Below are positions 1 through 58,004 of a DNA stretch of 58,004 nt, in pieces (the stretch's first letter is position 1; each line of letters starts with the position of its first letter). This DNA is from Bacteroidaceae bacterium (GTDB lineage: Bacteria; Bacteroidota; Bacteroidia; Bacteroidales; Bacteroidaceae): assembly GCA_017416805.1 (NCBI GenBank), contig JAFQBB010000010.1:1-58004 (forward strand), written 5' to 3'. A program made the translations under genes and the position numbers. The notes under the pieces are model-generated. The model had not been told where the DNA came from. It ran no database searches and saw only the letters and a list, made by a program, of their open reading frames with translations.

Positions 1-13
1 AAAACAAAGAAAT

Positions 14-901
14 ATGAAAGCGTTTGTATTCCCCGGTCAAGGGGCCCAGTTTGTAGGCATGGGTAAAGACCTCTACGAAAACTCAGCTTTGGCTAAGGAA
101 CTGTTTGAAAAAGCAAATGATATCCTCGGATATCGCATTACCGATATTATGTTTGAAGGCACTGACGAAGACCTTCGTCAGACAAAGGTGACGCAACCTG
201 CCGTATTCCTCCACTCTGTAATTTCTGCCCTCTGCATGGGCGATGACTTCAAGCCCGAGATGACCGCCGGTCACTCTCTTGGTGAGTTCAGCGCATTGGT
301 TGCCGCTGGTGCCCTCTCTTTCGAGGATGGTTTGAAACTCGTTTATGCTCGTGCTATGGCTATGCAGAAGGCTTGTGAGGCTCAGCCCTCAACCATGGCC
401 GCTGTGATTGCCCTTGGCGATGACAAGGTAGAGGAAATCTGCGATCAGGTGACTCGCGAAGGCGAAGTGGTGGTAGCTGCCAACTACAATTGCCCGGGTC
501 AGATTGTTATCTCTGGTACTATCGAAGGTATCAACCGTGCATGCGAACTGATGAAGGAAGCCGGTGCCAAGCGTGCTCTCCCCTTGAAGGTAGGTGGTGC
601 TTTCCACTCTCCACTGATGGATCCTGCCAAAGTTGAGTTGGAAGCCGCTATCCAGGCCACCCAGTTCAACACTCCCAAGTGCCCCGTTTATCAGAATGTG
701 GATGCACTTCCTCACACCAACCCCGAGGAAATCAAGGCTAACCTCGTGGCCCAGCTCACCGCCTCTGTACGTTGGACACAGACAGTAAAGAATATGTTAG
801 CCGATGGTGCCGATGACTTCACTGAATGTGGCCCCGGAGCTGTTCTTCAGGGACTTATCAAGAAGATTGACAAAGAAGCTAATGCCCACGGCATTGCATA
901 A
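14..901 (+). CDS. fabD: Malonyl-CoA:ACP transacylase
   Basis: Transfers malonyl groups from CoA to acyl carrier protein in cytoplasmic type II fatty acid synthesis. The 295-residue protein opens with the FPGQGAQ motif, carries the nucleophile elbow GHSLG at residues 86-90 (Ser88) and the catalytic histidine in GAFHS (His198). Length is usual for FabD and there is no signal peptide. The start lies 13 bases into the window, preceded by A-rich sequence, so upstream partners cannot be seen. It is followed by a long inverted repeat before the next gene on the same strand. The identification is firm. Confidence 0.96.
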   Translation: MKAFVFPGQGAQFVGMGKDLYENSALAKELFEKANDILGYRITDIMFEGTDEDLRQTKVTQPAVFLHSVISALCMGDDFKPEMTAGHSLGEFSALVAAGALSFEDGLKLVYARAMAMQKACEAQPSTMAAVIALGDDKVEEICDQVTREGEVVVAANYNCPGQIVISGTIEGINRACELMKEAGAKRALPLKVGGAFHSPLMDPAKVELEAAIQATQFNTPKCPVYQNVDALPHTNPEEIKANLVAQLTASVRWTQTVKNMLADGADDFTECGPGAVLQGLIKKIDKEANAHGIA

Positions 902-914
902 AATTTTATAGTCA

Positions 915-1004
915 GAACACAGAGACACGGAGACACAGAGTTTTTCTTTTGTTCATAACATCGAATTAAGAAAAAACACTCTGTGTCTTTGTGTCTCTGT
1001 GTTC
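915..1004. repeat. Long imperfect inverted repeat built from a GACACAGAG-type word
   Basis: Left arm 915-945 and right arm 971-1004 are nearly perfect reverse complements, both made of repeats of ACACAGAGACAC-like words and both ending in T or A runs at the loop side. The loop is about 25 bases. An RNA copy would form a long hairpin between fabD and the GH13 gene. It may work as a terminator or processing site, but the word-like composition resembles a dispersed filler repeat. Confidence 0.75.
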
Positions 1005-1021
1005 AATATAATTAAGAAAGT

Positions 1022-2716
1022 ATGCAAGACAATAAATTCGTCATTTATCAGGTTTTTACCCGACTTTTCGGAAACAACAATACACGTCTCACACCCAATG
1101 GTGACAAGGCTACGAACGGATGCGGACGTATGGCCGACTTCACCACCAAGGCATTGGAGGAGATAAAAGCCCTTGGTGCCACACACATCTGGTACACAGG
1201 CATCATCGAGCACGCCACACAAACTGACTATCGTCGCCATGGCATCCGCCCCGACCACCCCGCCGTAGTGAAGGGAAAGGCTGGTTCACCCTATGCCATC
1301 AAGGACTATTACGACGTTGACCCCGACCTTGCCACCTCTGTGCCCGAACGTGTGAAGGAGTTCGAAAACTTAGTGAAGCGCACCCATAAGGCAGGATTGA
1401 AGGTCATCATGGATTTTGTGCCCAACCACGTGGCGCGTCAATACGCCTCGGATGCCAAGCCCGAAGGTGTCATCGACCTCGGCGAGGAAGACAACAAGGA
1501 TTGGGCCTTCTCTCCACAAAACAATTTCTACTACATCCCTGGCACTAAGTTGGAGGGGCACATCGATCTCGCTAAAGATGCCGCTGAGCCTTACGTGGAG
1601 TATCCCGCCAAAGCAACGGGCAACGACCGTTTCGATGCATGGCCCGACGTGAACGACTGGTATGAAACCGTGAAGTTGAACTACGGAGTGGATTACCAAG
1701 GCGGACGCACCTGGCACTTCGACCCTATCCCCAATACCTGGGTGAAGATGCGCGACATCCTCCTCTATTGGGCCGCAAAGGGTATCGATGGCTTCCGTTG
1801 CGACATGGCCGAGATGGTACCTTGTGCTTTCTGGGGATGGGTCATCCCGCAGGTGAAGGAGCAATATCCCGACCTCATCTTCATTGCCGAAGTCTATAAT
1901 CCGAACGAATACCGCAACTACATTTGGGGAGGGAAGTTCGATTACCTTTACGATAAGGTGGGCCTCTACGACACGTTGAAAGCCGTCACTTGCTATGGTC
2001 AGTCAGCCGCCGCCATCACCGGATGTTGGCAAAGTCTCGAAGGCATTCAGACAAACATGCTTAACTTCCTCGAGAATCACGACGAGCAACGCATCGCTTC
2101 CGACTTCTTTGCCGGAAATGCCGAAAAAGCGCGTCCGGCCATGATTGTCAGCGCGTGCATGAACACCAATCCCGTCATGGTATATTTCGGACAAGAGTTT
2201 GGCGAGCGCGGCATGGACGAAGAAGGCTTCAGCGGACGCGACGGACGCACCACCATCTTCGACTATTGGACAGTAGATACCATCCGTCGTTGGCGCAATG
2301 GAGGAAAGTTCGATGGCAAACTCCTCACCGACGAGGAAAAAGCCCTCCAAGCCTTCTACACCCGTGTGCTCAACCTCTGCACCTCAGAGAATGCATTGGC
2401 CGAAGGCACTTTCTACGACCTCATGTATGCCAACTACGACAATCCGCGCTTCAACTCCCATCGCCAATACACCTTCCTCCGCAAGCTGAAGAAGGAGCTT
2501 ATCCTCGTGGTGGTGAACTTCGACGAAGCACCTGCCGAAGTGGGCATCAACATCCCCGCCCATGCCTTCGATTTCCTCGAGATACCCACGAAGGAAACCG
2601 TCAAAGCCACCGACCTTTTGACGGGCAAGCGGGAGGACATCGCCCTCTCTCCCACTCTCCAAGTCTCCACACGCGTTGACGGATTCAGTGGCAAGGTGTT
2701 GAAGGTGAAGTTGTAA
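1022..2716 (+). CDS. Cytoplasmic GH13 alpha-amylase-family glycosidase
   Basis: A 564-residue alpha-amylase-superfamily enzyme acting on alpha-glucans or maltooligosaccharides. The (beta/alpha)8 barrel motifs are in order: DFVPNH at 131-136, GIDGFRCD with the nucleophile Asp261, FIAEVYNP with the acid/base Glu290, and ENHD with the transition-state Asp354. A C-terminal beta domain follows from about residue 460. There is no signal peptide, so it probably acts inside the cell on imported or stored glucans. Exact specificity (alpha-amylase, neopullulanase or transglycosylase) cannot be read from the sequence. Confidence 0.9.
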   Translation: MQDNKFVIYQVFTRLFGNNNTRLTPNGDKATNGCGRMADFTTKALEEIKALGATHIWYTGIIEHATQTDYRRHGIRPDHPAVVKGKAGSPYAIKDYYDVDPDLATSVPERVKEFENLVKRTHKAGLKVIMDFVPNHVARQYASDAKPEGVIDLGEEDNKDWAFSPQNNFYYIPGTKLEGHIDLAKDAAEPYVEYPAKATGNDRFDAWPDVNDWYETVKLNYGVDYQGGRTWHFDPIPNTWVKMRDILLYWAAKGIDGFRCDMAEMVPCAFWGWVIPQVKEQYPDLIFIAEVYNPNEYRNYIWGGKFDYLYDKVGLYDTLKAVTCYGQSAAAITGCWQSLEGIQTNMLNFLENHDEQRIASDFFAGNAEKARPAMIVSACMNTNPVMVYFGQEFGERGMDEEGFSGRDGRTTIFDYWTVDTIRRWRNGGKFDGKLLTDEEKALQAFYTRVLNLCTSENALAEGTFYDLMYANYDNPRFNSHRQYTFLRKLKKELILVVVNFDEAPAEVGINIPAHAFDFLEIPTKETVKATDLLTGKREDIALSPTLQVSTRVDGFSGKVLKVKL

Positions 2717-2722
2717 TCTTTT

Positions 2723-2776
2723 AGGCACGGATGACACGGGTTATATCATATCAAGAATCCGTGTTAATCCGTGCCT
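2723..2776. repeat. Inverted repeat of the AGGCACGGAT word after the GH13 gene
   Basis: Arms 2723-2740 and 2758-2776 pair as AGGCACGGAT with ATCCGTGCCT plus ACACGG with CCGTGT, around a loop of about 17 bases. It lies a few bases downstream of the GH13 stop codon and could terminate that transcript. It is a second example of an intergenic hairpin made from a repeated short word. Confidence 0.65.
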
Positions 2777-2881
2777 GGAATCTTAGAAATATTACTTTTT
2801 CTTCTCATTTTTCATATCATTTCGCAAATATCAGTTATCTCTGCGCAAAGTAAGTGTAAAGATGGCGATATAGGATTGGTA

Positions 2882-3133
2882 TCATAAATCTATATCTCTA
2901 TTGAAGGTTCTATCTTCAATGATTTCATCTGCACTACGGTCGTCTTTCCAACGCCCAGCGAACGTCAATGCCCATTTGTCTGCATTTTCTTCTACCGTAT
3001 CCTTAGATGTAATTAGCGATGCAGACAATTTGCTTATCTACTCCAATTTTATGTCTTTGCTCAATCCTTTCAACATGCTCCAATAGATATTGCTATTCAG
3101 ATGTGTATTGGTATTTGAAGAAAATGCATCCAT
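2882..3133 (-). pseudogene. Antitoxin remnant with an in-frame nonsense codon
   Basis: Read on the minus strand from an ATG at 3133, 84 codons stay in one frame to a TGA at 2882, interrupted only by a TAG at codon 32. The start MDAFSSNTNTHLNSNIYW, the middle LKGLSKDIKLE and the tail DRSADEIIEDRTFNRDI resemble, from memory, the small antitoxins paired with PIN-domain toxins in Bacteroidetes. The expected sequence around the stop is E-L-I, so one TTG-to-TAG change explains it. Immediately downstream, a short frame begins IYDTN, like the N-terminus of a PIN toxin, but stops after about 24 codons. I read this as a decayed toxin-antitoxin locus. Confidence 0.6.
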
Positions 3134-3217
3134 AACGTTTCATTTTATTTTATATGCAAAGAAACAATCTTCTTTTTATTTTTCCGAGGAATCACCCTGT
3201 TTTTCATTTATTTCCCC

Positions 3218-3225
3218 TATATTTG
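3218..3225 (+). promoter_or_regulatory. Bacteroidetes-type -7 element for the 3.2-3.5 kb RNA
   Basis: The octamer TATATTTG matches the TAnnTTTG consensus exactly. A T-rich stretch lies roughly 20 bases upstream but no clear TTTG -33 element. Transcription would start near 3232, just before the first hairpin of the structured RNA. Confidence 0.5.
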
Positions 3226-3231
3226 CATCGG

Positions 3232-3488
3232 TAATCGAGTATTAACATCAAAAACATATATTGCCGATGAAGCATAGCGTATAATCAATACGCACATTTT
3301 GAGACATATTGGAAAAGCGTTTTAGCTTTATTCTGTTCATTCGGAAAGTTTGGCGACTACATGAATATTAACAGGAATAATGCTAAATGCTCACGTTATA
3401 AGCGTGAGCTTTTAGTTGTTCTGTTGATAGGTATGCCAAACACCTCCGAATGAGAATACACTAAAAAGTCTCGCGCTTTTTTTGTGTG
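3232..3488 (+). ncRNA. Candidate multi-stem structured RNA (sRNA or leader)
   Basis: No reading frame fits this stretch, but it folds well by eye. Hairpin 1 pairs ATCGGTAAT with ATTGCCGAT; hairpin 2 pairs GCGTAT with ATACGC. A nested rod follows with four concentric perfect stems: 3338-3345 with 3445-3452, 3349-3354 with 3435-3440, 3370-3374 with 3421-3425, and 3389-3395 with 3403-3409. A terminator hairpin with T-run lies at 3458-3487. A TAnnTTTG element precedes it. It is either an independent sRNA or a terminated leader of the secreted-protein gene beginning at 3566. I could not match it to a named RNA family. Confidence 0.55.
3458..3487 (+). terminator. Terminator hairpin ending the structured RNA
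   Basis: ACACTAAAAAG pairs with CTTTTTTTGTGT around a GC-containing loop, giving an intrinsic-type terminator with a T-run. Because it lies 78 bases upstream of the next start codon, it could also act as an attenuator for that gene. Confidence 0.6.
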
Positions 3489-3565
3489 CGTAATTCTTAA
3501 GAGGGACAATGGAGAAACTTGAAAACCGTAAAATGAATAATTCACAAATTTAACATCATATAAAA

Positions 3566-4873
3566 ATGAAAACGAAAGATTTATTACTGCTTGCCACAAT
3601 GATGGCTTCGTCAGCGATGGGCCAAAACACAATTGTTGAGAATTACATGGCTTTAATGGCAATACCTCGCCAATTCTCTGCTGAAGACAAACCGATTCTT
3701 CATTTTGAGGAAGACAATGATGGAGGACACTCCATTGCCTTGTACAATGATGATATTGAAAAAATCAATGCAATCAATATCAAAGACGGTACATTCAACT
3801 ATACTTTAAAATATAAGGATGAAACTCGTGAAGTTAAAGAAATTACTAAGAATGAACTGTATAGAGATCATTATCGCGATTTGGATGAAAACTACACGTT
3901 TGAACAGTTTCTGGAAGAAGAAAGATCGAGAGGAGAGGTTGAGGTTCGCATAGAAAACGGAGACACCATCGTTTGTACAAGCAATCCTTATTATAACACC
4001 CGCATGAGTATGTCTGAAGTCTTCTTCGGTTTCGATTATTTCGGAACAAGATACCCCATCAGCTATATCTTATGCAAAGACAATGTGCTGTATCAAGTTC
4101 GTGTCGATTATGAAGCAACATACACCGAGTGGCAGGTTGTTGGTGAACGGACGGAAGAATGCTCGTGTGAGATACCTGTAATTTATCTGGATTACATTAA
4201 CTTCGATGGAGGTTCAAGCAATGACAATTATGAATTCATTTTGTCCCAAACTCTCTTCAACGATGATGAAAAGTTCGAATATATTGTTCCTAAAATGACA
4301 TTGACCGATATAAGTGATTGGAGCAGCATTGTTCCTGGAGATGGTAGAAATGAACTAAGACTGACACATTCAACGTTAATTTCTGACTATGCATATCCTG
4401 CATGTCGGGGTGTCCAGATTCTCTCATCTGACGGTACTGTAATCTATGACATAGATTTTGGTAATGAGTTTGAGGCTGACGAATACGATTGCCAATATAT
4501 GACAATTATCACCATTGGAGGAAAGACTTATCTGGTTGTAGAAGGCCACTCTAAAATTGATGATGACAACACCGATTGCACCATGTTCTATCGAATAGAC
4601 AAACAGACACATAGCATCCAACAAATCAGCAATGTTCCTGTAACAATGAGAGCAAGACAGAAGAACTCTACCATAAACATACAACTTTCTGACACTTCCA
4701 AAGATTCTGAAATCATTATGAGTAATCCATCAGGAACTACCGTTGCAAAAACATTTGTCCCTGCTGGTGAGAATACCGTATCTCTAAAAGCACGCATTCC
4801 TAAAGGCATTTATAATATCACGCGCTTTCAAAAAGGAAAAAATGTGGAAAATGCAAAGATTCTTATAAAGTGA
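3566..4873 (+). CDS. Secreted protein of unknown function
   Basis: A 435-residue protein I do not recognise. It starts with a clear signal peptide (MKTKDLLLLATMMASSAMGQ, about 20 residues). The body is acidic and rich in beta-forming stretches with many Asp/Glu residues. The last 80 residues look like a Bacteroidetes C-terminal beta-sandwich tail, with SNPSGTTVAKTF followed by IPKGIYNITRFQKGK and a terminal ILIK, similar in layout to the ends of several secreted enzymes in this window. It is probably exported to the periplasm or cell surface. The gene stands alone between a structured RNA and a convergent transporter gene. Confidence 0.7.
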   Translation: MKTKDLLLLATMMASSAMGQNTIVENYMALMAIPRQFSAEDKPILHFEEDNDGGHSIALYNDDIEKINAINIKDGTFNYTLKYKDETREVKEITKNELYRDHYRDLDENYTFEQFLEEERSRGEVEVRIENGDTIVCTSNPYYNTRMSMSEVFFGFDYFGTRYPISYILCKDNVLYQVRVDYEATYTEWQVVGERTEECSCEIPVIYLDYINFDGGSSNDNYEFILSQTLFNDDEKFEYIVPKMTLTDISDWSSIVPGDGRNELRLTHSTLISDYAYPACRGVQILSSDGTVIYDIDFGNEFEADEYDCQYMTIITIGGKTYLVVEGHSKIDDDNTDCTMFYRIDKQTHSIQQISNVPVTMRARQKNSTINIQLSDTSKDSEIIMSNPSGTTVAKTFVPAGENTVSLKARIPKGIYNITRFQKGKNVENAKILIK

Positions 4874-4900
4874 CCAAGTATTTCTGATGCTCCAAAATGA

Positions 4901-4937
4901 AAAAAGCGGATGTCCCTTTGATGGGGTTTCCGCTTTT
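4901..4937. terminator. Bidirectional terminator between convergent genes
   Basis: AAAAAGCGGATGTCCC pairs with GGGGTTTCCGCTTTTT around a six-base loop. A-run and T-run at the two ends let it serve both the secreted-protein gene ending at 4873 and the transporter gene ending at 4981. Confidence 0.85.
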
Positions 4938-4980
4938 TATCTCATATCCAATGCAAAACCTCCATTGGGTCATCAATGTC

Positions 4981-5880
4981 TCACCCCTTCGCACTACGGC
5001 TGAAGTTTACCATCATGACACCGCCGAAGACCATGAGGGCAGCAAGAATCTTCTGCCAACCGAGGGTGTCCATGCCGAGGCAGATGCTGATGGTGGTGGC
5101 AATGATGGGTTGTACGTAGGAGTACATGCTGACCAAGGTCGGGCGGATGCGCTTCTGTCCTACAGGGATGAGGAAATAGGTGACGAAGGTGGCGCAGATG
5201 ATGAGGTAAGCAAGCTCGGAGAGGAAAGTGCCCGAGAGGGCGGCATAATTGATGGTGGCTATCTCGTGGCCGGCAAAGGGAAGCGACATGAGGGTGGAGA
5301 AAAGGAATATCCACTTCATGAACGTGACCACCGGATAGCGGGCTATGAGAGGTTTGAAAAGCCCCAAGTAAAGCGAGAAACTGAGGCAATTGGCAATGAT
5401 GAGCAGGATGCCCACAAGGGTTGTCTGACGCGAAGCATCGGAGACACCCACACTATTGAGGATGAGGAAGATAATACCGAAAAAACTGATGGCCACACCG
5501 CCTGCTTTACGCAAAGTTATGGGTTCTTTCAAGGCAAAGGCGGCAATGAACATCGTCAGAATGGGCGAAATGGCGCTCACGATGGAGCAATCCATGGGAG
5601 TGATGTCGGGGATGGCAATCAGGAAAGTTATCTGTGTAAGGAAAAAGCCAAGCACAGAGGCAAAAAATATCTTCACAAAATCTTTCCGCTCAACTGTTCC
5701 ACCAGGAGTGAACAGGGAGATAATCCAAAAGAGCAACCCAGCACCGATGGAGCGCAAGCAGAAGAGTGCCATGGGCGAGATAAGGTGGCTGCTCGTCAAG
5801 TCTTTGCAAACAATGATGTTGATGCCAAAGATGGAGTATGCGATAAAACAGGCCAAGTGGCCAAGAAACTTTGAGTTCAT
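4981..5880 (-). CDS. EamA-family (DMT superfamily) inner-membrane transporter
   Basis: About 300 residues with ten predicted transmembrane helices arranged as two EamA repeats, typical of drug/metabolite exporters. The start MNSKFLGHLACFIAYS at 5880 is preferred over the longer frame from 5922: the extra 14 residues are encoded by an AATTGTGAATTC-type inverted repeat that looks intergenic, while GGA and an A-run lie just upstream of 5880. Substrate is unknown. A 325-codon open frame on the opposite strand is a shadow of this gene. Confidence 0.85.
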   Translation of the reverse strand: MNSKFLGHLACFIAYSIFGINIIVCKDLTSSHLISPMALFCLRSIGAGLLFWIISLFTPGGTVERKDFVKIFFASVLGFFLTQITFLIAIPDITPMDCSIVSAISPILTMFIAAFALKEPITLRKAGGVAISFFGIIFLILNSVGVSDASRQTTLVGILLIIANCLSFSLYLGLFKPLIARYPVVTFMKWIFLFSTLMSLPFAGHEIATINYAALSGTFLSELAYLIICATFVTYFLIPVGQKRIRPTLVSMYSYVQPIIATTISICLGMDTLGWQKILAALMVFGGVMMVNFSRSAKG

Positions 5881-5897
5881 TCCTTTTTTTGAGTTCC

Positions 5898-5938
5898 GAA
5901 TTGTGAATTCCAAGTTCTGCACTCAGAATTCACAATTC
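5898..5938. repeat. Perfect 13-bp inverted repeat GAATTGTGAATTC
   Basis: 5898-5910 and 5926-5938 are exact reverse complements separated by 15 bases. It lies between the proposed transporter start and the GH43 stop. The word resembles the simple repeated words in other intergenic hairpins of this window. Confidence 0.65.
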
Positions 5939-5948
5939 TCATCAACAA

Positions 5949-8804
5949 TCATCTTACAATGAATTTCTTTCCATCACGGATATAAATACCTGGAGTCGGA
6001 TTCTCTACACGGCGTCCGCTCAAATCATAAATCACTCCGCTTGACTGGCGTACCGGTATCATATCCATTTCTGCATTTCTGATGCCTGTAGCCTGCCCCA
6101 TATCAAAGACGCGGTTCATCACTTGTTTCAAGGCCTGAATCTCCAGAAGTGACAAGATGCGGTTATGCACCACTACATCATCAAAACAGGCATCAGGGCT
6201 TCCCCAGAAGGATCCATATCCAAACGTAAGCCGGCTACACTTTACGATATGGTCTATTATCAAATTATAATCAAAAGCTGCTCCACTGGAAATGGTTGTC
6301 CCATTGAGTGAACCATTATAGTCGTAAGTCGAAACACGTACTCCGTCAATATAAACCTTTATACCGGCGGTAGCCTGACGGCTGACAGTAATTGTCACCA
6401 AATGCCATCCACCAGTAGCAATATTCACCTTGCTATATGTTGCAGGATGGTTGATGTCTATCCAGTTTCCTTTATTGTTGTTATAGCCGATATAAGTACT
6501 TCCGGTCATGTAGAAACGTTCTTTTGAAATTGTGTTGTAGAAAGCGAACAAAGCATCCCACACATTATTGTCCGTCCGTTTTGTCCAGAAAGAAATGGTA
6601 AATCCATCTTCTATTTCAGCATTAAGTAAAGGGTTGGGCATACTGACATAACTCTCGTTTCCGTTTCCTCCGAATGAAAGGTGTACATATTGTCCATTTC
6701 GTACACCGTCAGTCTCTTGAGTAGGTTTGGAATTTGTTCCTGCCTTTGTCAAGAATGCCTGTTGCGACGGATTGACACTATTCAGGATTGCAGTACTGTC
6801 AAAATCGTAATAAGCTACAATTCCAGACATCCAATCGGCTACCGGCATACTTTCAGCTTTGGCATATACCTGATAGTCCTGTGTCCAATAATAGTTTCCT
6901 GCGGACAAGCGAAGATTCAAATCCACAGAGACATCTTCTGTCAATCCAGTCGGATTATATCGACCACTTTCGGAAATGATGTCAGGGTGACTACTGCTCC
7001 ACTCCATATCTACAAATTTCGTAACCTGCACTGAATTCAGGTCAATATTTTGTGATATGTTTTTACCATTGGTAACGGGTATTGTCTGATTGTTCAACTG
7101 ATAAGCCAATGCATAATCTGGACGCATCTTATATCCCCATACATGTACACCATTCGCGGCGCAAGCCGTAAAAGTGTAAGCACGGATATTCTTCACATCC
7201 ATCTGTTCTTCGGTAATGACACCTTGATAAGTGACACTTCCCAACTTAATGGTAAAATATCCTGTACCTTCTTCCCTACTCCAAGTTCCTTGGTAAGTTC
7301 CTGACACCGTTCCGTCAGCATTCAATTTAATATCAACTGGAGTAACAACCTCCCGATTGGCATGATCCAAATCATAACGATGTACCAACAAACTGTAAGC
7401 TCCCGGAATATCATTTGTCTCAACAATCGGTTTCGTAGCAATATCAGTATCAGTAGTTGTTCCTCCATTATATTCAAACGGAGAGGCCACCAACCATCCG
7501 TTTTTATTCAAATAGAGCTGATGAACCCGCACCTGATGTCCTTCTGTGCCATCGTTAAAACGAGTGTGATATACAAGATACGAGCGTCCGTCAGGAGCAG
7601 CAATCACACTATTATGCCCTTGCGCTAATTCTCCCAAGCTCATCAGTCCCCATTTGTCATAGGCCCCCATTATCAATTGGCCACGTGTATCAGCATTCAA
7701 TCCGTAGTTCAATACATACTTGCCCGTAAATACGGCATTACGACTTTGTCCATCCACATAAGGACCATCAGGATTTTTCGAACGGAACACACGCATTTGG
7801 TATCCACCTACCGATTCCAATTTACCGTATGTCATAAAGAGGAAATAGTAACCACCAATATACTCAATATAGGATGCTTCGCCGGATACATAGTGTCCAC
7901 CAGCTATCTTCTTGCCAAAATAGGGGTCACTGATACCATTTTTTCCTTTAGTAGCATAATCGCTTGTGTAGGTCACGTTGTAGTCGCGAAGCCCTGTATT
8001 CTCATCAAGTTCCAACATCCATATTCCGCCCGACCACGAGCCATAGCTCATCCACAAGCGTCCTGTTTCATCATAAAAGACACAGGGGTCAATACCATTC
8101 GGCCAATACTCTCCCCATCTGTCTCCTTGAGCATAGCGCGAAGGTAAAGTTGTCTGCTCGCCCAATACCACCTCAAGATCCGTTTTCTTCCAAGAGGTAT
8201 TTGCATCACTTCCTGACTTGAAGCCCGTATATACAACGGGACCTTGATAAACGTAAGTGCCATCTATCTTATCAGACGTAAGCAATACTATGACACTATT
8301 CCATGACGGTCCGTTGACACTCATATACATACACCATTTTTTCATCGCCTTATTATATATCACATCAGGTGCCCACATGTTACCGTTGATATTATAATCT
8401 CCTCCGTATGCGGCAGCCCAATCATGAGCATTGAAGTTTCCAAAGGGAACAGATACACCATTGATGACCACGTTCTTCACTCCATGAGTGACAAAGGCTT
8501 CTGCATTGGAAGCATTTGATTTGATGCTACCATCAGCCTGTATAGCTCCCCATGGAGCACGAAAGGTCGTCCAATTCTGCAAATCAGATGTATAAGCCTG
8601 TGCCAGATGGCTACCAAAAATATAATACCGATTGGCTACAGAGTCCCACACTACGGATGGGTCGTGACAAGTAACCCTTCTTTTATTGACATTTTTGTAA
8701 TAAGTCTTTGCTTGTGTAGTAGTCATTTCAATGAGCTCCTGAGCCGATGACGTCAGAGCAACGACCAACAATGTCCACAATAGATTCAGTCTGTTCTTTC
8801 TCAT
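5949..8804 (-). CDS. Secreted GH43 arabinan-degrading enzyme with LamG-like module
   Basis: A 951-residue secreted enzyme, most likely an endo-1,5-alpha-L-arabinanase. After a signal peptide (ends near SSAQ), a five-bladed propeller carries the catalytic triad: Asp in CHDPS (near residue 47), Asp in GIDPCVFYD, and Glu in SGEASYIEY. A histidine in AQGHNSV fits the metal-binding position of this subgroup. A linker domain leads to a concanavalin/LamG-like module (about residues 660-890) beginning VAYYDFDS. The tail IYDLSGRRV...GIYIRDGKKFIVR is a Bacteroidetes C-terminal signature. It complements the pectin genes near 42-57 kb but is not linked to them. Confidence 0.88.
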   Translation of the reverse strand: MRKNRLNLLWTLLVVALTSSAQELIEMTTTQAKTYYKNVNKRRVTCHDPSVVWDSVANRYYIFGSHLAQAYTSDLQNWTTFRAPWGAIQADGSIKSNASNAEAFVTHGVKNVVINGVSVPFGNFNAHDWAAAYGGDYNINGNMWAPDVIYNKAMKKWCMYMSVNGPSWNSVIVLLTSDKIDGTYVYQGPVVYTGFKSGSDANTSWKKTDLEVVLGEQTTLPSRYAQGDRWGEYWPNGIDPCVFYDETGRLWMSYGSWSGGIWMLELDENTGLRDYNVTYTSDYATKGKNGISDPYFGKKIAGGHYVSGEASYIEYIGGYYFLFMTYGKLESVGGYQMRVFRSKNPDGPYVDGQSRNAVFTGKYVLNYGLNADTRGQLIMGAYDKWGLMSLGELAQGHNSVIAAPDGRSYLVYHTRFNDGTEGHQVRVHQLYLNKNGWLVASPFEYNGGTTTDTDIATKPIVETNDIPGAYSLLVHRYDLDHANREVVTPVDIKLNADGTVSGTYQGTWSREEGTGYFTIKLGSVTYQGVITEEQMDVKNIRAYTFTACAANGVHVWGYKMRPDYALAYQLNNQTIPVTNGKNISQNIDLNSVQVTKFVDMEWSSSHPDIISESGRYNPTGLTEDVSVDLNLRLSAGNYYWTQDYQVYAKAESMPVADWMSGIVAYYDFDSTAILNSVNPSQQAFLTKAGTNSKPTQETDGVRNGQYVHLSFGGNGNESYVSMPNPLLNAEIEDGFTISFWTKRTDNNVWDALFAFYNTISKERFYMTGSTYIGYNNNKGNWIDINHPATYSKVNIATGGWHLVTITVSRQATAGIKVYIDGVRVSTYDYNGSLNGTTISSGAAFDYNLIIDHIVKCSRLTFGYGSFWGSPDACFDDVVVHNRILSLLEIQALKQVMNRVFDMGQATGIRNAEMDMIPVRQSSGVIYDLSGRRVENPTPGIYIRDGKKFIVR

Positions 8805-8841
8805 AGTGCTTAGTTCTTATTCTTATTTTTCAGATTTCTTA

Positions 8842-9936
8842 TTATTTATTTCTCTTCACAAAACCTACTTTCAAATTGAGTTTGAAATAATAGAGATTAT
8901 TCTCACGCTCCAGATAACCATATTTATCCTTTTCAAGCGGCCCTTTCTCCAAGCGGGTATGGTTGTAGAGGAAGTCTTCAAAAATTTGTCGGTCTGCCTT
9001 GTGATAACAAAGGGTACAACCCTCTGTATCGGTGTAGATGAATCCTTCAACAGCCGAGTCCGTACCATTATATAATTTAGCAGGGCGCATACCCATCGCC
9101 AATGCCAAAAGGAATTGCTTCACCTTGAACTCATAAAAGTGATGTTTAGTGATAAGTTCTGTTTTTATCTTCAGGGGATTGATTTCCTTGATGCGTTCGG
9201 TCAAGTCAGAGATACGGGTGATACCTTCGTAATACATAGTGCGCAACATCTCAGCCGCAATACGGGGGAAGTGGAGGTCAATCATCAGCAAGTTGCTACG
9301 GAAAACCTTGTCGGCCACATCGTTGTACTTCAACGTGCCACCCATACGCTCAATCATCAACATGCGATCGAGCACTTCATTGGGCGATTCCAGCCAATTG
9401 ATTTTGTTTACCGTAGGATTAGGAAAACGTACACCCGTCTGTTCAAACTTGATATTTGCCGCGCGACCACCATCAAGCAGAGGTATCATACCGCCTAAGC
9501 GTGAATACGAACGAAAACCAACAAGTGGAGCATCCACGCTCCAAAAAGCCACATAAAAGTCTGTCCGGTCATCCGTCTTGGCCTCCAGATTATAAATGGC
9601 TACTGCATCGAGGAACTCCTCTACCCCATCGGGAGAAGTCAACTCCTCGTCACCTCCATTCCGCTTCAGCATATCGCCTACCAGCATAGCTACAGTAGCA
9701 AAATCTTCACGGGGGAAACACTCGTCCCGACCCTCTCCCACCATGTGGATGTTTTCACCTTCAATAATATATCGTCGTGTGCCATCGTGCTCTTCGCGTT
9801 GCACCATAGCTACGGCCAGTTTCTTATCTTCGTCCGGAGTTCCGTCAGCCTTTCCTGCGCACACATAGCCATCAGCCAATAAGCGGAAAAATGCGTACAA
9901 CTCACTCCAGTCACGTCTTGATGCTTCGAATGCCAT
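8842..9936 (-). CDS. Orphan HpaII-family restriction endonuclease-like protein, probably altered active site
   Basis: A 364-residue protein resembling the HpaII type II restriction enzyme family (target CCGG). From memory, the family core reads GFSIKSxLG followed by a TLLNA-like stretch. Here residues 140-149 are GFRSYSRLGG followed by IPLLDGG, so the frame is kept but the lysine is replaced by Tyr144. Asp126 in RTDFYV is the candidate metal-binding acid. No cytosine methyltransferase lies beside it; neighbours are a GH43 gene and an AlaX-like gene. It may be a non-cutting DNA-binding protein or a domesticated or decaying enzyme. The family call is moderate and the active-site reading tentative. 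Confidence 0.6.
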   Translation of the reverse strand: MAFEASRRDWSELYAFFRLLADGYVCAGKADGTPDEDKKLAVAMVQREEHDGTRRYIIEGENIHMVGEGRDECFPREDFATVAMLVGDMLKRNGGDEELTSPDGVEEFLDAVAIYNLEAKTDDRTDFYVAFWSVDAPLVGFRSYSRLGGMIPLLDGGRAANIKFEQTGVRFPNPTVNKINWLESPNEVLDRMLMIERMGGTLKYNDVADKVFRSNLLMIDLHFPRIAAEMLRTMYYEGITRISDLTERIKEINPLKIKTELITKHHFYEFKVKQFLLALAMGMRPAKLYNGTDSAVEGFIYTDTEGCTLCYHKADRQIFEDFLYNHTRLEKGPLEKDKYGYLERENNLYYFKLNLKVGFVKRNK

Positions 9937-10087
9937 AATCTCTATTCCTTAATTTATATTGTGCTTTATATTGAGCGCAAAGATAGTGCAAAATCTGTGA
10001 TTATCCATGAAATAGTTGGCTGTTTCGCTGATAATGGATAATTTTGCAACGAGGAACAGACAAAAGTCAAATTGTTTTTCTTTTAGA

Positions 10088-10137
10088 CAGAAAAACATAA
10101 GTACAAAAGAGAAATATACAACCCTTATGTTCTTCTG
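10088..10137. repeat. Short element with GAACATAAG/CTTATGTTC-type terminal inverted repeats, copy 1
   Basis: Left end 10088-10101 (CAGAAAAACATAAG) and right end 10124-10137 (CTTATGTTCTTCTG) are inverted repeats with one mismatch around a central TACAAAAGAGAAATATA segment. A second copy lies at 11257-11318. The size and structure suggest a tiny non-autonomous repeat or a mobile hairpin. Confidence 0.65.
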
Positions 10138-10177
10138 CCGAAAAAAATGTTGAGCTTAAAAATAAACTTGTCAATAT

Positions 10178-10639
10178 ATGGAACAACCCATCCTTAACGA
10201 CCACAACAAACAGGAATATCCTCCCAGCCATACGGCTGAACATCTGCTGAATCAAACCATGATAAGAATATTCGGATGCGAACGCTCGCGCAATGCGCAC
10301 ATTGAGCGCAAAAAGAGCAAAATCAGCTGGCCACTACCCGAATGTCCCACCGAAGAACAGGTTCAGGAGATTGAACGACGGATGAACGAAGTGATTTCTC
10401 AAGGTTTGCCAGTAACATACGAATTTGCCACACGCGATAATCTGCCCCCAGAAGTTGACACCAGCAAATTGCCCGACGATGCCAGTACCACCCTGCGTCT
10501 GGTACGTATCGGTGACTATGACGTATGCGCATGCATCGGTGCCCACGTAGAGAACACGCACGAAATAGGAACCTTCAAAATCAACAGTTGGCGCTACGAC
10601 GAGCATGGTGTTTTCCGTATCGTCTTCAAGCTCGTCTGA
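10178..10639 (+). CDS. Free-standing AlaX-like tRNA-editing domain protein
   Basis: A 153-residue protein matching the second additional domain of alanyl/threonyl-tRNA synthetases. Zinc-ligand positions are visible: HTAEH (His18, His22) and CIGAHVENTHEIG (Cys119, His123), corresponding to the canonical CGGTHVxxTxEIG. Such proteins hydrolyse mischarged aminoacyl-tRNA (for example Ser-tRNA-Ala) in trans in the cytoplasm. It is at the small end of the AlaX size range, essentially only the editing domain. The substrate cannot be decided from the sequence. It precedes an NlpE-like lipoprotein gene by about 60 bases. Confidence 0.75.
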   Translation: MEQPILNDHNKQEYPPSHTAEHLLNQTMIRIFGCERSRNAHIERKKSKISWPLPECPTEEQVQEIERRMNEVISQGLPVTYEFATRDNLPPEVDTSKLPDDASTTLRLVRIGDYDVCACIGAHVENTHEIGTFKINSWRYDEHGVFRIVFKLV

Positions 10640-10697
10640 ACAAACCGGATATTTTTTTTGTTTTCCTGTCAGCATTAATCAAATAGATAAACTGACA

Positions 10698-11180
10698 ATG
10701 AAAAAAGTACTGATTATGGCTTGTGTCGTGGCATCATTCATGGCATGCCAATCCAAACCACAAAACAATGTGGACGAAGTAGCCGTTATCGCCACAGATT
10801 CGGCTGGAGTGATGGATATTTCCGAAATCTATCAGGGCACACTCCCCGCTGCCGACGGACCAGGTATCAACTACATCCTGACTCTGAACGAAGAAATCAG
10901 TGGGAAAGACACCCTCTTTTCCCTCGACATGATTTTCCTCGATGCCGAAGGACCCGACAAGCATACCTCCTTCACCACCAAAGGAAAGCAACAGCACATC
11001 CAGAAGACGGTGAACAAGAAACCGCGCAAAGCCGTAAAGCTGACACTTGAAACAGGCAATGCGCCCATGTATTTCGTGGTGGTAAACGATACAACTCTCC
11101 GTATGGTGAATGACAGTCTTATGGAAATAACCACCGACCAGCGCTACGACATCATCCGGGTTGATGATAAGAAAAAGTGA
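10698..11180 (+). CDS. NlpE-like lipoprotein lacking the CxxC motif
   Basis: 160 residues. The start at 10698 gives a lipoprotein signal MKKVLIMACVVASFMAC with the lipobox cysteine at residue 17; an upstream ATG at 10605 overlaps the previous gene and would destroy this signal. The segment IYQGTLPAADGPGINYILTLN matches the N-terminal NlpE (copper-response lipoprotein) fold, where E. coli has a CADC motif; both cysteines are replaced here (AAD), so disulfide or metal sensing through that motif is not expected. Probably membrane-anchored in the envelope. Function unknown. Confidence 0.72.
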   Translation: MKKVLIMACVVASFMACQSKPQNNVDEVAVIATDSAGVMDISEIYQGTLPAADGPGINYILTLNEEISGKDTLFSLDMIFLDAEGPDKHTSFTTKGKQQHIQKTVNKKPRKAVKLTLETGNAPMYFVVVNDTTLRMVNDSLMEITTDQRYDIIRVDDKKK

Positions 11181-11256
11181 ATTTAGCCGGAAAATTGACA
11201 AGCTGACGAGTTGACGAGGATTTAATGCTATACGCTCTCCTTGACATGTTGTCAGA

Positions 11257-11318
11257 CAGAAGAACATAAGTACAAAAGAAGAGAAATATATAACTCTTAT
11301 GTCCTTTTGTTCTTATGT
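11257..11318. repeat. Short element with GAACATAAG/CTTATGTTC-type terminal inverted repeats, copy 2
   Basis: CAGAAGAACATAAG at 11257-11270 and a right end around 11295-11318 containing CTTATGTCC and TTCTTATGTCGG. The internal ACAAAAGAAGAGAAATATA segment matches the copy at 10088. It is flanked by TTGACGAG (near 11212) and CTCGTCAA (near 11335), giving an outer inverted repeat. Confidence 0.6.
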
Positions 11319-11372
11319 CGGAAAAAACAAGTAAACTCGTCAACTTAATTTTCAAAAACCACCCCTGAAAAG

Positions 11373-11403
11373 TTGCGTAAGTTTGCAGGAAAGGTTACAT
11401 TTG
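11373..11403 (+). promoter_or_regulatory. Bacteroidetes-type promoter of mltG
   Basis: TTG at 11373-11375 and TACATTTG at 11396-11403 are separated by 20 bases, matching the TTTG-N19-21-TAnnTTTG arrangement. Transcription would start near 11410, about 34 bases before the mltG start codon. Confidence 0.65.
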
Positions 11404-11443
11404 CAGCTTTAAACCACAAACTCACGCAAACTTTTTTGTATTC

Positions 11444-12475
11444 ATGAACAGAAAACTCCTTATATCACTGAGTGTTTCACTTCTTGTCATCTTCATAGCC
11501 ATCGGTATAGCAGGCTATGTAGGGTATGACCGTTTCTTTACTCCGGCATTCAACATCACGGCCCCTGTACGCCTTTATATCGACTCCGACGACACCCCCG
11601 ACTCGGTGACCCACAAGGTAAACTCCACGCTCGCCCCCAAAGATATAAAGGCATTCAAGTGGCTGATGAAGCACGAGGGATATACCCAAGTAAAAACAGG
11701 AAGCTACATGTTCAATCCTCAAGACGATTTACGCACCGCCGTACGCCGTCTCAATATGGGATGGCAGACGCCCGTCCGCTTGGTCCTGCCCAGTGTGCGT
11801 ACCATTGAACGTCTGGCCCAATCCATCTCCAGACAACTGATGTTGGGAGAGGAAGAGCTGACCAACGCATTCAAGACAGCCATGTTGCCCGACAGTACGG
11901 GAAATGGCAATCCTGCCCTGCCTGCCCTTTTCATCCCCAACACCTACGAAGTGTATTGGAACATCCCGGTGGAGAAACTTCTCCAACGCCTTGAAAAAGA
12001 GTATGCAGCCTATTGGACTCCCGAGCGGAAATCCAAAGCCGCCGCTCAGGGACTTACTCCCATCGAGGTCTCCACCCTGGCATCCATTGTCGATGAAGAG
12101 ACAGCAGTCAATGTCGAAAAGCCCATCGTGGCCGGTCTCTATCTCAACCGCCTGCACCGCGGTATGCTCCTGCAAGCCGACCCCACCGTGAAGTTCGCCA
12201 CTGGCGACCCTACCCTACGCCGTATCCTGAACAAGCACCTCACCATCGACTCCCCCTACAATACCTATATATATAAAGGCCTACCGCCGGGTCCTATCCG
12301 CATCCCATCCATGGCTGCACTCGAGGCAGTACTCAATCCTGCCCGCCACAATTATCTCTACATGTGTGCCAAAGAGGATTTCTCAGGCACTCACAACTTT
12401 GCCACTACCCTATCCCAACACAATGCCAATGCCCGCCGCTACCAGCAAGCACTCAATCGCAGGGGGATAAGGTAA
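11444..12475 (+). CDS. mltG: Endolytic murein transglycosylase MltG (YceG-like)
   Basis: A 343-residue inner-membrane lytic transglycosylase that cuts nascent peptidoglycan glycan strands. A single N-terminal membrane helix (about residues 7-28) precedes a LysM-like region and the YceG catalytic domain. The catalytic glutamate lies in LASIVDEETA (near residue 217), and the substrate-binding region LYLNRLHRGMLLQADPTVKFA follows. The C-terminal YNTYIYKGLPPGPI and ANPA-like segments are typical. Its own promoter lies upstream and a strong hairpin downstream. Confidence 0.93.
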   Translation: MNRKLLISLSVSLLVIFIAIGIAGYVGYDRFFTPAFNITAPVRLYIDSDDTPDSVTHKVNSTLAPKDIKAFKWLMKHEGYTQVKTGSYMFNPQDDLRTAVRRLNMGWQTPVRLVLPSVRTIERLAQSISRQLMLGEEELTNAFKTAMLPDSTGNGNPALPALFIPNTYEVYWNIPVEKLLQRLEKEYAAYWTPERKSKAAAQGLTPIEVSTLASIVDEETAVNVEKPIVAGLYLNRLHRGMLLQADPTVKFATGDPTLRRILNKHLTIDSPYNTYIYKGLPPGPIRIPSMAALEAVLNPARHNYLYMCAKEDFSGTHNFATTLSQHNANARRYQQALNRRGIR

Positions 12476-12488
12476 TTCTCAAATACAC

Positions 12489-12541
12489 CAATCCCCGCAA
12501 CCCATGCCTCTCATGTGGAGTAACACAGGTTGCGGGGATTG
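12489..12541. terminator. Terminator hairpin between mltG and the convergent BspA-like gene
   Basis: CAATCCCCGCAACC (12489-12502) and GGTTGCGGGGATTG (12528-12541) form a perfect 14-bp stem with a 25-base loop between two convergent genes, so it may stop transcription from both sides. There is no long T-run. Confidence 0.7.
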
Positions 12542-12560
12542 CTTCATTCACATTATCGGT

Positions 12561-15500
12561 TTATCGGACAATCATCTTTTTGCCGTTTACAATGTAGATG
12601 CCGGCAGGAAGTTCCTCCTCAACGTTCTCTACAGGAATCTGACGTTTCACCATCACACCCTGCAAGGTATAGACATCAATGAGGTTATCTACCGTCGGTG
12701 TGTCTATTCCGTTCGGGTTCGTAATGACGAGCGTCTTATATATCCGAAGGGCTGCATGATAGTTGTGATTTCCTGATTGAAGTGCTTTGATGGTCACACT
12801 ACCACATTTTGAACAATCCAAATAAACACGTCCGTTGGCTTCGTAGATGGAAACGATGTCGTTGTCTGCCAAGTCATATTCAACTGCAAGGCCGGATGTC
12901 GCCGTTGCTGTCAGTTCTAATTGAGTGCCTTGTGCTATATTGGACAAGTCTTGCTCCCAAACAATTTCTTGTGCTGCTTTTTCAATGGTCAGTGTTCCGT
13001 TTTCGTAGTCAAACTGGTAGTTGGCTGCTTCAGCCTCCTTAGCTATAATCTGATAGACTCCAACATCAGTCGTTTTGTCTGCTTCGCAAGTGACTGTTGG
13101 CTGTTTGGTAAAGACTGATTCAGTTTCATTGTTTACAAATCCCTTGTAGGTCAATTCAAACCTGGGGTTTTCTTCATTGTAAACTCTTGTGTGGCTGGAT
13201 ACGGAGACTTCCAACATCCGTTTGTTGACTGTCAGTTTTCCTGTTTTATAGGTGATGTCATAATTTTCGGCAGATGCTCCTTGAGGAGAGATTACATACT
13301 CGCCTGCTCCGCTTACTTTGGATGCAGCACATGAATAATTTGGAACTACGGTCAGCACCTTCTCGGTGTCATTGTTCTTGAAACCCTCGCCATGACACGT
13401 AAATTGAGGATTCTCTTCAAAATAGAGTCTGCTTGCATCGTTTGCAACGAGGAGCAATGGAGCTTTCTCTATGGTCAATGTACCTGATATGTATTCAGCA
13501 AATTCATAGTTGGCTGCCACACCTCCTTCGGGAGTAAGGGAGTATGTGCCGACAGGGCTAAGAGCGGTAGCTTCAGTCCGTATGTTCGGTGCGCTTGTGA
13601 TACAGTTTGTCTTGTCTCCGTTGCGGAAGCCTGTATAAGTCAACTCTATTTGGGGATTTTCATCGCCATATACTTTTGTGTTGCTGACGGCTGTCACACT
13701 CAGCGGTGCTTTGGTGATGGTCAGTGTTCCGTTTTCATAAGTGATGGCATAGTTCTTGGCTGCTGCATCGCTGGGCACAATGTCGTATGTTCCAGCATAG
13801 TTTGTTTGGGATGCAGAGGTTGCCAGCGGTTTGGCTGTCAGGTTCTCTTCAGTCTCCCCATTCTTGAAACCTATATATGAGAATGTGAAAACAGGATTTT
13901 TATCACCATACATCCTTGATACGTCATTTGCCCGGATGGTCAGTGGGGTTTTCTCTATGGTCAGGGTACCATTTTCATAGGTGATGGCATAATTCTTTGC
14001 CGTTGCACCGTTAGGAGTGATGGCATAAGTACCTATTCCGCTGAAGGGAGTGGCGGCAGTGGTCACCGTGGGGAGTGTCTGCAGGCACGATTCCGTATCG
14101 TTGTTCTTGAATCCCGAATAGGCATATTGGAATGTCGGGTTCTCATCGCCATACTTGCGTACGGTACTTTGTGCGGTGATGGTCAGCGGTGCCTGCGTCA
14201 CGGTCAACTCTCCTGATTGGTATTCGGTGAACTCATAGTTGGTAGCCACACCTCCCGACACCATGATTTCGTACGTTCCGGCATTGCTACGCTTCACCGC
14301 ATCGGTAGAAAGGTTGAGGTCTGATGTCAGGACAGGAGTCGTTTCGCCATTCTTCAATCCGATGTATGTCACATCAAATTGTGGGTCTTCATCGCCATAC
14401 ACGCGTGTTTTGTCGTTGGCTTTTACGGTCAGCGGTGCTTTGGTGATGGTGTAGGTATAAGGGATATCTACTTCGAGTCCATTGGAATATGTTGCTTTCA
14501 ATATCGTTTCATAAGTACCAGCATCTTTTTGAATGCCACTTATATCCATTGTCAAATTATACCTACTTAGGTTATTGGTGTATGAAACAGGAGGTATCTG
14601 CCCATTATAGCTGAAACTATTCCGATCGAAGTTGATGTATTCTACCAATCTTTCCGAATAAGAACTTCCCCATGCCATTTCTGCGTTCTGTTTGTTGACA
14701 ACATAAATCAGAAGTCCTGAATGGGTAAGATAAAATATATCACTCCCTAAATCCGGATAAGTAACTCCTGTAAAATATATTTCTTGTAATTGGGAGCAAT
14801 TTTCGAACGCATAATTTCCAATACTCGTCACACTATTAGAAATATCAATACTTTGCAGGGAGGTACACCTACGGAAAGCACTTTCTCCAATCGTTGTTAC
14901 TGAATTAGGGATGGTGATGCTTGTAAGACTGGAGCAATCTTTGAAAGCAAAGTTTCCTATACTCGTCACAGAATTGGGAATAGTTATGCTTGTAAGACTG
15001 GAGCAATAACTGAAAGCAAAGTTTCCTATACTCGTCACAGAATTGGGAATAGTTATGCTTGTAAGACTGGAGCAATAACTGAAAGCAGAGTTTCCAATAC
15101 TCGTCACAGAATTGGGAATAGTTATGCTTGTAAGGTCAAAGCATTTATAAAACGTATCATCTCCAATACTCATCACGGAATTGGGGATGGTAATGCTTGT
15201 AAGGCCGTAGCATCCCAAAAATGCACCAGGGGAAATACTGACAGTTCCTTTTCTAACTTCGATTAAGGTATTAGCAGGCATTTCACCCTTATACTTATAC
15301 AATACGTCATTTACATATATAACACCATCAGGTTGTTCTTCTTCCCATGACGTACCAACGAACGCATCATCTCCAATGCTAGTCACGGAATTGGGAATGG
15401 TGATCTTTGTAAGGCCGGAACAACCATAAAACGCCCGATCTCCAATACTCGTTACGGAATTGGGAATGGTAATACTTGTGAGGTTAGAGCAACCATAAAA

Positions 15501-16622
15501 CGCCCAATCTCCAATACTCGTTACGGAATTGGGAATGGTAACACTTGTAAGGTTAGAACAACTTTGAAACGCATAATTTCCAATACTCGTTACGGAATTG
15601 GGAATGGTGATCTTTGTAAGGCCAGAACAACCATAAAACGCCCAATCTCCAATACTCGTTACGGAATTGGGAATAATCAGATCTTTAATTTCTTTACCAT
15701 TTAAGTATAAATGGTGAGCATAATGCAAAGGGTTTTCACCTGAATTGAAATTGATTCTACACCATGCTACCAAATCTGTAATATAAACAGCTTTAAGACT
15801 TGAGCAACGATTGAACGCCATGGCTTCAATGCTTGTCACAGAATTGGGGATGGTGATACTTGTAAGACTTGAACAACCACTGAACGCACCTGCTCCAATA
15901 CTCGTCACAGAATTAGGTATAGTGATGCTTGAAAGATTAGAGCAACCTTCAAACGTATAATTTTCAATACTTGTCACAGAATTGGGAATAGTGATGCTTG
16001 TAAGGTTGGAGCAACCATTGAACGCACCTGATCCAATACTCGTCACAGAATTGGGAATAGTAATATCAGTAAGGTTGGAGCAACCAAAGAATGCATCACC
16101 GGAAAGACTGACAGTTCCTTCTCTAACTACGATGGAGGTATTGGTAGGCATTTCACCTTTATAACCATATAATACATTGTTTACATATATAACACCATCA
16201 GATTGTTTTGCTATCCATGGCGTACCATCGAAAGCATGGGGTCCAATAATTGTCACAGAATTGGGGATGGATATACTTGTAAGACTGGAACAACCACTGA
16301 ACGCAGCAGCTCCAATACTCGTCACAGAATTAGGAATAGAGACGCTTTTAAGATTAGAGCAACCCATGAACGCAAAGTTTCCAATACTCGTCACAGAATA
16401 AATATTACCATTGTAAACGAGACTTTCAGGTAGCACAACTTTACCAGTGTATTCATGCAAATCTTGGGACCATGAGCTGCCTTGAAATATCACCTCCACC
16501 GTCAAATCTGTCTCCGACGTGATGTTGTAATAAATTCCGTCCACCTCAAAATCGTGGGCACTCGCTGAAATACTGCACAATAGCGCCGCTATTGTTAACA
16601 GTGTGGTTTTAATTGTTTTCAC
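12561..16622 (-). CDS. Large BspA-like leucine-rich repeat surface protein with MBG domains
   Basis: 1353 residues with a signal peptide (ends ISASAHD). Residues about 60-650 are tandem 23-residue BspA/TpLRR repeats of the form [19 protein letters not shown], twice interrupted by a longer module containing DGVIYVNxVLYxYKGEMP. From about 700 to 1230 are at least six MBG-type beta domains, each with a YGDENPQF-like motif and an ending such as NYxxxYxxGTLTI. The C-terminus has a VYTLQG and [13 protein letters not shown] signature. It is likely displayed on the cell surface for adhesion to host proteins, mucus or other cells. Near-identical 69-bp DNA repeats at about 14940-15120 imply recent expansion. 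Confidence 0.9.
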
Positions 16623-16627
16623 TTCGT

Positions 16628-17437
16628 TTAAATATTTAAATTGATATTTTGTCCATTCCTCGTCTTTCTTATATTCATTTTCTTCATAATATTTGAAGAC
16701 AATAAAATAAGTTCCAAATGTGATTTTACTTTTTCAAAATAAGCATCATCACGCACATTTATAATAAATCCTTTTAAAGAATTCACAGGCAAATGGAACT
16801 CCTTATATAGAATAAAATCTTTATTCTGAATGCATTTCGTGTATATATTATGTGGAACTTCGCATTCACGTGCATTTTCGCCATCACCTACAGCCAAATT
16901 ACAATCAAATGCGTAAAGCCTGTATTCATTCTCATTCGCAAATTCTGGTCGTTTTATCAATGGAAGAATTTCCCTTGCTTCAATAACAGGCTTATCTGTT
17001 GATGAAGTGGTATTATATAGCTCAGCAAATGCCTGGCGTTTTTCTTTTTTGCCTTTTGGGTATTTACATTCTCCCCAAAATAGTTCATCTTGACTTGCAA
17101 TGCTGTTTTTTTCTTGTTTTGCATCAACCATTTTTTTAATGACTTCGGCATCAAATTCTATTGCAATTTCAGCTTTGTACATTCTCCACATATTAAAATC
17201 ATCTTCAATTCTCGAGAATGAAACAACGTATGGATATATTTTGATATCCTCAAGTTCATTCTCGTTTACACTCTTTTCTTTTAGGAATTCTTTGAATTCT
17301 GGCAAAATGTCTTCTTCTGCATAAATGCAATCTGTTGGATCATTCAAAGAATCGTAACGAGTACCCCAAAGACAAATGTCTTTGTTTCGTAAAATACCTT
17401 TAACGGCATCCAAACTAGTGTAATGGTATACATTCAT
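16628..17437 (-). CDS. DUF2971 family protein
   Basis: 269 residues, no signal peptide. The start [26 protein letters not shown] followed by SLNDPTD is the DUF2971 signature (YHYT, LW-T, NDP). It ends five bases before the BspA-like start codon and is on the same strand, so the two may share a transcript. The role of DUF2971 is not established; members often occur in accessory or defence-related loci. Codon use is AT-rich relative to the neighbouring metabolic genes, which suggests horizontal transfer. Confidence 0.75.
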
Positions 17438-17515
17438 AGTATATTCCTTTTCTGCCTCTTCTATCTCCTCCGATTCAGCTTACTAAAGTTCTTGATTTTA
17501 TTGATACCTCCATAT

Positions 17516-17841
17516 ACAAAAAAGACGTGGAGACCGTGCTTGTTGCTCGTTCCACGAAATAGAGGCTCTCGCATTGCCCAACCAATCGGAACGAACAACG
17601 AAGAAGCCCCACGCCGATACATATATATACCCCATCCCCTCTTCCCTTATTTCATAATAAGGAAAGACAGGCACAGGGGATATCTACATACCCATGGGAC
17701 ATCTACCGTTGCTTTGTTTCTGATTAGTTGAAGAACTTGCGAGATTCCTATTTCGTCAAAACCAAAGCGTCAAGTAAACGCCCTTTTCAATATGTGTCCC
17801 CACCCTGCTCCCTCCACGATAGGAGGGCATTCGGCGTGAAG
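17516..17841 (-). ncRNA. Candidate structured RNA 2 downstream of rplT
   Basis: A minus-strand TATCTTTG element (17848-17855) would start a transcript near 17841. No reading frame fits. The 3' end is a long bulged hairpin: CCACG/CGTGG (17609-17613 with 17526-17530) enclosing GGAACGAACAAC with GTTGCTCGTTCC (17588-17599 with 17542-17553), followed on the minus strand by a T-run (17518-17523). Another stem pairs CCTTATT with AATAAGG near 17645. Promoter, structured body and terminator define a roughly 325-nt RNA. The Bacteroidales-1 motif was, as I recall, described downstream of L20 genes in Bacteroidales; this or the next RNA could be it. Confidence 0.5.
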
Positions 17842-17990
17842 ATGCGGCAAAGATACACATTTTAATGAAAAGAGAAGAATGAAGAGTGAAGAATCTTCAA
17901 AATTGTCTTCATAAATATGAAACTTCTTAAAAACACTGTTCTCTGAAAAAGTATCTATTAAACTGAAAATCAACAGGCTGCAGTTTCCTG

Positions 17991-18029
17991 AAAAATTCCC
18001 TCGTAGGGAACGCGCGTTTCCTACGAAGG
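17991..18029 (-). terminator. Terminator hairpin downstream of structured RNA 1
   Basis: On the minus strand CTTCGTAGG and CCTACGAGG pair around a self-complementary AACGCGCGTT core, followed by AATTTTT (17991-17997). It would terminate the transcript starting near 18253. Confidence 0.65.
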
Positions 18030-18064
18030 AAAAATAAGTGGAAACGGAGGGGATATTGTATGTA

Positions 18065-18253
18065 TATAGAAAAGGCCGTACCAGTGAATGATGATGAAAC
18101 TCCGAGTAGTAGGATTTGAGGGCCCGTTCCTCTTTGTAATCCGCCTAACCACGAAGGGGCGGCACGCCATTGATGAACGAAGCTGATCTCGGCATTTCAG
18201 TTTATTTGATGAGTTTCCCAATCTGACTGATACGGCCTATAGCTTTTTCTTTC
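18065..18253 (-). ncRNA. Candidate structured RNA 1 downstream of rplT (6S-like rod)
   Basis: The ends close by a long stem: AGGCCGTATCAGT (18226-18238 read on minus) with ACTGGTACGGCCT (18070-18082). Inside, GAAACT pairs with AGTTTC and CCGAG with CTCGG, leaving a large one-sided bulge; CGTTC/GAACG and CCGCC/GGCGG continue the rod. A rod of about 185 nt with a central bubble is the general layout of 6S RNA, which traps RNA polymerase. Position just downstream of rplT on the same strand also fits my recollection of the Bacteroidales-1 motif. A consensus promoter precedes it. The exact family is not certain. Confidence 0.6.
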
Positions 18254-18259
18254 GTAAGG

Positions 18260-18290
18260 CAAATATAGAGAGTTTTTGCGAGACATCCAA
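18260..18290 (-). promoter_or_regulatory. Consensus promoter of structured RNA 1
   Basis: Read on the minus strand: TTTG (18291-18288), 20 bases, TATATTTG (18267-18260). This is a full match to the Bacteroidetes TTTG/TAnnTTTG consensus with ideal spacing. Confidence 0.75.
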
Positions 18291-18385
18291 AGGATTGGGC
18301 AGGAAAATAAGCTACAGAAGGGCATTTTTCCTTCAAGTTACCCTCTTTGTTATCTCCACTTTACAAAAGAACTATTGCTATCCGA

Positions 18386-18429
18386 TAATAAAAAAACAAC
18401 GGCCCGCTTCCTGTTTGGAAACGAGCCGT
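18386..18429 (-). terminator. Intrinsic terminator of the rplT operon
   Basis: On the minus strand ACGGCTCG and CGGGCCGT form a stem (18429-18422 with 18406-18399) with a 15-base loop, followed by TTGTTTTTTTATT. It lies 30 bases after the rplT stop and ends the infC-rpmI-rplT transcript. Confidence 0.88.
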
Positions 18430-18458
18430 ATGTTATGTAAATCTGAAAATTCTTTTTC

Positions 18459-18803
18459 TTACTTTACTTTTGCTACGATAGCCTTGAATGCTTCAGGGTG
18501 ATTCATAGCGAGGTCAGCCAACACCTTGCGGTTGATTTCGATACCAGCCTTGTGAAGGGCACCCATCAATGTTGAGTAAGACATACCTTCGAGACGAGCG
18601 GCTGCGTTGATACGCTGAATCCACAAAGCACGGAAAGTACGTTTCTTGTTACGACGGTCGCGGAATGCATAAGTAAGACCCTTTTCCCAAGTGTTCTTGG
18701 CTACGGTCCATACATTCTTACGGGCACCAAAGTATCCACGGGTAAGACCTAAAATTTTCTTTCTCTTAGCTCTTGAAGCTACATGATTTACTGATCTTGG
18801 CAT
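18459..18803 (-). CDS. rplT: 50S ribosomal protein L20
   Basis: 114 residues with the standard L20 sequence beginning [30 protein letters not shown] and the conserved [17 protein letters not shown] core. It binds 23S rRNA early in 50S assembly and can repress its own operon in other bacteria. It is the last gene of infC-rpmI-rplT, followed by a clear terminator. The 154 bases between it and rpmI hold no gene. Confidence 0.98.
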
Positions 18804-18957
18804 AGTTTTTAAATCTTTTTGAACGTTAGCGCCATTGTTTTGAGTCTTCTGTTTTCAAATCCAACTTACAAACTCACAATGAACTTTAGTCAGCTAAACA
18901 TCCGGTTAATAACTTTAATTAATTTCTTTACGCTTATTTCCTTTTCTTGTTGGAGAA

Positions 18958-19155
18958 TTACTTCAGGCAAAGCAACTTCTTTACTGAATCTACGTTAGCA
19001 GCATCAACCAAACCAGAGTGGCAAAGGTTTCTCTTCTGCTTCTTAGTCTTCTTCGTCAAGATGTGGCTGTGAAAAGCGTGTTTTCTCTTGATCTTTCCTG
19101 TTCCGGTAAGAGTGAATCTTTTTTTGGCACCGGAATTAGTCTTAATCTTCGGCAT
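18958..19155 (-). CDS. rpmI: 50S ribosomal protein L35
   Basis: 65 residues starting [31 protein letters not shown], the standard L35 N-terminus. A longer frame opens at 19221 but its 22 extra residues do not belong to L35, so the start at 19155 is chosen. Basic protein of the large subunit, co-transcribed with infC and rplT. Confidence 0.97.
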
Positions 19156-19239
19156 GTTTTTTAAATTGTTTAAATTGTTATTAATAGTGTGGCAGCGCAC
19201 TATACCGATGGCGCTACGCACGTTTTCATCTGTTTTCTT

Positions 19240-19839
19240 TTATTCCGCGTCAGCCTTTTTCTCAGCCTTCTTGTCATTCTTGGCTGGTTGGGCCGCATTT
19301 CCTTTCTTGGTAGCCATACCCTTTTTGGGGCTGAGGAAGATAGTCATACGCTTACCTTCGAGCACCGGCATCTGGTCAACCTTGCCATATTCTTCCAAGT
19401 CATTGGCAAAACGGAGGAGGAGCACCTCACCTTGTTCCTTGAAAAGGATGCTACGTCCTTTGAAGAATACGTATGCTTTCACCTTGTCACCATCCTGAAG
19501 GAAACCGATGGCATGCTTGAGTTTGAAGTTGTAGTCATGATCATCAGTCTGAGGACCAAAACGGATTTCCTTGACATCGACCTTCACTTGCTTGGCCTTC
19601 TGCTCTTTCTGACGCTTCTTTAACTGATAAAGAAATTTAGAATAGTCAATGAGTTTACAAACGGGCGGCTGAGCATTTGGTGAAATCTCCACCAGGTCCA
19701 CTTCTCTATCTTCTGCCATTCTTAATGCTTGTGCGATAGGATAAACGGCCGGCTCCATATCGTCGCCCACAATGCGGACTTCTTTGGCACGAATCTGTTC
19801 ATTAATTCGGTGTTGCCCCTTCAAATTGTCGTTTTTCAT
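19240..19839 (-). CDS. infC: Translation initiation factor IF-3
   Basis: 199 residues with both IF-3 domains: N-terminal [16 protein letters not shown]...[33 protein letters not shown] and the C-terminal [25 protein letters not shown] region. It prevents subunit joining and checks start-codon selection. An Ala/Lys-rich tail extends past the folded domain. ATG is used here rather than the rare AUU of E. coli. It follows thrS on the same strand with a 130-base gap. Confidence 0.97.
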
Positions 19840-19915
19840 TCAAAAACCAAATGTTTTTTTTGAGTCTTTTTTTTGTTCTCTTATTCTAATTATTATTCCT
19901 TTATCATTCAACACA

Positions 19916-19958
19916 AAGCAACCCGAATTGTTGCCAATCCGAGTTGCTTACGCGTAAG
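19916..19958 (-). promoter_or_regulatory. Hairpins in the thrS-infC gap
   Basis: AAGCAACCCGAATT (19916-19929) pairs with AATCCGAGTTGCTT (19936-19949) with one mismatch, overlapping the 12-bp palindrome CTTACGCGTAAG (19947-19958). It has no T-run on either strand. Placed in the leader of infC-rpmI-rplT, it could serve L20 or IF-3 feedback control or RNA processing; this is inference only. Confidence 0.4.
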
Positions 19959-19969
19959 CGGGTGCAAAA

Positions 19970-21910
19970 TTAATATTTATTTATCATATTTTGAACTTCT
20001 TCGTTCAAAATCTTTGCAAAATCTTCAATTTTCTTGCTTCCTTGGTCACCTTCGCCCTGTTTACGGACTGAAACCTCGCCATTTGCAGCCTCTTTCTCGC
20101 CCACAATCAGCAAGTAAGGGATACGTTTCATTTCGTTGTCGCGAATCTTGCGGCCAATCTTTTCGTTGCGGTCATCAACAATGGCACGGATGTCCTGACT
20201 GTCGAGGTATGCCTGCACCTCCTTGGCATAGTCGTTGAACTTCTCTGAGATAGGAAGAACTACAACCTGATCTGGAGTGAGCCACAAGGGGAACTTACCA
20301 CCGGTGTGCTCGATGAGCACGGCAACAAAGCGTTCCATAGAGCCAAAGGGAGCACGGTGAATCATTACAGGACGGTGCTTCTGGTTGTCAGAGCCCATAT
20401 ATTCGAGTTGGAAGCGTTCGGGCAGGTTGTAGTCAACCTGAATGGTACCCAACTGCCAACGACGCCCAATAGCATCCTTCACCATGAAGTCAAGCTTGGG
20501 ACCATAGAAAGCAGCTTCGCCGTATTCAATCTTAGCGGGAAGTCCCTTTTCCTGACAAGCTTCGATGATGGCTTGTTCGGCACGCTCCCAGTTCTCTTCG
20601 CTACCGATGTATTTCTCGCGGTTCACCTTATCACGAAGTGAAATCTGAGCCTCGAAGTTCTCGAAGTTGAGAGCACGGAAGATGATGAAGATGATGTCCA
20701 TCACGCGGAGGAACTCATCCTTCACCTGATCGGGACGACAGAAGATATGTGCATCATCCTGTGTGAAACTACGTACACGGGTCAGTCCGTGAAGCTCGCC
20801 ACTCTGCTCATAACGGTAAACGGTACCGAATTCTGCCAGACGCAAAGGCAGGTCTTTGTACGAACGGGGCTGCCACTTGTAGATTTCGCAATGGTGGGGG
20901 CAGTTCATGGGTTTGAGCAGGTACTCTTCGTTCTCCTCCGGTGTATGGATAGGTTGGAAAGAGTCCTTACCATACTTGGCATAGTGGCCGGAAGTGACAT
21001 AGAGTTGCTTGTTACCGATGTGCGGAGTCATCACCTGCTGGTAGCCGAAGCGTTTTTGGATGCGTTTGAGGAAGTCTTCGAGACGGAGACGCAAAGCGGT
21101 ACCTTTGGGCAACCACATGGGGAGTCCCTTACCTACGGTCTCTGAGAACATGAAGAGTTCCATCTCCTTACCAATCTTACGGTGGTCACGTTTCTTGGCC
21201 TCTTCCATCAATGCCAGATACTCGTCAAGCATCTTCTTCTTGGGGAAACTGATACCGTAGATACGTGTCATCTGCTTGCGGTCTTCCTGACCACGCCAAT
21301 AGGCACCGGCTACAGCAGTCAACTTAATGGCCTTGATTGGAGCAGTGCTGGTGAGGTGAGGACCACGGCAAAGGTCTGTAAAAGCGCCTTGTGTATAAGT
21401 GGTGATGTGTCCGTCTTCCAATTCTGAGATGAGCTCGCATTTGTAGGTCTCGCCACGGTCACCGAACATCTTCAACGCATCAGCCTTGGCAATGTCCTGA
21501 CGTACGAGCACCTCTTTCTTGGCGGCCAACTCTGCCATCTTCTTTTCAATATCGGCAAGGTCGCCCTCCTTGATTGTGGCTTCACCCGGGTCAACATCGT
21601 AATAGAAACCATTCTCGATAGCAGGTCCTATACCGAACTGGATGCCGGGATAGAGTTCTTGCAAAGCCTCGGCCAACAGGTGTGCACTGGTATGCCAAAA
21701 GGCATGTTTGCCCTGCTCGTCATCCCATTTGTACAGGACGATAGAGGCATCGTTATTGATTGGACGCGAAAGGTCCCAAGTCTCTCCATTCACTCCGCAT
21801 GCAAGCACATCCTGTGCCAAGCGTGAGCTGATGCTTTCTGCAATCTGCAGACCGGTTACTCCTTCGTTGTATTCACGAATCGAACCGTCAGGAAATGTTA
21901 TTTTTATCAT
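19970..21910 (-). CDS. thrS: Threonyl-tRNA synthetase
   Basis: 646 residues. An N-terminal TGS domain (1-62) is followed by the editing domain with [11 protein letters not shown] (zinc histidines) and its C-x3-H partner near LCRGPHL, then the class II catalytic core with motif 2 [16 protein letters not shown], zinc/threonine-binding NCPHHCEIY, motif 3 near [10 protein letters not shown], and a C-terminal anticodon-binding domain. Charges tRNA-Thr with threonine. Heads the cluster thrS-infC-rpmI-rplT, a common bacterial order. Confidence 0.98.
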
Positions 21911-22025
21911 AATCTGTTGTATATTTTCGTCTTTTGAGCCGCAAAATTAGCTATTTCTTTTGATTTTCACTGTGTTTATGGGGAAAATTATTCAAAACAG
22001 AAGGTGTTTTTTCCCATCTTCGTCC

Positions 22026-24062
22026 CTATTCCTCTTTCTCTGTGTAGCGTTTGATGATATTGTAAGCCTTGAACAAGCCTAATTCACCCGCTTTACTCAA
22101 ATCGGCAATCCCCTCCTTGTTATGCCCGAGAAAAATGTAGGTAAGCCCCCGGTTATAATATGCTTCAGCAAAGTTGGGATTATATTCGATGGCTTTGCTG
22201 TAATCGACTATAGCCGCGTGGTAATCGCTCTGTTGGCTAAGTATATTTCCCCGATTGTAATATGCGTATCCGAAATCGGGAGCCAATTCGATGACCTTAT
22301 CAAGATCGGCGCATATCAATTCGTAATCCAAGACTTGAGGGGAGTCTGATATAAGTTTTGATTCACTCTTACCCGTTTCTTCCGCCTTTTCGGTTGCTTT
22401 TCTGTATTCTATTTGCTTGCACCGTATGAGCGAACGGCAGAAATAAGCGGGCACAAAGTTTTCATCGCACAAGATGGCTTGTGTCAAATCGTCCAATGCA
22501 CTGGAGAAATCTTGTACCTGATAGAAATCCAATGCCCGTGCAAACCTCCACATGGCATTTTCAGGCTCTGCAACAATGAGTGATGAATAATTGTCGATTG
22601 AAGTAAAATGTTGCTTCACCTGCTCCTGAGTCAGGGATGCCTCCATATTGGTAATATAAAGGTGTTTCTGCAATATTTTTTCTTCATTGATGTCTTCTAT
22701 AATTTTATGGAAGTCTATGCTACGGTTCACATCACTCTCCTTGCGGTAATAAGCCAATGCGTACATTGGCTCCAATTTTATCTCCACATTGCGGTCTTGC
22801 ACCCGACCACGGTATTCATTCTTGTACTTCTGCTCTGCATCGTCATTGTCAGCAACTACAATCTTCCGATAGTTCTTGACATTCTTATTTGACCGTTTAC
22901 GTGTTTTCTCTCTCTCTTCCTCTCCTTCAGCTTCTGTATAGTCTGTATCATCACCATCAACAAGAGCGTTTCGCCTGTCAATCTCAGCTTTTGTCAATAT
23001 GTACTCATCCTGTTCAGCACCTTTACGGTCGCCAATCTTCCTGCGCGCCTCTGCCCTACACTGATAGCCGTACATAAACTTTGGATATTCATCAAGAACC
23101 ACTGTAAAATCTTCGACAGCCCCCCGATGATCACCCGTCTGCGCACGTAACAATGCACGGTTGAAGACAGCCATCATATTGTCTGGCTCTGCACTGATGA
23201 CTTTGTCAAAATCCTCAATGGCCCGATTATCATCACCCACTTGTGCACGAAGCAATCCTCTGTTGTATAATCCGATGATATTTCCCGGATCCCGTTTTAT
23301 TGCCTCATCATAATCGGCCATTGCTCCCCGCAGATTGTTCTGATAGAAACGGGCGAGCGCCCTGTTTATATAATGTCCGGGAACATTTCCTGTAAGATAA
23401 ATGGCCTGATTCAAATCTGTTTCAGCTTCGGCATACATGTCTTGTTTGAGGCGAAACATGGCCCGCGTACTCCATACGTCGGCATTGTATTTGTCTATCT
23501 GCAGAGCTTGCTCTATATCTTTTCCGGCACTAACAGTATCTCCTTGTTTCAACCTCACTTCGCTCCGCATCAAGAAAGCAGGCACATATCGTGGTGAGAC
23601 GGCCAACATTTGTCCGATGTCGTGTCCGGCTCCATCATAGTCTTCTTGCCTCATGCGGCAAAGACTCAGATTATGCCACAATCCGATGTTTTCTGGGGCA
23701 TGTACGAGCGCCTTGGTATAGTCATCAATGGCTTCTTGAAATTTCCCTTGATGAATGCGGGCCAACCCGCGTGCCTGATAATAGTCAACTACAAACGGAT
23801 TTCGGTCAATAGCCTCTGTACAATCCTGTTCAGCACCTTGAAAATCTTCCAGATTGAGTTTGGCTACTCCACGAAAGAAATAAGGAGCATGCAGGTATGG
23901 TTTGGCATTGATTACTTGATTAAAATATTGGATAGAGAGCACATAATCCTCGAAATAGAGTGCATTGCGCCCTATCATCATTACCCTGTCGGTATTGATT
24001 TGAGCCATTGCCCCAACGAAGGAGGAAAGCATCAGCATGAGGATAAGGAGGAGTCGGTGCAT
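22026..24062 (-). CDS. Secreted tetratricopeptide-repeat protein
   Basis: About 678 residues. The start at 24062 (MHRLLLILMLMLSSFVGAMAQ) gives a clean signal peptide and has AGGAAAG just upstream; a longer frame from 24098 adds 12 unlikely residues. At least twelve TPR motifs follow, many with YYNRGLxxxxxGDxxxAIxDYxKAI form, in two blocks separated by a charged stretch of about 60 residues (EGEEEREKTRKRSNKN). It probably scaffolds protein complexes in the periplasm or outer membrane. No specific partner can be inferred. Confidence 0.85.
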   Translation of the reverse strand: MHRLLLILMLMLSSFVGAMAQINTDRVMMIGRNALYFEDYVLSIQYFNQVINAKPYLHAPYFFRGVAKLNLEDFQGAEQDCTEAIDRNPFVVDYYQARGLARIHQGKFQEAIDDYTKALVHAPENIGLWHNLSLCRMRQEDYDGAGHDIGQMLAVSPRYVPAFLMRSEVRLKQGDTVSAGKDIEQALQIDKYNADVWSTRAMFRLKQDMYAEAETDLNQAIYLTGNVPGHYINRALARFYQNNLRGAMADYDEAIKRDPGNIIGLYNRGLLRAQVGDDNRAIEDFDKVISAEPDNMMAVFNRALLRAQTGDHRGAVEDFTVVLDEYPKFMYGYQCRAEARRKIGDRKGAEQDEYILTKAEIDRRNALVDGDDTDYTEAEGEEEREKTRKRSNKNVKNYRKIVVADNDDAEQKYKNEYRGRVQDRNVEIKLEPMYALAYYRKESDVNRSIDFHKIIEDINEEKILQKHLYITNMEASLTQEQVKQHFTSIDNYSSLIVAEPENAMWRFARALDFYQVQDFSSALDDLTQAILCDENFVPAYFCRSLIRCKQIEYRKATEKAEETGKSESKLISDSPQVLDYELICADLDKVIELAPDFGYAYYNRGNILSQQSDYHAAIVDYSKAIEYNPNFAEAYYNRGLTYIFLGHNKEGIADLSKAGELGLFKAYNIIKRYTEKEE

Positions 24063-24180
24063 TCTTTCCTGTTTTATTTCATATAAAGTATTGTTCAAAT
24101 GGTGTAGTCAATCATTTTATATTATCATCCCTCCCTTCATAAAGAAGGACAAGGGGAGAATCCCTGTCTATACAAAATCA

Positions 24181-24735
24181 TCACTTCACCGTCTTCACTC
24201 GGTACGAGCAACGCACATTGCCCTTCAGCATATTGTTAAGTTTCCCTTTTATCATCTGCTTGCGTAACCCACTCAAGTGGTCAATAAACATTTTACCTTC
24301 CAGATGATCAAATTCATGTTGCATACAACGTGCTTCAAATCCTTCCACCCACTCGTCATGCTCCTGCCAATCGGCATCGAAATATTTCACATGAATGCGT
24401 GTGGGACGCTTCACACTCTCATTGATACCCGGCAAACTCAAACAACCTTCATCTTTCGAGTCTGTCTCCTCTCCTACCTCTATGATATGAGGATTGATGA
24501 ATGCACGGCGATAACCTTTATATTGGGGATAATCGTCACTCAACACATCGAGGTCAATAACCACTACCCGAACAGGCAATCCGACTTGCGGTGCGGCAAG
24601 TCCGCATCCGTCAGCACGATCCATTGTTTCGAACATATTTTCTATCAATTCTCTCAGATTCGGATAATCAGGAGTAATGTCTTCAGCCTGTTTCCGTAAC
24701 ACAGGTTGGCCATAGATATAAACGGGAAGTATCAT
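24181..24735 (-). CDS. def: Peptide deformylase
   Basis: 184 residues with all three deformylase motifs: [18 protein letters not shown] (metal cysteine) and [11 protein letters not shown] (metal histidines and catalytic glutamate). Removes the formyl group from nascent N-termini. It lies in a same-strand run ruvX-def-TPR gene. The AATTATGAATTATG direct repeat just upstream (24741-24758) sits where the leader would be. Confidence 0.97.
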
Positions 24736-24740
24736 TATTT

Positions 24741-24758
24741 AATTATGAATTATGAATT
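24741..24758. repeat. AATTATG direct repeat upstream of def
   Basis: Two and a half copies of an 8-base AATTATGA unit immediately before the def start. It is another simple-word intergenic repeat; no function is evident. Confidence 0.4.
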
Positions 24759-24794
24759 ATATATTATAAGTTTTAATATTGACGGAGAAGGTGT

Positions 24795-25217
24795 TTACCA
24801 CTTGCTTCTCATCGACTCCATATAGGTCTGTAAGATAATGCAAGCGCTTATTTCATCTACCAAAGCTTTGTTCTGGCGATCTTTCTTCTTCAACCCAGCT
24901 TCCAGTATGGTATGGTGGGCCAAAACGGAAGTGAAGCGCTCATCGACATACTCTATAGGCACATCAGAAAGTAAATTCTTCAACCTGTTCACAAAAGGAG
25001 TGATACGACGCATATTCTCTGAATATTCTCCCGAGTTTTGCCGGGGGAGTCCCACAATGATACGCTCTACCTGTTCACGTTTCACATAGTCAAGAATAAA
25101 ACTTTCCAATTGTGGTGTAGGAACGGTTGTCAATCCATTTGCTATGATTTGTAAAGGGTCAGTCACCGCCAACCCTGTACGCTTCTGACCGTAGTCGATA
25201 GATAATATTCTGCCCAT
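24795..25217 (-). CDS. ruvX: Putative pre-16S rRNA nuclease / Holliday junction resolvase-like YqgF
   Basis: About 140 residues. The start at 25217 (MGRILSIDYGQKRTGLAVTDPL) matches family N-termini; seven extra codons from 25238 are unlikely. RNase H-like fold motifs: IDYGQKRTGLA with the first catalytic Asp, IIVGLP followed by NSGEYS, and the VDERFTS motif, with a final conserved acidic residue in VDEISACIILQTYM. It is implicated in 16S rRNA 5' end maturation. Palindrome array A lies 103 bases upstream of the start. Confidence 0.92.
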   Translation of the reverse strand: MGRILSIDYGQKRTGLAVTDPLQIIANGLTTVPTPQLESFILDYVKREQVERIIVGLPRQNSGEYSENMRRITPFVNRLKNLLSDVPIEYVDERFTSVLAHHTILEAGLKKKDRQNKALVDEISACIILQTYMESMRSKW

Positions 25218-25319
25218 ATCGGCCGCAAATTTACGCATTTTGCTTCAATAACACGACATAACGAAGAATAAAAGATGGAAAAGATTTATAACCTTTCAAC
25301 AAAATAATGAAATCTCTTG

Positions 25320-25474
25320 TAATTTGGTTGAAATTAAGGGGAAAAATGGGAACATAAGTTCAAACGGTCACGAACATATGTTCGTTGGCACATGAACATA
25401 TGTTCAGAGGCCATTGAACATATGTTCATTTTTTAGGTCTGTTTTATCTCATGGAAATAATTCCAACTAAATTG
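25320..25474. repeat. 22-bp-period palindrome array A (GAACATATGTTC core)
   Basis: Four palindromes start at 25350 (GAACATAAGTTC, one mismatch), 25372, 25394 and 25416 (all GAACATATGTTC), exactly 22 bp apart. The 10-bp linkers differ. Outer flanks are TAATTTGGTTG at 25320-25330 and CAACTAAATTG at 25464-25474, an imperfect terminal inverted repeat giving 155 bp. The whole element is the reverse-complement counterpart of array B at 57306-57460. It occupies the ruvX upstream region. Confidence 0.85.
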
Positions 25475-25618
25475 CAGAAAAGGCGATTAAGGAAACAAAC
25501 ATTGAAAGTTTATTTCTTACAAACACAAATAACGCGGACGCCACGAATTCAAGATTCGCGTTGTCCGCGCATTAAATATTTTCCAGATGAAATTCTCTTC
25601 ACCCTTCTTCTATGATTT

Positions 25619-26149
25619 TTACTTGATATTGTAAAGCAACCAGGCTTTTTGGAAATCAGGATGTTCAGTATCACCAGCATAACGACCCTTGAAATCTTCA
25701 CGAGCTTGGGCTGCAGATGCCTTATCTGCATACGTAGCAACAATTACCCGATACATGTTCTTCTCTGCATTGTATGCAACCACGGCATTGTAACCATCTG
25801 CGTCAAGTTTCCGTTTCAAACCTTCAGCATTGGCTTTCATGCCAAAACTACCACAAACAACACTAAAATCTTTCAACGCATTTCCACTCACTACAGTTAC
25901 TTTCTCTTCGCGTACTACGGCAGAGGTTGAAGATACAGAAGGAGTAGTCTGAACCGGTGCGGCTTCAACGGGAGTGGTTACCACGGGGGTAACTTCCACG
26001 GGTTCGCTTACTTGAGCTTGGGCCAATTCCTGTTCTTTTGCCTTTTCGTAGGCTTTCTTGTAGGCACTCTCGCTACTTTTACAAGAAGTGGTAAATGTCA
26101 TAATTGCACACAATCCGAAGGCCAAGGCCACATAGTTTTTAATTCTCAT
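25619..26149 (-). CDS. SPOR-domain lipoprotein
   Basis: 176 residues. Lipoprotein signal MRIKNYVALAFGLCAIMTF ending at TTSC (cysteine near 23), then a low-complexity Pro/Val/Thr linker (VEVTPVVTTPVEAAPVQTT) and a C-terminal SPOR domain from about residue 95 (KDFSVVCGSFGMKANAEGLKRKL...YRVIVATYADKASAAQA). SPOR domains bind denuded peptidoglycan at division sites, so a septal envelope role is likely. The gene is flanked by palindrome arrays A and C. Confidence 0.88.
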   Translation of the reverse strand: MRIKNYVALAFGLCAIMTFTTSCKSSESAYKKAYEKAKEQELAQAQVSEPVEVTPVVTTPVEAAPVQTTPSVSSTSAVVREEKVTVVSGNALKDFSVVCGSFGMKANAEGLKRKLDADGYNAVVAYNAEKNMYRVIVATYADKASAAQAREDFKGRYAGDTEHPDFQKAWLLYNIK

Positions 26150-26207
26150 ACTTATAACCTTTTATTATTACTTAATTTATTCTTTTACTTTTTCCTGTAG
26201 TTCTCTG

Positions 26208-26345
26208 CAATTTAGTTGAGAAACACTATTCGTCTTCAGCATTATAGGTTCACTGGCAAAGTATCTTAAGATACTTGCTCATTTATCTTAAAATAAACGG
26301 TCATTTATCTTAAGATACTTATTTCTCCTAATTTCAACTAAATTG
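26208..26345. repeat. 22-bp-period palindrome array C (TATCTTAAGATA core)
   Basis: Three palindromes are centred at 26267.5, 26289.5 and 26311.5, exactly 22 bp apart: AAGTATCTTAAGATACTT, an imperfect TTTATCTTAAAATAAA, and ATTTATCTTAAGATACTT. The core is unrelated to arrays A and B, but the flanks are the same family: CAATTTAGTTG at 26208-26218 and CAACTAAATTG at 26335-26345, perfect 11-bp terminal inverted repeats. Located between the divergent SPOR and holin-like genes. Confidence 0.85.
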
Positions 26346-26515
26346 TATAAGAACATATTTTGTTTGCAAAGTAACAAAAAAAATACTAATTACACGAATA
26401 GGCATATATTTTTTTTAGGTTTATTGCTACATTTCTATAAAAAAGTATTGCCAAAGCAAACAATTTGAAAACTAATGATGTTGTCAGGTGTAAAAAGTTA
26501 AAAATAAGGTGAACA

Positions 26516-26884
26516 ATGTCCACGTTTGGAATTGGTAAAGAAATGGAAGAATTGTGTAGTATATGGAGACATGCCAAGAAGCACTTGATGCTCTATGGGG
26601 ATTATGCCCGATTGGTACTGGCCGAAAAGATGATTGTGTTATTTTCGGGATTGATGCTGACTTTTGTTCTGATAGGATTAGGATTAATGACACTTTTCTA
26701 CATCGGAGAATGTTGCGTACAACTACTGGCATTAATCACTGGAAGCCTTGCGATTGCCCATGCCATTGTGGCCGCAGGGTTCGTATGCATAGGTCTCATT
26801 ATCTATCTGATGAGAAAACGATTGATAGTGGTTCCATTGACTAAGTTTATCAGCAAACTTATTTTAGAGAAAACTACTACATGA
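26516..26884 (+). CDS. Holin-superfamily III-like (DUF1469/YqjE-type) membrane protein
   Basis: 122 residues, cytoplasmic N-terminus of about 35 residues, then two transmembrane helices with a short turn (about 40-65 and 72-97) and a basic tail. This is the layout of the phage-holin-family/YqjE proteins common in chromosomes. It has AAGG a few bases before the ATG. No phage genes are near; it pairs with the following small ORF, as yqjE does with yqjK in enterobacteria. Confidence 0.7.
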   Translation: MSTFGIGKEMEELCSIWRHAKKHLMLYGDYARLVLAEKMIVLFSGLMLTFVLIGLGLMTLFYIGECCVQLLALITGSLAIAHAIVAAGFVCIGLIIYLMRKRLIVVPLTKFISKLILEKTTT

Positions 26885-26936
26885 CTTATATCTGACAGAC
26901 ATTAGCAAACTGTTACGCTTATTAGAAATCAAGATT

Positions 26937-27203
26937 ATGAAACCAACAAACAGAATTGCACTAAATATGCCAAAGACATTAGCTGAAATCCGTCAACGGC
27001 GGATGGATGTTGGGCAGATGATTGTTAGCGAACGAACAACCGTCATACAAAAGCTCCATCGGCATTTCTATCCGATACTTCAGACAGAACGTGCACGTAT
27101 GGATGTCTATCTGAGGTATGCTATCAGAGGAGTCGTGATGGCAGAATACGGCACAAAACTATTTCGCATACTCTCAGAAATAATCCGTTTTATTCGACGG
27201 TGA
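26937..27203 (+). CDS. Small basic protein paired with the holin-like gene
   Basis: 88 residues, Arg-rich, helical, with no signal peptide or membrane segment. It starts 52 bases after the holin-like gene and overlaps the 3' end of the convergent glmS by 14 bases. Its position resembles YqjK-type partners of YqjE, but I see no firm sequence match. Function unknown; likely expressed with its upstream neighbour. Confidence 0.55.
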   Translation: MKPTNRIALNMPKTLAEIRQRRMDVGQMIVSERTTVIQKLHRHFYPILQTERARMDVYLRYAIRGVVMAEYGTKLFRILSEIIRFIRR

Positions 27204-29034
27204 CAGATTTAGCCAAATTACGCGGTTGGTCAACATCTTTCCCTTTACAAACAGCTATATGATAAGCCAAAAGTTGTAGTGGAATCGTGGTAATGAGCGG
27301 TTCGAAGCATTCAACAATACGGGGCAATTCTATCACATCATCAGCCAATCGACTTATTTCTTCATCACCTTCGGTCACCAAGGCTATCACTTTTCCCTTT
27401 CTGGCCTTTATTTCCTGAATGTTGCTGAGCACTTTTTCATACATGGCATTACGTGTGGCAATTACCACAACAGGCATTTCGGCATCAATCAAAGCAATGG
27501 GGCCATGTTTCATCTCAGCGGCCGGATATCCTTCGGCATGAATATAGCTGATTTCTTTCAGTTTAAGTGCTCCTTCCAAAGCAACGGGATAGTTAAATCC
27601 ACGCCCCAAATAAAGGAAATTGTGGGCATAAGTGAAGATGCGTGACAATTGTCCAATGCGTGTATCCATTTCAAGCACCCGTTCCATCTTTTCCGGCACG
27701 GAAGCCAATTCATGTACCAAGTTCAGATATTCCTCCTCACCAATTGTCTTCTTCTCGTAGGCCAGACAAAGTGCCAACATGGCCAATACCGTCACTTGTC
27801 CGGTGAAGGCTTTTGTCGAAGCAACTCCAATTTCGGGCCCAACGTGAATGTATGACCCTGTATGAGTGTTTCGCGGGATGGATGAACCTACGGCATTACA
27901 AATACCGTAGATAAATGCCCCTTTACGTTTGGCCAATTCAACAGCAGCCAACGTGTCAGCCGTTTCACCCGATTGTGAAATGGCTATCACAACATCATTT
28001 TCACCAATAACGGGATTTCTATATCGGAATTCAGAAGCATACTCCACCTCTACAGGTATCCGGCACACGCTTTCTATCAGGTGTTTTCCTATGAGTCCTG
28101 CATGCCAAGATGTGCCACAAGCCACAATAATAAATCTCCGAGCACTGAGCAGGCGCTCCTTATGGTCAATGATTGCCGATAAAATTACATGATTGGCTTC
28201 CGTGTTGACCCGCCCTCGCATACAATCGTTCAGACAAGATGGCTGTTCAAAGATTTCCTTCAACATGAAATGCGGATATCCTCCCTTCTCCAATTGTCCT
28301 AATTCAAGATCCACAGTCTTCACTTCAGGGGTTATCACCACATTATGCAGGTTTACCACTTTCAATTCTTTTCCTTGGCTGATTAGGGCTATTTCCTCAT
28401 CGTCCAAATAAACGACCTTATCTGTATATTCTACGATTGGCGAAGCATCTGATGCAAGAAAAAACTCACCTTCACCAATTCCCACCACCAAAGGACTGCT
28501 TTTACGTGCGGCAATAATCTGATTAGGCGTATTCTTGTCAATCACGGCAATAGCATATGCGCCAATAACCGACCGTAAAGCAATCTCTACAGCCGTCAGA
28601 AGATCAAGTTTCTTTGTTTCACGGACATAATCTATCAGTTGAACCAACACTTCAGTATCTGTCTCACTTTTGAAAGTATATCCCTTACGCTTGAGTTTTT
28701 CTTTCAAGGCGGCATAATTCTCAATAATACCATTATGAATCAAAGCCAAGTTACCCGAAGCCGAATAGTGAGGATGTGCATTCATTTGGCACGGTTCGCC
28801 ATGAGTGGCCCATCGGGTGTGGGCTATACCTATACATCCGCTTATATCTTTCGAAGATACAGATTCCTCCAAATCGCAGACTCTACCCTTGGCTTTATAA
28901 ACATTCATGGCTCCAGCCTTGTTAATCAAAGCCACACCTGCACTATCATATCCGCGATATTCCAATCTTTTCAGCCCTTTTATTAATATAGGGTAAGCCT
29001 CACGATTTCCTATGTATCCAACTATCCCGCACAT
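27190..29034 (-). CDS. glmS: Glutamine-fructose-6-phosphate aminotransferase (isomerizing)
   Basis: 614 residues from the start MCGIVGYIG at 29034, whose Cys2 becomes the N-terminal nucleophile; the longer frame from 29088 would bury it. The glutaminase domain (to about 240) is followed by two SIS sugar-isomerase domains (SQSGETADT, and the C-terminal DQPRNLAKSVTVE). Makes glucosamine-6-phosphate for peptidoglycan and LPS. No glmS ribozyme is evident in the short leader. Confidence 0.98.
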   Translation of the reverse strand: MCGIVGYIGNREAYPILIKGLKRLEYRGYDSAGVALINKAGAMNVYKAKGRVCDLEESVSSKDISGCIGIAHTRWATHGEPCQMNAHPHYSASGNLALIHNGIIENYAALKEKLKRKGYTFKSETDTEVLVQLIDYVRETKKLDLLTAVEIALRSVIGAYAIAVIDKNTPNQIIAARKSSPLVVGIGEGEFFLASDASPIVEYTDKVVYLDDEEIALISQGKELKVVNLHNVVITPEVKTVDLELGQLEKGGYPHFMLKEIFEQPSCLNDCMRGRVNTEANHVILSAIIDHKERLLSARRFIIVACGTSWHAGLIGKHLIESVCRIPVEVEYASEFRYRNPVIGENDVVIAISQSGETADTLAAVELAKRKGAFIYGICNAVGSSIPRNTHTGSYIHVGPEIGVASTKAFTGQVTVLAMLALCLAYEKKTIGEEEYLNLVHELASVPEKMERVLEMDTRIGQLSRIFTYAHNFLYLGRGFNYPVALEGALKLKEISYIHAEGYPAAEMKHGPIALIDAEMPVVVIATRNAMYEKVLSNIQEIKARKGKVIALVTEGDEEISRLADDVIELPRIVECFEPLITTIPLQLLAYHIAVCKGKDVDQPRNLAKSVTVE

Positions 29035-29220
29035 AATTATCTCGTTCTTTTTTGCATTATTTCTTGTTTTGAAGATGCAAAAATACAATATTTCAGTTTG
29101 AACACAAGCAAATCGGCTATTTTATTTTGAATAATTTTGTTTTAGCCATGTATAAAAAAATAACCATTTATTTTCTATACGTCATTAAGAATATATTAGT
29201 TCGAATAAACATTTTTTCTT

Positions 29221-29236
29221 CCCTACCTGAGAAAAA
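29221..29236. repeat. CCCTACCTGAGAAAAA word, copy 1
   Basis: The same 16-base word occurs at 39070-39085, where it forms one side of a hairpin. Here the second side is absent. It lies in the glmS-ettA gap, otherwise AT-rich and without a gene. Confidence 0.4.
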
Positions 29237-29299
29237 AGACTAAAAGGTTGAAAAGAAACATTCACAGATTACACTTCAAGCAAGTATCTTATGAAAAAA

Positions 29300-29347
29300 T
29301 ATCGCCTACCCCCCTTCACATAAAAATCAGAGGGGGATAGACGATAA
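29300..29347. terminator. Hairpin downstream of ettA
   Basis: ATCGCCTACCCCCCT pairs with AGGGGGATAGACGAT (two mismatches) around a 14-base loop, 44 bases after the ettA stop. Probable terminator of the minus-strand ettA transcript. Confidence 0.6.
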
Positions 29348-29390
29348 AATATAGGGAGGTTCTATAAAAGAATCGTTGGAAATACTTACA

Positions 29391-31082
29391 TCAATCTTCC
29401 ATCAACTTGCGGTAACGGGTACGTTTGGGCTCTTCCTGGCCAAGACGTTTCATCTTGTTTTCCTCGTATTCGGAATAAGAGCCTTCGAAATAGAACACAT
29501 TGCCATCGCCCTCAAAGGCAAGGATGTGCGTACAGATACGGTCGAGGAACCAACGGTCGTGACTGATGATGACGGCACATCCGGCAAACTCGTCAAGACC
29601 TTCTTCAAGTGCACGCAGGGTGTTCACGTCAATATCATTGGTAGGCTCGTCGAGCAAGAGCACGTTACCCTCTTCCTTCAAAGCCATGGCCAAGTGCAGA
29701 CGGTTACGTTCACCACCGGAGAGCATACCGCAGAGTTTCGTCTGGTCGGCGCCGGCAAAATTGAAGCGGCTCAGGTAAGCACGGGCATTCACATCGCGCC
29801 CCCCCATGCGGATAAGTTCGCTACCACCACTCACCACATCATAGACACTCTTCTCTGGGTCAATATCCTTGTGTTGCTGGTCAACATAGGCCAGTTTCAC
29901 CGTTTCGCCCACCTCAAAGGTACCCCCATCCACTTGTTCGAGTCCCATAATAAGACGGAAGAGTGTAGTCTTTCCTGCACCATTAGGTCCGATAACACCC
30001 ACAATACCGTTGGGAGGGAGCATGAAGTTGAGGTCGTTGAAAAGCACCTTGTCTCCAAAAGCCTTGCTCACATTGATTGCTTCGATAACCTTGTTTCCCA
30101 AACGGGGGCCGTTGGGGATATAGATTTCCAGCTTCTCCTCCTTGGCTTTCTGGTCTTCATTAAGCAACTTGTCGTATGAGTTCAGACGAGCCTTACCCTT
30201 TGCCTGACGGGCCTTAGGCGACATGTTAATCCACTCCAACTCGCGTTGCAGGGTCTTGCGACGCTTGCTGGCGGTCTTCTCCTCCATCTCCATGCGTTTG
30301 GTTTTCTGGTCAAGCCAACTGCTGTAGTTACCCTTCCAAGGAATACCTTCACCACGGTCAAGTTCGAGAATCCATCCGGCTACATGGTCAAGGAAGTAAC
30401 GGTCGTGAGTTACGGCAATGACCGTACCCTCGTATTGTTGGAGGTGTTGCTCCAACCAATCGATACTTTCAGCATCAAGGTGGTTGGTAGGCTCGTCGAG
30501 CAACAAGATGTCGGGCTTCTGAAGAAGCAGACGGCATAAGGCCACACGGCGACGCTCACCACCCGAAAGGAATTTTACCAACTGGTCATCGGGAGGACAA
30601 CGCAAAGCATCCATAGCACGCTCAAGTTTTGAATCGAGATTCCATGCATCGGTACTGTCAATCACATCCTGCAACTCGGCTTGGCGGGCAAAGAGGGCAT
30701 CCATCTTGTCAGGGTCCTCATAGTATTCGGGAAGTCCGAATTTATTGTTGATTTCTTCATATTCAGCCAATGCATCCACGATGGGTTGCACACCCTCCAT
30801 CACGATTTCCTTCACCGTTTTGTCAGGATCGAGCTGAGGTTCCTGAGGCAGGTAACCCACACTGTATCCGGGTGAAAATACCACTTCGCCCTGATAGCTT
30901 TTCTCAAGACCGGCTATAATCTTCAGCAAGGTACTCTTTCCTGATCCGTTAAGACCGATGATACCGATCTTGGCACCATAAAAGAAAGAGAGATAAATGT
31001 CTTTCAGTACTTGTTTGTTGGCTTGGAAGGCTTTCGATACGCCCACCATTGAAAAAATGATTTTCTTGTCGTCAACGCTCAT
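29391..31082 (-). CDS. ettA: Energy-dependent translational throttle protein EttA (ABC-F)
   Basis: 563 residues with two ABC ATPase domains and no membrane segment. Walker A motifs GLNGSGKST and GPNGAGKTT; signatures LSGGERRRVAL and LSGGERNRLHL; Walker B LLLDEPTNHLD and LLLDEPTNDID. The linker between them (about 245-310) carries the charged P-site-tRNA-interacting motif. It binds the ribosomal E site and gates the first elongation step according to ATP/ADP ratio. Length and end (TRYRKLMED) fit EttA rather than other ABC-F members. Confidence 0.93.
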   Translation of the reverse strand: MSVDDKKIIFSMVGVSKAFQANKQVLKDIYLSFFYGAKIGIIGLNGSGKSTLLKIIAGLEKSYQGEVVFSPGYSVGYLPQEPQLDPDKTVKEIVMEGVQPIVDALAEYEEINNKFGLPEYYEDPDKMDALFARQAELQDVIDSTDAWNLDSKLERAMDALRCPPDDQLVKFLSGGERRRVALCRLLLQKPDILLLDEPTNHLDAESIDWLEQHLQQYEGTVIAVTHDRYFLDHVAGWILELDRGEGIPWKGNYSSWLDQKTKRMEMEEKTASKRRKTLQRELEWINMSPKARQAKGKARLNSYDKLLNEDQKAKEEKLEIYIPNGPRLGNKVIEAINVSKAFGDKVLFNDLNFMLPPNGIVGVIGPNGAGKTTLFRLIMGLEQVDGGTFEVGETVKLAYVDQQHKDIDPEKSVYDVVSGGSELIRMGGRDVNARAYLSRFNFAGADQTKLCGMLSGGERNRLHLAMALKEEGNVLLLDEPTNDIDVNTLRALEEGLDEFAGCAVIISHDRWFLDRICTHILAFEGDGNVFYFEGSYSEYEENKMKRLGQEEPKRTRYRKLMED

Positions 31083-31104
31083 GATTATTTTTGGGGAAAG
31101 TTAA

Positions 31105-31230
31105 AGGAGTTAAAGGAAGTTATCGGCTCTTCGAGCCTAAGGAGTTAAAGCCAATAGTTTTAGCAAGACATTTGGCTTTAACTCCTTTAACTCCTAACGA
31201 GCAAAGTGAGTGATAACTCCTTTAACTCCT
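31105..31230. repeat. Nested inverted repeats of an AGGAGTTAAAG word
   Basis: Outer arms 31105-31124 and 31212-31230 and inner arms 31139-31154 and 31172-31186 are reverse complements, all built from AGGAGTTAAAGG-type words. An RNA would form a two-stage hairpin between ettA and the nucleotidyltransferase gene. Confidence 0.7.
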
Positions 31231-31240
31231 AAAAATAAAA

Positions 31241-32152
31241 TTAAAACAACTTCGCAGGATATTCACCGGCATCGATGAGAGCCTGAATCTTGTCAACCAC
31301 ACCCTGACGGTCAGCAGCATAAGTCACACCGAACCATTTGCTGGTAGTGTCGAGCACCTCTACGGTAGCGGTATTCTCGTTGATGAGTTTGTTCACCATC
31401 AATGGGATAAAGAACTCTGCCTTCAGATTCTCCATATTCTTCGGGTCACTCAAGAACTCGATGAAATACTCCTCAGAGTGCTTGAAGTAGTCGGGAGTGA
31501 ATCCCCACATGTTCATTGATACGGGAGTGTTGTCTTCAACGGCAATCCACTGACCCTCCTCATCCTTGTAGCAAATAGGGCCGTCAACACGCATGATTTC
31601 GGTACGTTCAACCACAGTAGTCAGGTGTCCTTGCTCGTTCTTTTCGCAGATACCACGAGCTACAGAGCCATTCTCTGAGAGTGTATTACCTACGCGGAAG
31701 CCCACCATGCAATACTTATTCTCTTGTCCTTCGGGCAACTCACTCAGCCACTTTCCGATAACGGCGAAAGCATCGCGGCTATAGAAGTCGTCGGCATTGA
31801 TAACGGCGAAAGGTTCTTTGATAACGTCCTTACCCATCAACACGGCATGGTTAGTACCCCAAGGTTTTACGCGCTCAGCAGGGCAAGTGAAACCTTCGGG
31901 CAGATCATCGATTGCCTGAAATACAAGTTCTACGGGGATATGGTTTTCATATTTACTGATAATCTTCTCGCGGAAATCCTGCTCAAAGTCCTTACGGATA
32001 ACGAACACAATCTTTCCGAATCCGCCACGGATGGCATCGAAGATTGAATAATCCATGATAGTCTCACCATTGGGGCCCAGTCCGTCCAACTGCTTCAAGC
32101 CTCCATAACGGCTACCCATACCGGCAGCCAATACAAACAATGTAGGTTTCAT
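31241..32152 (-). CDS. Sugar nucleotidyltransferase-like protein
   Basis: 303 residues with a nucleotidyltransferase fold: LAAGMGSRYGGLKQLDGLGPNG is the nucleotide-binding loop, GTNHAVL and VINADDFYSRDAF the metal/sugar site. It resembles NTP-transferase proteins of Bacteroidetes that activate a sugar phosphate. It lacks an obvious acyltransferase domain. Substrate is not readable; it could serve polysaccharide or glycoconjugate synthesis. The neighbouring genes give no hint. Confidence 0.8.
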   Translation of the reverse strand: MKPTLFVLAAGMGSRYGGLKQLDGLGPNGETIMDYSIFDAIRGGFGKIVFVIRKDFEQDFREKIISKYENHIPVELVFQAIDDLPEGFTCPAERVKPWGTNHAVLMGKDVIKEPFAVINADDFYSRDAFAVIGKWLSELPEGQENKYCMVGFRVGNTLSENGSVARGICEKNEQGHLTTVVERTEIMRVDGPICYKDEEGQWIAVEDNTPVSMNMWGFTPDYFKHSEEYFIEFLSDPKNMENLKAEFFIPLMVNKLINENTATVEVLDTTSKWFGVTYAADRQGVVDKIQALIDAGEYPAKLF

Positions 32153-32293
32153 GTCCTTAATTTATTTTATGTTTTTAATAGATAGAAGTAACAATGTTCT
32201 TTTTCACCCTGCAAATATACAGCATATTTTTCAAATGAAAGATAACAAAGTGGATTTATTCGAATTAAAAGTCCTTCAGAAAGGAAAAAGAGC

Positions 32294-32301
32294 TATCTTT
32301 G
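32294..32301 (+). promoter_or_regulatory. -7 element of the queA promoter
   Basis: TATCTTTG fits TAnnTTTG. Transcription would begin near 32308, downstream of an upstream in-frame ATG at 32299, so translation must start at the next ATG, 32326. Confidence 0.6.
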
Positions 32302-32325
32302 CAGCAGAAAACAAGCAACGCGACT

Positions 32326-33567
32326 ATGACTGAAACCAAACATATACACATCAGTGAATACAATTATCCTCTACCAGATGAACGTATAGCCAAATATCCT
32401 TTAAGTGAACGGGATGCCTCAAAACTACTTGTTTATCGACATGGAGAAATCTCAGAAAACAGATTTACAGACTTGCCAGACTTCCTACCTAAAGGAAGTT
32501 TGATGGTGTTCAATAACACAAAGGTAATACAAGCACGCCTTCATTTCCGCAAAGAAACAGGAGCACTTATTGAGGTTTTCTGCTTAGAACCTATCATCCC
32601 TGCTGATTATGCTCTGAACTTTCAACAAACAGCTACATGCAGTTGGTTATGTATGGTAGGAAATCTCAAAAAATGGAAAGAAGGTACGTTAATACGTACA
32701 CTGAAAATAAGGAACAAAGACTTGACATTGAAAGCCACACGAAAAGAGTGTCAAGGGACGAGCCACAGAATTGACTTTGAATGGGATAATCCAAACATCA
32801 CATTTGCCGAATTGTTGGAAGCAGCGGGTGAACTTCCCATACCTCCTTATTTGAACCGGAGCACCGAAGAAAGTGACAAAAGCACTTATCAGACGGTATA
32901 TAGTAAAGTGAAAGGAAGTGTGGCCGCACCTACGGCAGGACTTCACTTCACACAACGGGTAATGGAGAAATTGGACAAACAAGGTATTAAGCGGGAGGAA
33001 CTCACCCTACACGTTGGAGCCGGAACTTTCAAACCTGTAAAAAGCCAAGAAATCGGTGAACACGAGATGCACACCGAATACATTGCCATAAACAAGCATA
33101 CCATAGAGCAACTCATTGAACATCAAGGAGAAGCTACAGCCGTAGGAACAACAAGTGTACGTACATTGGAGAGTCTTTATTACATCGGAGTCATATTGAA
33201 CAGACATCCCGAATCTACTGAAAAAGAACTTCATGTGTCCCAATGGCTACCCTATGACTATGCCGAGAGTGTAGCACAAAAGAGAGAAAAAGAACTGACC
33301 ACAATGGAAGCCTTGAATTTGGTGTACAATTACATGATAAACAACCAACTGAAGGTATTGAATACCAGTACACAAATAATTATAGCGCCTGGATACAAAT
33401 ATCATATCGTAAAACGCATTGTCACCAATTTCCATCAACCACAAAGCACTCTATTACTCCTTGTTGCAGCACTTATCGGTGAAGATTGGAAGAAAGTATA
33501 TGACTATGCACTCGGTCATGATTTCCGGTTTCTCAGCTACGGTGATTCAAGTTTATTGATTCCATAA
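32326..33567 (+). CDS. queA: S-adenosylmethionine:tRNA ribosyltransferase-isomerase
   Basis: 413 residues with QueA motifs: YPLPDERIAKYPLSERDASKL at the N-terminus, VFNNTKVIQARL, PTAGLHFT, LHVGAGTFKPV and NFHQPQSTLLLLVAALIG. Transfers the ribosyl moiety of AdoMet to preQ1-tRNA in queuosine synthesis. The start at 32326 is set by the promoter, which lies across the alternative ATG at 32299. A NUDIX gene follows 38 bases later, likely on the same transcript. Confidence 0.96.
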   Translation: MTETKHIHISEYNYPLPDERIAKYPLSERDASKLLVYRHGEISENRFTDLPDFLPKGSLMVFNNTKVIQARLHFRKETGALIEVFCLEPIIPADYALNFQQTATCSWLCMVGNLKKWKEGTLIRTLKIRNKDLTLKATRKECQGTSHRIDFEWDNPNITFAELLEAAGELPIPPYLNRSTEESDKSTYQTVYSKVKGSVAAPTAGLHFTQRVMEKLDKQGIKREELTLHVGAGTFKPVKSQEIGEHEMHTEYIAINKHTIEQLIEHQGEATAVGTTSVRTLESLYYIGVILNRHPESTEKELHVSQWLPYDYAESVAQKREKELTTMEALNLVYNYMINNQLKVLNTSTQIIIAPGYKYHIVKRIVTNFHQPQSTLLLLVAALIGEDWKKVYDYALGHDFRFLSYGDSSLLIP

Positions 33568-33605
33568 GTTACATTCAAGTCTTAACAAAAAAAAGAATTC
33601 CTTAT

Positions 33606-34112
33606 ATGCAAGACAACTCTTCAGAAATGTTTCCTATCGTTGACGAAGAAGGAAATATAATAAGTGCTGCTACACGTGGCGAATGTCATGGAGGGAGCAA
33701 ATTGCTTCATCCGGTGGTACATCTGCATCTGTTCAATACAAAAGGGGAATTATATCTGCAAAAGCGCCCTTTATGGAAAGACATCCAACCCGGCAAATGG
33801 GATACAGCCGTAGGAGGACATATAAGTCTTGGAGAAAGTGTAAGTCAAGCCTTAGTGCGAGAAGTAAAAGAAGAGTTGGGCATCATTTTGAACGAACCTC
33901 CTACCCCATTTGCCCACTATACCTTTGAAAGTGAGCGCGAACGTGAATTGGTTTTTGTCCACAAGATTACTTACGATGGAACAATATCTCCTACAGAAGA
34001 ACTGGATGGCGGACGTTTTTGGACAAAAGAAGAAATCAACACGTACATAGGAAAACAGGTATTCACTCCAAATTTTGAAGACGAATACCTGCGATTTGAA
34101 AAAGAATGGTAA
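33606..34112 (+). CDS. NUDIX hydrolase
   Basis: 168 residues. The Nudix box is read as GGHISLGESVSQALVREVKEELGI (about residues 76-99), matching GX5EX7REUXEEXGU. The context RGECHGGSKLLHPVVHLHLF and LYLQKRPLWKDIQPGKWDTA matches the isopentenyl-diphosphate-isomerase-like/YfcD subgroup of Nudix proteins, but the substrate is unknown. Follows queA closely. Confidence 0.9.
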   Translation: MQDNSSEMFPIVDEEGNIISAATRGECHGGSKLLHPVVHLHLFNTKGELYLQKRPLWKDIQPGKWDTAVGGHISLGESVSQALVREVKEELGIILNEPPTPFAHYTFESERERELVFVHKITYDGTISPTEELDGGRFWTKEEINTYIGKQVFTPNFEDEYLRFEKEW

Positions 34113-34130
34113 AAAACTCTGAATGTTGAA

Positions 34131-36953
34131 TTATTCGAAAAGGTTCAACCGACGTTTGCGTGCCTCTTCCAATGAAAGAAGAGAATTTTCCTTTTTACCT
34201 TCTTGTCGTATAGTTGCATATTCGGCATTCAAAGTCTTTATATATCCATCGGACAACTCTTCATTCAATAATTGAGCAGCTACCAAAGGGTTTTGGGAAG
34301 CATCCTTCATCCAAACTACAGGTCCTTCATACATTGGAGCTATTTTCAAGGCTGTATGCAAAAGACTTGTAGTGGCTCCACCAATCATAAGTGGTACCCG
34401 TATGCCAGCTTTATTCAATTCACACGCCACACTTACCATTTCATCAAGCGAAGGGGTTATGAGACCACTTAGCCCAATAACATCAACACGTTCATCCATT
34501 GCTTTACGGGCAATTTCTTCGGCAGACACCATGACTCCCATGTCTATGACTTCATAATTATTACAAGCCATAATAACTCCTACAATATTTTTTCCAATGT
34601 CGTGCACATCACCTTTTACCGTAGCCAACAACACCTTTCCTGCCGATTTTACGGATTCTCCAGAATTTCTTTTTTCAGTTTCAATATGAGGTTGCAGAAT
34701 AGATACAGCTTTTTTCATTGTACGTGCCGTCTTTACCACTTGGGGCAAAAACATTTTCCCTTCGCCAAAAAGTTTCCCAACAACACTCATACCCTCCATA
34801 AGAGGACCTTCAATAACATCTATTGCACGAGGATATACGGTAATGGCTTCGGCTATATCTGCTTCCAGGAAATCAACAACGCCCTTCACTAATGCATACT
34901 CCAATCGCTCAGCAACAGATTTGTTCCGCCAATCTGCCAATGCATTTGAGTGCAATGTTCCGGTATCCTTTTTCTTATCTTCTGTTTGCAGGATTTCCGT
35001 AGCTTTTTCAATCAATCGTTCGGTTGCATCTGTTCGGCGACATAGCAGGACATCTTCTATGACTTCCAATACATCAGGAGCTATGTCCGTATATAACACC
35101 GAAGTTGCAGGGTTGAGGATTGCCATGTCCATACCTTTATTAATGGCATGATATAGAAATACCGCGTGCATCGCCTCACGAATATAATTGTTTCCGCGGA
35201 AAGAGAAGGAAAGATTGCTTACTCCACCACTTACATGAGCACCAGGCAGGTTTTTCCGTATCCACTCGGTTGCCCGGATAAAGTCAAGCGCATAACTATC
35301 GTGCTCGGCTATGCCCGTTGCAACAGAAAGCACATTAGGATCGAAAATTATATCTTGAGGAGGAAAACCTACCCTATCCACCAAAAGACGGTATGCACGG
35401 GCACACACCTCTATTTTGCGTTCGTAAGTATCCGCTTGCCCTTTCTCGTCAAAAGCCATCACTACAACAGCCGCACCTAATTGGCGTATCTCACGAGCAT
35501 GTGCAAGAAATTTTGCTTCTCCTTCTTTTAGGGAAATAGAGTTTACAATACTCTTTCCTTGTACACATTTCAAACCGGCCCGGATAACCTCCCATTTCGA
35601 AGAATCTATCATTATGGGGATACGTGCAATTTCAGGTTCGGAAGCCAATAAGTTAAGGAAGGTTGTCATCTCGCGCTGAGCATCCAACAATCCGTCATCC
35701 ATATTGACATCAATAACTTGTGCCCCATCATCGACCTGTTTGCGTGCGATAGAGAGTGCTTCTTCATATTTCTTCTCGTTAATCAAGCGCAAGAACTTAC
35801 GCGAACCTGCAACGTTACACCGTTCGCCCACATTCACAAAATTTGTTTCAGGAGAAACCTCCATCAACTCAAGTCCCGAGAGTTGCATCCAATTGCTCCG
35901 TCCGACTGGTGTGTGAGGAACACTTTCTTTGTTGGTCACCAATTGGGAAAAGTTAGCGATATGAGCATCTGTAGTACCACAACATCCACCGATAATGTTC
36001 ACCAACCGCTCATCAATATATTCCTTTATTTGGGCGGTCATTTCCACTGGATTCTGATCGTATTCTCCCAGCTCATTGGGAAGTCCGGCATTGGGATAAG
36101 CCGATATGTAATAAGGTGCACACGAGGCTAATGTGCGTAAAAAAGGTTTCATTTGACTGGCTCCAAACGAGCAATTGAGTCCGACTGAAAAGATTTCGGC
36201 ATGACTGATTGATGCGAGAAAGGCCTCCAATGTTTGACCGGAAAGAGTTCGTCCTGTGGTATCAGCTACGGTGACAGACAACATGAGAGGAACCTTTTTA
36301 CCCACATTTGTCATTGCCTTCTGAGCCGCATAAACAGCTGCTTTGGCATTAAGTGTGTCGAAGATTGTTTCAACAAGCAAGGCATCAACCCCTCCTTCCA
36401 ACAAGGCTGACACCTGCTCCATGTAAGCATCAACCAATTCGTCAAAGGACAAGGCACGGAAAGCCGGATTTTCCACATCAGGACTTATGGAGCAAGTTTT
36501 GTTTGTAGGACCTACCGAACCTGCTACAAAACGAGGCTTTTGGGGATTCTTAGCCGTATATTCATCAGCTAAGGTTCGAGCTATGCGGACGGCTTCCATG
36601 TTTATTTCACGACAAACGTCCTGTATGCCGTAATCGGCCATAGAAATCCGTTGGGCATTAAAGGTGTTTGTCTCTATAATATCAGCTCCTGCTTCCAGAT
36701 AACGGCGATGAATATCAGCTACTACATCAGGACGTGTCAGACAAAGCAAGTCATTGTTTCCTTTCATCAATCCGGGCACATTGGCAAAACGTTCGCCACG
36801 AAAGTCCTTTTCCTGCAAACCATAACGTTGAATCATCGTGCCCATGGCACCGTCCAATACAAGAATCCGCTCCTTGACAAGAGCGGAAAGGGAATTGATA
36901 AGCCCCCCATTAATTTCTCCCGAAGGGGTGAAGGACTTGGATAGTGATTTCAT
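34131..36953 (-). CDS. metH: Cobalamin-dependent methionine synthase without reactivation domain
   Basis: 940 residues. In order: homocysteine-binding barrel with [10 protein letters not shown] and the zinc motif [10 protein letters not shown]; pterin-binding barrel with [14 protein letters not shown]; cobalamin cap; cobalamin-binding domain with [13 protein letters not shown] (near residue 780), whose histidine is the lower cobalt ligand, and the GGATTS motif. The protein ends at LNLFE just after this domain; the C-terminal AdoMet reactivation domain of the 1227-residue E. coli enzyme is missing. Reactivation of oxidised cobalamin must come from another protein. No cobalamin riboswitch fits in the 68 bases to smpB. 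Confidence 0.94.
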
Positions 36954-37021
36954 CTCCTCTACAGTATATTATATATTAATTTTGCTCTTCCCCTATTTAT
37001 AGCATTTTGGGGAAGCTTCCT

Positions 37022-37474
37022 TTACCTTTTGAACATCCTGTCCATTTCTCTGCGATCATCTTTTTCTTTCAAGGAATCTCGTTTGTCATATTCTTTCTTT
37101 CCTTTTGCAAGGGCTATAACTAATTTGGCCAACCCTTTTTCATTGATGAACAAACGGGTCGGAACAATAGTAAAGCCGGGAGTCTTTGTCGATTGTTGGA
37201 GCTTGCGCAGTTCCTTTTTGTTTAGTAACAATTTACGGTCACGACGAGCCGAATGATTATTGTAAGAACCGTAAAAATATTCGGCAATATGCATGTTCTT
37301 CACCCACATCTCGCCACGGGTAAAGAAACAGAAAGTATCGACAAGACTGGCTTTTCCTGCACGAATGGATTTTATCTCCGTACCTGTAAGCACTATACCG
37401 GCCGTATAAGTGTCGATAAACTCATAATCGAACGATGCTCTTTTGTTTTTTATATTGATAGATGATGGTTTCAT
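37022..37474 (-). CDS. smpB: SsrA-binding protein SmpB
   Basis: 150 residues with [39 protein letters not shown], the tmRNA-binding beta-barrel, and the C-terminal tail [20 protein letters not shown] that becomes helical in the ribosome. Delivers tmRNA to stalled ribosomes. tmRNA itself was not found in this window. Confidence 0.96.
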
Positions 37475-37542
37475 TCTTATTTTATAAATGCATTTCCTTG
37501 AGAATATGTTTGCTTTATTCTCTTTTTCTTTTTATCCCTGTG

Positions 37543-38136
37543 TCAGACAACGTATTGGCTAATCCATTCAAACACCCCTCCTATCAACACTGGCGAAAGC
37601 AGGATAATGACCGACACGACGAGGGTGTACGACAACAATCGCTCTTCGGGAATCTGCAATAGTACTTTAGAGCCTTCCCATACAAGATAAACCAAGTAGA
37701 ATTGAAAAATCCACTTGAGAATAAGGAAACTCGGGAAGAGTCCTTCAAAGATGCCAAGCACAAACAGGACAGACATGGAGTAACCAACCAGACGCATCAC
37801 ATCTCTTCGTTCGTCTAACGGACGTTCAGCAAAGCGATAACCATAATTTTCAATCAGATAAACTGACAGGAAAAATCCGCCGAACAAACTGACTATAATG
37901 CTACAACACCCTACCAACATCAGGTGCAAATTGGAGTTATCAATGCCCTTATCGAAAAAAGTACCAAAAAAATCAGCCACTCCACACAAGGCAATCATGG
38001 GGTAAACGTAACCCACTTGCACGTTGGTGGATTCTTCTTCCTTTTCGTACAAAATCTCTTCCCAAGCCTTGTAGGGGGCAGAAATCAGCAACCAGGTTTT
38101 TCTAAACAGTTCTTTGTAATTCATAACTTCATACAA
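37543..38136 (-). CDS. Yip1-domain inner-membrane protein
   Basis: 197 residues with about five transmembrane helices. The start MNYKELFRKTWLLISAPYKAWEEI resembles the Yip1-family N-terminus (PxxxWxxI) of Bacteroidetes. Probable inner-membrane protein of unknown function. Stands between smpB and a lipoprotein gene on the same strand. Confidence 0.7.
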   Translation of the reverse strand: MYEVMNYKELFRKTWLLISAPYKAWEEILYEKEEESTNVQVGYVYPMIALCGVADFFGTFFDKGIDNSNLHLMLVGCCSIIVSLFGGFFLSVYLIENYGYRFAERPLDERRDVMRLVGYSMSVLFVLGIFEGLFPSFLILKWIFQFYLVYLVWEGSKVLLQIPEERLLSYTLVVSVIILLSPVLIGGVFEWISQYVV

Positions 38137-38186
38137 ACGTAAGGAACCTCTTTTTTTTTTGTACTATTCACTCACTACGTCCTGTT

Positions 38187-38963
38187 TCAATAGATAGGAG
38201 GAGTCAACCGATGGTTTTGTATCCAAAAAGATGTCGTATCAATGTAAGCAGAATCATGTCCGCCATTGAACCAAATGGGAGTAGTCATCACAATGAGCAG
38301 AGAATCGGCCGAGACAACACCCGGCTGACGGAGGAACTCAGGAATCTCTGCACTGACAGGCTGATAGACAAAACCTCCATTCCATGCCTCATTCCTTTCG
38401 GCACAATGCAATCTCAGGTATAAAGTGTCTCCGCCAAATTTCTCGCTATCATACGAAAGGCGCAAATCATAGCGTCTCAACGACTTGGATGTAACCCGAG
38501 CCGTGACAAATCCGCGATAGGCATCAAAACTGTAATATCCTTCCAATGTATCACTACCAAGTATGGATGGAAGTTTGTCCAACCCTGCCACATCTGTCAT
38601 CTTGATTGTGTCAATCCGATGTACTGGTCCTCGGACAATGGTGGTAAAGTGTTCATCCTCCATTGACACTGGAAGGTCGCGATAGACAGGCAGGTCATAA
38701 TTGAGATATACCCTTACGGCATTGCCCCACTCCACTGGGTCACTCTCGCTACTGGGAGTCACGATCCCCCGACCTTCATCCAAATAGAGACATACATTTC
38801 CGGCATCATCATGCGTCACGGTTGCAAAAGCTCCTGCCGTCACACGAAATTCATTTGCCACCTCCTCCAAACATGATGATACACACATCCCGATTGCCAA
38901 TAGGGGCAAAAGATACAACTTCCAATATTTCCTCTCTTTCTTATTCGCTTTCATAACTTTCAT
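38187..38963 (-). CDS. NigD-like lipoprotein
   Basis: About 258 residues. The N-terminus is basic, then LYLLPLLAIGMCVSSC is a lipoprotein signal with cysteine near residue 31; translation could begin at the fourth codon (MKANKK). The rest is beta-rich and matches the NigD-like layout (N-terminal OB-like part with LDEGRGIVTPSS, C-terminal part with YDSEKFGGDTLYLRLHC). NigD-like proteins are envelope lipoproteins of Bacteroidetes; their roles are mostly unknown. Confidence 0.75.
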   Translation of the reverse strand: MKVMKANKKERKYWKLYLLPLLAIGMCVSSCLEEVANEFRVTAGAFATVTHDDAGNVCLYLDEGRGIVTPSSESDPVEWGNAVRVYLNYDLPVYRDLPVSMEDEHFTTIVRGPVHRIDTIKMTDVAGLDKLPSILGSDTLEGYYSFDAYRGFVTARVTSKSLRRYDLRLSYDSEKFGGDTLYLRLHCAERNEAWNGGFVYQPVSAEIPEFLRQPGVVSADSLLIVMTTPIWFNGGHDSAYIDTTSFWIQNHRLTPPIY

Positions 38964-39069
38964 TCTCTCATTTTTCTTGAAATATGGGGCAAATGTATAA
39001 ATAAAGAATTACACCTCCACACATACGGCGGAGTTTTTAGGAATCTTTCAAGAATGACACATTTTTCTA

Positions 39070-39106
39070 CCCTACCTGAGAAAAACATTTTTCAGGTCAG
39101 GAAAAA
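39070..39106. terminator. ACCTGA/TCAGGT hairpin after the DUF4375 gene
   Basis: ACCTGA (39074-39079) and TCAGGT (39092-39097) pair across an A/T loop 20 bases after the DUF4375 stop. Includes the CCCTACCTGAGAAAAA word also seen at 29221. Weak T-run; possible terminator. Confidence 0.45.
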
Positions 39107-39117
39107 AAATAGTCAAA

Positions 39118-39627
39118 CTATTCCACCACTTCGCCAAACTCTTCGATGTGTTCGTCCACATACGAAGCCAGAGTAGCCGTGACAAACTCCTCCATTTCCA
39201 TAAATTCCTCCTCCAATTTGTCAAACTCCTCAAAATTCTCGTATGTGGCCATAAACTCCTCGTCTGTCTTCTCACGAGTCAGCTCAGCCTTATTCTCCTC
39301 GTACACCTTACGGGCACTGTACACCAACTTTGAGAACTCTCGCGCACCCATCAGGCGCATGGCCTTGGCAAAAGGATTCTCGAAGATGAAACTCCCATAA
39401 CCGTTGTATATCAATTGTACGAATCCACCCTCGTTCACCTCCCGACGGAAATAGTGATAGGCCAGCAGACTTATTTGGTACCCGTTGAGCCGGGCCATGG
39501 TTTCGGCCGTCAGCTCTCCACCAATAGCCTCCTCATAAGCATCAATGAACACCTGCAGGAATTCATCCATCCCCTCCATCGCCCCCTTGCGCAGAGCTTC
39601 GTCTTTAATCTGTATCATGTTTGCCAT
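39118..39627 (-). CDS. DUF4375 (DMP19-like) protein
   Basis: 169 residues, highly acidic, with GGFVQLIYNGYGSFIFENPFAKAMRLMGA, which matches the DMP19/DUF4375 family core (NGGFxQxxxN, G...). DMP19 of Neisseria mimics DNA and binds a transcription factor; whether this member does is unknown, though its acidity is compatible. The last 50 residues are very Glu-rich. No partner is next to it. Confidence 0.7.
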   Translation of the reverse strand: MANMIQIKDEALRKGAMEGMDEFLQVFIDAYEEAIGGELTAETMARLNGYQISLLAYHYFRREVNEGGFVQLIYNGYGSFIFENPFAKAMRLMGAREFSKLVYSARKVYEENKAELTREKTDEEFMATYENFEEFDKLEEEFMEMEEFVTATLASYVDEHIEEFGEVVE

Positions 39628-39834
39628 TCAAAGTTTGAAGTCCAAAGCGGAAGTCCTGTTTGCTCATTTTCGAACCTTAAATTCTGCACCTTGAACCAAA
39701 TTTAATTGTGCAAAGATACTTTTTCCCCATCATTTGTGCAACCTTTACATGACAAAAAGCCCTTAAAAAGCCCGAAAAATCAAATTTATGCAAAAAAGTG
39801 AGTGAAAGTTTACATTTTAAAAGAATAAAAACCG

Positions 39835-39842
39835 TACCTTTG
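39835..39842 (+). promoter_or_regulatory. -7 element for the Fe-S scaffold/GGGtGRT operon
   Basis: TACCTTTG fits TAnnTTTG; a TTTACA stretch lies about 23 bases upstream. Transcription would start near 39848, giving a leader of about 97 bases. Confidence 0.55.
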
Positions 39843-39944
39843 TGTCGCATTATGGGCTGAAGAACACCTCTCCCCGTAGGCAATCAATTGGTTTACAAAA
39901 CATTTATTTCATTAACTCATAATAATTAAAACAATTAAGAGATT

Positions 39945-40646
39945 ATGACTTATTCACACGAAGTAGAACACATGTGTGTTGTAAAGAAGGGCCCCAATCA
40001 CGGCCCGGCCCCCATTCCCGAAGAAGGTAAGTGGGTTCAGTCAAAAGAGATCAAAGACATCTCAGGTCTTACTCACGGTATTGGTTGGTGTGCTCCCCAG
40101 CAGGGTGCTTGCAAGCTGACGCTGAACGTGAAGGAAGGTATCATCCAGGAAGCCCTCGTTGAGACAATCGGTTGCTCAGGTATGACTCACTCTGCCGCTA
40201 TGGCTTCTGAGATTCTCCCCGGCAAGACATTGCTCGAGGCTCTGAATACCGACCTCGTTTGCGACGCCATCAACACCGCCATGCGCGAGTTGTTCTTGCA
40301 GATTGTTTACGGCCGTACCCAGTCAGCTTTCTCAGAAGGCGGTCTGATGATTGGTGCCGGTTTGGAAGACCTCGGTAAGGGTCTCCGCAGCCAGGTAGGT
40401 ACCCTCTATGGTACATTGGCTAAGGGTCCTCGTTACCTCGAGATGGCCGAAGGCTACATCAGCCGCGTGGCTCTCGACAAGGACGACCAGATCTGCGGTT
40501 ACGAATTTGTTCACCTGGGCAAATTCATGGATGAGATTAAGAAAGGCACCGATGCCAACGAGGCATTGAAGAAGGTAACCGGCACATACGGCCGCTTCAC
40601 CGAAGAGCAGGGTGCAGTTAAACACATTGACCCACGTCACGAATAA
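39945..40646 (+). CDS. Iron-sulfur cluster assembly scaffold-like protein (partner of GGGtGRT)
   Basis: 233 residues, cytoplasmic. It has a NifU/IscU-like flavour with conserved-looking cysteines at 11, 49, 56 and 77 in GWCAPQQGACKL and TIGCSGMTHSAAMAS. It is the first gene of a two-gene operon with GGGtGRT, a pairing I recall from many gut anaerobes. Function is not established; cluster or metal binding is inferred from the cysteines. Codon use suggests high expression. Confidence 0.75.
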   Translation: MTYSHEVEHMCVVKKGPNHGPAPIPEEGKWVQSKEIKDISGLTHGIGWCAPQQGACKLTLNVKEGIIQEALVETIGCSGMTHSAAMASEILPGKTLLEALNTDLVCDAINTAMRELFLQIVYGRTQSAFSEGGLMIGAGLEDLGKGLRSQVGTLYGTLAKGPRYLEMAEGYISRVALDKDDQICGYEFVHLGKFMDEIKKGTDANEALKKVTGTYGRFTEEQGAVKHIDPRHE

Positions 40647-40649
40647 TAT

Positions 40650-40659
40650 AAGGAGGAAA
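40650..40659 (+). promoter_or_regulatory. Canonical Shine-Dalgarno sequence before the GGGtGRT gene
   Basis: AAGGAGGAAAG lies 6-7 bases before the ATG at 40665, in the 18-base gap after the first gene. Bacteroidetes genes usually lack such strong anti-16S sites; this is the strongest I noticed in the window. Confidence 0.6.
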
Positions 40660-40664
40660 GAACT

Positions 40665-41675
40665 ATGATTAGAGAAGTAAAATTCGAGAGCCAAGACCGT
40701 CGTATCAAACAGATTCTTGCTGCATTGAACGAGTACGGCATCAATTCAATTGAAGAGGCCAACGAGATTTGCGACCAATATGGTCTTGATCCTTATTTGG
40801 CATGTGAAGAAACTCAGCCCATCTGCTTCGAGAACGCCAAATGGGCTTACGTGGTAGGTTGCGCCATCGCTATCAAGAAGGGTGTGAAGACAGCTGCCGA
40901 AGCTGCTGAAGCCATCGGTATCGGTCTTCAGGCATTCTGTATCCCCGGTTCAGTAGCCGACGACCGTAAGGTAGGTCTTGGCCACGGTAACCTCGCTGCT
41001 ATGCTCCTCCGTGAAGAGACCAAATGCTTTGCATTCTTGGCAGGTCACGAGTCATTCGCTGCTGCTGAAGGTGCCATCAAGATTGCTGCTAAGGCCGACA
41101 AGGTTCGTAAAGAGCCCCTGCGCGTAATCCTCAACGGACTCGGTAAGGATGCCGCTCAGATCATCGCCCGCATCAACGGCTTTACATACGTACAGACTCA
41201 GTTCGACTACTACACTGGCGAGTTGAAAGAGATCAAGCGTATCGCTTACTCTGACGGTCCTCGTGCCAAGGTAAACTGCTACGGTGCCGATGACGTTCGC
41301 GAAGGTGTAGCCATCATGTGGAAGGAAGGCGTTGACGTATCTATCACAGGTAACTCAACCAACCCCACCCGCTTCCAGCACCCCACAGCTGGTACTTACA
41401 AGAAGGAGCGCGTGCTCGCCGGCAAGCCCTACTTCTCAGTAGCATCAGGTGGTGGTACAGGCCGTACACTCCATCCCGATAACATGGCTGCTGGTCCCGC
41501 CTCTTACGGTATGACCGACACCATGGGCCGTATGCACTCAGACGCACAGTTCGCAGGTTCTTCATCAGTTCCCGCTCACGTGGAGATGATGGGCTTCCTC
41601 GGCATCGGTAACAACCCCATGGTAGGTTGCACCGTAGCTTGCGCCGTTGACGTGGCTCAGGCACTCAACAAGTAA
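40665..41675 (+). CDS. GGGtGRT protein
   Basis: 336 residues with the name-giving GGGTGRT at 262-268, followed by LHPDNMAAGPASYGMTDTMGRMHSDAQFAGSSS, a strikingly conserved-looking tail. Nine cysteines are spread along it (36, 47, 54, 66, 92, 121, 205, 322, 326), including a C-x3-C near the end. No membrane segments. The glycine loop could bind a phosphate or nucleotide. Function is unknown; constant pairing with the scaffold-like gene suggests a metallo-enzyme that needs a cluster. A terminator follows. Confidence 0.85.
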   Translation: MIREVKFESQDRRIKQILAALNEYGINSIEEANEICDQYGLDPYLACEETQPICFENAKWAYVVGCAIAIKKGVKTAAEAAEAIGIGLQAFCIPGSVADDRKVGLGHGNLAAMLLREETKCFAFLAGHESFAAAEGAIKIAAKADKVRKEPLRVILNGLGKDAAQIIARINGFTYVQTQFDYYTGELKEIKRIAYSDGPRAKVNCYGADDVREGVAIMWKEGVDVSITGNSTNPTRFQHPTAGTYKKERVLAGKPYFSVASGGGTGRTLHPDNMAAGPASYGMTDTMGRMHSDAQFAGSSSVPAHVEMMGFLGIGNNPMVGCTVACAVDVAQALNK

Positions 41676-41698
41676 TCAACTGATTACCTACTATAACA

Positions 41699-41731
41699 AA
41701 AACTCCCGTAACTATAAGTTGCGGGAGTTTA
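41699..41731 (+). terminator. Terminator of the GGGtGRT operon
   Basis: AAACTCCCGTAAC and GTTGCGGGAGTTT form a 13-bp stem (one G-U) with a short loop, followed by ATTATTTT. It sits 25 bases after the stop and also faces the convergent HU-like gene. Confidence 0.88.
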
Positions 41732-41763
41732 TTATTTTCTATACCTTACAAAAAAAAGGAAAC

Positions 41764-42375
41764 TCACTTCCCATACCACCCCTCACAAGGCATATAGATG
41801 GGATTGTGGGGTGTAGATACATTCTGAAGTTTTCCCTCTTCCAGCAACCGTCTGATGTGACGATAGGCTGTAGATGTACACAGATGGCATAAGTTTTGGA
41901 ATTGGATACGAGTGATGACTGGATTTGATGCAAAATGTTCGGCCAACTTCTCATCAATGCCCTCTTCACTTATCTGTGCCGAATGCGAACCGACAGACGC
42001 ACGCTCCATCTTGGCACGACGCATCTTCACCTTCAACTCTTCATCGACTCTGAACGTAATGTTCTTGAACATGACCGGCGCACGCTTCATGTCCTCCTTA
42101 TTGCATATCTTCTTAGAACATTGCAGGCTGACTCCCATATAGCCAATCCCCTCCAGATGCACCTTCCGACCGTAACTCAAATGTTGCGCCAGTTTGTCTG
42201 CCAACGAGACAAGCACCGCTTTCACATCTGCCCGTGTCAGCGTACAGGCTTCCTGTATCTCTTTGGCCAATTCGTCTGTAGATACGCCACCGACTGATAC
42301 CACACGTGGGTGGTACGTCTTGTCTCCCTCCCCTGTAGGGTTCGGAGTTTCAAAGAAATCATAAATTATTGCCAT
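41764..42375 (-). CDS. HU-like DNA-binding protein with C-terminal helix-turn-helix
   Basis: About 203 residues from MAIIYDFFETPNPTGEGDKTYHPRV at 42375; a longer frame from 42414 crosses the promoter and is rejected. Residues 1-125 match the Bacteroidetes HU/IHF-like family (DELAKEIQEACTLTRADVKAVLVSLADKLAQHLSYGRKVHLEGIG). The C-terminal part (about 135-200) looks like a winged helix-turn-helix (ITRIQFQNLCHLCTSTAYRHIRRLLEEGKL), an addition to the basic fold. It probably binds DNA as a nucleoid protein. A five-unit palindrome array lies directly upstream of its promoter and may be its own or another factor's binding site. Confidence 0.82.
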   Translation of the reverse strand: MAIIYDFFETPNPTGEGDKTYHPRVVSVGGVSTDELAKEIQEACTLTRADVKAVLVSLADKLAQHLSYGRKVHLEGIGYMGVSLQCSKKICNKEDMKRAPVMFKNITFRVDEELKVKMRRAKMERASVGSHSAQISEEGIDEKLAEHFASNPVITRIQFQNLCHLCTSTAYRHIRRLLEEGKLQNVSTPHNPIYMPCEGWYGK

Positions 42376-42400
42376 ATCAATTATAGTATGTTTATGCGTA

Positions 42401-42431
42401 CAAAGATACGACATTATTCATAAGAATGCAA
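42401..42431 (-). promoter_or_regulatory. Consensus promoter of the HU-like gene
   Basis: On the minus strand TTG (42431-42429), 20 bases, TATCTTTG (42408-42401). Transcription would start near 42394, 19 bases before the ATG. Array D begins 14 bases upstream of the -33 element. Confidence 0.72.
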
Positions 42432-42445
42432 GAGTTTATACCCCT

Positions 42446-42547
42446 TTCACAGATGTGAAGAGATTTCTTCACAACTGTCAAGAGATCTCTTCACGGATGT
42501 CAAGAGATGTCTTCACATCTGTGAAGAGATACTTTCACAGATGTGAA
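42446..42547. repeat. 22-bp-period palindrome array D (TTCACAnnTGTGAA core)
   Basis: Five units start at 42446, 42468, 42490, 42512 and 42534, exactly 22 bp apart. Units 1, 4 and 5 are TTCACA-GA/TC-TGTGAA; units 2 and 3 have substitutions (TTCACAACTGTCAA, TTCACGGATGTCAA). The 8-bp linkers mostly begin GAGAT. The CAATTTAGTTG flanks of arrays A and C are not seen. It lies immediately upstream of the HU-like promoter. Confidence 0.88.
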
Positions 42548-42627
42548 GAGGTTATTGAATATATACTTCAATGCTTATAAAAGATACAATGTATCTGATT
42601 CAACTTATACTTTTCGGTTATCATCCA

Positions 42628-44355
42628 CTACGGCATCACCACTTTATTTACGCGTTTCTTACCGTTATCAAGCATATCCACACGGATGAAAATGCCTTGC
42701 GATGGCGACTCGACACGCATGCCCTGCAGGTTGAAGTACTGGGTCTCTACAACGCGGCCGGTATAAACCTCTGTAATACCATCGGCCTTGCCGTTGATTG
42801 CAGGTACGTATGTACCGTCAGCCTTGGTGTAGGCTGGATAATATTCTTGAACAGCATCGATAGCATCTGCATTACCGGCTATCATAATATCTTGTACCAA
42901 ACTGTTCATATAGACTTCCAGATTGGTGTATATCTTCTCTGCATCAACAGTATAGAGTTTGCTGTCGTTCAAACTGGGGTTCAACCCATTGGCTGTTTCC
43001 CAATCATCGGGCATTCCATCCTTGTCTGTATCTGTCGGTTTGGTTTCTTTGTTAAGTACGGGCCATCCGCCTACATCATTTTGTGTGTCAATGATTCCGG
43101 GTTTTCCAGTTACACTTCCCGTATAGACAACTTCTCCTGTTTCGGCTTCCTGGGCATAACGTGCATCAACGGCATCTCTTCTGTATGAAGCACCTGCATA
43201 AGCCAATACTTTCTCGAAAGCTACGGTAGCACTATGGGTAGTCACTTCACCGGCATCTATAGGCTCTTCTATTTTGATGGGGATATTACCGGCTCCTTCG
43301 CCATAGTAGTTTTTAGAGTCGTTTACACACTTGACACCATTAACGGTAGGGAGACCGCTATCATAAACTACACCTTGCCAGTCGTAATTCTCAGCATTCT
43401 CGCCTGCGGCAGTAACATAGTTGCCATTGATGTAGTAGCGGCTGGTGTAGCCGGGGAATGGGTTGTCTCCACCATTACTGCTGTCCGACTTGGATATTTG
43501 GGTCACTCTCGTCTTGTTTGTTGTTGCCGGGCCCGCTTTGTAGTAATTGTTGACCATGTTGATGTATCCGCCTCCAGGACCTCCATAGCATCCGCCTGTG
43601 CCCCAATTGAACATGACGCAGTTGCGGAAGTCAACACGTTCGGCTTGAATGGTATTGGGGTATTTGGAAGTGTCATATCCACTCCAATCATATCTGGCTC
43701 CATTGAAGCGGGGGACACGGTTTTGCAAGTGTAGCAGGAAGTTGTGATGGAACGAAGCTTCCTTGCCTCCCCATATGCCGCCGTATCCATGTGCGCCCTT
43801 GTCGTGTCCGGCATTAGTCAGTGCTTCAGCTACGGTACACCATTGCATGGTGAATGTACGGTTATCATAGAACGATGCCACTTCGTCGATACTCCAACTG
43901 AATGAGCAGTGGTCGAGCATGATATTTTTTCTTTGACGTCCCCAAATGGCATCTGCCCCATCGTTGATGTTGACGGCATTGCCCCGTCGGAAACGGATGA
44001 AACGGATAATGACATTGTCGGCAGCTATCGTTACAGTATAGTTGGCCAAAGTAATTCCGTCACCCGGAGCTGTCTGTCCGGCTACGGTAACATCTCCCTT
44101 TGAAATCTTCAAGTCCGATGCCAGGTTGATAGTACCGCTTACATCAAAGACAATAGTTCGTTTCCCGCTTTTTCCTAATGCTTCGCGCAACGAACCTGTT
44201 CCTTTATCGTTAAGGTTTGTTACATGGTAAACGGTCCCTCCTCGTCCGCCAGTGATATATCTGGCAAACCCTTCTGCTCCAGGAAATGCCGGAGCCTGTG
44301 CAAATGTTGTACTTGCAAAGATTGTAGCTAACGCTGCGATTAGTTGTTTTTTCAT
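42628..44355 (-). CDS. Secreted pectate lyase (PL1-like) with C-terminal tail
   Basis: About 575 residues from MKKQLIAALATIFASTTFAQ at 44355, a clean signal peptide; the frame open from 44457 would cover the promoter. The body is a right-handed beta-helix lyase: GRGGTVYHVTNLNDKGTGSLREAL, VAGQTAPGDGITL, NVIIRFIRFRRG, IMLDHCSFSWSIDE. These cleave polygalacturonan by beta-elimination using calcium. DTDKDGMPDDWE near residue 430 is a calcium-binding repeat-like site. The tail YFNLQGMRVESPSQGIFIR is the Bacteroidetes C-terminal signature. Divergent from the GH53 gene. Confidence 0.87.
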   Translation of the reverse strand: MKKQLIAALATIFASTTFAQAPAFPGAEGFARYITGGRGGTVYHVTNLNDKGTGSLREALGKSGKRTIVFDVSGTINLASDLKISKGDVTVAGQTAPGDGITLANYTVTIAADNVIIRFIRFRRGNAVNINDGADAIWGRQRKNIMLDHCSFSWSIDEVASFYDNRTFTMQWCTVAEALTNAGHDKGAHGYGGIWGGKEASFHHNFLLHLQNRVPRFNGARYDWSGYDTSKYPNTIQAERVDFRNCVMFNWGTGGCYGGPGGGYINMVNNYYKAGPATTNKTRVTQISKSDSSNGGDNPFPGYTSRYYINGNYVTAAGENAENYDWQGVVYDSGLPTVNGVKCVNDSKNYYGEGAGNIPIKIEEPIDAGEVTTHSATVAFEKVLAYAGASYRRDAVDARYAQEAETGEVVYTGSVTGKPGIIDTQNDVGGWPVLNKETKPTDTDKDGMPDDWETANGLNPSLNDSKLYTVDAEKIYTNLEVYMNSLVQDIMIAGNADAIDAVQEYYPAYTKADGTYVPAINGKADGITEVYTGRVVETQYFNLQGMRVESPSQGIFIRVDMLDNGKKRVNKVVMP

Positions 44356-44390
44356 GTGATAATATTTTGTGATATATTTTATTTGGTTTG

Positions 44391-44398
44391 CAAATGTA
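44391..44398 (-). promoter_or_regulatory. -7 element of the PL1 gene
   Basis: Minus-strand TACATTTG fits the consensus; it places the start of transcription near 44384, about 29 bases before the ATG at 44355 and excludes the longer frame. Confidence 0.55.
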
Positions 44399-44476
44399 AT
44401 ACTTAATAAATAACAAATCACATAATATTCAAAAAAAATAACTATTTTTGCTCGCAAATAATAAAATACGAAGTTG

Positions 44477-44484
44477 TAAATTTG
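44477..44484 (+). promoter_or_regulatory. -7 element of the GH53-GH43 operon
   Basis: TAAATTTG fits TAnnTTTG. Transcription would start near 44490, just before the ATG at 44509, arguing against the ATG at 44482. No good -33 element at standard spacing. Confidence 0.5.
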
Positions 44485-44508
44485 TTCAACGTTAAAATAT
44501 TCAGAACC

Positions 44509-45615
44509 ATGAAAAAGATAACTTTTTTATCGCTCATTCTCTTTCTTACAATGGGATGCGCAACACAAAATGGAACAATTGAAGATGATTTTATAAAAGG
44601 TGCCGACGTAGGTTTCCTTACCGGACAAGAGGCGCGTGGACAGAAGTTCTTCGATACGAAGGGCAACGAGCGCGAATGCCTGGAGCTGCTGAAGAACGAT
44701 TATCAGATTTCGGCCGTACGTCTTCGTGTGTGGGTCAATCCGCGTGGTGGCTCGTGCGGTAAGGAAGAAGTGCTTGCCATGGCCTTGCGTGCCAAGAAAT
44801 TGGGCATGGACGTGATGATTGACTTCCACTACAGCGACTGGTGGGCCGACCCAGCCAAGCAGCCTATCCCCAAGGCATGGATGGGACATTCGTATGAAGA
44901 GATGAAGCAAGACCTTCGCAACCACACCATCGAGGTGCTCACCCTCTTGAAAGAAAACGGTGTGGAGCCGCGTTGGGTGCAGGTGGGCAACGAGACGGCC
45001 AACGGTATGCTGTGGAATGTGAAGACCAACGAACGTGGCTGGGAGATAAAGGATGAAAAGGGCAACACCACTGTCACCTATTCGATGGGGCACATCGAGA
45101 CTCATCCCGAACAGTATGCCGGTTTTATTGGTGCGGGGTACGATGCGGTGAAGGAGATCTTCCCCAATGCCATCGTCATTGTCCATCTGGATCGCGGACA
45201 TCTGCCCGAACTCTATGACCACAACTTGGGCATCGTGCTCAAGCATGGTGGCAAGTTCGACATGATAGGCATGTCGCTTTACCCCTATTGGGCCATGCAA
45301 AGCGACTCTACGTTGCAAGCCGACCAGATAATAACCGATTGCATGGCCAACATCCGCCGCGTGAGCGAAAAGTTCGGGTGTGACGTGATGATTGTAGAGA
45401 CAGGCTTCGAGGTTGATGAACGTAATCCCGAAGTGATGGAGGAAGGCCGTCGCCAACTTGCCCGCGTCATCCGCGAAGCACGCACCGAGACGAACGGACG
45501 TTGCCGTGGTGTATTTTATTGGGAGCCCCAATGTAATCCCCGGCAATACAAACTTGGAGCTTTCGATAGCAAAGGTACTCCCACCGTTATTATGGACGGA
45601 TTTATTGAAAAATAA
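44509..45615 (+). CDS. GH53 endo-beta-1,4-galactanase lipoprotein
   Basis: About 368 residues starting at 44509 with a lipoprotein signal (LILFLTMGC, cysteine near 15), so it is anchored in the membrane, probably on the outer surface. GH53 motifs: GADVGFLTGQE, LRVWVNP, IDFHYSDWWADPAKQ, the acid/base Glu in VGNETANGMLW and the nucleophile Glu in MIVETGFEV. Degrades beta-1,4-galactan side chains of rhamnogalacturonan I. Its stop is eight bases before the GH43 start, making an operon. Confidence 0.93.
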   Translation: MKKITFLSLILFLTMGCATQNGTIEDDFIKGADVGFLTGQEARGQKFFDTKGNERECLELLKNDYQISAVRLRVWVNPRGGSCGKEEVLAMALRAKKLGMDVMIDFHYSDWWADPAKQPIPKAWMGHSYEEMKQDLRNHTIEVLTLLKENGVEPRWVQVGNETANGMLWNVKTNERGWEIKDEKGNTTVTYSMGHIETHPEQYAGFIGAGYDAVKEIFPNAIVIVHLDRGHLPELYDHNLGIVLKHGGKFDMIGMSLYPYWAMQSDSTLQADQIITDCMANIRRVSEKFGCDVMIVETGFEVDERNPEVMEEGRRQLARVIREARTETNGRCRGVFYWEPQCNPRQYKLGAFDSKGTPTVIMDGFIEK

Positions 45616-45622
45616 GTAGAAT

Positions 45623-47305
45623 ATGAAAAAGACCTTATCAACTATATTATTAAGTATTGCCTTCTCTCCCACCCTGATGGCACAGGGCGAAGCAAAGATT
45701 GTAACCGCATGGGGCGACCAGGGGAATGGTACTTATGTGAACCCCATCCTGAATGCCGACTACTCCGACCCTGACGCTATCCGCGTTGGCGACAAATATT
45801 ATATGGTGGCATCGGACTTCCATTTCATGGGTATGCAAGTGTTGGAATCGACCGACCTGGTGAACTGGACACTGATTGCCCAACTCTATGAGCGCCTTGA
45901 TTTTCCCAAGTGGGATACGAACGAACGCTATGCCGGAGGCTCGTGGGCGCCGGCCATCCGCTACCACGACGGAAAGTTTTGGGTATTCTTCTGTACCCCT
46001 CACGAAGGGCTCTTCATGACACAAGCCACCGACCCTCGCGGCCCGTGGACACCTCTTCACCTTGTCGAGAAGGTGGAGAAATGGGAAGACCCCTGCCCCT
46101 TCTGGGATGAGGACGGACAGGCCTATCTCGGACGGAGCAAGCATGGGGCAGGCCCTATCATCATCCACAAGATGTCGCCCGATGGAAAGCGCCTGCTCGA
46201 CGAAGGACGCACGGTTTACACTGGCCCCGTGGCCGAAGGGACGAAGATTCACAAGCGAGACGGTTATTACTATCTCTCCATCCCCGAAGGTGGTGTGGAG
46301 AGCGGTTGGCAGACGGTGCTCCGTTCACGTAACATCTATGGCCCCTACGAAAAGAAAGTGGTGCTTGAGCAGGGTATGACCAACGTTAACGGCCCTCACC
46401 AAGGGGCGATGGTAGATACACCTGACGGTGAATGGTGGTTCCTCCACTTCCAACAATTCAACCCCATCGGACGTGTGGTGCATCTGCAACCCATGCATTG
46501 GCGCGACGGATGGCCCGTGATAGGTGTTGACCAGGATATGAATGGCATTGGCGAACCTGTGCCCGCTTGGCGGATGCCCGGATGGAAACTGGCAAAAAGT
46601 GAGACAGCTACGAGTGATGAGCTACAAGCTACGAGTGAAAGTGTTACGAGTAAAGTGTTACCCGCTACCAGCGATGAGTTCAACGCCCCTGACCTTGGCC
46701 TCCAATGGCAATTCAACCACAATCCTGTGGACGAGGCTTGGTCGCTCACCGAACGTAAGGGACATCTGACCCTTCATGCTTTGCCCAGCGAGTCGTTCAA
46801 GAAGGCACGCAATACCCTCACCCAAAAGTCGATGGGCTACACCGGTGAGTTTACCATCAAACTGAATGTTTCGGCTTTGAAGGATGGCGACCATGTCGGC
46901 CTTGCTTGTATGGGTAGGACAAACCATCAGGTGGGCATAAAAAAAGAGAATGGCAAACTTTATCTCTATGTCGGAGAGGATGAAGCCACGGCCAGCGACA
47001 AGTTCAGGAAAGTTACAAGTAATGAGCTACGAGCTACAAGTGAAGAGCTACAAGCTACACAAAACTCGTCACTTATCACCAAGACCACTATCTACCTGCG
47101 CCTCCATCTCGACGGCCTCCGCAATGTCTATAGTTTCTCCTATTCCTATACAGATAATGATAAATTATTCACCCCCATCGGTGAACCATTCCCCATGCGC
47201 TTTGGCCATTGGAAAGGTGTGCGCCCCGCTCTCTTCTGCTACACCACAGGAAGCGAAGGTGGTAAAGCCATGTTCGATTGGGCACGGTATAGGATAAAGG
47301 ATTAA
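45623..47305 (+). CDS. Secreted GH43 beta-xylosidase/arabinofuranosidase with C-terminal beta-sandwich and two low-complexity inserts
   Basis: 560 residues, signal peptide ending near LMAQG. The five-bladed propeller carries Asp in ADYSDPDAIR, Asp in WEDPCPFWDEDG and Glu in GPVAEGTKIHK as catalytic triad. The C-terminal part (about 355-560) is a concanavalin-like beta-sandwich as in GH43 subfamilies acting on arabinose- or xylose-containing side chains. Two Thr/Ser/Glu-rich inserts (about residues 325-353 and 463-478) contain ATSDELQATSE-type repeats encoded by a CTACGAGTGATGAG-like DNA word that also occurs between genes. Operonic with GH53. Confidence 0.88.
   Translation: MKKTLSTILLSIAFSPTLMAQGEAKIVTAWGDQGNGTYVNPILNADYSDPDAIRVGDKYYMVASDFHFMGMQVLESTDLVNWTLIAQLYERLDFPKWDTNERYAGGSWAPAIRYHDGKFWVFFCTPHEGLFMTQATDPRGPWTPLHLVEKVEKWEDPCPFWDEDGQAYLGRSKHGAGPIIIHKMSPDGKRLLDEGRTVYTGPVAEGTKIHKRDGYYYLSIPEGGVESGWQTVLRSRNIYGPYEKKVVLEQGMTNVNGPHQGAMVDTPDGEWWFLHFQQFNPIGRVVHLQPMHWRDGWPVIGVDQDMNGIGEPVPAWRMPGWKLAKSETATSDELQATSESVTSKVLPATSDEFNAPDLGLQWQFNHNPVDEAWSLTERKGHLTLHALPSESFKKARNTLTQKSMGYTGEFTIKLNVSALKDGDHVGLACMGRTNHQVGIKKENGKLYLYVGEDEATASDKFRKVTSNELRATSEELQATQNSSLITKTTIYLRLHLDGLRNVYSFSYSYTDNDKLFTPIGEPFPMRFGHWKGVRPALFCYTTGSEGGKAMFDWARYRIKD
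46594..46683 (+). repeat. In-frame word repeat, insert 1 in the GH43 gene
   Basis: Several copies of GCTACGAGTGATGAG / GCTACAAGCTACGAGTGA-like words lie in frame between the catalytic domain and the C-terminal module. The encoded segment reads SETATSDELQATSESV. The DNA word matches the intergenic repeat at 57158-57219. Confidence 0.75.
47009..47060 (+). repeat. In-frame word repeat, insert 2 in the GH43 gene
   Basis: AGTTACAAGTAATGAGC followed by TACGAGCTACAAGTGAAGAG and CTACAAGCTACAC encode VTSNELRATSEELQATQ inside the C-terminal beta-sandwich. Same word family as insert 1. Confidence 0.75.
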
Positions 47306-47306
47306 G

Positions 47307-48146
47307 CTATTTATTCAACACTTTTTTTCGATAATCTCTTGGTGTACAGCCATTGAATTTCAGGAAGGCGGTATTGAAACAACTGATAGAGTTGAAACCA
47401 CAAGTGTATGCAATCTCAATGATGGGAGTATCGGTAGTCAGCAACATACGCTGGGCTTGTGTGATACGCTCTATGGTCAAGTGAGTGTTAAGAGTATGCC
47501 CGAATGCTTTCTTGAACAGAGCATTGGCATAATCAGGATGAAGCCCCACGGCCTTTCCTATGTCTGCCAAACGAATAGTCCGATGATAGTTGCTGGCAAT
47601 GTAGAGTGTCATCTGCTCAATCAGGTTTGTCTCTCCTGCCGGTAGAGCAAGATTGACGGTTGTTTCAGCTGATACGTGAGCGGAGAGGCGTTGTAAGCGG
47701 CATTGCATTTCTAACAAAACGGTTTGCTGGTTAGCTGACGGAGATAAAAGGTCAGTGTACCAATTCTCCATCAACAAGCGGTCATAGTCGGCATAGCGTT
47801 CATGTTCTTCATCCATCAGGACTTCCCCTTTGAACACCCTTGTGGTAAAACTTTCAGGTAATCCCCAACTGAGAAAAATAGACAAAGGGATTGTGCATAC
47901 ATAATATTCAGATGGCGTATCAAAGTGCACGATACGATGGGGCACCAATCCCCAAAACAGGGCAATACGGCGAGGCGGGATTGTAACGTGTCGGTCTTGC
48001 AAGAAATAAGTGATTCCCCCTTCGGGAAAATAATTCAATTCTATCTCGTTATGACGGTCAAAGCGAGGCATGATGTCCGTCTGCCATTGTTCACACGTCA
48101 CACCATACGGTTCAAATTCTTTTCGGGAAGCGTTAAAAGTCTTCAT
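47307..48146 (-). CDS. AraC-family transcriptional regulator
   Basis: 279 residues. N-terminal cupin-like sensor region (about 20-150) and a C-terminal double helix-turn-helix (about 180-275) with IRLADIGKAVGLHPDYANALFKKAFGHTLNTHLTIERI and IIEIAYTCGFNSISCFNTAFLKFNGCTPRDYRK. It is convergent with the GH43 gene and divergent from the DUF1593 gene, sitting in the middle of the pectin island, so it is the best candidate local regulator. It is a one-component AraC protein, not a hybrid two-component sensor. Confidence 0.92.
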   Translation of the reverse strand: MKTFNASRKEFEPYGVTCEQWQTDIMPRFDRHNEIELNYFPEGGITYFLQDRHVTIPPRRIALFWGLVPHRIVHFDTPSEYYVCTIPLSIFLSWGLPESFTTRVFKGEVLMDEEHERYADYDRLLMENWYTDLLSPSANQQTVLLEMQCRLQRLSAHVSAETTVNLALPAGETNLIEQMTLYIASNYHRTIRLADIGKAVGLHPDYANALFKKAFGHTLNTHLTIERITQAQRMLLTTDTPIIEIAYTCGFNSISCFNTAFLKFNGCTPRDYRKKVLNK

Positions 48147-48206
48147 AATCTCGGGATTCCGTATATTTTCTTATCCAAACAGGAGGTTTTATATTAAAAA
48201 TGGGTG

Positions 48207-48214
48207 TAAATTTG
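48207..48214 (+). promoter_or_regulatory. -7 element before the DUF1593-to-GH127 gene run
   Basis: TAAATTTG fits TAnnTTTG, predicting a start near 48221 and a leader of about 35 bases before the ATG at 48256. Confidence 0.5.
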
Positions 48215-48255
48215 CATAAATTATTTCAATTAACCAACGAAACAAGAGAGATATC

Positions 48256-49695
48256 ATGAAAAAGAGCCATTATTTCCTGCTTCTATGTATGTTAGCAGGA
48301 TGTTGCATCCCTATGCAAGGCAAAAAAACGAAGGCGGATAACGACCGTCCGCGCGTATTGGTAACGACCGACGGAGAGATTGATGATGAGTGTTCAATGG
48401 TACGCTTCATGCTCTATTGCAATGAGTGGGATGTTGAGGGCATTGTCACCAGTAGTTCTGTCTATCATTGGCGTGGCGAAGGACACGGTGGCCCTCACAA
48501 TTGGCCGGGCGACAACTGGCTGGAGCCTTATTTGGATGCATATGAGAAGGTATATCCTAATCTTGTAAAACATGATACACGCTATCCCACTCCGCAACAT
48601 TTGCGTAGTGTAGCATTTTTAGGGAATGTAGATTATAAAGGAGAGATGGAAAAGATTACAGAAGGTTCGGAGCATATTGTAAAAGTGTTGCTTGACAATA
48701 CTGATCCGCGTCCCATTTGGATACAGGCATGGGGAGGCCCTAACACCATAGCACGTGCTTTGAAGAGCATTGAAGAGAAACATCCCGACCGTATGGCTGA
48801 GGTAGCAGCCAAGATTCGCTTCTTCTTTATTTGGGAACAAGACGATTCGTACCAAAATTATATTCTTCCCGTTTGGGGAAAATACAACATACTCACCATC
48901 ATCAGCGATCAGTTCGAAGCCATAGCCTATCGGTGGGAAAAAGCGCAACCGGATCATGTGCGTCCCTATTTTGAAGCCCCTTGGATGAAAGAAAATATTT
49001 TGAATGGACATGGTTCACTCTGTTCACTATACAAAGCACATGGTAACGGTAAATTCCGCTCTGAAGGTGACTCTCCAGCCTTCATGCACCAGATACCTGT
49101 AGGACTTCGTAATCTGGACAATCCTGACTGGGGCGGTTGGGGTGGACAATATATAAAGGTACGCGCGAACACGTGGATGGATAGTGTACCCATTAAAGGA
49201 TTTCAACATCCAGCCAAATGGCACGACAAGACAGGTTGGGGAATCAATGCCCTGCGTAACAAAATTAAATCTACTCCAGAACAACGGAATGCTTACTTCA
49301 AACCAATATGGCAATGGGCCGAAGCTTTTCAAAATGATTTTGCGGCACGAGCAGACTGGTGTGTAAAGTCATACGGACAGGCCAATCATGCACCAATAGC
49401 GAAAGTAAAAGGAAAACTAAACATTACGGCCAAGCCTGGCAAACGCATCAAATTGGATGCGTCCAAAAGTTCTGACCCTGATGGTGACCAACTAAATTTC
49501 CGTTGGTGGCAATATGCTGAAGCAGGTAGCTATAAAGGTAATGTCGCACTTGATGGAAGCGACCAAGCACATGCCTCTTTTATTATCCCTGCAGATGCCA
49601 AGTCTGGCGACACCCTACACTTCATTTGTGACGTGACAGACAATGGAACTCCTGCCCTCACTCGTTATCAACGTGTGGTAGTGACGGTGAAATAA
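48256..49695 (+). CDS. Secreted DUF1593 (nucleoside hydrolase-like) protein
   Basis: 479 residues. Signal peptide with lipobox-like MLAGCC. The body begins RPRVLVTTDGEIDDECSMVRFMLY, an Asp-rich loop like the calcium-binding DxDxxxDD of nucleoside hydrolases, followed by a GGPNTIARAL motif and FFIWEQDDSY. The C-terminal 95 residues (from about 380, HAPIAKVKG) form a PKD/cadherin-like beta-domain with DASKSSDPDGDQL. DUF1593 proteins accompany plant-polysaccharide loci; a glycoside-cleaving role is plausible but the substrate is unknown. First gene of the five-gene run. Confidence 0.8.
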   Translation: MKKSHYFLLLCMLAGCCIPMQGKKTKADNDRPRVLVTTDGEIDDECSMVRFMLYCNEWDVEGIVTSSSVYHWRGEGHGGPHNWPGDNWLEPYLDAYEKVYPNLVKHDTRYPTPQHLRSVAFLGNVDYKGEMEKITEGSEHIVKVLLDNTDPRPIWIQAWGGPNTIARALKSIEEKHPDRMAEVAAKIRFFFIWEQDDSYQNYILPVWGKYNILTIISDQFEAIAYRWEKAQPDHVRPYFEAPWMKENILNGHGSLCSLYKAHGNGKFRSEGDSPAFMHQIPVGLRNLDNPDWGGWGGQYIKVRANTWMDSVPIKGFQHPAKWHDKTGWGINALRNKIKSTPEQRNAYFKPIWQWAEAFQNDFAARADWCVKSYGQANHAPIAKVKGKLNITAKPGKRIKLDASKSSDPDGDQLNFRWWQYAEAGSYKGNVALDGSDQAHASFIIPADAKSGDTLHFICDVTDNGTPALTRYQRVVVTVK

Positions 49696-49728
49696 TAAAG
49701 TGTAATAACAGAAAACATAACATTCAAT

Positions 49729-51150
49729 ATGAAAAGACAAAACAAGCTTTTAGTAACTGGCCTTATCGCCCTGCTACTGACAGGTTCGGCTTGTACAACC
49801 ACCGCTAATGAACCGCAATTGGCTTTCCCTACGGCTGAAGGATATGGCAAATATACCCGTGGCGGACGTGGAGGAGCCGTGTATGAAGTGACAAACTTGA
49901 ATGACCATGGGCCGGGCAGTTTGCGCGAGGCCATCGAAGCCGAAGGACCCCGTACCGTTGTCTTCCGCGTATCGGGCACCATTGACCTCGAACGTCCGCT
50001 CACTATCCGTAATCCTTATATCACCATAGCCGGACAGACGGCACCAGGCGATGGCATCTGCTTGAAGCGCCATCCGCTGAACATCGGTGCCGATGAGGTC
50101 ATCATCCGCTACATCCGCGTGCGTTTGGGAGATGAAACGGGGCACGACACCGATGCCATCAGCGGACGCGGACACAAGAACATCATCCTCGACCACGTGT
50201 CGGCCAGTTGGAGCATTGACGAGACACTCTCCATCTATATGGGCGAAAATGTGACTATCCAATGGTGTATGATTACGGAAAGCCTCTTCGGCTCGAACCA
50301 CGTCAAGGGTACTCACGGATTCGGAGGCATTTGGGGTAATAATTATTCTACCTACCACCACAACCTCATAGCCCATCACTCAAGCCGCAATCCGCGCTTT
50401 GCGTCAGGCGGAGGTTTCAATGACTATCGCAACAATGTACTCTACAACTGGGGATATAATAGTTGCTATGGTGGTGAAAGACAAGTAAAAGGCAAAGATT
50501 ATGGATCTTCTGACATCAACATGATTGGTAACTATTACAAACCAGGGCCTGCCACCCAAAGCGGAAAGGTGAGCTATCGCATAGCCAACCCCAACAATCG
50601 TCATAATGGTGCAGATTATGGTAGCTGGTATGTTGAAGGTAACGTGGTGGAAGGTTATCCCGAAGTGACAGCCGACAACTGGGCAGGCGGTGTGCAAACC
50701 AGTGAAGAGATGCAGGCCAAAGTACGTCGCCACGAGCCATGGCCGGCCATGCCTATCCGCGAGGAGAGTCCGGCGGAGGCTTACGAGGCCGTACTCAGCC
50801 ATGCTGGTGCCAGCCTGCCAGTGCGCGATGCCGTGGATAGCCGTATTATTGAAGAAGTGCGTGGAGGATATGCCACCTACGAAGGAAAGACTTACAAAGA
50901 ACAGAAACGTCAACCCGACTTGTTGAAAAAGAGCGGCATCATCGATTCGCAAAACGATGTGGGCGGATGGCCGGTGCTGAACTCCCTACCCGCCCCTGTG
51001 GATAGCGACCATGACGGTATGCCCGATGAATGGGAAAAGGCGCAAAAGCTCAATCCCGACGACCCCGATGACCGCAACCTGACAGATAAGGACGGATGGA
51101 CAAATCTTGAACGCTATCTGAACGGATTGACACATCCTCTACGTGAATAA
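49729..51150 (+). CDS. Secreted pectate lyase (PL1-like)
   Basis: 473 residues with a lipoprotein-type signal (LLLTGSAC). Beta-helix lyase motifs parallel those of the PL1 gene at 42628-44355: GRGGAVYEVTNLNDHGPGSLREAI, IAGQTAPGDGICL, EVIIRYIRVRLGDE, NIILDHVSASWSIDE. A DSDHDGMPDEWE calcium-binding site lies near the end. It cleaves demethylated galacturonan. It lacks the C-terminal tail of its paralogue, so the two may work in different places (lipid-anchored here). Confidence 0.88.
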   Translation: MKRQNKLLVTGLIALLLTGSACTTTANEPQLAFPTAEGYGKYTRGGRGGAVYEVTNLNDHGPGSLREAIEAEGPRTVVFRVSGTIDLERPLTIRNPYITIAGQTAPGDGICLKRHPLNIGADEVIIRYIRVRLGDETGHDTDAISGRGHKNIILDHVSASWSIDETLSIYMGENVTIQWCMITESLFGSNHVKGTHGFGGIWGNNYSTYHHNLIAHHSSRNPRFASGGGFNDYRNNVLYNWGYNSCYGGERQVKGKDYGSSDINMIGNYYKPGPATQSGKVSYRIANPNNRHNGADYGSWYVEGNVVEGYPEVTADNWAGGVQTSEEMQAKVRRHEPWPAMPIREESPAEAYEAVLSHAGASLPVRDAVDSRIIEEVRGGYATYEGKTYKEQKRQPDLLKKSGIIDSQNDVGGWPVLNSLPAPVDSDHDGMPDEWEKAQKLNPDDPDDRNLTDKDGWTNLERYLNGLTHPLRE

Positions 51151-51204
51151 AGACAGTAAGACGGTGAATTAGCTTTACATTCTGTCAGCCCTATCAATCA
51201 CCTC

Positions 51205-51290
51205 AAAGCGTGTTTTGTTGCATTTTATTTATACAGATATTCAGACTCAATATCGTAGAAATGGGCAACAAAACACGCTTTTTTTATTTA
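51205..51290 (+). terminator. Hairpin with T-run after the second PL1 gene
   Basis: AAAGCGTGTTTTGTTGC (51205-51221) and GCAACAAAACACGCTTT (51265-51281) form a perfect 17-bp stem with a 43-base loop, followed by TTTTTATTTATT. It would end the DUF1593-PL1 transcript, so the next genes may need their own promoter; a TCCCTTTG near 51331 is a weak candidate. Confidence 0.8.
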
Positions 51291-51372
51291 TTAACTTATA
51301 TTTTTCCCGCTTCTCAAAAGTTTTTAGTCCCTTTGCAATAAATATCTTATTAACCAAATAAAACACTGCATT

Positions 51373-52524
51373 ATGAAAAAGATTGTTTCTTTATTTGTCC
51401 TGATTCTTTGTGCCTGTACATGTATGGCACAGTATTATGTGGAATCCCCCAATCAGGAATTGCGAGTGACACTCCATTCAAATAGAGGAAGAAAGGGCTC
51501 AAGCAAATTCTTTGTACCTTTGAAGATGACGATGAAAGTATTCAGCCAAAGCGAAGTGTTGGTTGACGAGGAGATTGGCCTGACGGTGAAATCCAAAGGA
51601 CGCAGGTATGCATTCGGTAAATCAAATATCCAGCAAGTCAATAAAACGGAAAGACAACTTGACCATCCTGACACTCGGGATGCCGGACTTTCCGACATGT
51701 CGGGCCGATACAACAGCCTGCTGTTGGTAACGGACAATGGGATGACACTGGAGGTGAGAGCCTATAACAATGGCATTACTTATCGCTACAGGGTTTCAGG
51801 ATATCCCGAGGACTACAAAATATTGGAGGTGTGTGACGTGTTTCCCGATGAAAGCCCTGTTGCCATACTGGGTACATTTGAAGGAGACTACACCTCACCT
51901 TGGCACGTAATGAAAGTGGAGCTTCCCGCCAAAGCAGACAGGAGAGCTAAAGCCCAACTCTCGACAACAAGCCCCACCCGCCGTTTAGGAACCCGTATTA
52001 TACCATGGCGCGATGCGCTTTCATCCATTAGCGTGGGTACAGCCATGAATATTCATAGTGGCGATACATGGGGAGACTTCAGCGACTATCACACATTCAG
52101 CGTGGATTTCACTTACAAGCACCTGTTCGGTGGCTTGAGTTTCATGCCTTGCGGCGAGATACAATATATCTATCTGAATGAAAGTTATTGGCCGTTCGAA
52201 GGAGTTGTAAAAGACATTAGCGCTTGGAATGTAGGGGCAAGAGCCGGATATTGCCTGCCCATACAGAATGGTTATGAAATATGGAGCTTCATCCCCTACG
52301 TGGCCACCACCTTGATGCACCTGCACCAGCACGGTAAGATTCGCGTTGGAGCAAAAGCCCTCTCCCACCATGCCCACTGGATGGTAGGCCCGGGTGTGAA
52401 AGTGCAATTGGCCGTGCGCGAAGGCATCACCTTAGGCGCAGGATATGAGTACCAGTTCTTCCTTGACAACAAGGCACCAAAGGGTATGCACGCCATATCG
52501 GTATCAATGGGAAAGACATTCTAA
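51373..52524 (+). CDS. GH97 N-terminal-domain-like / outer-membrane beta-barrel fusion
   Basis: 383 residues. Signal peptide ends at CMAQ (20). Residues about 21-180 resemble the N-terminal beta-sandwich of GH97 enzymes: YYVESPNQELRVTLHS at the start and NSLLLVTDNGMTLEVRAYNNGITYRY near 114-139. The GH97 catalytic barrel that should follow is absent. Residues about 215-383 instead alternate like a small outer-membrane beta-barrel (SISVGTAMNIHSGDTWGDF, TFSVDFTYKHLFGGLSF, ISVSMGKTF) ending in phenylalanine, the usual outer-membrane-protein end. It may display a sugar-binding module at the outer membrane. Function is inferred only. Confidence 0.65.
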   Translation: MKKIVSLFVLILCACTCMAQYYVESPNQELRVTLHSNRGRKGSSKFFVPLKMTMKVFSQSEVLVDEEIGLTVKSKGRRYAFGKSNIQQVNKTERQLDHPDTRDAGLSDMSGRYNSLLLVTDNGMTLEVRAYNNGITYRYRVSGYPEDYKILEVCDVFPDESPVAILGTFEGDYTSPWHVMKVELPAKADRRAKAQLSTTSPTRRLGTRIIPWRDALSSISVGTAMNIHSGDTWGDFSDYHTFSVDFTYKHLFGGLSFMPCGEIQYIYLNESYWPFEGVVKDISAWNVGARAGYCLPIQNGYEIWSFIPYVATTLMHLHQHGKIRVGAKALSHHAHWMVGPGVKVQLAVREGITLGAGYEYQFFLDNKAPKGMHAISVSMGKTF

Positions 52525-52544
52525 CGAAATACAAAAATATAACA

Positions 52545-53942
52545 ATGAAAGCAGGAAGATATTTCTTATTCGCCATTGCCGTGAGCATGGTATTGGAAGG
52601 ATGTAAAGGATTTTGTGCCAAAGAGAACGGGGAAAAAACAGAGAGCCAGACTCCGCAAGAACAGATTATAAGCCGTATTGCCACAACAAGTTTCCCTGAC
52701 CGGACGTTGGAGGTGACGGTGAACGGAGAGGATGCATTGAAGGCTCTGCAACAAGCCATCGACTCCTGTTCGTTGGCAGGTGGAGGAAAGGTGGTGGTAA
52801 AAGCCGGACACTATGCACTGGGCGGCCCCTTGAAGTTGAAGAGTAATGTAAACCTGCATTTGGAGGAAGGGGCTTATCTGCAATTCAGCGGACGGGCGGA
52901 CGACTTCCTCCCCGTGGTGCTTACCCGTTGGGAAGGTACAGAGCTGTATGGCCATTCACCCATGGTGTATGCCTATCATTGCACCAACATTGCCATCACA
53001 GGCAAGGGTACCATCGATGCCCAAGGTGGCAAGGAGTTTGCCCCATGGGCCGCTCAAGAGGCATCTGACCGCGACCGCCTGCGCGAGATGGGCGACAAGC
53101 TGACACCGGTGAACGAACGTGTGTTCGGCAAAGGCACCATCCTGCGCCCTTCGTGTATGCAATTCCTCGGATGTTCACGCATCCTGCTTGAGGACATCAC
53201 CATCAAGGATTCTCCCTTCTGGACAATTCATCCCGTCTATTGCGACAACGTCATTGTGCGCGGAGTGACCATAGACAGCCACTTCCCCAACAACGACGGA
53301 TGCGACCCCGAATCGACCTCCAACGTGTTGATCGAGAACTGTACCTTCCGCACGGGTGACGATGCCATAGCCATCAAGGCCGGACGCGATACGGACGGAC
53401 GAAGCATCGGGCGCCCGTCGGAAAACATCGTCATCCGCAATTGCCTCTTCTATTCAGAGTGCAACGGCTTGTGCATCGGTAGCGAAATGTCGGGCGGTGT
53501 GGCCAATGTCTATATGGACAACATCGAGATTGGCACGGTGAAGAATGCACTCTACTTCAAGTCAAACCGCGACCGTGGCGGATACATCCGTAACGTACAC
53601 GTGAACGACATCACCATCGAGCGCGCATTGGGCGCCATCCTGCGCTTCGAAACCAACTATTTCGGTTTCCGTGGAGGCAACTATCAGGCACGCTACGAAG
53701 ACTTCAAGATAAGCAACGTACATGCCCGCACGGCCGACCATTATGCCATCTTCATGGACGGCAACGAAGAGAAGCCTATCCGCAACATCGAGGTGACAAA
53801 CTTCCATGTGGATAAGGCCGAGCGTCCCTACTACCTTATCTATACAGAGAATATCGCTTTCAAGGAATCGACGGTCAACGGAGTGGCCGTGCCCGAATAT
53901 CCGGAAGAGAGTACGGAGCGTCAGAGCTGCGACGTGTGGTAA
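52545..53942 (+). CDS. GH28 polygalacturonase
   Basis: 465 residues with a lipoprotein-like signal (VSMVLEGCKG). Right-handed beta-helix with the GH28 acids: NNDGCDPEST, TGDDAIAIKAGRD, then CNGLCIGSEMSGGV (replacing GHG) and FKSNRDRGG near the RIK position. The form resembles exo- or rhamnogalacturonan-type GH28 enzymes of Bacteroidetes, releasing galacturonate from pectin. Starts 20 bases after the fusion gene and 32 bases before GH127; same transcript likely. Confidence 0.92.
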   Translation: MKAGRYFLFAIAVSMVLEGCKGFCAKENGEKTESQTPQEQIISRIATTSFPDRTLEVTVNGEDALKALQQAIDSCSLAGGGKVVVKAGHYALGGPLKLKSNVNLHLEEGAYLQFSGRADDFLPVVLTRWEGTELYGHSPMVYAYHCTNIAITGKGTIDAQGGKEFAPWAAQEASDRDRLREMGDKLTPVNERVFGKGTILRPSCMQFLGCSRILLEDITIKDSPFWTIHPVYCDNVIVRGVTIDSHFPNNDGCDPESTSNVLIENCTFRTGDDAIAIKAGRDTDGRSIGRPSENIVIRNCLFYSECNGLCIGSEMSGGVANVYMDNIEIGTVKNALYFKSNRDRGGYIRNVHVNDITIERALGAILRFETNYFGFRGGNYQARYEDFKISNVHARTADHYAIFMDGNEEKPIRNIEVTNFHVDKAERPYYLIYTENIAFKESTVNGVAVPEYPEESTERQSCDVW

Positions 53943-53974
53943 AACCTGAAAAATAAAGAAATATCAAACCGACT

Positions 53975-56900
53975 ATGAAAAAAAGGAAACTGACAACAGC
54001 CGTAGCCGTTATTACGGCCCTGATTATGGCCGACAAGATGAACGCGCAAAGCGAACTCTATCCTCAACATTTCAATCTTGAAGAAGTGACATTGCTTGAA
54101 AGCCCTATGAAGGAGGCAATGGACGTCAACAACAAGTTATTGCTTGAATACGACACTGACCGTTTGCTGACCCCCTTTATCCGACAAGCCGGTTTGCACA
54201 ATGTGGAAGGAAGTAAATATCATGGATGGACAACCACCCACCCATCGTTCAGCAATTGGGGCCTCTCCTCGTGGTCGCTCGAAGGCCATGTGGGCGGACA
54301 CTACCTGACGGCCCTGTCATTGGCTTATGCAGCTACCACTGACGAGACGGTAAGGAGACAAATGAAAGACCGTCTTGATTACATGCTGCAAGTATTGAAG
54401 GATTGCCAGGAGGCTTACGAAGGCAACACACAAGGCATGGAAGGATTTATCGGCGGACAACCGATCAACCAGATATGGACAGGCTTGTATAGCGGAAACC
54501 TCTCCCCCTTCAAGCAATACGGCGGATGGGTGCCATTCTATTGCAGCCACAAGATTCTGGCCGGATTGCGCGATGCTTGGATATACACCGATAGCGAAGT
54601 GGCCAAACAACTCTTCCGTGGCCTCTGCGATTGGAGTGTGAATCTCATCAGTAACCTGACAGAAAGTCAAATGCAGGAGGTGCTCGGATGGGAGCATGGC
54701 GGCATGAACGAAACCCTGGTCGATGCCTACCGCCTGTTGGGCGACGAGAAATACCTGAAAGCAGCCAAACGATACAGCCATGCTTACGAAATCAACGGTA
54801 TGCAGGGAAACGAGAGTACCTACTCGACCACATTCCTCAACGGCCAGCACGCCAACACGCAGGTGCCCAAGTTCATTGGTTTTGAGCGCATCTGGCAAGA
54901 GGACAACACAGCTACGACTTACCGCACGGCGGCACACAACTTCTGGCACGATGTGGCCACCCACCGCACGGTGTGCATCGGAGGAAACAGTGTGAGCGAG
55001 CACTTCCTGGCCCATGAGAGGAGTTCGGAGTATATGACAAACCTTGACGGTCCTGAAAGTTGCAACTCGAACAACATGCTGAAGTTGTCCGAAATGTTGT
55101 TTGACGAGACCCATGATGCCCGCTATGCCGACTTCTACGAAGGAACCATGTGGAATCACATACTCTCTACCCAAGACCCCGAAACTGGCGGATATGTATA
55201 TTTTACCACCCTACGCCCTCAGAGCTACCGGATTTATTCACAAGTGAATCAGGCCATGTGGTGCTGTGTCGGTACAGGCATGGAGAATCACTCAAAATAT
55301 GGTCATTTCATCTACACGCACAATGCGGACGAAGTGCTCTATATCAACCTGTTTACAGCCAGCACATTAAACAGCGCCACCTTTGCCCTCACCCAGGAGA
55401 CAGACTTTCCATACGATGACCGGACAAAAATTACCATCCGCAAAGGAGGAACCTACACTATAGCTGTACGCCATCCGGCATGGACAACAGAAGGATATGC
55501 GGTACATGTCAACGGTGAACCACAAGAAACCGGAGTAACAGAAGGTACAGCATCATACGTACACATCAATCGCACATGGAAGGAAGGCGATGTGGTGACG
55601 GTCAACCTCCCCATGGAGTTACGTTACGAAACATGTCCGGGATATGACAGCTACGTGGCCTTCAAATATGGACCTATGCTACTGGCCGCACGCACCACTG
55701 CACGCACTCAAGCGGAAGCCGACTCTACAGGATTGGAGTACGAAGCCCTGCAAAACGAATATGCCGGCGAGGGACGCATGGATCATGCTCCGGGAAGCCG
55801 TGCCACATTGAAAGGATTGAACTCGGCCCCTCTGCTTATAGGCAAACGGGAAACTGTGCTTGACCGCATCAAGGCTGCCGACCTCACAAAACTTCACTTC
55901 ACACTGGATGCACAATCAGAGGCTGGAAGCGGTAATTGGACAAGTCTGACCCTCGAACCCTTTTATGGCATCCATCACAGCCGCTATTCATGCTACTGGT
56001 ATCAACAATCAGCCGATGCCTACGAACAAAGCGATATGGGCAAGGCTGATGCCGAAGAGAAAGCCCTGATTGAACGCACCTTGGATTTTGTTGCTACGGG
56101 CGAACAACAGAGCGAAGCCGGACACGATGCCACCTACAGCACCACCTCCACTACAGGCTCATACCGTGGCGAATACTACCGCGACGCACAAGCTGGCGGA
56201 TACATCCAATACACACTGGAAAACACCAAGGGCGAAACCGAGGGGATGGCTCTGATGTGCCGCTTCACAACGGCCGATGCCGGACGCAAAGCCACCATCT
56301 ATGTGGATGGAGAAAAATTGGTCGATGTGACAATCCCCTCCACACACAATGCCGCTGATGGCAATGGCTTTTACAACATTGAGTATCCCCTTACGCCCAA
56401 CAAACTGACAGATGCCGACGGCAAGATAAAAGAACGGATCGTATTCCGCATCGTAGCTTCATCGTCCACCCTCTGTCCCGGGCTCTATTACCTGCGTCTG
56501 GTCAACGGATATGTAAGCAACGCATACGTTTTCCGCGCCAAAGACTGGACAACAGGCGATGCAGGACGCGTGACGCGCGACAAGTTCACCTATGACGACG
56601 AAAACAATACACTGACGGTGAAAGCCGGTACGGGCGACAACAATGTATGTCTGATGCTGGATTACCAGCAATGCGAATACACCGCCAACGAGAGCGACAA
56701 ATACCTGGTGGTGAAAGGCAACAACCTGAGCACCGCTTCGGGCAAATCCTACCTCTGGTGGCTCAATGGTACAAACCGCGGAAGCAGTGTGGCACCGACC
56801 GTTGTCAAGCAGACCACCGATGGCGATATCGTCATTGCCTGGGACATTACCAAAAGCGGATTAGCCGACAATTGTGTGGGTGACCAGTACGACCTCTGCG

Positions 56901-57157
56901 CAGGAATGACCATTTTCGGACTTACCTCCACAACCGGCACCTCCTGCATCCGCCACATCGGATTCCATCCCTCGGTAGATGCCTACCTCGAAGCCGAAAC
57001 CATTCGCCTCCCCACAACCCCAGTATCCGATAACCCCGTGAATGTTTACGCCATCGATGGCACCCTATTGAAAGAAAACGTTGCAACCGGTAAAGCTACC
57101 AATGACCTGAAACCCGGAATTTATCTTATAGGAAACACCAAAGTCAATGTGAGATAG
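53975..57157 (+). CDS. Secreted GH127 (DUF1680) beta-L-arabinofuranosidase-like protein
   Basis: 1060 residues. Signal peptide ends near MNAQS. The (alpha/alpha)6 catalytic region (about 30-460) keeps the zinc-thiolate site expected for GH127: Glu342 (SVSEHF), Glu361 and Cys363 (ESC), Cys430-Cys431 (WCCVGT). It is followed by beta-sandwich domains, a DUF4986-like region (about 560-700), further carbohydrate-binding-like modules and a tail NPVNVYAIDGTLL...PGIYLIGNTKVNVR, the Bacteroidetes C-terminal signature. Removes L-arabinofuranose from pectic or arabinan side chains. Last gene of the pectin run. Confidence 0.9.
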   Translation: MKKRKLTTAVAVITALIMADKMNAQSELYPQHFNLEEVTLLESPMKEAMDVNNKLLLEYDTDRLLTPFIRQAGLHNVEGSKYHGWTTTHPSFSNWGLSSWSLEGHVGGHYLTALSLAYAATTDETVRRQMKDRLDYMLQVLKDCQEAYEGNTQGMEGFIGGQPINQIWTGLYSGNLSPFKQYGGWVPFYCSHKILAGLRDAWIYTDSEVAKQLFRGLCDWSVNLISNLTESQMQEVLGWEHGGMNETLVDAYRLLGDEKYLKAAKRYSHAYEINGMQGNESTYSTTFLNGQHANTQVPKFIGFERIWQEDNTATTYRTAAHNFWHDVATHRTVCIGGNSVSEHFLAHERSSEYMTNLDGPESCNSNNMLKLSEMLFDETHDARYADFYEGTMWNHILSTQDPETGGYVYFTTLRPQSYRIYSQVNQAMWCCVGTGMENHSKYGHFIYTHNADEVLYINLFTASTLNSATFALTQETDFPYDDRTKITIRKGGTYTIAVRHPAWTTEGYAVHVNGEPQETGVTEGTASYVHINRTWKEGDVVTVNLPMELRYETCPGYDSYVAFKYGPMLLAARTTARTQAEADSTGLEYEALQNEYAGEGRMDHAPGSRATLKGLNSAPLLIGKRETVLDRIKAADLTKLHFTLDAQSEAGSGNWTSLTLEPFYGIHHSRYSCYWYQQSADAYEQSDMGKADAEEKALIERTLDFVATGEQQSEAGHDATYSTTSTTGSYRGEYYRDAQAGGYIQYTLENTKGETEGMALMCRFTTADAGRKATIYVDGEKLVDVTIPSTHNAADGNGFYNIEYPLTPNKLTDADGKIKERIVFRIVASSSTLCPGLYYLRLVNGYVSNAYVFRAKDWTTGDAGRVTRDKFTYDDENNTLTVKAGTGDNNVCLMLDYQQCEYTANESDKYLVVKGNNLSTASGKSYLWWLNGTNRGSSVAPTVVKQTTDGDIVIAWDITKSGLADNCVGDQYDLCAGMTIFGLTSTTGTSCIRHIGFHPSVDAYLEAETIRLPTTPVSDNPVNVYAIDGTLLKENVATGKATNDLKPGIYLIGNTKVNVR

Positions 57158-57219
57158 CTACTAGCTACGAGTTACTAGTGACTAGCTACGAGCTACAAGT
57201 GATGAGTGCTGAGTGACCA
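57158..57219. repeat. Intergenic CTACGAGCTACAAGTGATGAG-type word repeat
   Basis: Begins directly after the GH127 stop: CTACTAGCTACGAG, TTACTAGTGACTAG, CTACGAGCTACAAG, TGATGAGTGCTGAG. Same word family as the in-frame inserts of the GH43 gene. Confidence 0.75.
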
Positions 57220-57305
57220 TATGGCCGTTCAGCACTCTATTATTTGAGTCAATCCGAAAGCCCGGTTGTAACGTCATTCGATTTGCCAAAATATTAGGTT
57301 TTTCT

Positions 57306-57460
57306 ACCGTTTAGTAAAAAGTATGTCCAATACAAGAAAACAGGTCTAAAAAATGAACATATGTTCAAACGCCAATGAACATATGTTCAAGTGCCAACGA
57401 ACATATGTTCGTGGCCACTTGAACTTATGTTCCTATTTTCTCCCTAATTTCAACTAAATG
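57306..57460. repeat. 22-bp-period palindrome array B (GAACATATGTTC core)
   Basis: Palindromes start at 57355, 57377, 57399 (GAACATATGTTC) and 57421 (GAACTTATGTTC), exactly 22 bp apart. Order, degenerate end unit and flanks (AACAGGTCTAAAAAA left; CCTAATTTCAACTAAAT right) match the reverse complement of array A, while the linkers differ. Total length about 155 bp, as in A. Lies about 145 bases before the CRISPR array. Confidence 0.85.
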
Positions 57461-57486
57461 ACAGAAAGTGTATGTTAACGATTTCC

Positions 57487-57557
57487 GTTGACTATTTTCT
57501 GTTCTATTTATAGTCTTGGTTGACTGGGTTAAACATTATTTTTAATTAGAGTTGACT
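57487..57557. repeat. Three GTTGACT direct repeats at 32-bp spacing
   Basis: GTTGACT starts at 57487, 57519 and 57551. The sequence between is AT-rich and not conserved. It lies just left of the CRISPR array where a leader could be. Confidence 0.5.
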
Positions 57558-57603
57558 TGTTTTTTACTTAGTCATAATATAGGTTTACTCCCATCCGTTT
57601 TGA

Positions 57604-58004
57604 ACAAGCAAGAGGAGAGCAATTAGTATCTTTGCGCCAAGAAAGACAACCAGCCCCAAATAACCCAAAAAAACCTAATAGTTGTGAATTGCTTTCAAAT
57701 TAGTATCTTTGCGCCAAGAAAGACAACGATGCCGCCGACAAAAAAGGACGAAATGACGTTGTGAATTGCTTTCAAATTAGTATCTTTGCGCCAAGAAAGA
57801 CAACTTTGAGGTGAAGGAGTTTGAGCCAGAGAGTGTTGTGAATTGCTTTCAAATTAGTATCTTTGCGCCAAGAAAGACAACTGGAACTTCAACAGAATGG
57901 GTTCTTGGGGTGTTGTGAATTGCTTTCAAATTAGTATCTTTGCGCCAAGAAAGACAACTGTTTGATGATGATGTAGTGATGCAGTCAGTTGTGAATTGCT
58001 TTCA
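57604..58004 (+). CRISPR. CRISPR array, type II-C-like, continuing beyond the window
   Basis: Four complete identical 47-bp repeats at 57681-57727, 57758-57804, 57835-57881 and 57912-57958 begin GTTGTGAATTGCTTTC and end GCGCCAAGAAAGACAAC. A degenerate one at 57604-57650 keeps only its last 30 bases, and a partial one at 57988-58004 runs off the end. Spacers: 57651-57680, 57728-57757, 57805-57834, 57882-57911 (30 bp each) and 57959-57987 (29 bp). Repeat length and the ATTAGTATCTTTG core resemble Bacteroides type II-C (Cas9) arrays as I recall them. No cas gene or tracrRNA is in the window; they would lie to the right. Confidence 0.95.

Follow-up and report, generated by a model that had tools for sequence, protein, structure and literature searches.

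Rows of short palindromes at a 22-bp pitch in Bacteroidales genomes, partly carried by an ISL3-type MITE, as candidate phased arrays of dimer-binding sites

Results

Four palindrome arrays in a Bacteroidaceae contig

The window analysed here is the whole 58,004-nucleotide stretch of contig JAFQBB010000010.1, from the genome of a Bacteroidaceae gut bacterium (assembly GCA_017416805.1, hereafter the own genome). It holds four arrays of short palindromes:

25310..25484, minus strand: array A, MITE-borne, type A, with terminal repeats at 25315-25333 (decayed) and 25461-25479
25350..25427: units of array A, four of 12 bp, GAACATAAGTTC and then three times GAACATATGTTC, starting at 25350, 25372, 25394 and 25416 (pitch 22)
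26203..26350, plus strand: array C, MITE-borne, type C, with terminal repeats at 26203-26221 and 26332-26350
26240..26317: units of array C, CATTATAGGTTC at 26240, TATCTTAAGATA at 26262, TATCTTAAAATA (imperfect) at 26284 and TATCTTAAGATA at 26306 (pitch 22)
42458..42557: fourth array, AAGAGATTTCTT, AAGAGATCTCTT, AAGAGATGTCTT, AAGAGATACTTT and AAGAGGTTATTG (pitch 22), without an ISL3 end
57297..57466, plus strand: array B, MITE-borne, type A, with a right terminal repeat at 57448-57466 and a badly decayed left end
57355..57432: units of array B, three times GAACATATGTTC and then GAACTTATGTTC, starting at 57355, 57377, 57399 and 57421 (pitch 22)

A sequence-only reading of this DNA had listed A, B and C, which lie where it placed them with every unit spacing exactly 22 bp, but it missed the fourth array with its different core. 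It had also given A and B the same unit order; in fact A is inverted relative to B, the variant unit coming first in A and last in B. The fourth array is flanked by the stop of an ORF at 42628-44457 (minus strand) and an HU-HIG gene at 41764-42414 (minus strand), gene calls being longest-ORF guesses, and its unit symmetry fades toward the right end. Across the window, GAACATATGTTC occurs 13 times at up to two mismatches against 3.2 expected, a count reached in none of 100 shuffles, and the flank word is weakly enriched at up to three mismatches (8 against 3.7 expected, a count attained by 4 of 100 shuffles).

Palindromes and pitch are kept across the own genome

The own genome carries 77 exact copies of GAACATATGTTC (control 0) and 29 of TATCTTAAGATA (control 1), together with 51 terminal repeats at up to three mismatches against 2 in the control. 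The flanks proposed as common to the arrays are borne out, TTTCAACTAAAT being found 15 times against none in reversed controls. Adjacent type A units at most 60 bp apart are spaced by 22 bp in 66 of 68 cases, and type C units by 22 bp in 10, by 44 bp in 9 (where the middle unit is degenerate) and by 24 bp in 1. The outcomes that the earlier reading had named as fatal to it, no further copies or a freely varying pitch, are thus not what this genome holds. A pitch count around the loci gives 53 at pitch 22 and 38 at pitch 33, and is biased in that the loci were chosen around known arrays.

The idea of one frame with exchangeable cores holds as well, as type A and type C cores are both carried by same-frame elements. 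Single arrays also mix self-symmetric cores, with GAAGTTAACTTA-like or GAAGCTAGCTTC units amid GAACATATGTTC. The assembly consists of 64 unordered contigs, and type A and type C arrays share contigs in it (C3 and C29), which argues against a simple domain code for these two types.

Conservation is concentrated in the palindromes, as the sequence-only reading had proposed from A and B. Among 16 four-unit type A copies of a single layout, found via their terminal repeats, units are 1.4% off consensus against 13.1% for linkers; flanks are 21-23% off, and terminal repeats 10.8% (23 ends). Terminal repeats identified 20 type A elements in all, in which 61 of 75 units are perfect and 15 of 900 letters are off; this count adds four elements of another layout or with one or two units and leaves out one locus found by its palindrome (L063). 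Nine type C copies give 2.5% for units, 13.0% for linkers and 23-27% for flanks; a copy with a 1-base deletion (L088) was left out, and its misaligned inclusion would give 0.8-10.8% for units and 16-24% for linkers. Copies within a family share descent, and their counts are not counts of independent events.

The same pitch with other cores in a sister species

We scanned 400 kb of a sister species (G008), picked blind, for dyads irrespective of core. This returned 10 three-dyad clusters with a 22-bp pitch and none at any other pitch from 13 to 40, while shuffled sequence gave 3 stray clusters. The cores are unlike those of the window: nine clusters are AACAATATTGTT-like and one is CGGACGCGTCCG, and since the nine belong to one family, they amount to two core families rather than ten independent events. 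A period scan of the same genome adds AAGTATNATACTT arrays; in that scan the row for genome G019 is marked by masked N runs, which gave false matches at many periods. In 400 kb of the own genome outside the window, including a contig already known to hold arrays (C46), the core-free scan found four clusters at pitch 22, with three cores, and one at 21. It found no array at pitch 22 in 200 kb of E. coli. Four G008 arrays selected for equal layout show no differences in 288 unit positions and 50 in 180 linker positions.

Forty other Bacteroidales stretches yielded one array. Arrays are thus scarce across most of the Bacteroidales sampled and each core is lineage-bound, so their function cannot be a general one.

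Placement at gene ends and the case for terminators

The 41 array places examined in the own genome comprise 17 convergent, 18 tandem and 3 divergent gaps, with 2 at an edge and 1 inside an ORF, whereas 57 other gaps of this genome comprise 7, 34 and 16, respectively. The 19 G008 arrays fall in 7 convergent, 7 tandem and no divergent gaps (5 lie inside ORFs), against 24, 61 and 26 among 111 gaps of that genome.

This convergent bias, seen in both genomes, favors the main rival to the dimer-site reading developed below. On this account the arrays would end transcription in both directions or form 3'-end stem-loops, with palindromes pairing in the transcript of either strand, the outer T-runs releasing polymerase and the MITE having spread them. 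In the own genome, 45 of 58 array ends have a T-run directly beyond them (background 6%), 21 of these 29 arrays being related type A copies. RNA folds are strong, and linker shuffling weakens them in 21 of 27 arrays and in 7 of 8 G008 arrays, in part because the dyad extends into the linker. In three arrays (L110, L158 and L069), changes in one unit are matched by changes in another. A need for each unit to pair with several others could also explain the strict letter conservation. In 13 relatives that have the DUF1599 gene, reading by eye shows no array in the 330 nt ahead of it, and another inverted repeat with arms of at least 12 stands there in 7 of the 13 (1 of 78 shuffles); with arms of at least 10 the figures are 9 of 13 and 13 of 78.

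Against terminators, a hairpin does not need an exact 22-bp pitch shared by unrelated cores. Three arrays (L166, L177 and L145) have direct, non-pairing linkers (z +2.5, +1.7 and +1.4). In G008, 5 of 7 arrays that carry the AACACTTGTGTT/AACACAAGTGTT unit hold no partner unit of exactly complementary sequence for it, and the 16 ends of 8 arrays have no stretch of four T within 12 nt. Folding itself cannot separate protein from hairpin readings: good folds are built into symmetric units, and the dyad of the G008 AACAATATTGTT family extends into the linkers. A known RNA family was rejected, Rfam giving no match on the arrays at the gathering threshold. We regard terminators as possible, though unlikely; if the arrays are terminators, they form a large, portable and unrecognised class.

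An ISL3-type MITE carries most arrays

The suggestion that the arrays are non-autonomous mobile elements is supported for their frame, which we identify as an ISL3-type MITE of 99-176 bp. Its end is kept at 31 of the 41 places; the other 10 have no terminal repeat at up to three mismatches and still retain their units. The parent IS, an ISL3-family element of genome G012, has the same terminal repeats (0 and 1 mismatch) and a broken transposase in pieces matching PF01610 (E 7.5e-10) and PF14690 (E 1.2e-11); it resembles the MITE in its terminal repeats and 8-bp duplications, but it carries no array. The own genome, 91% complete, gave no match to PF01610 (ISL3 transposase). ISL3 elements duplicate 8 bp of target. 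Among 17 elements with both ends recognisable, a set that excludes A, B and C, the duplications agree at 8 of 8 letters in four and at 7 of 8 in four; the remaining nine agree at 6 or fewer, two of them matching 7-8 letters at an offset of 1-2 bases. There are also insertions that do not appear in relatives. Same-frame elements of G006 and G012 contain 23-bp repeats without a clear palindrome. A plasmid- or phage-borne origin was rejected, as array A had no blastn match in plasmids or phages and four array patterns had no exact match in IMG/VR.

Selfish MITE cargo, in which tandem palindromes are born by slippage, gain symmetry from hairpin-templated repair and serve no host function, would account for the terminal repeats, the duplications, the insertions absent in relatives and the patchy distribution. 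It would also fit the runs of near-identical 22-bp repeats at one locus (L166) and at 1.4438-1.4442 Mb in G008. We nonetheless think it improbable: the terminal repeats, which mobility requires, have changed more than the palindromes, units persist where terminal repeats do not, and inter-unit repair predicts locus-specific words, whereas one word is common to all loci.

The weakest account, that the arrays are operators of a transcription factor acting on adjacent genes, draws on symmetric 12-mers at helical phase and on two actinobacterial records in which a pair of GAACATATGTTC words at pitch 22 closely precedes lexA-type genes, but the bias toward convergent and away from divergent, promoter-bearing gaps in both genomes makes it very unlikely, and the Bacteroidetes LexA-type motifs given in the accessible text of PMC8565304 (GGA-N5-TCC and CTAA-N5-TTAG) are not matched by the units, by inspection.

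Array families may be unevenly distributed in G008

Over 0-2.944 Mb, and among the matches listed, the zone 1.82-2.84 Mb holds 2 of the 34 AACAATATTGTT arrays and 21 of the 39 AAGTATNATACTT arrays (Fisher 8.8e-6); the runs and rotation tests did not reach significance. This zone was picked after the first family was seen and before the second was searched. The G008 dnaA gene, at 2.947 Mb, is at odds with the origin that skew places near 0.36 Mb, and the sign of the skew is wrong in two short windows, at 3.3 and 3.6 Mb; because of these conflicts the terminus of G008 is an inferred one. The distribution of the two families keeps nucleoid anchoring, raised in the sequence-only reading, a live idea.

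Discussion

We give an even chance to the reading that each array lines up dimer sites along a single DNA face for chromosome-organising or roadblock proteins. In its favor, the same pitch recurs with other cores in the sister species, and palindromes outlast linkers, flanks and terminal repeats. The GAACATATGTTC pairs ahead of lexA-type genes in the two actinobacterial records offer a precedent. One homodimer of a sequence-specific DNA-binding protein would read each 12-18 bp palindrome, and the 22-bp pitch, two helical turns, would place successive dimers on the same DNA face with neighbours touching, so that dimers in contact may build a short, stable row that commonly counts three to five of them. 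The several core types per genome suggest that there are probably several such proteins. With rows at gene 3' ends, often between convergent genes, promoter control would not be the role, which is most likely chromosome organisation or insulation, by blocking polymerase or holding domains. In the window's genome an ISL3-type MITE would have captured rows and spread copies, host selection afterward preserving the palindromes while the MITE ends decayed. Protein binding, the contact between dimers and the role of the arrays are the parts of this reading that we infer. An Lrp/AsnC-type octamer spanning four sites is an idea only.

Several observations run against dimer rows: the hairpin-like signs in RNA (T-runs, folds and matched unit changes), the scarcity of arrays in Bacteroidales, the lineage-bound cores, and the G006 and G012 repeats of 23 bp without a clear palindrome. 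It is hard to account for words that change while the two-turn pitch stays fixed, save by proteins stacking on one DNA face or by an unknown structural rule. If proteins bind, chromosome organisation in Bacteroidales becomes directly testable, and the arrays would also show how sites spread by a mobile element can later be kept through selection on the host.

A wider and more doubtful proposal is an unrecognised chromosome-organising code. In some Bacteroidales, several families of dimer-site arrays in helical phase would mark the chromosome, each family with its own dedicated protein and its own regional weighting; the code would have been recruited partly from mobile elements and rewritten between species at a constant pitch. 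In G008, a 12-bp family is scarce and a 13-bp free-centre family common around the inferred terminus.

Literature searches found no paper describing this class of arrays, the closest being BrickBuilt of Porphyromonas gingivalis. The statement that no element of this design has been described is therefore nearly right, with the reservation that BrickBuilt is a MITE with a 23-nt tandem repeat and a palindromic junction. Like the arrays, BrickBuilt is an intergenic Bacteroidales MITE with an internal tandem repeat; as described in the accessible text of PMC4596501, its unit number varies, it has 19 copies, whole-element matches lie in P. gingivalis, and leader and tail occur also in P. gulae. In our reading, its published consensus would form the palindrome TCTCATATGAGA at each repeat junction, and the string "palindrom" does not occur in the main text as accessed, which reports bidirectional promoters (PMC4596501). 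Unlike the arrays, it has IS5-type rather than ISL3 ends, its terminal repeats resembling those of ISPg1/ISPg9 (PMC4596501), and a pitch of 23 rather than 22. Membership of the arrays in BrickBuilt was rejected by inspection, as its terminal repeat and its 23-nt unit AGAYCATARTATCCTCTCRTRTG differ from theirs.

A REP/BIME element is defined by a GTAG or CGTC tag beside an imperfect palindrome of 20-40 bp, together with a REP-type transposase. Such elements resemble the arrays in being dispersed intergenic palindromes that lie mainly where genes converge or run the same way; they bear GTAG or CGTC tags and are found singly, as dimers or in clusters (PMC3733652). They differ in having no ISL3 frame and no fixed helical pitch in the accessible part of that source; aligned type A and type C copies showed, by eye, no constant GTAG or CGTC tag. 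The two G008 families look similar in form, and partly in distribution, to the SlmA and MatP sites of E. coli. These are palindromes of 12-13 bp that lie outside the terminus domain (SlmA) or within it (MatP, 13 bp with a free centre), and the accessible text describes them as scattered, unlike the phased arrays (PMC3116907).

Arrays in the window

All three intergenic arrays proposed by the sequence-only reading (A, B and C) are present, and the exact 22-bp pitch claimed for them holds, with four 12-bp palindromic units in each. A fourth array lies between the ORF 42628-44457(-), directly past its stop, and a HU-HIG gene (PF18291).

25320-25474: array A, four 12-bp units at pitch 22, in opposite orientation to B
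26208-26345: array C, four 12-bp units at pitch 22, the first CATTATAGGTTC, the third imperfect
42458-42557: fourth array, AAGAGATCTCTT-like, five units spaced 22 bp with decreasing symmetry
57306-57460: array B, four 12-bp units at pitch 22

A CRISPR array (Rfam CRISPR-DR49, four repeats called; 57681-58004) begins about 215 bp past array B and extends to the contig end, and a Bacteroidales-1 RNA (suggested 6S RNA) lies at 18068-18237 (-) with 135 bits. A second small, hairpin-like repeat resembling GTATGTTAACGATTTCCGTTGAC abuts several arrays (window 57466-57500; loci L071, L089, L093 and L162), including one in another species (L162).

A mobile frame with exchangeable cargo

The genome from which the window comes (the own genome) measures 3.16 Mb in 64 contigs and is 91% complete. 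It contains 51 terminal repeats TTCTGCAATTTAGTTGAAA with up to three mismatches, against 2 in the control; GAACATATGTTC occurs 77 times (control 0) and TATCTTAAGATA 29 times (control 1). We gathered 41 array places by repeat or by palindrome, 31 of which have a terminal repeat within 60 bp. Elements with two recognisable ends (n=17) span 99-176 bp with the consensus GGTTCTTCTGC to GCAGAAGAACC, and their 8-bp flanks are identical in four, agree at 7/8 letters in four and at six or fewer in nine. With at most one mismatch, the terminal repeat is found in 9 of 61 genomes searched, own genome counted. In G012, two terminal repeats about 1.5 kb apart flank a broken transposase (PF01610 and PF14690 pieces), with no array between them. 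Taken together, the terminal repeats, the flank duplications and these transposase pieces identify the frame of the arrays as a predicted ISL3-type MITE. Elsewhere in the genus the same frame carries TATCTTAAGATA arrays (G014, G004) or GAACATATGTTC (G002); in G006 and G012 it holds 23-bp repeats with no clear palindrome.

CTGATTTCAGT or TGATATAGGT adjoins several MITE/IS insertions (L233, L234, L237, L238, L097, L075), which suggests that the insertion target may be preferred and itself repeated.

At 10 of the 41 places there is no terminal repeat at up to three mismatches, including C3:95697, C18:45104, C20:62285, C27:14377, C13:18513, C14:4624 (contig:position) and the fourth window array. 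One free array, at C27:14377, has arms of 24 with at most one mismatch in the own genome. In 13/13 relatives with the adjacent gene no array was seen in the 330 nt upstream of it; in 7/13 this stretch contains another inverted repeat, with arms 12 or longer, against 1/78 shuffles.

Conservation and age

Sixteen four-unit copies with the core of array A (type A), found via their terminal repeats, depart from consensus at 1.4% of unit, 13.1% of linker and 21-23% of flank positions, and their first two units show no departures at all. The terminal repeats themselves are 10.8% off (23 ends), despite being the search key. Across all 20 type A elements found in this way, 61/75 units are perfect and 15/900 unit letters differ from the core. 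Nine copies with the core of array C, aligned on their units, give 2.5%, 13.0% and 23-27% for units, linkers and flanks, and four arrays of one layout in G008, a sister species of the same genus, differ at 0/288 unit and 50/180 linker positions.

Seven of the 11 relatives with the orthologous gene were read by eye, and neither array A nor array C was seen next to it, although the neighbour pair is kept in five for A and six for C; both arrays are therefore probably insertions in this lineage. They are old enough for their ends and linkers to have changed.

Pitch and spread of the cores

A core-free scan for three equally spaced dyads (each with at least 5/6 pairs, pitch 13 to 40) showed a strong pitch-22 pattern in certain genomes, with few such arrays in the majority.

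Dyad clusters in the core-free scan
G008, 400 kb: 10 at pitch 22, of which nine resemble AACAATATTGTT and one is CGGACGCGTCCG, 0 at other pitches; shuffled, 3 stray
Own genome outside the window, 400 kb: 4 at pitch 22 (two GAACATATGTTC, one AAGAGATCTCTT, one AGATTTAAATCT), 1 at 21; shuffled, 1 stray
G019, 400 kb: 0 at pitch 22, 3 stray; shuffled, 5 stray including one at 22
Family, 345 kb from 20 genomes (4 of them in the genus; three of the stretches very short): one each at pitch 22, 13 and 33
Order, 20 genomes, 304 kb: 0 at pitch 22, 4 stray
E. coli, 200 kb: 0 at pitch 22, 2 stray

A period scan reveals four 22-bp arrays in G019. Other tandem periods (21, 23, 24) occur in the own genome (L285, L289, L290, L293, L294, L299), such as AAATATATATTT at 21 and GACCCACCTGTGTCTCG at 23.

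The exact AACATATGTT pair, at any gap of 2-30, occurs in 6 of 393 genomes drawn from the order, own included (reversed control, 2), with pitch 22 in the own genome and G146 and 13, 16, 25 or 31 in the others. Each core is therefore lineage-bound, and AACATATGTT does not keep to pitch 22 everywhere. In G106 its pairs, separated by AT-rich linkers, stand at pitch 16 and form a different spacing class. Among named genomes, AACATATGTT-N12-AACATATGTT was found in at least 104 stretches; the 80 matches listed comprise 74 from Bacteroidales-type MAGs (38 from one rumen MAG, RGIG9171), 3 from Flavobacteriia and 3 from outside Bacteroidota. No ISL3 ends were seen in the contexts examined, and four scans of viral contigs found no array pattern. 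Two GAACATATGTTC at pitch 22 lie directly upstream of lexA-type genes (PF01726, PF00717) in Acidimicrobiaceae and Microthrix records (L179 4867-4898, L187 2857-2888).

G008 holds 78 forward and 84 reverse matches to AACAATATTGTT-N10-AACANNNNTGTT and 113 AAGTATNATACTT pairs (control 0 for both). Within 0-2.944 Mb, the 1.82-2.84 Mb region contains 2/34 AACAATATTGTT and 21/39 AAGTATNATACTT arrays (Fisher 8.8e-6; KS 0.002), and the two are intermixed outside it. Neither label runs (P 0.19) nor a rotation test (P 0.51) nor a binned correlation (-0.23, P 0.40) reaches significance; regional separation of the two families is a lead only. GC skew in G008 is negative up to ~0.34 Mb. It is then positive as far as 2.2 Mb across the windows read, one of which has a value close to zero, turns negative between 2.4 and 3.0 Mb, and is slightly above zero in short windows at 3.3 Mb and 3.6 Mb. 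The 400 kb of G008 read holds three CGTACGGACGCGTCCG arrays (L280, L282, L284; C1 0.30-0.38 Mb), and a 76-kb stretch about the inferred origin contains them all.

Bound protein or hairpin

Array placement is that of terminators and REPs, not of operators. The 41 own-genome places comprise 17 convergent, 18 tandem, 3 divergent (array C among them), 2 edge and 1 within an ORF, against 7 convergent, 34 tandem and 16 divergent among 57 other gaps; the 19 G008 arrays comprise 7, 7, 0 and 5 within ORFs, against 24 convergent, 61 tandem and 26 divergent among 111 gaps.

We lean, at about even confidence, towards rows of dimer sites bound by protein on one DNA face. The constant pitch while cores differ, the conserved unit letters, the self-symmetry retained by odd units within arrays and the units without a pairing partner all favour such binding. 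The main rival, in which the palindromes act as paired stems in RNA, is rather doubtful. Terminator-like placement speaks for it, as do T-runs at 45/58 array ends (background 6%), matched changes between units in L110, L158 and L069, and folding more stable than a linker-shuffle null in 21 of 27 arrays (mean z -1.4; nine at p ≤0.03, three clearly less stable). A row of bound protein acting as a roadblock terminator could unite the two readings.

Among the literature search results, up to 20 per search, no description of this array class appeared. The exact word GAACATATGTTC occurs in four of the papers listed, and BrickBuilt is the nearest described element to these arrays.
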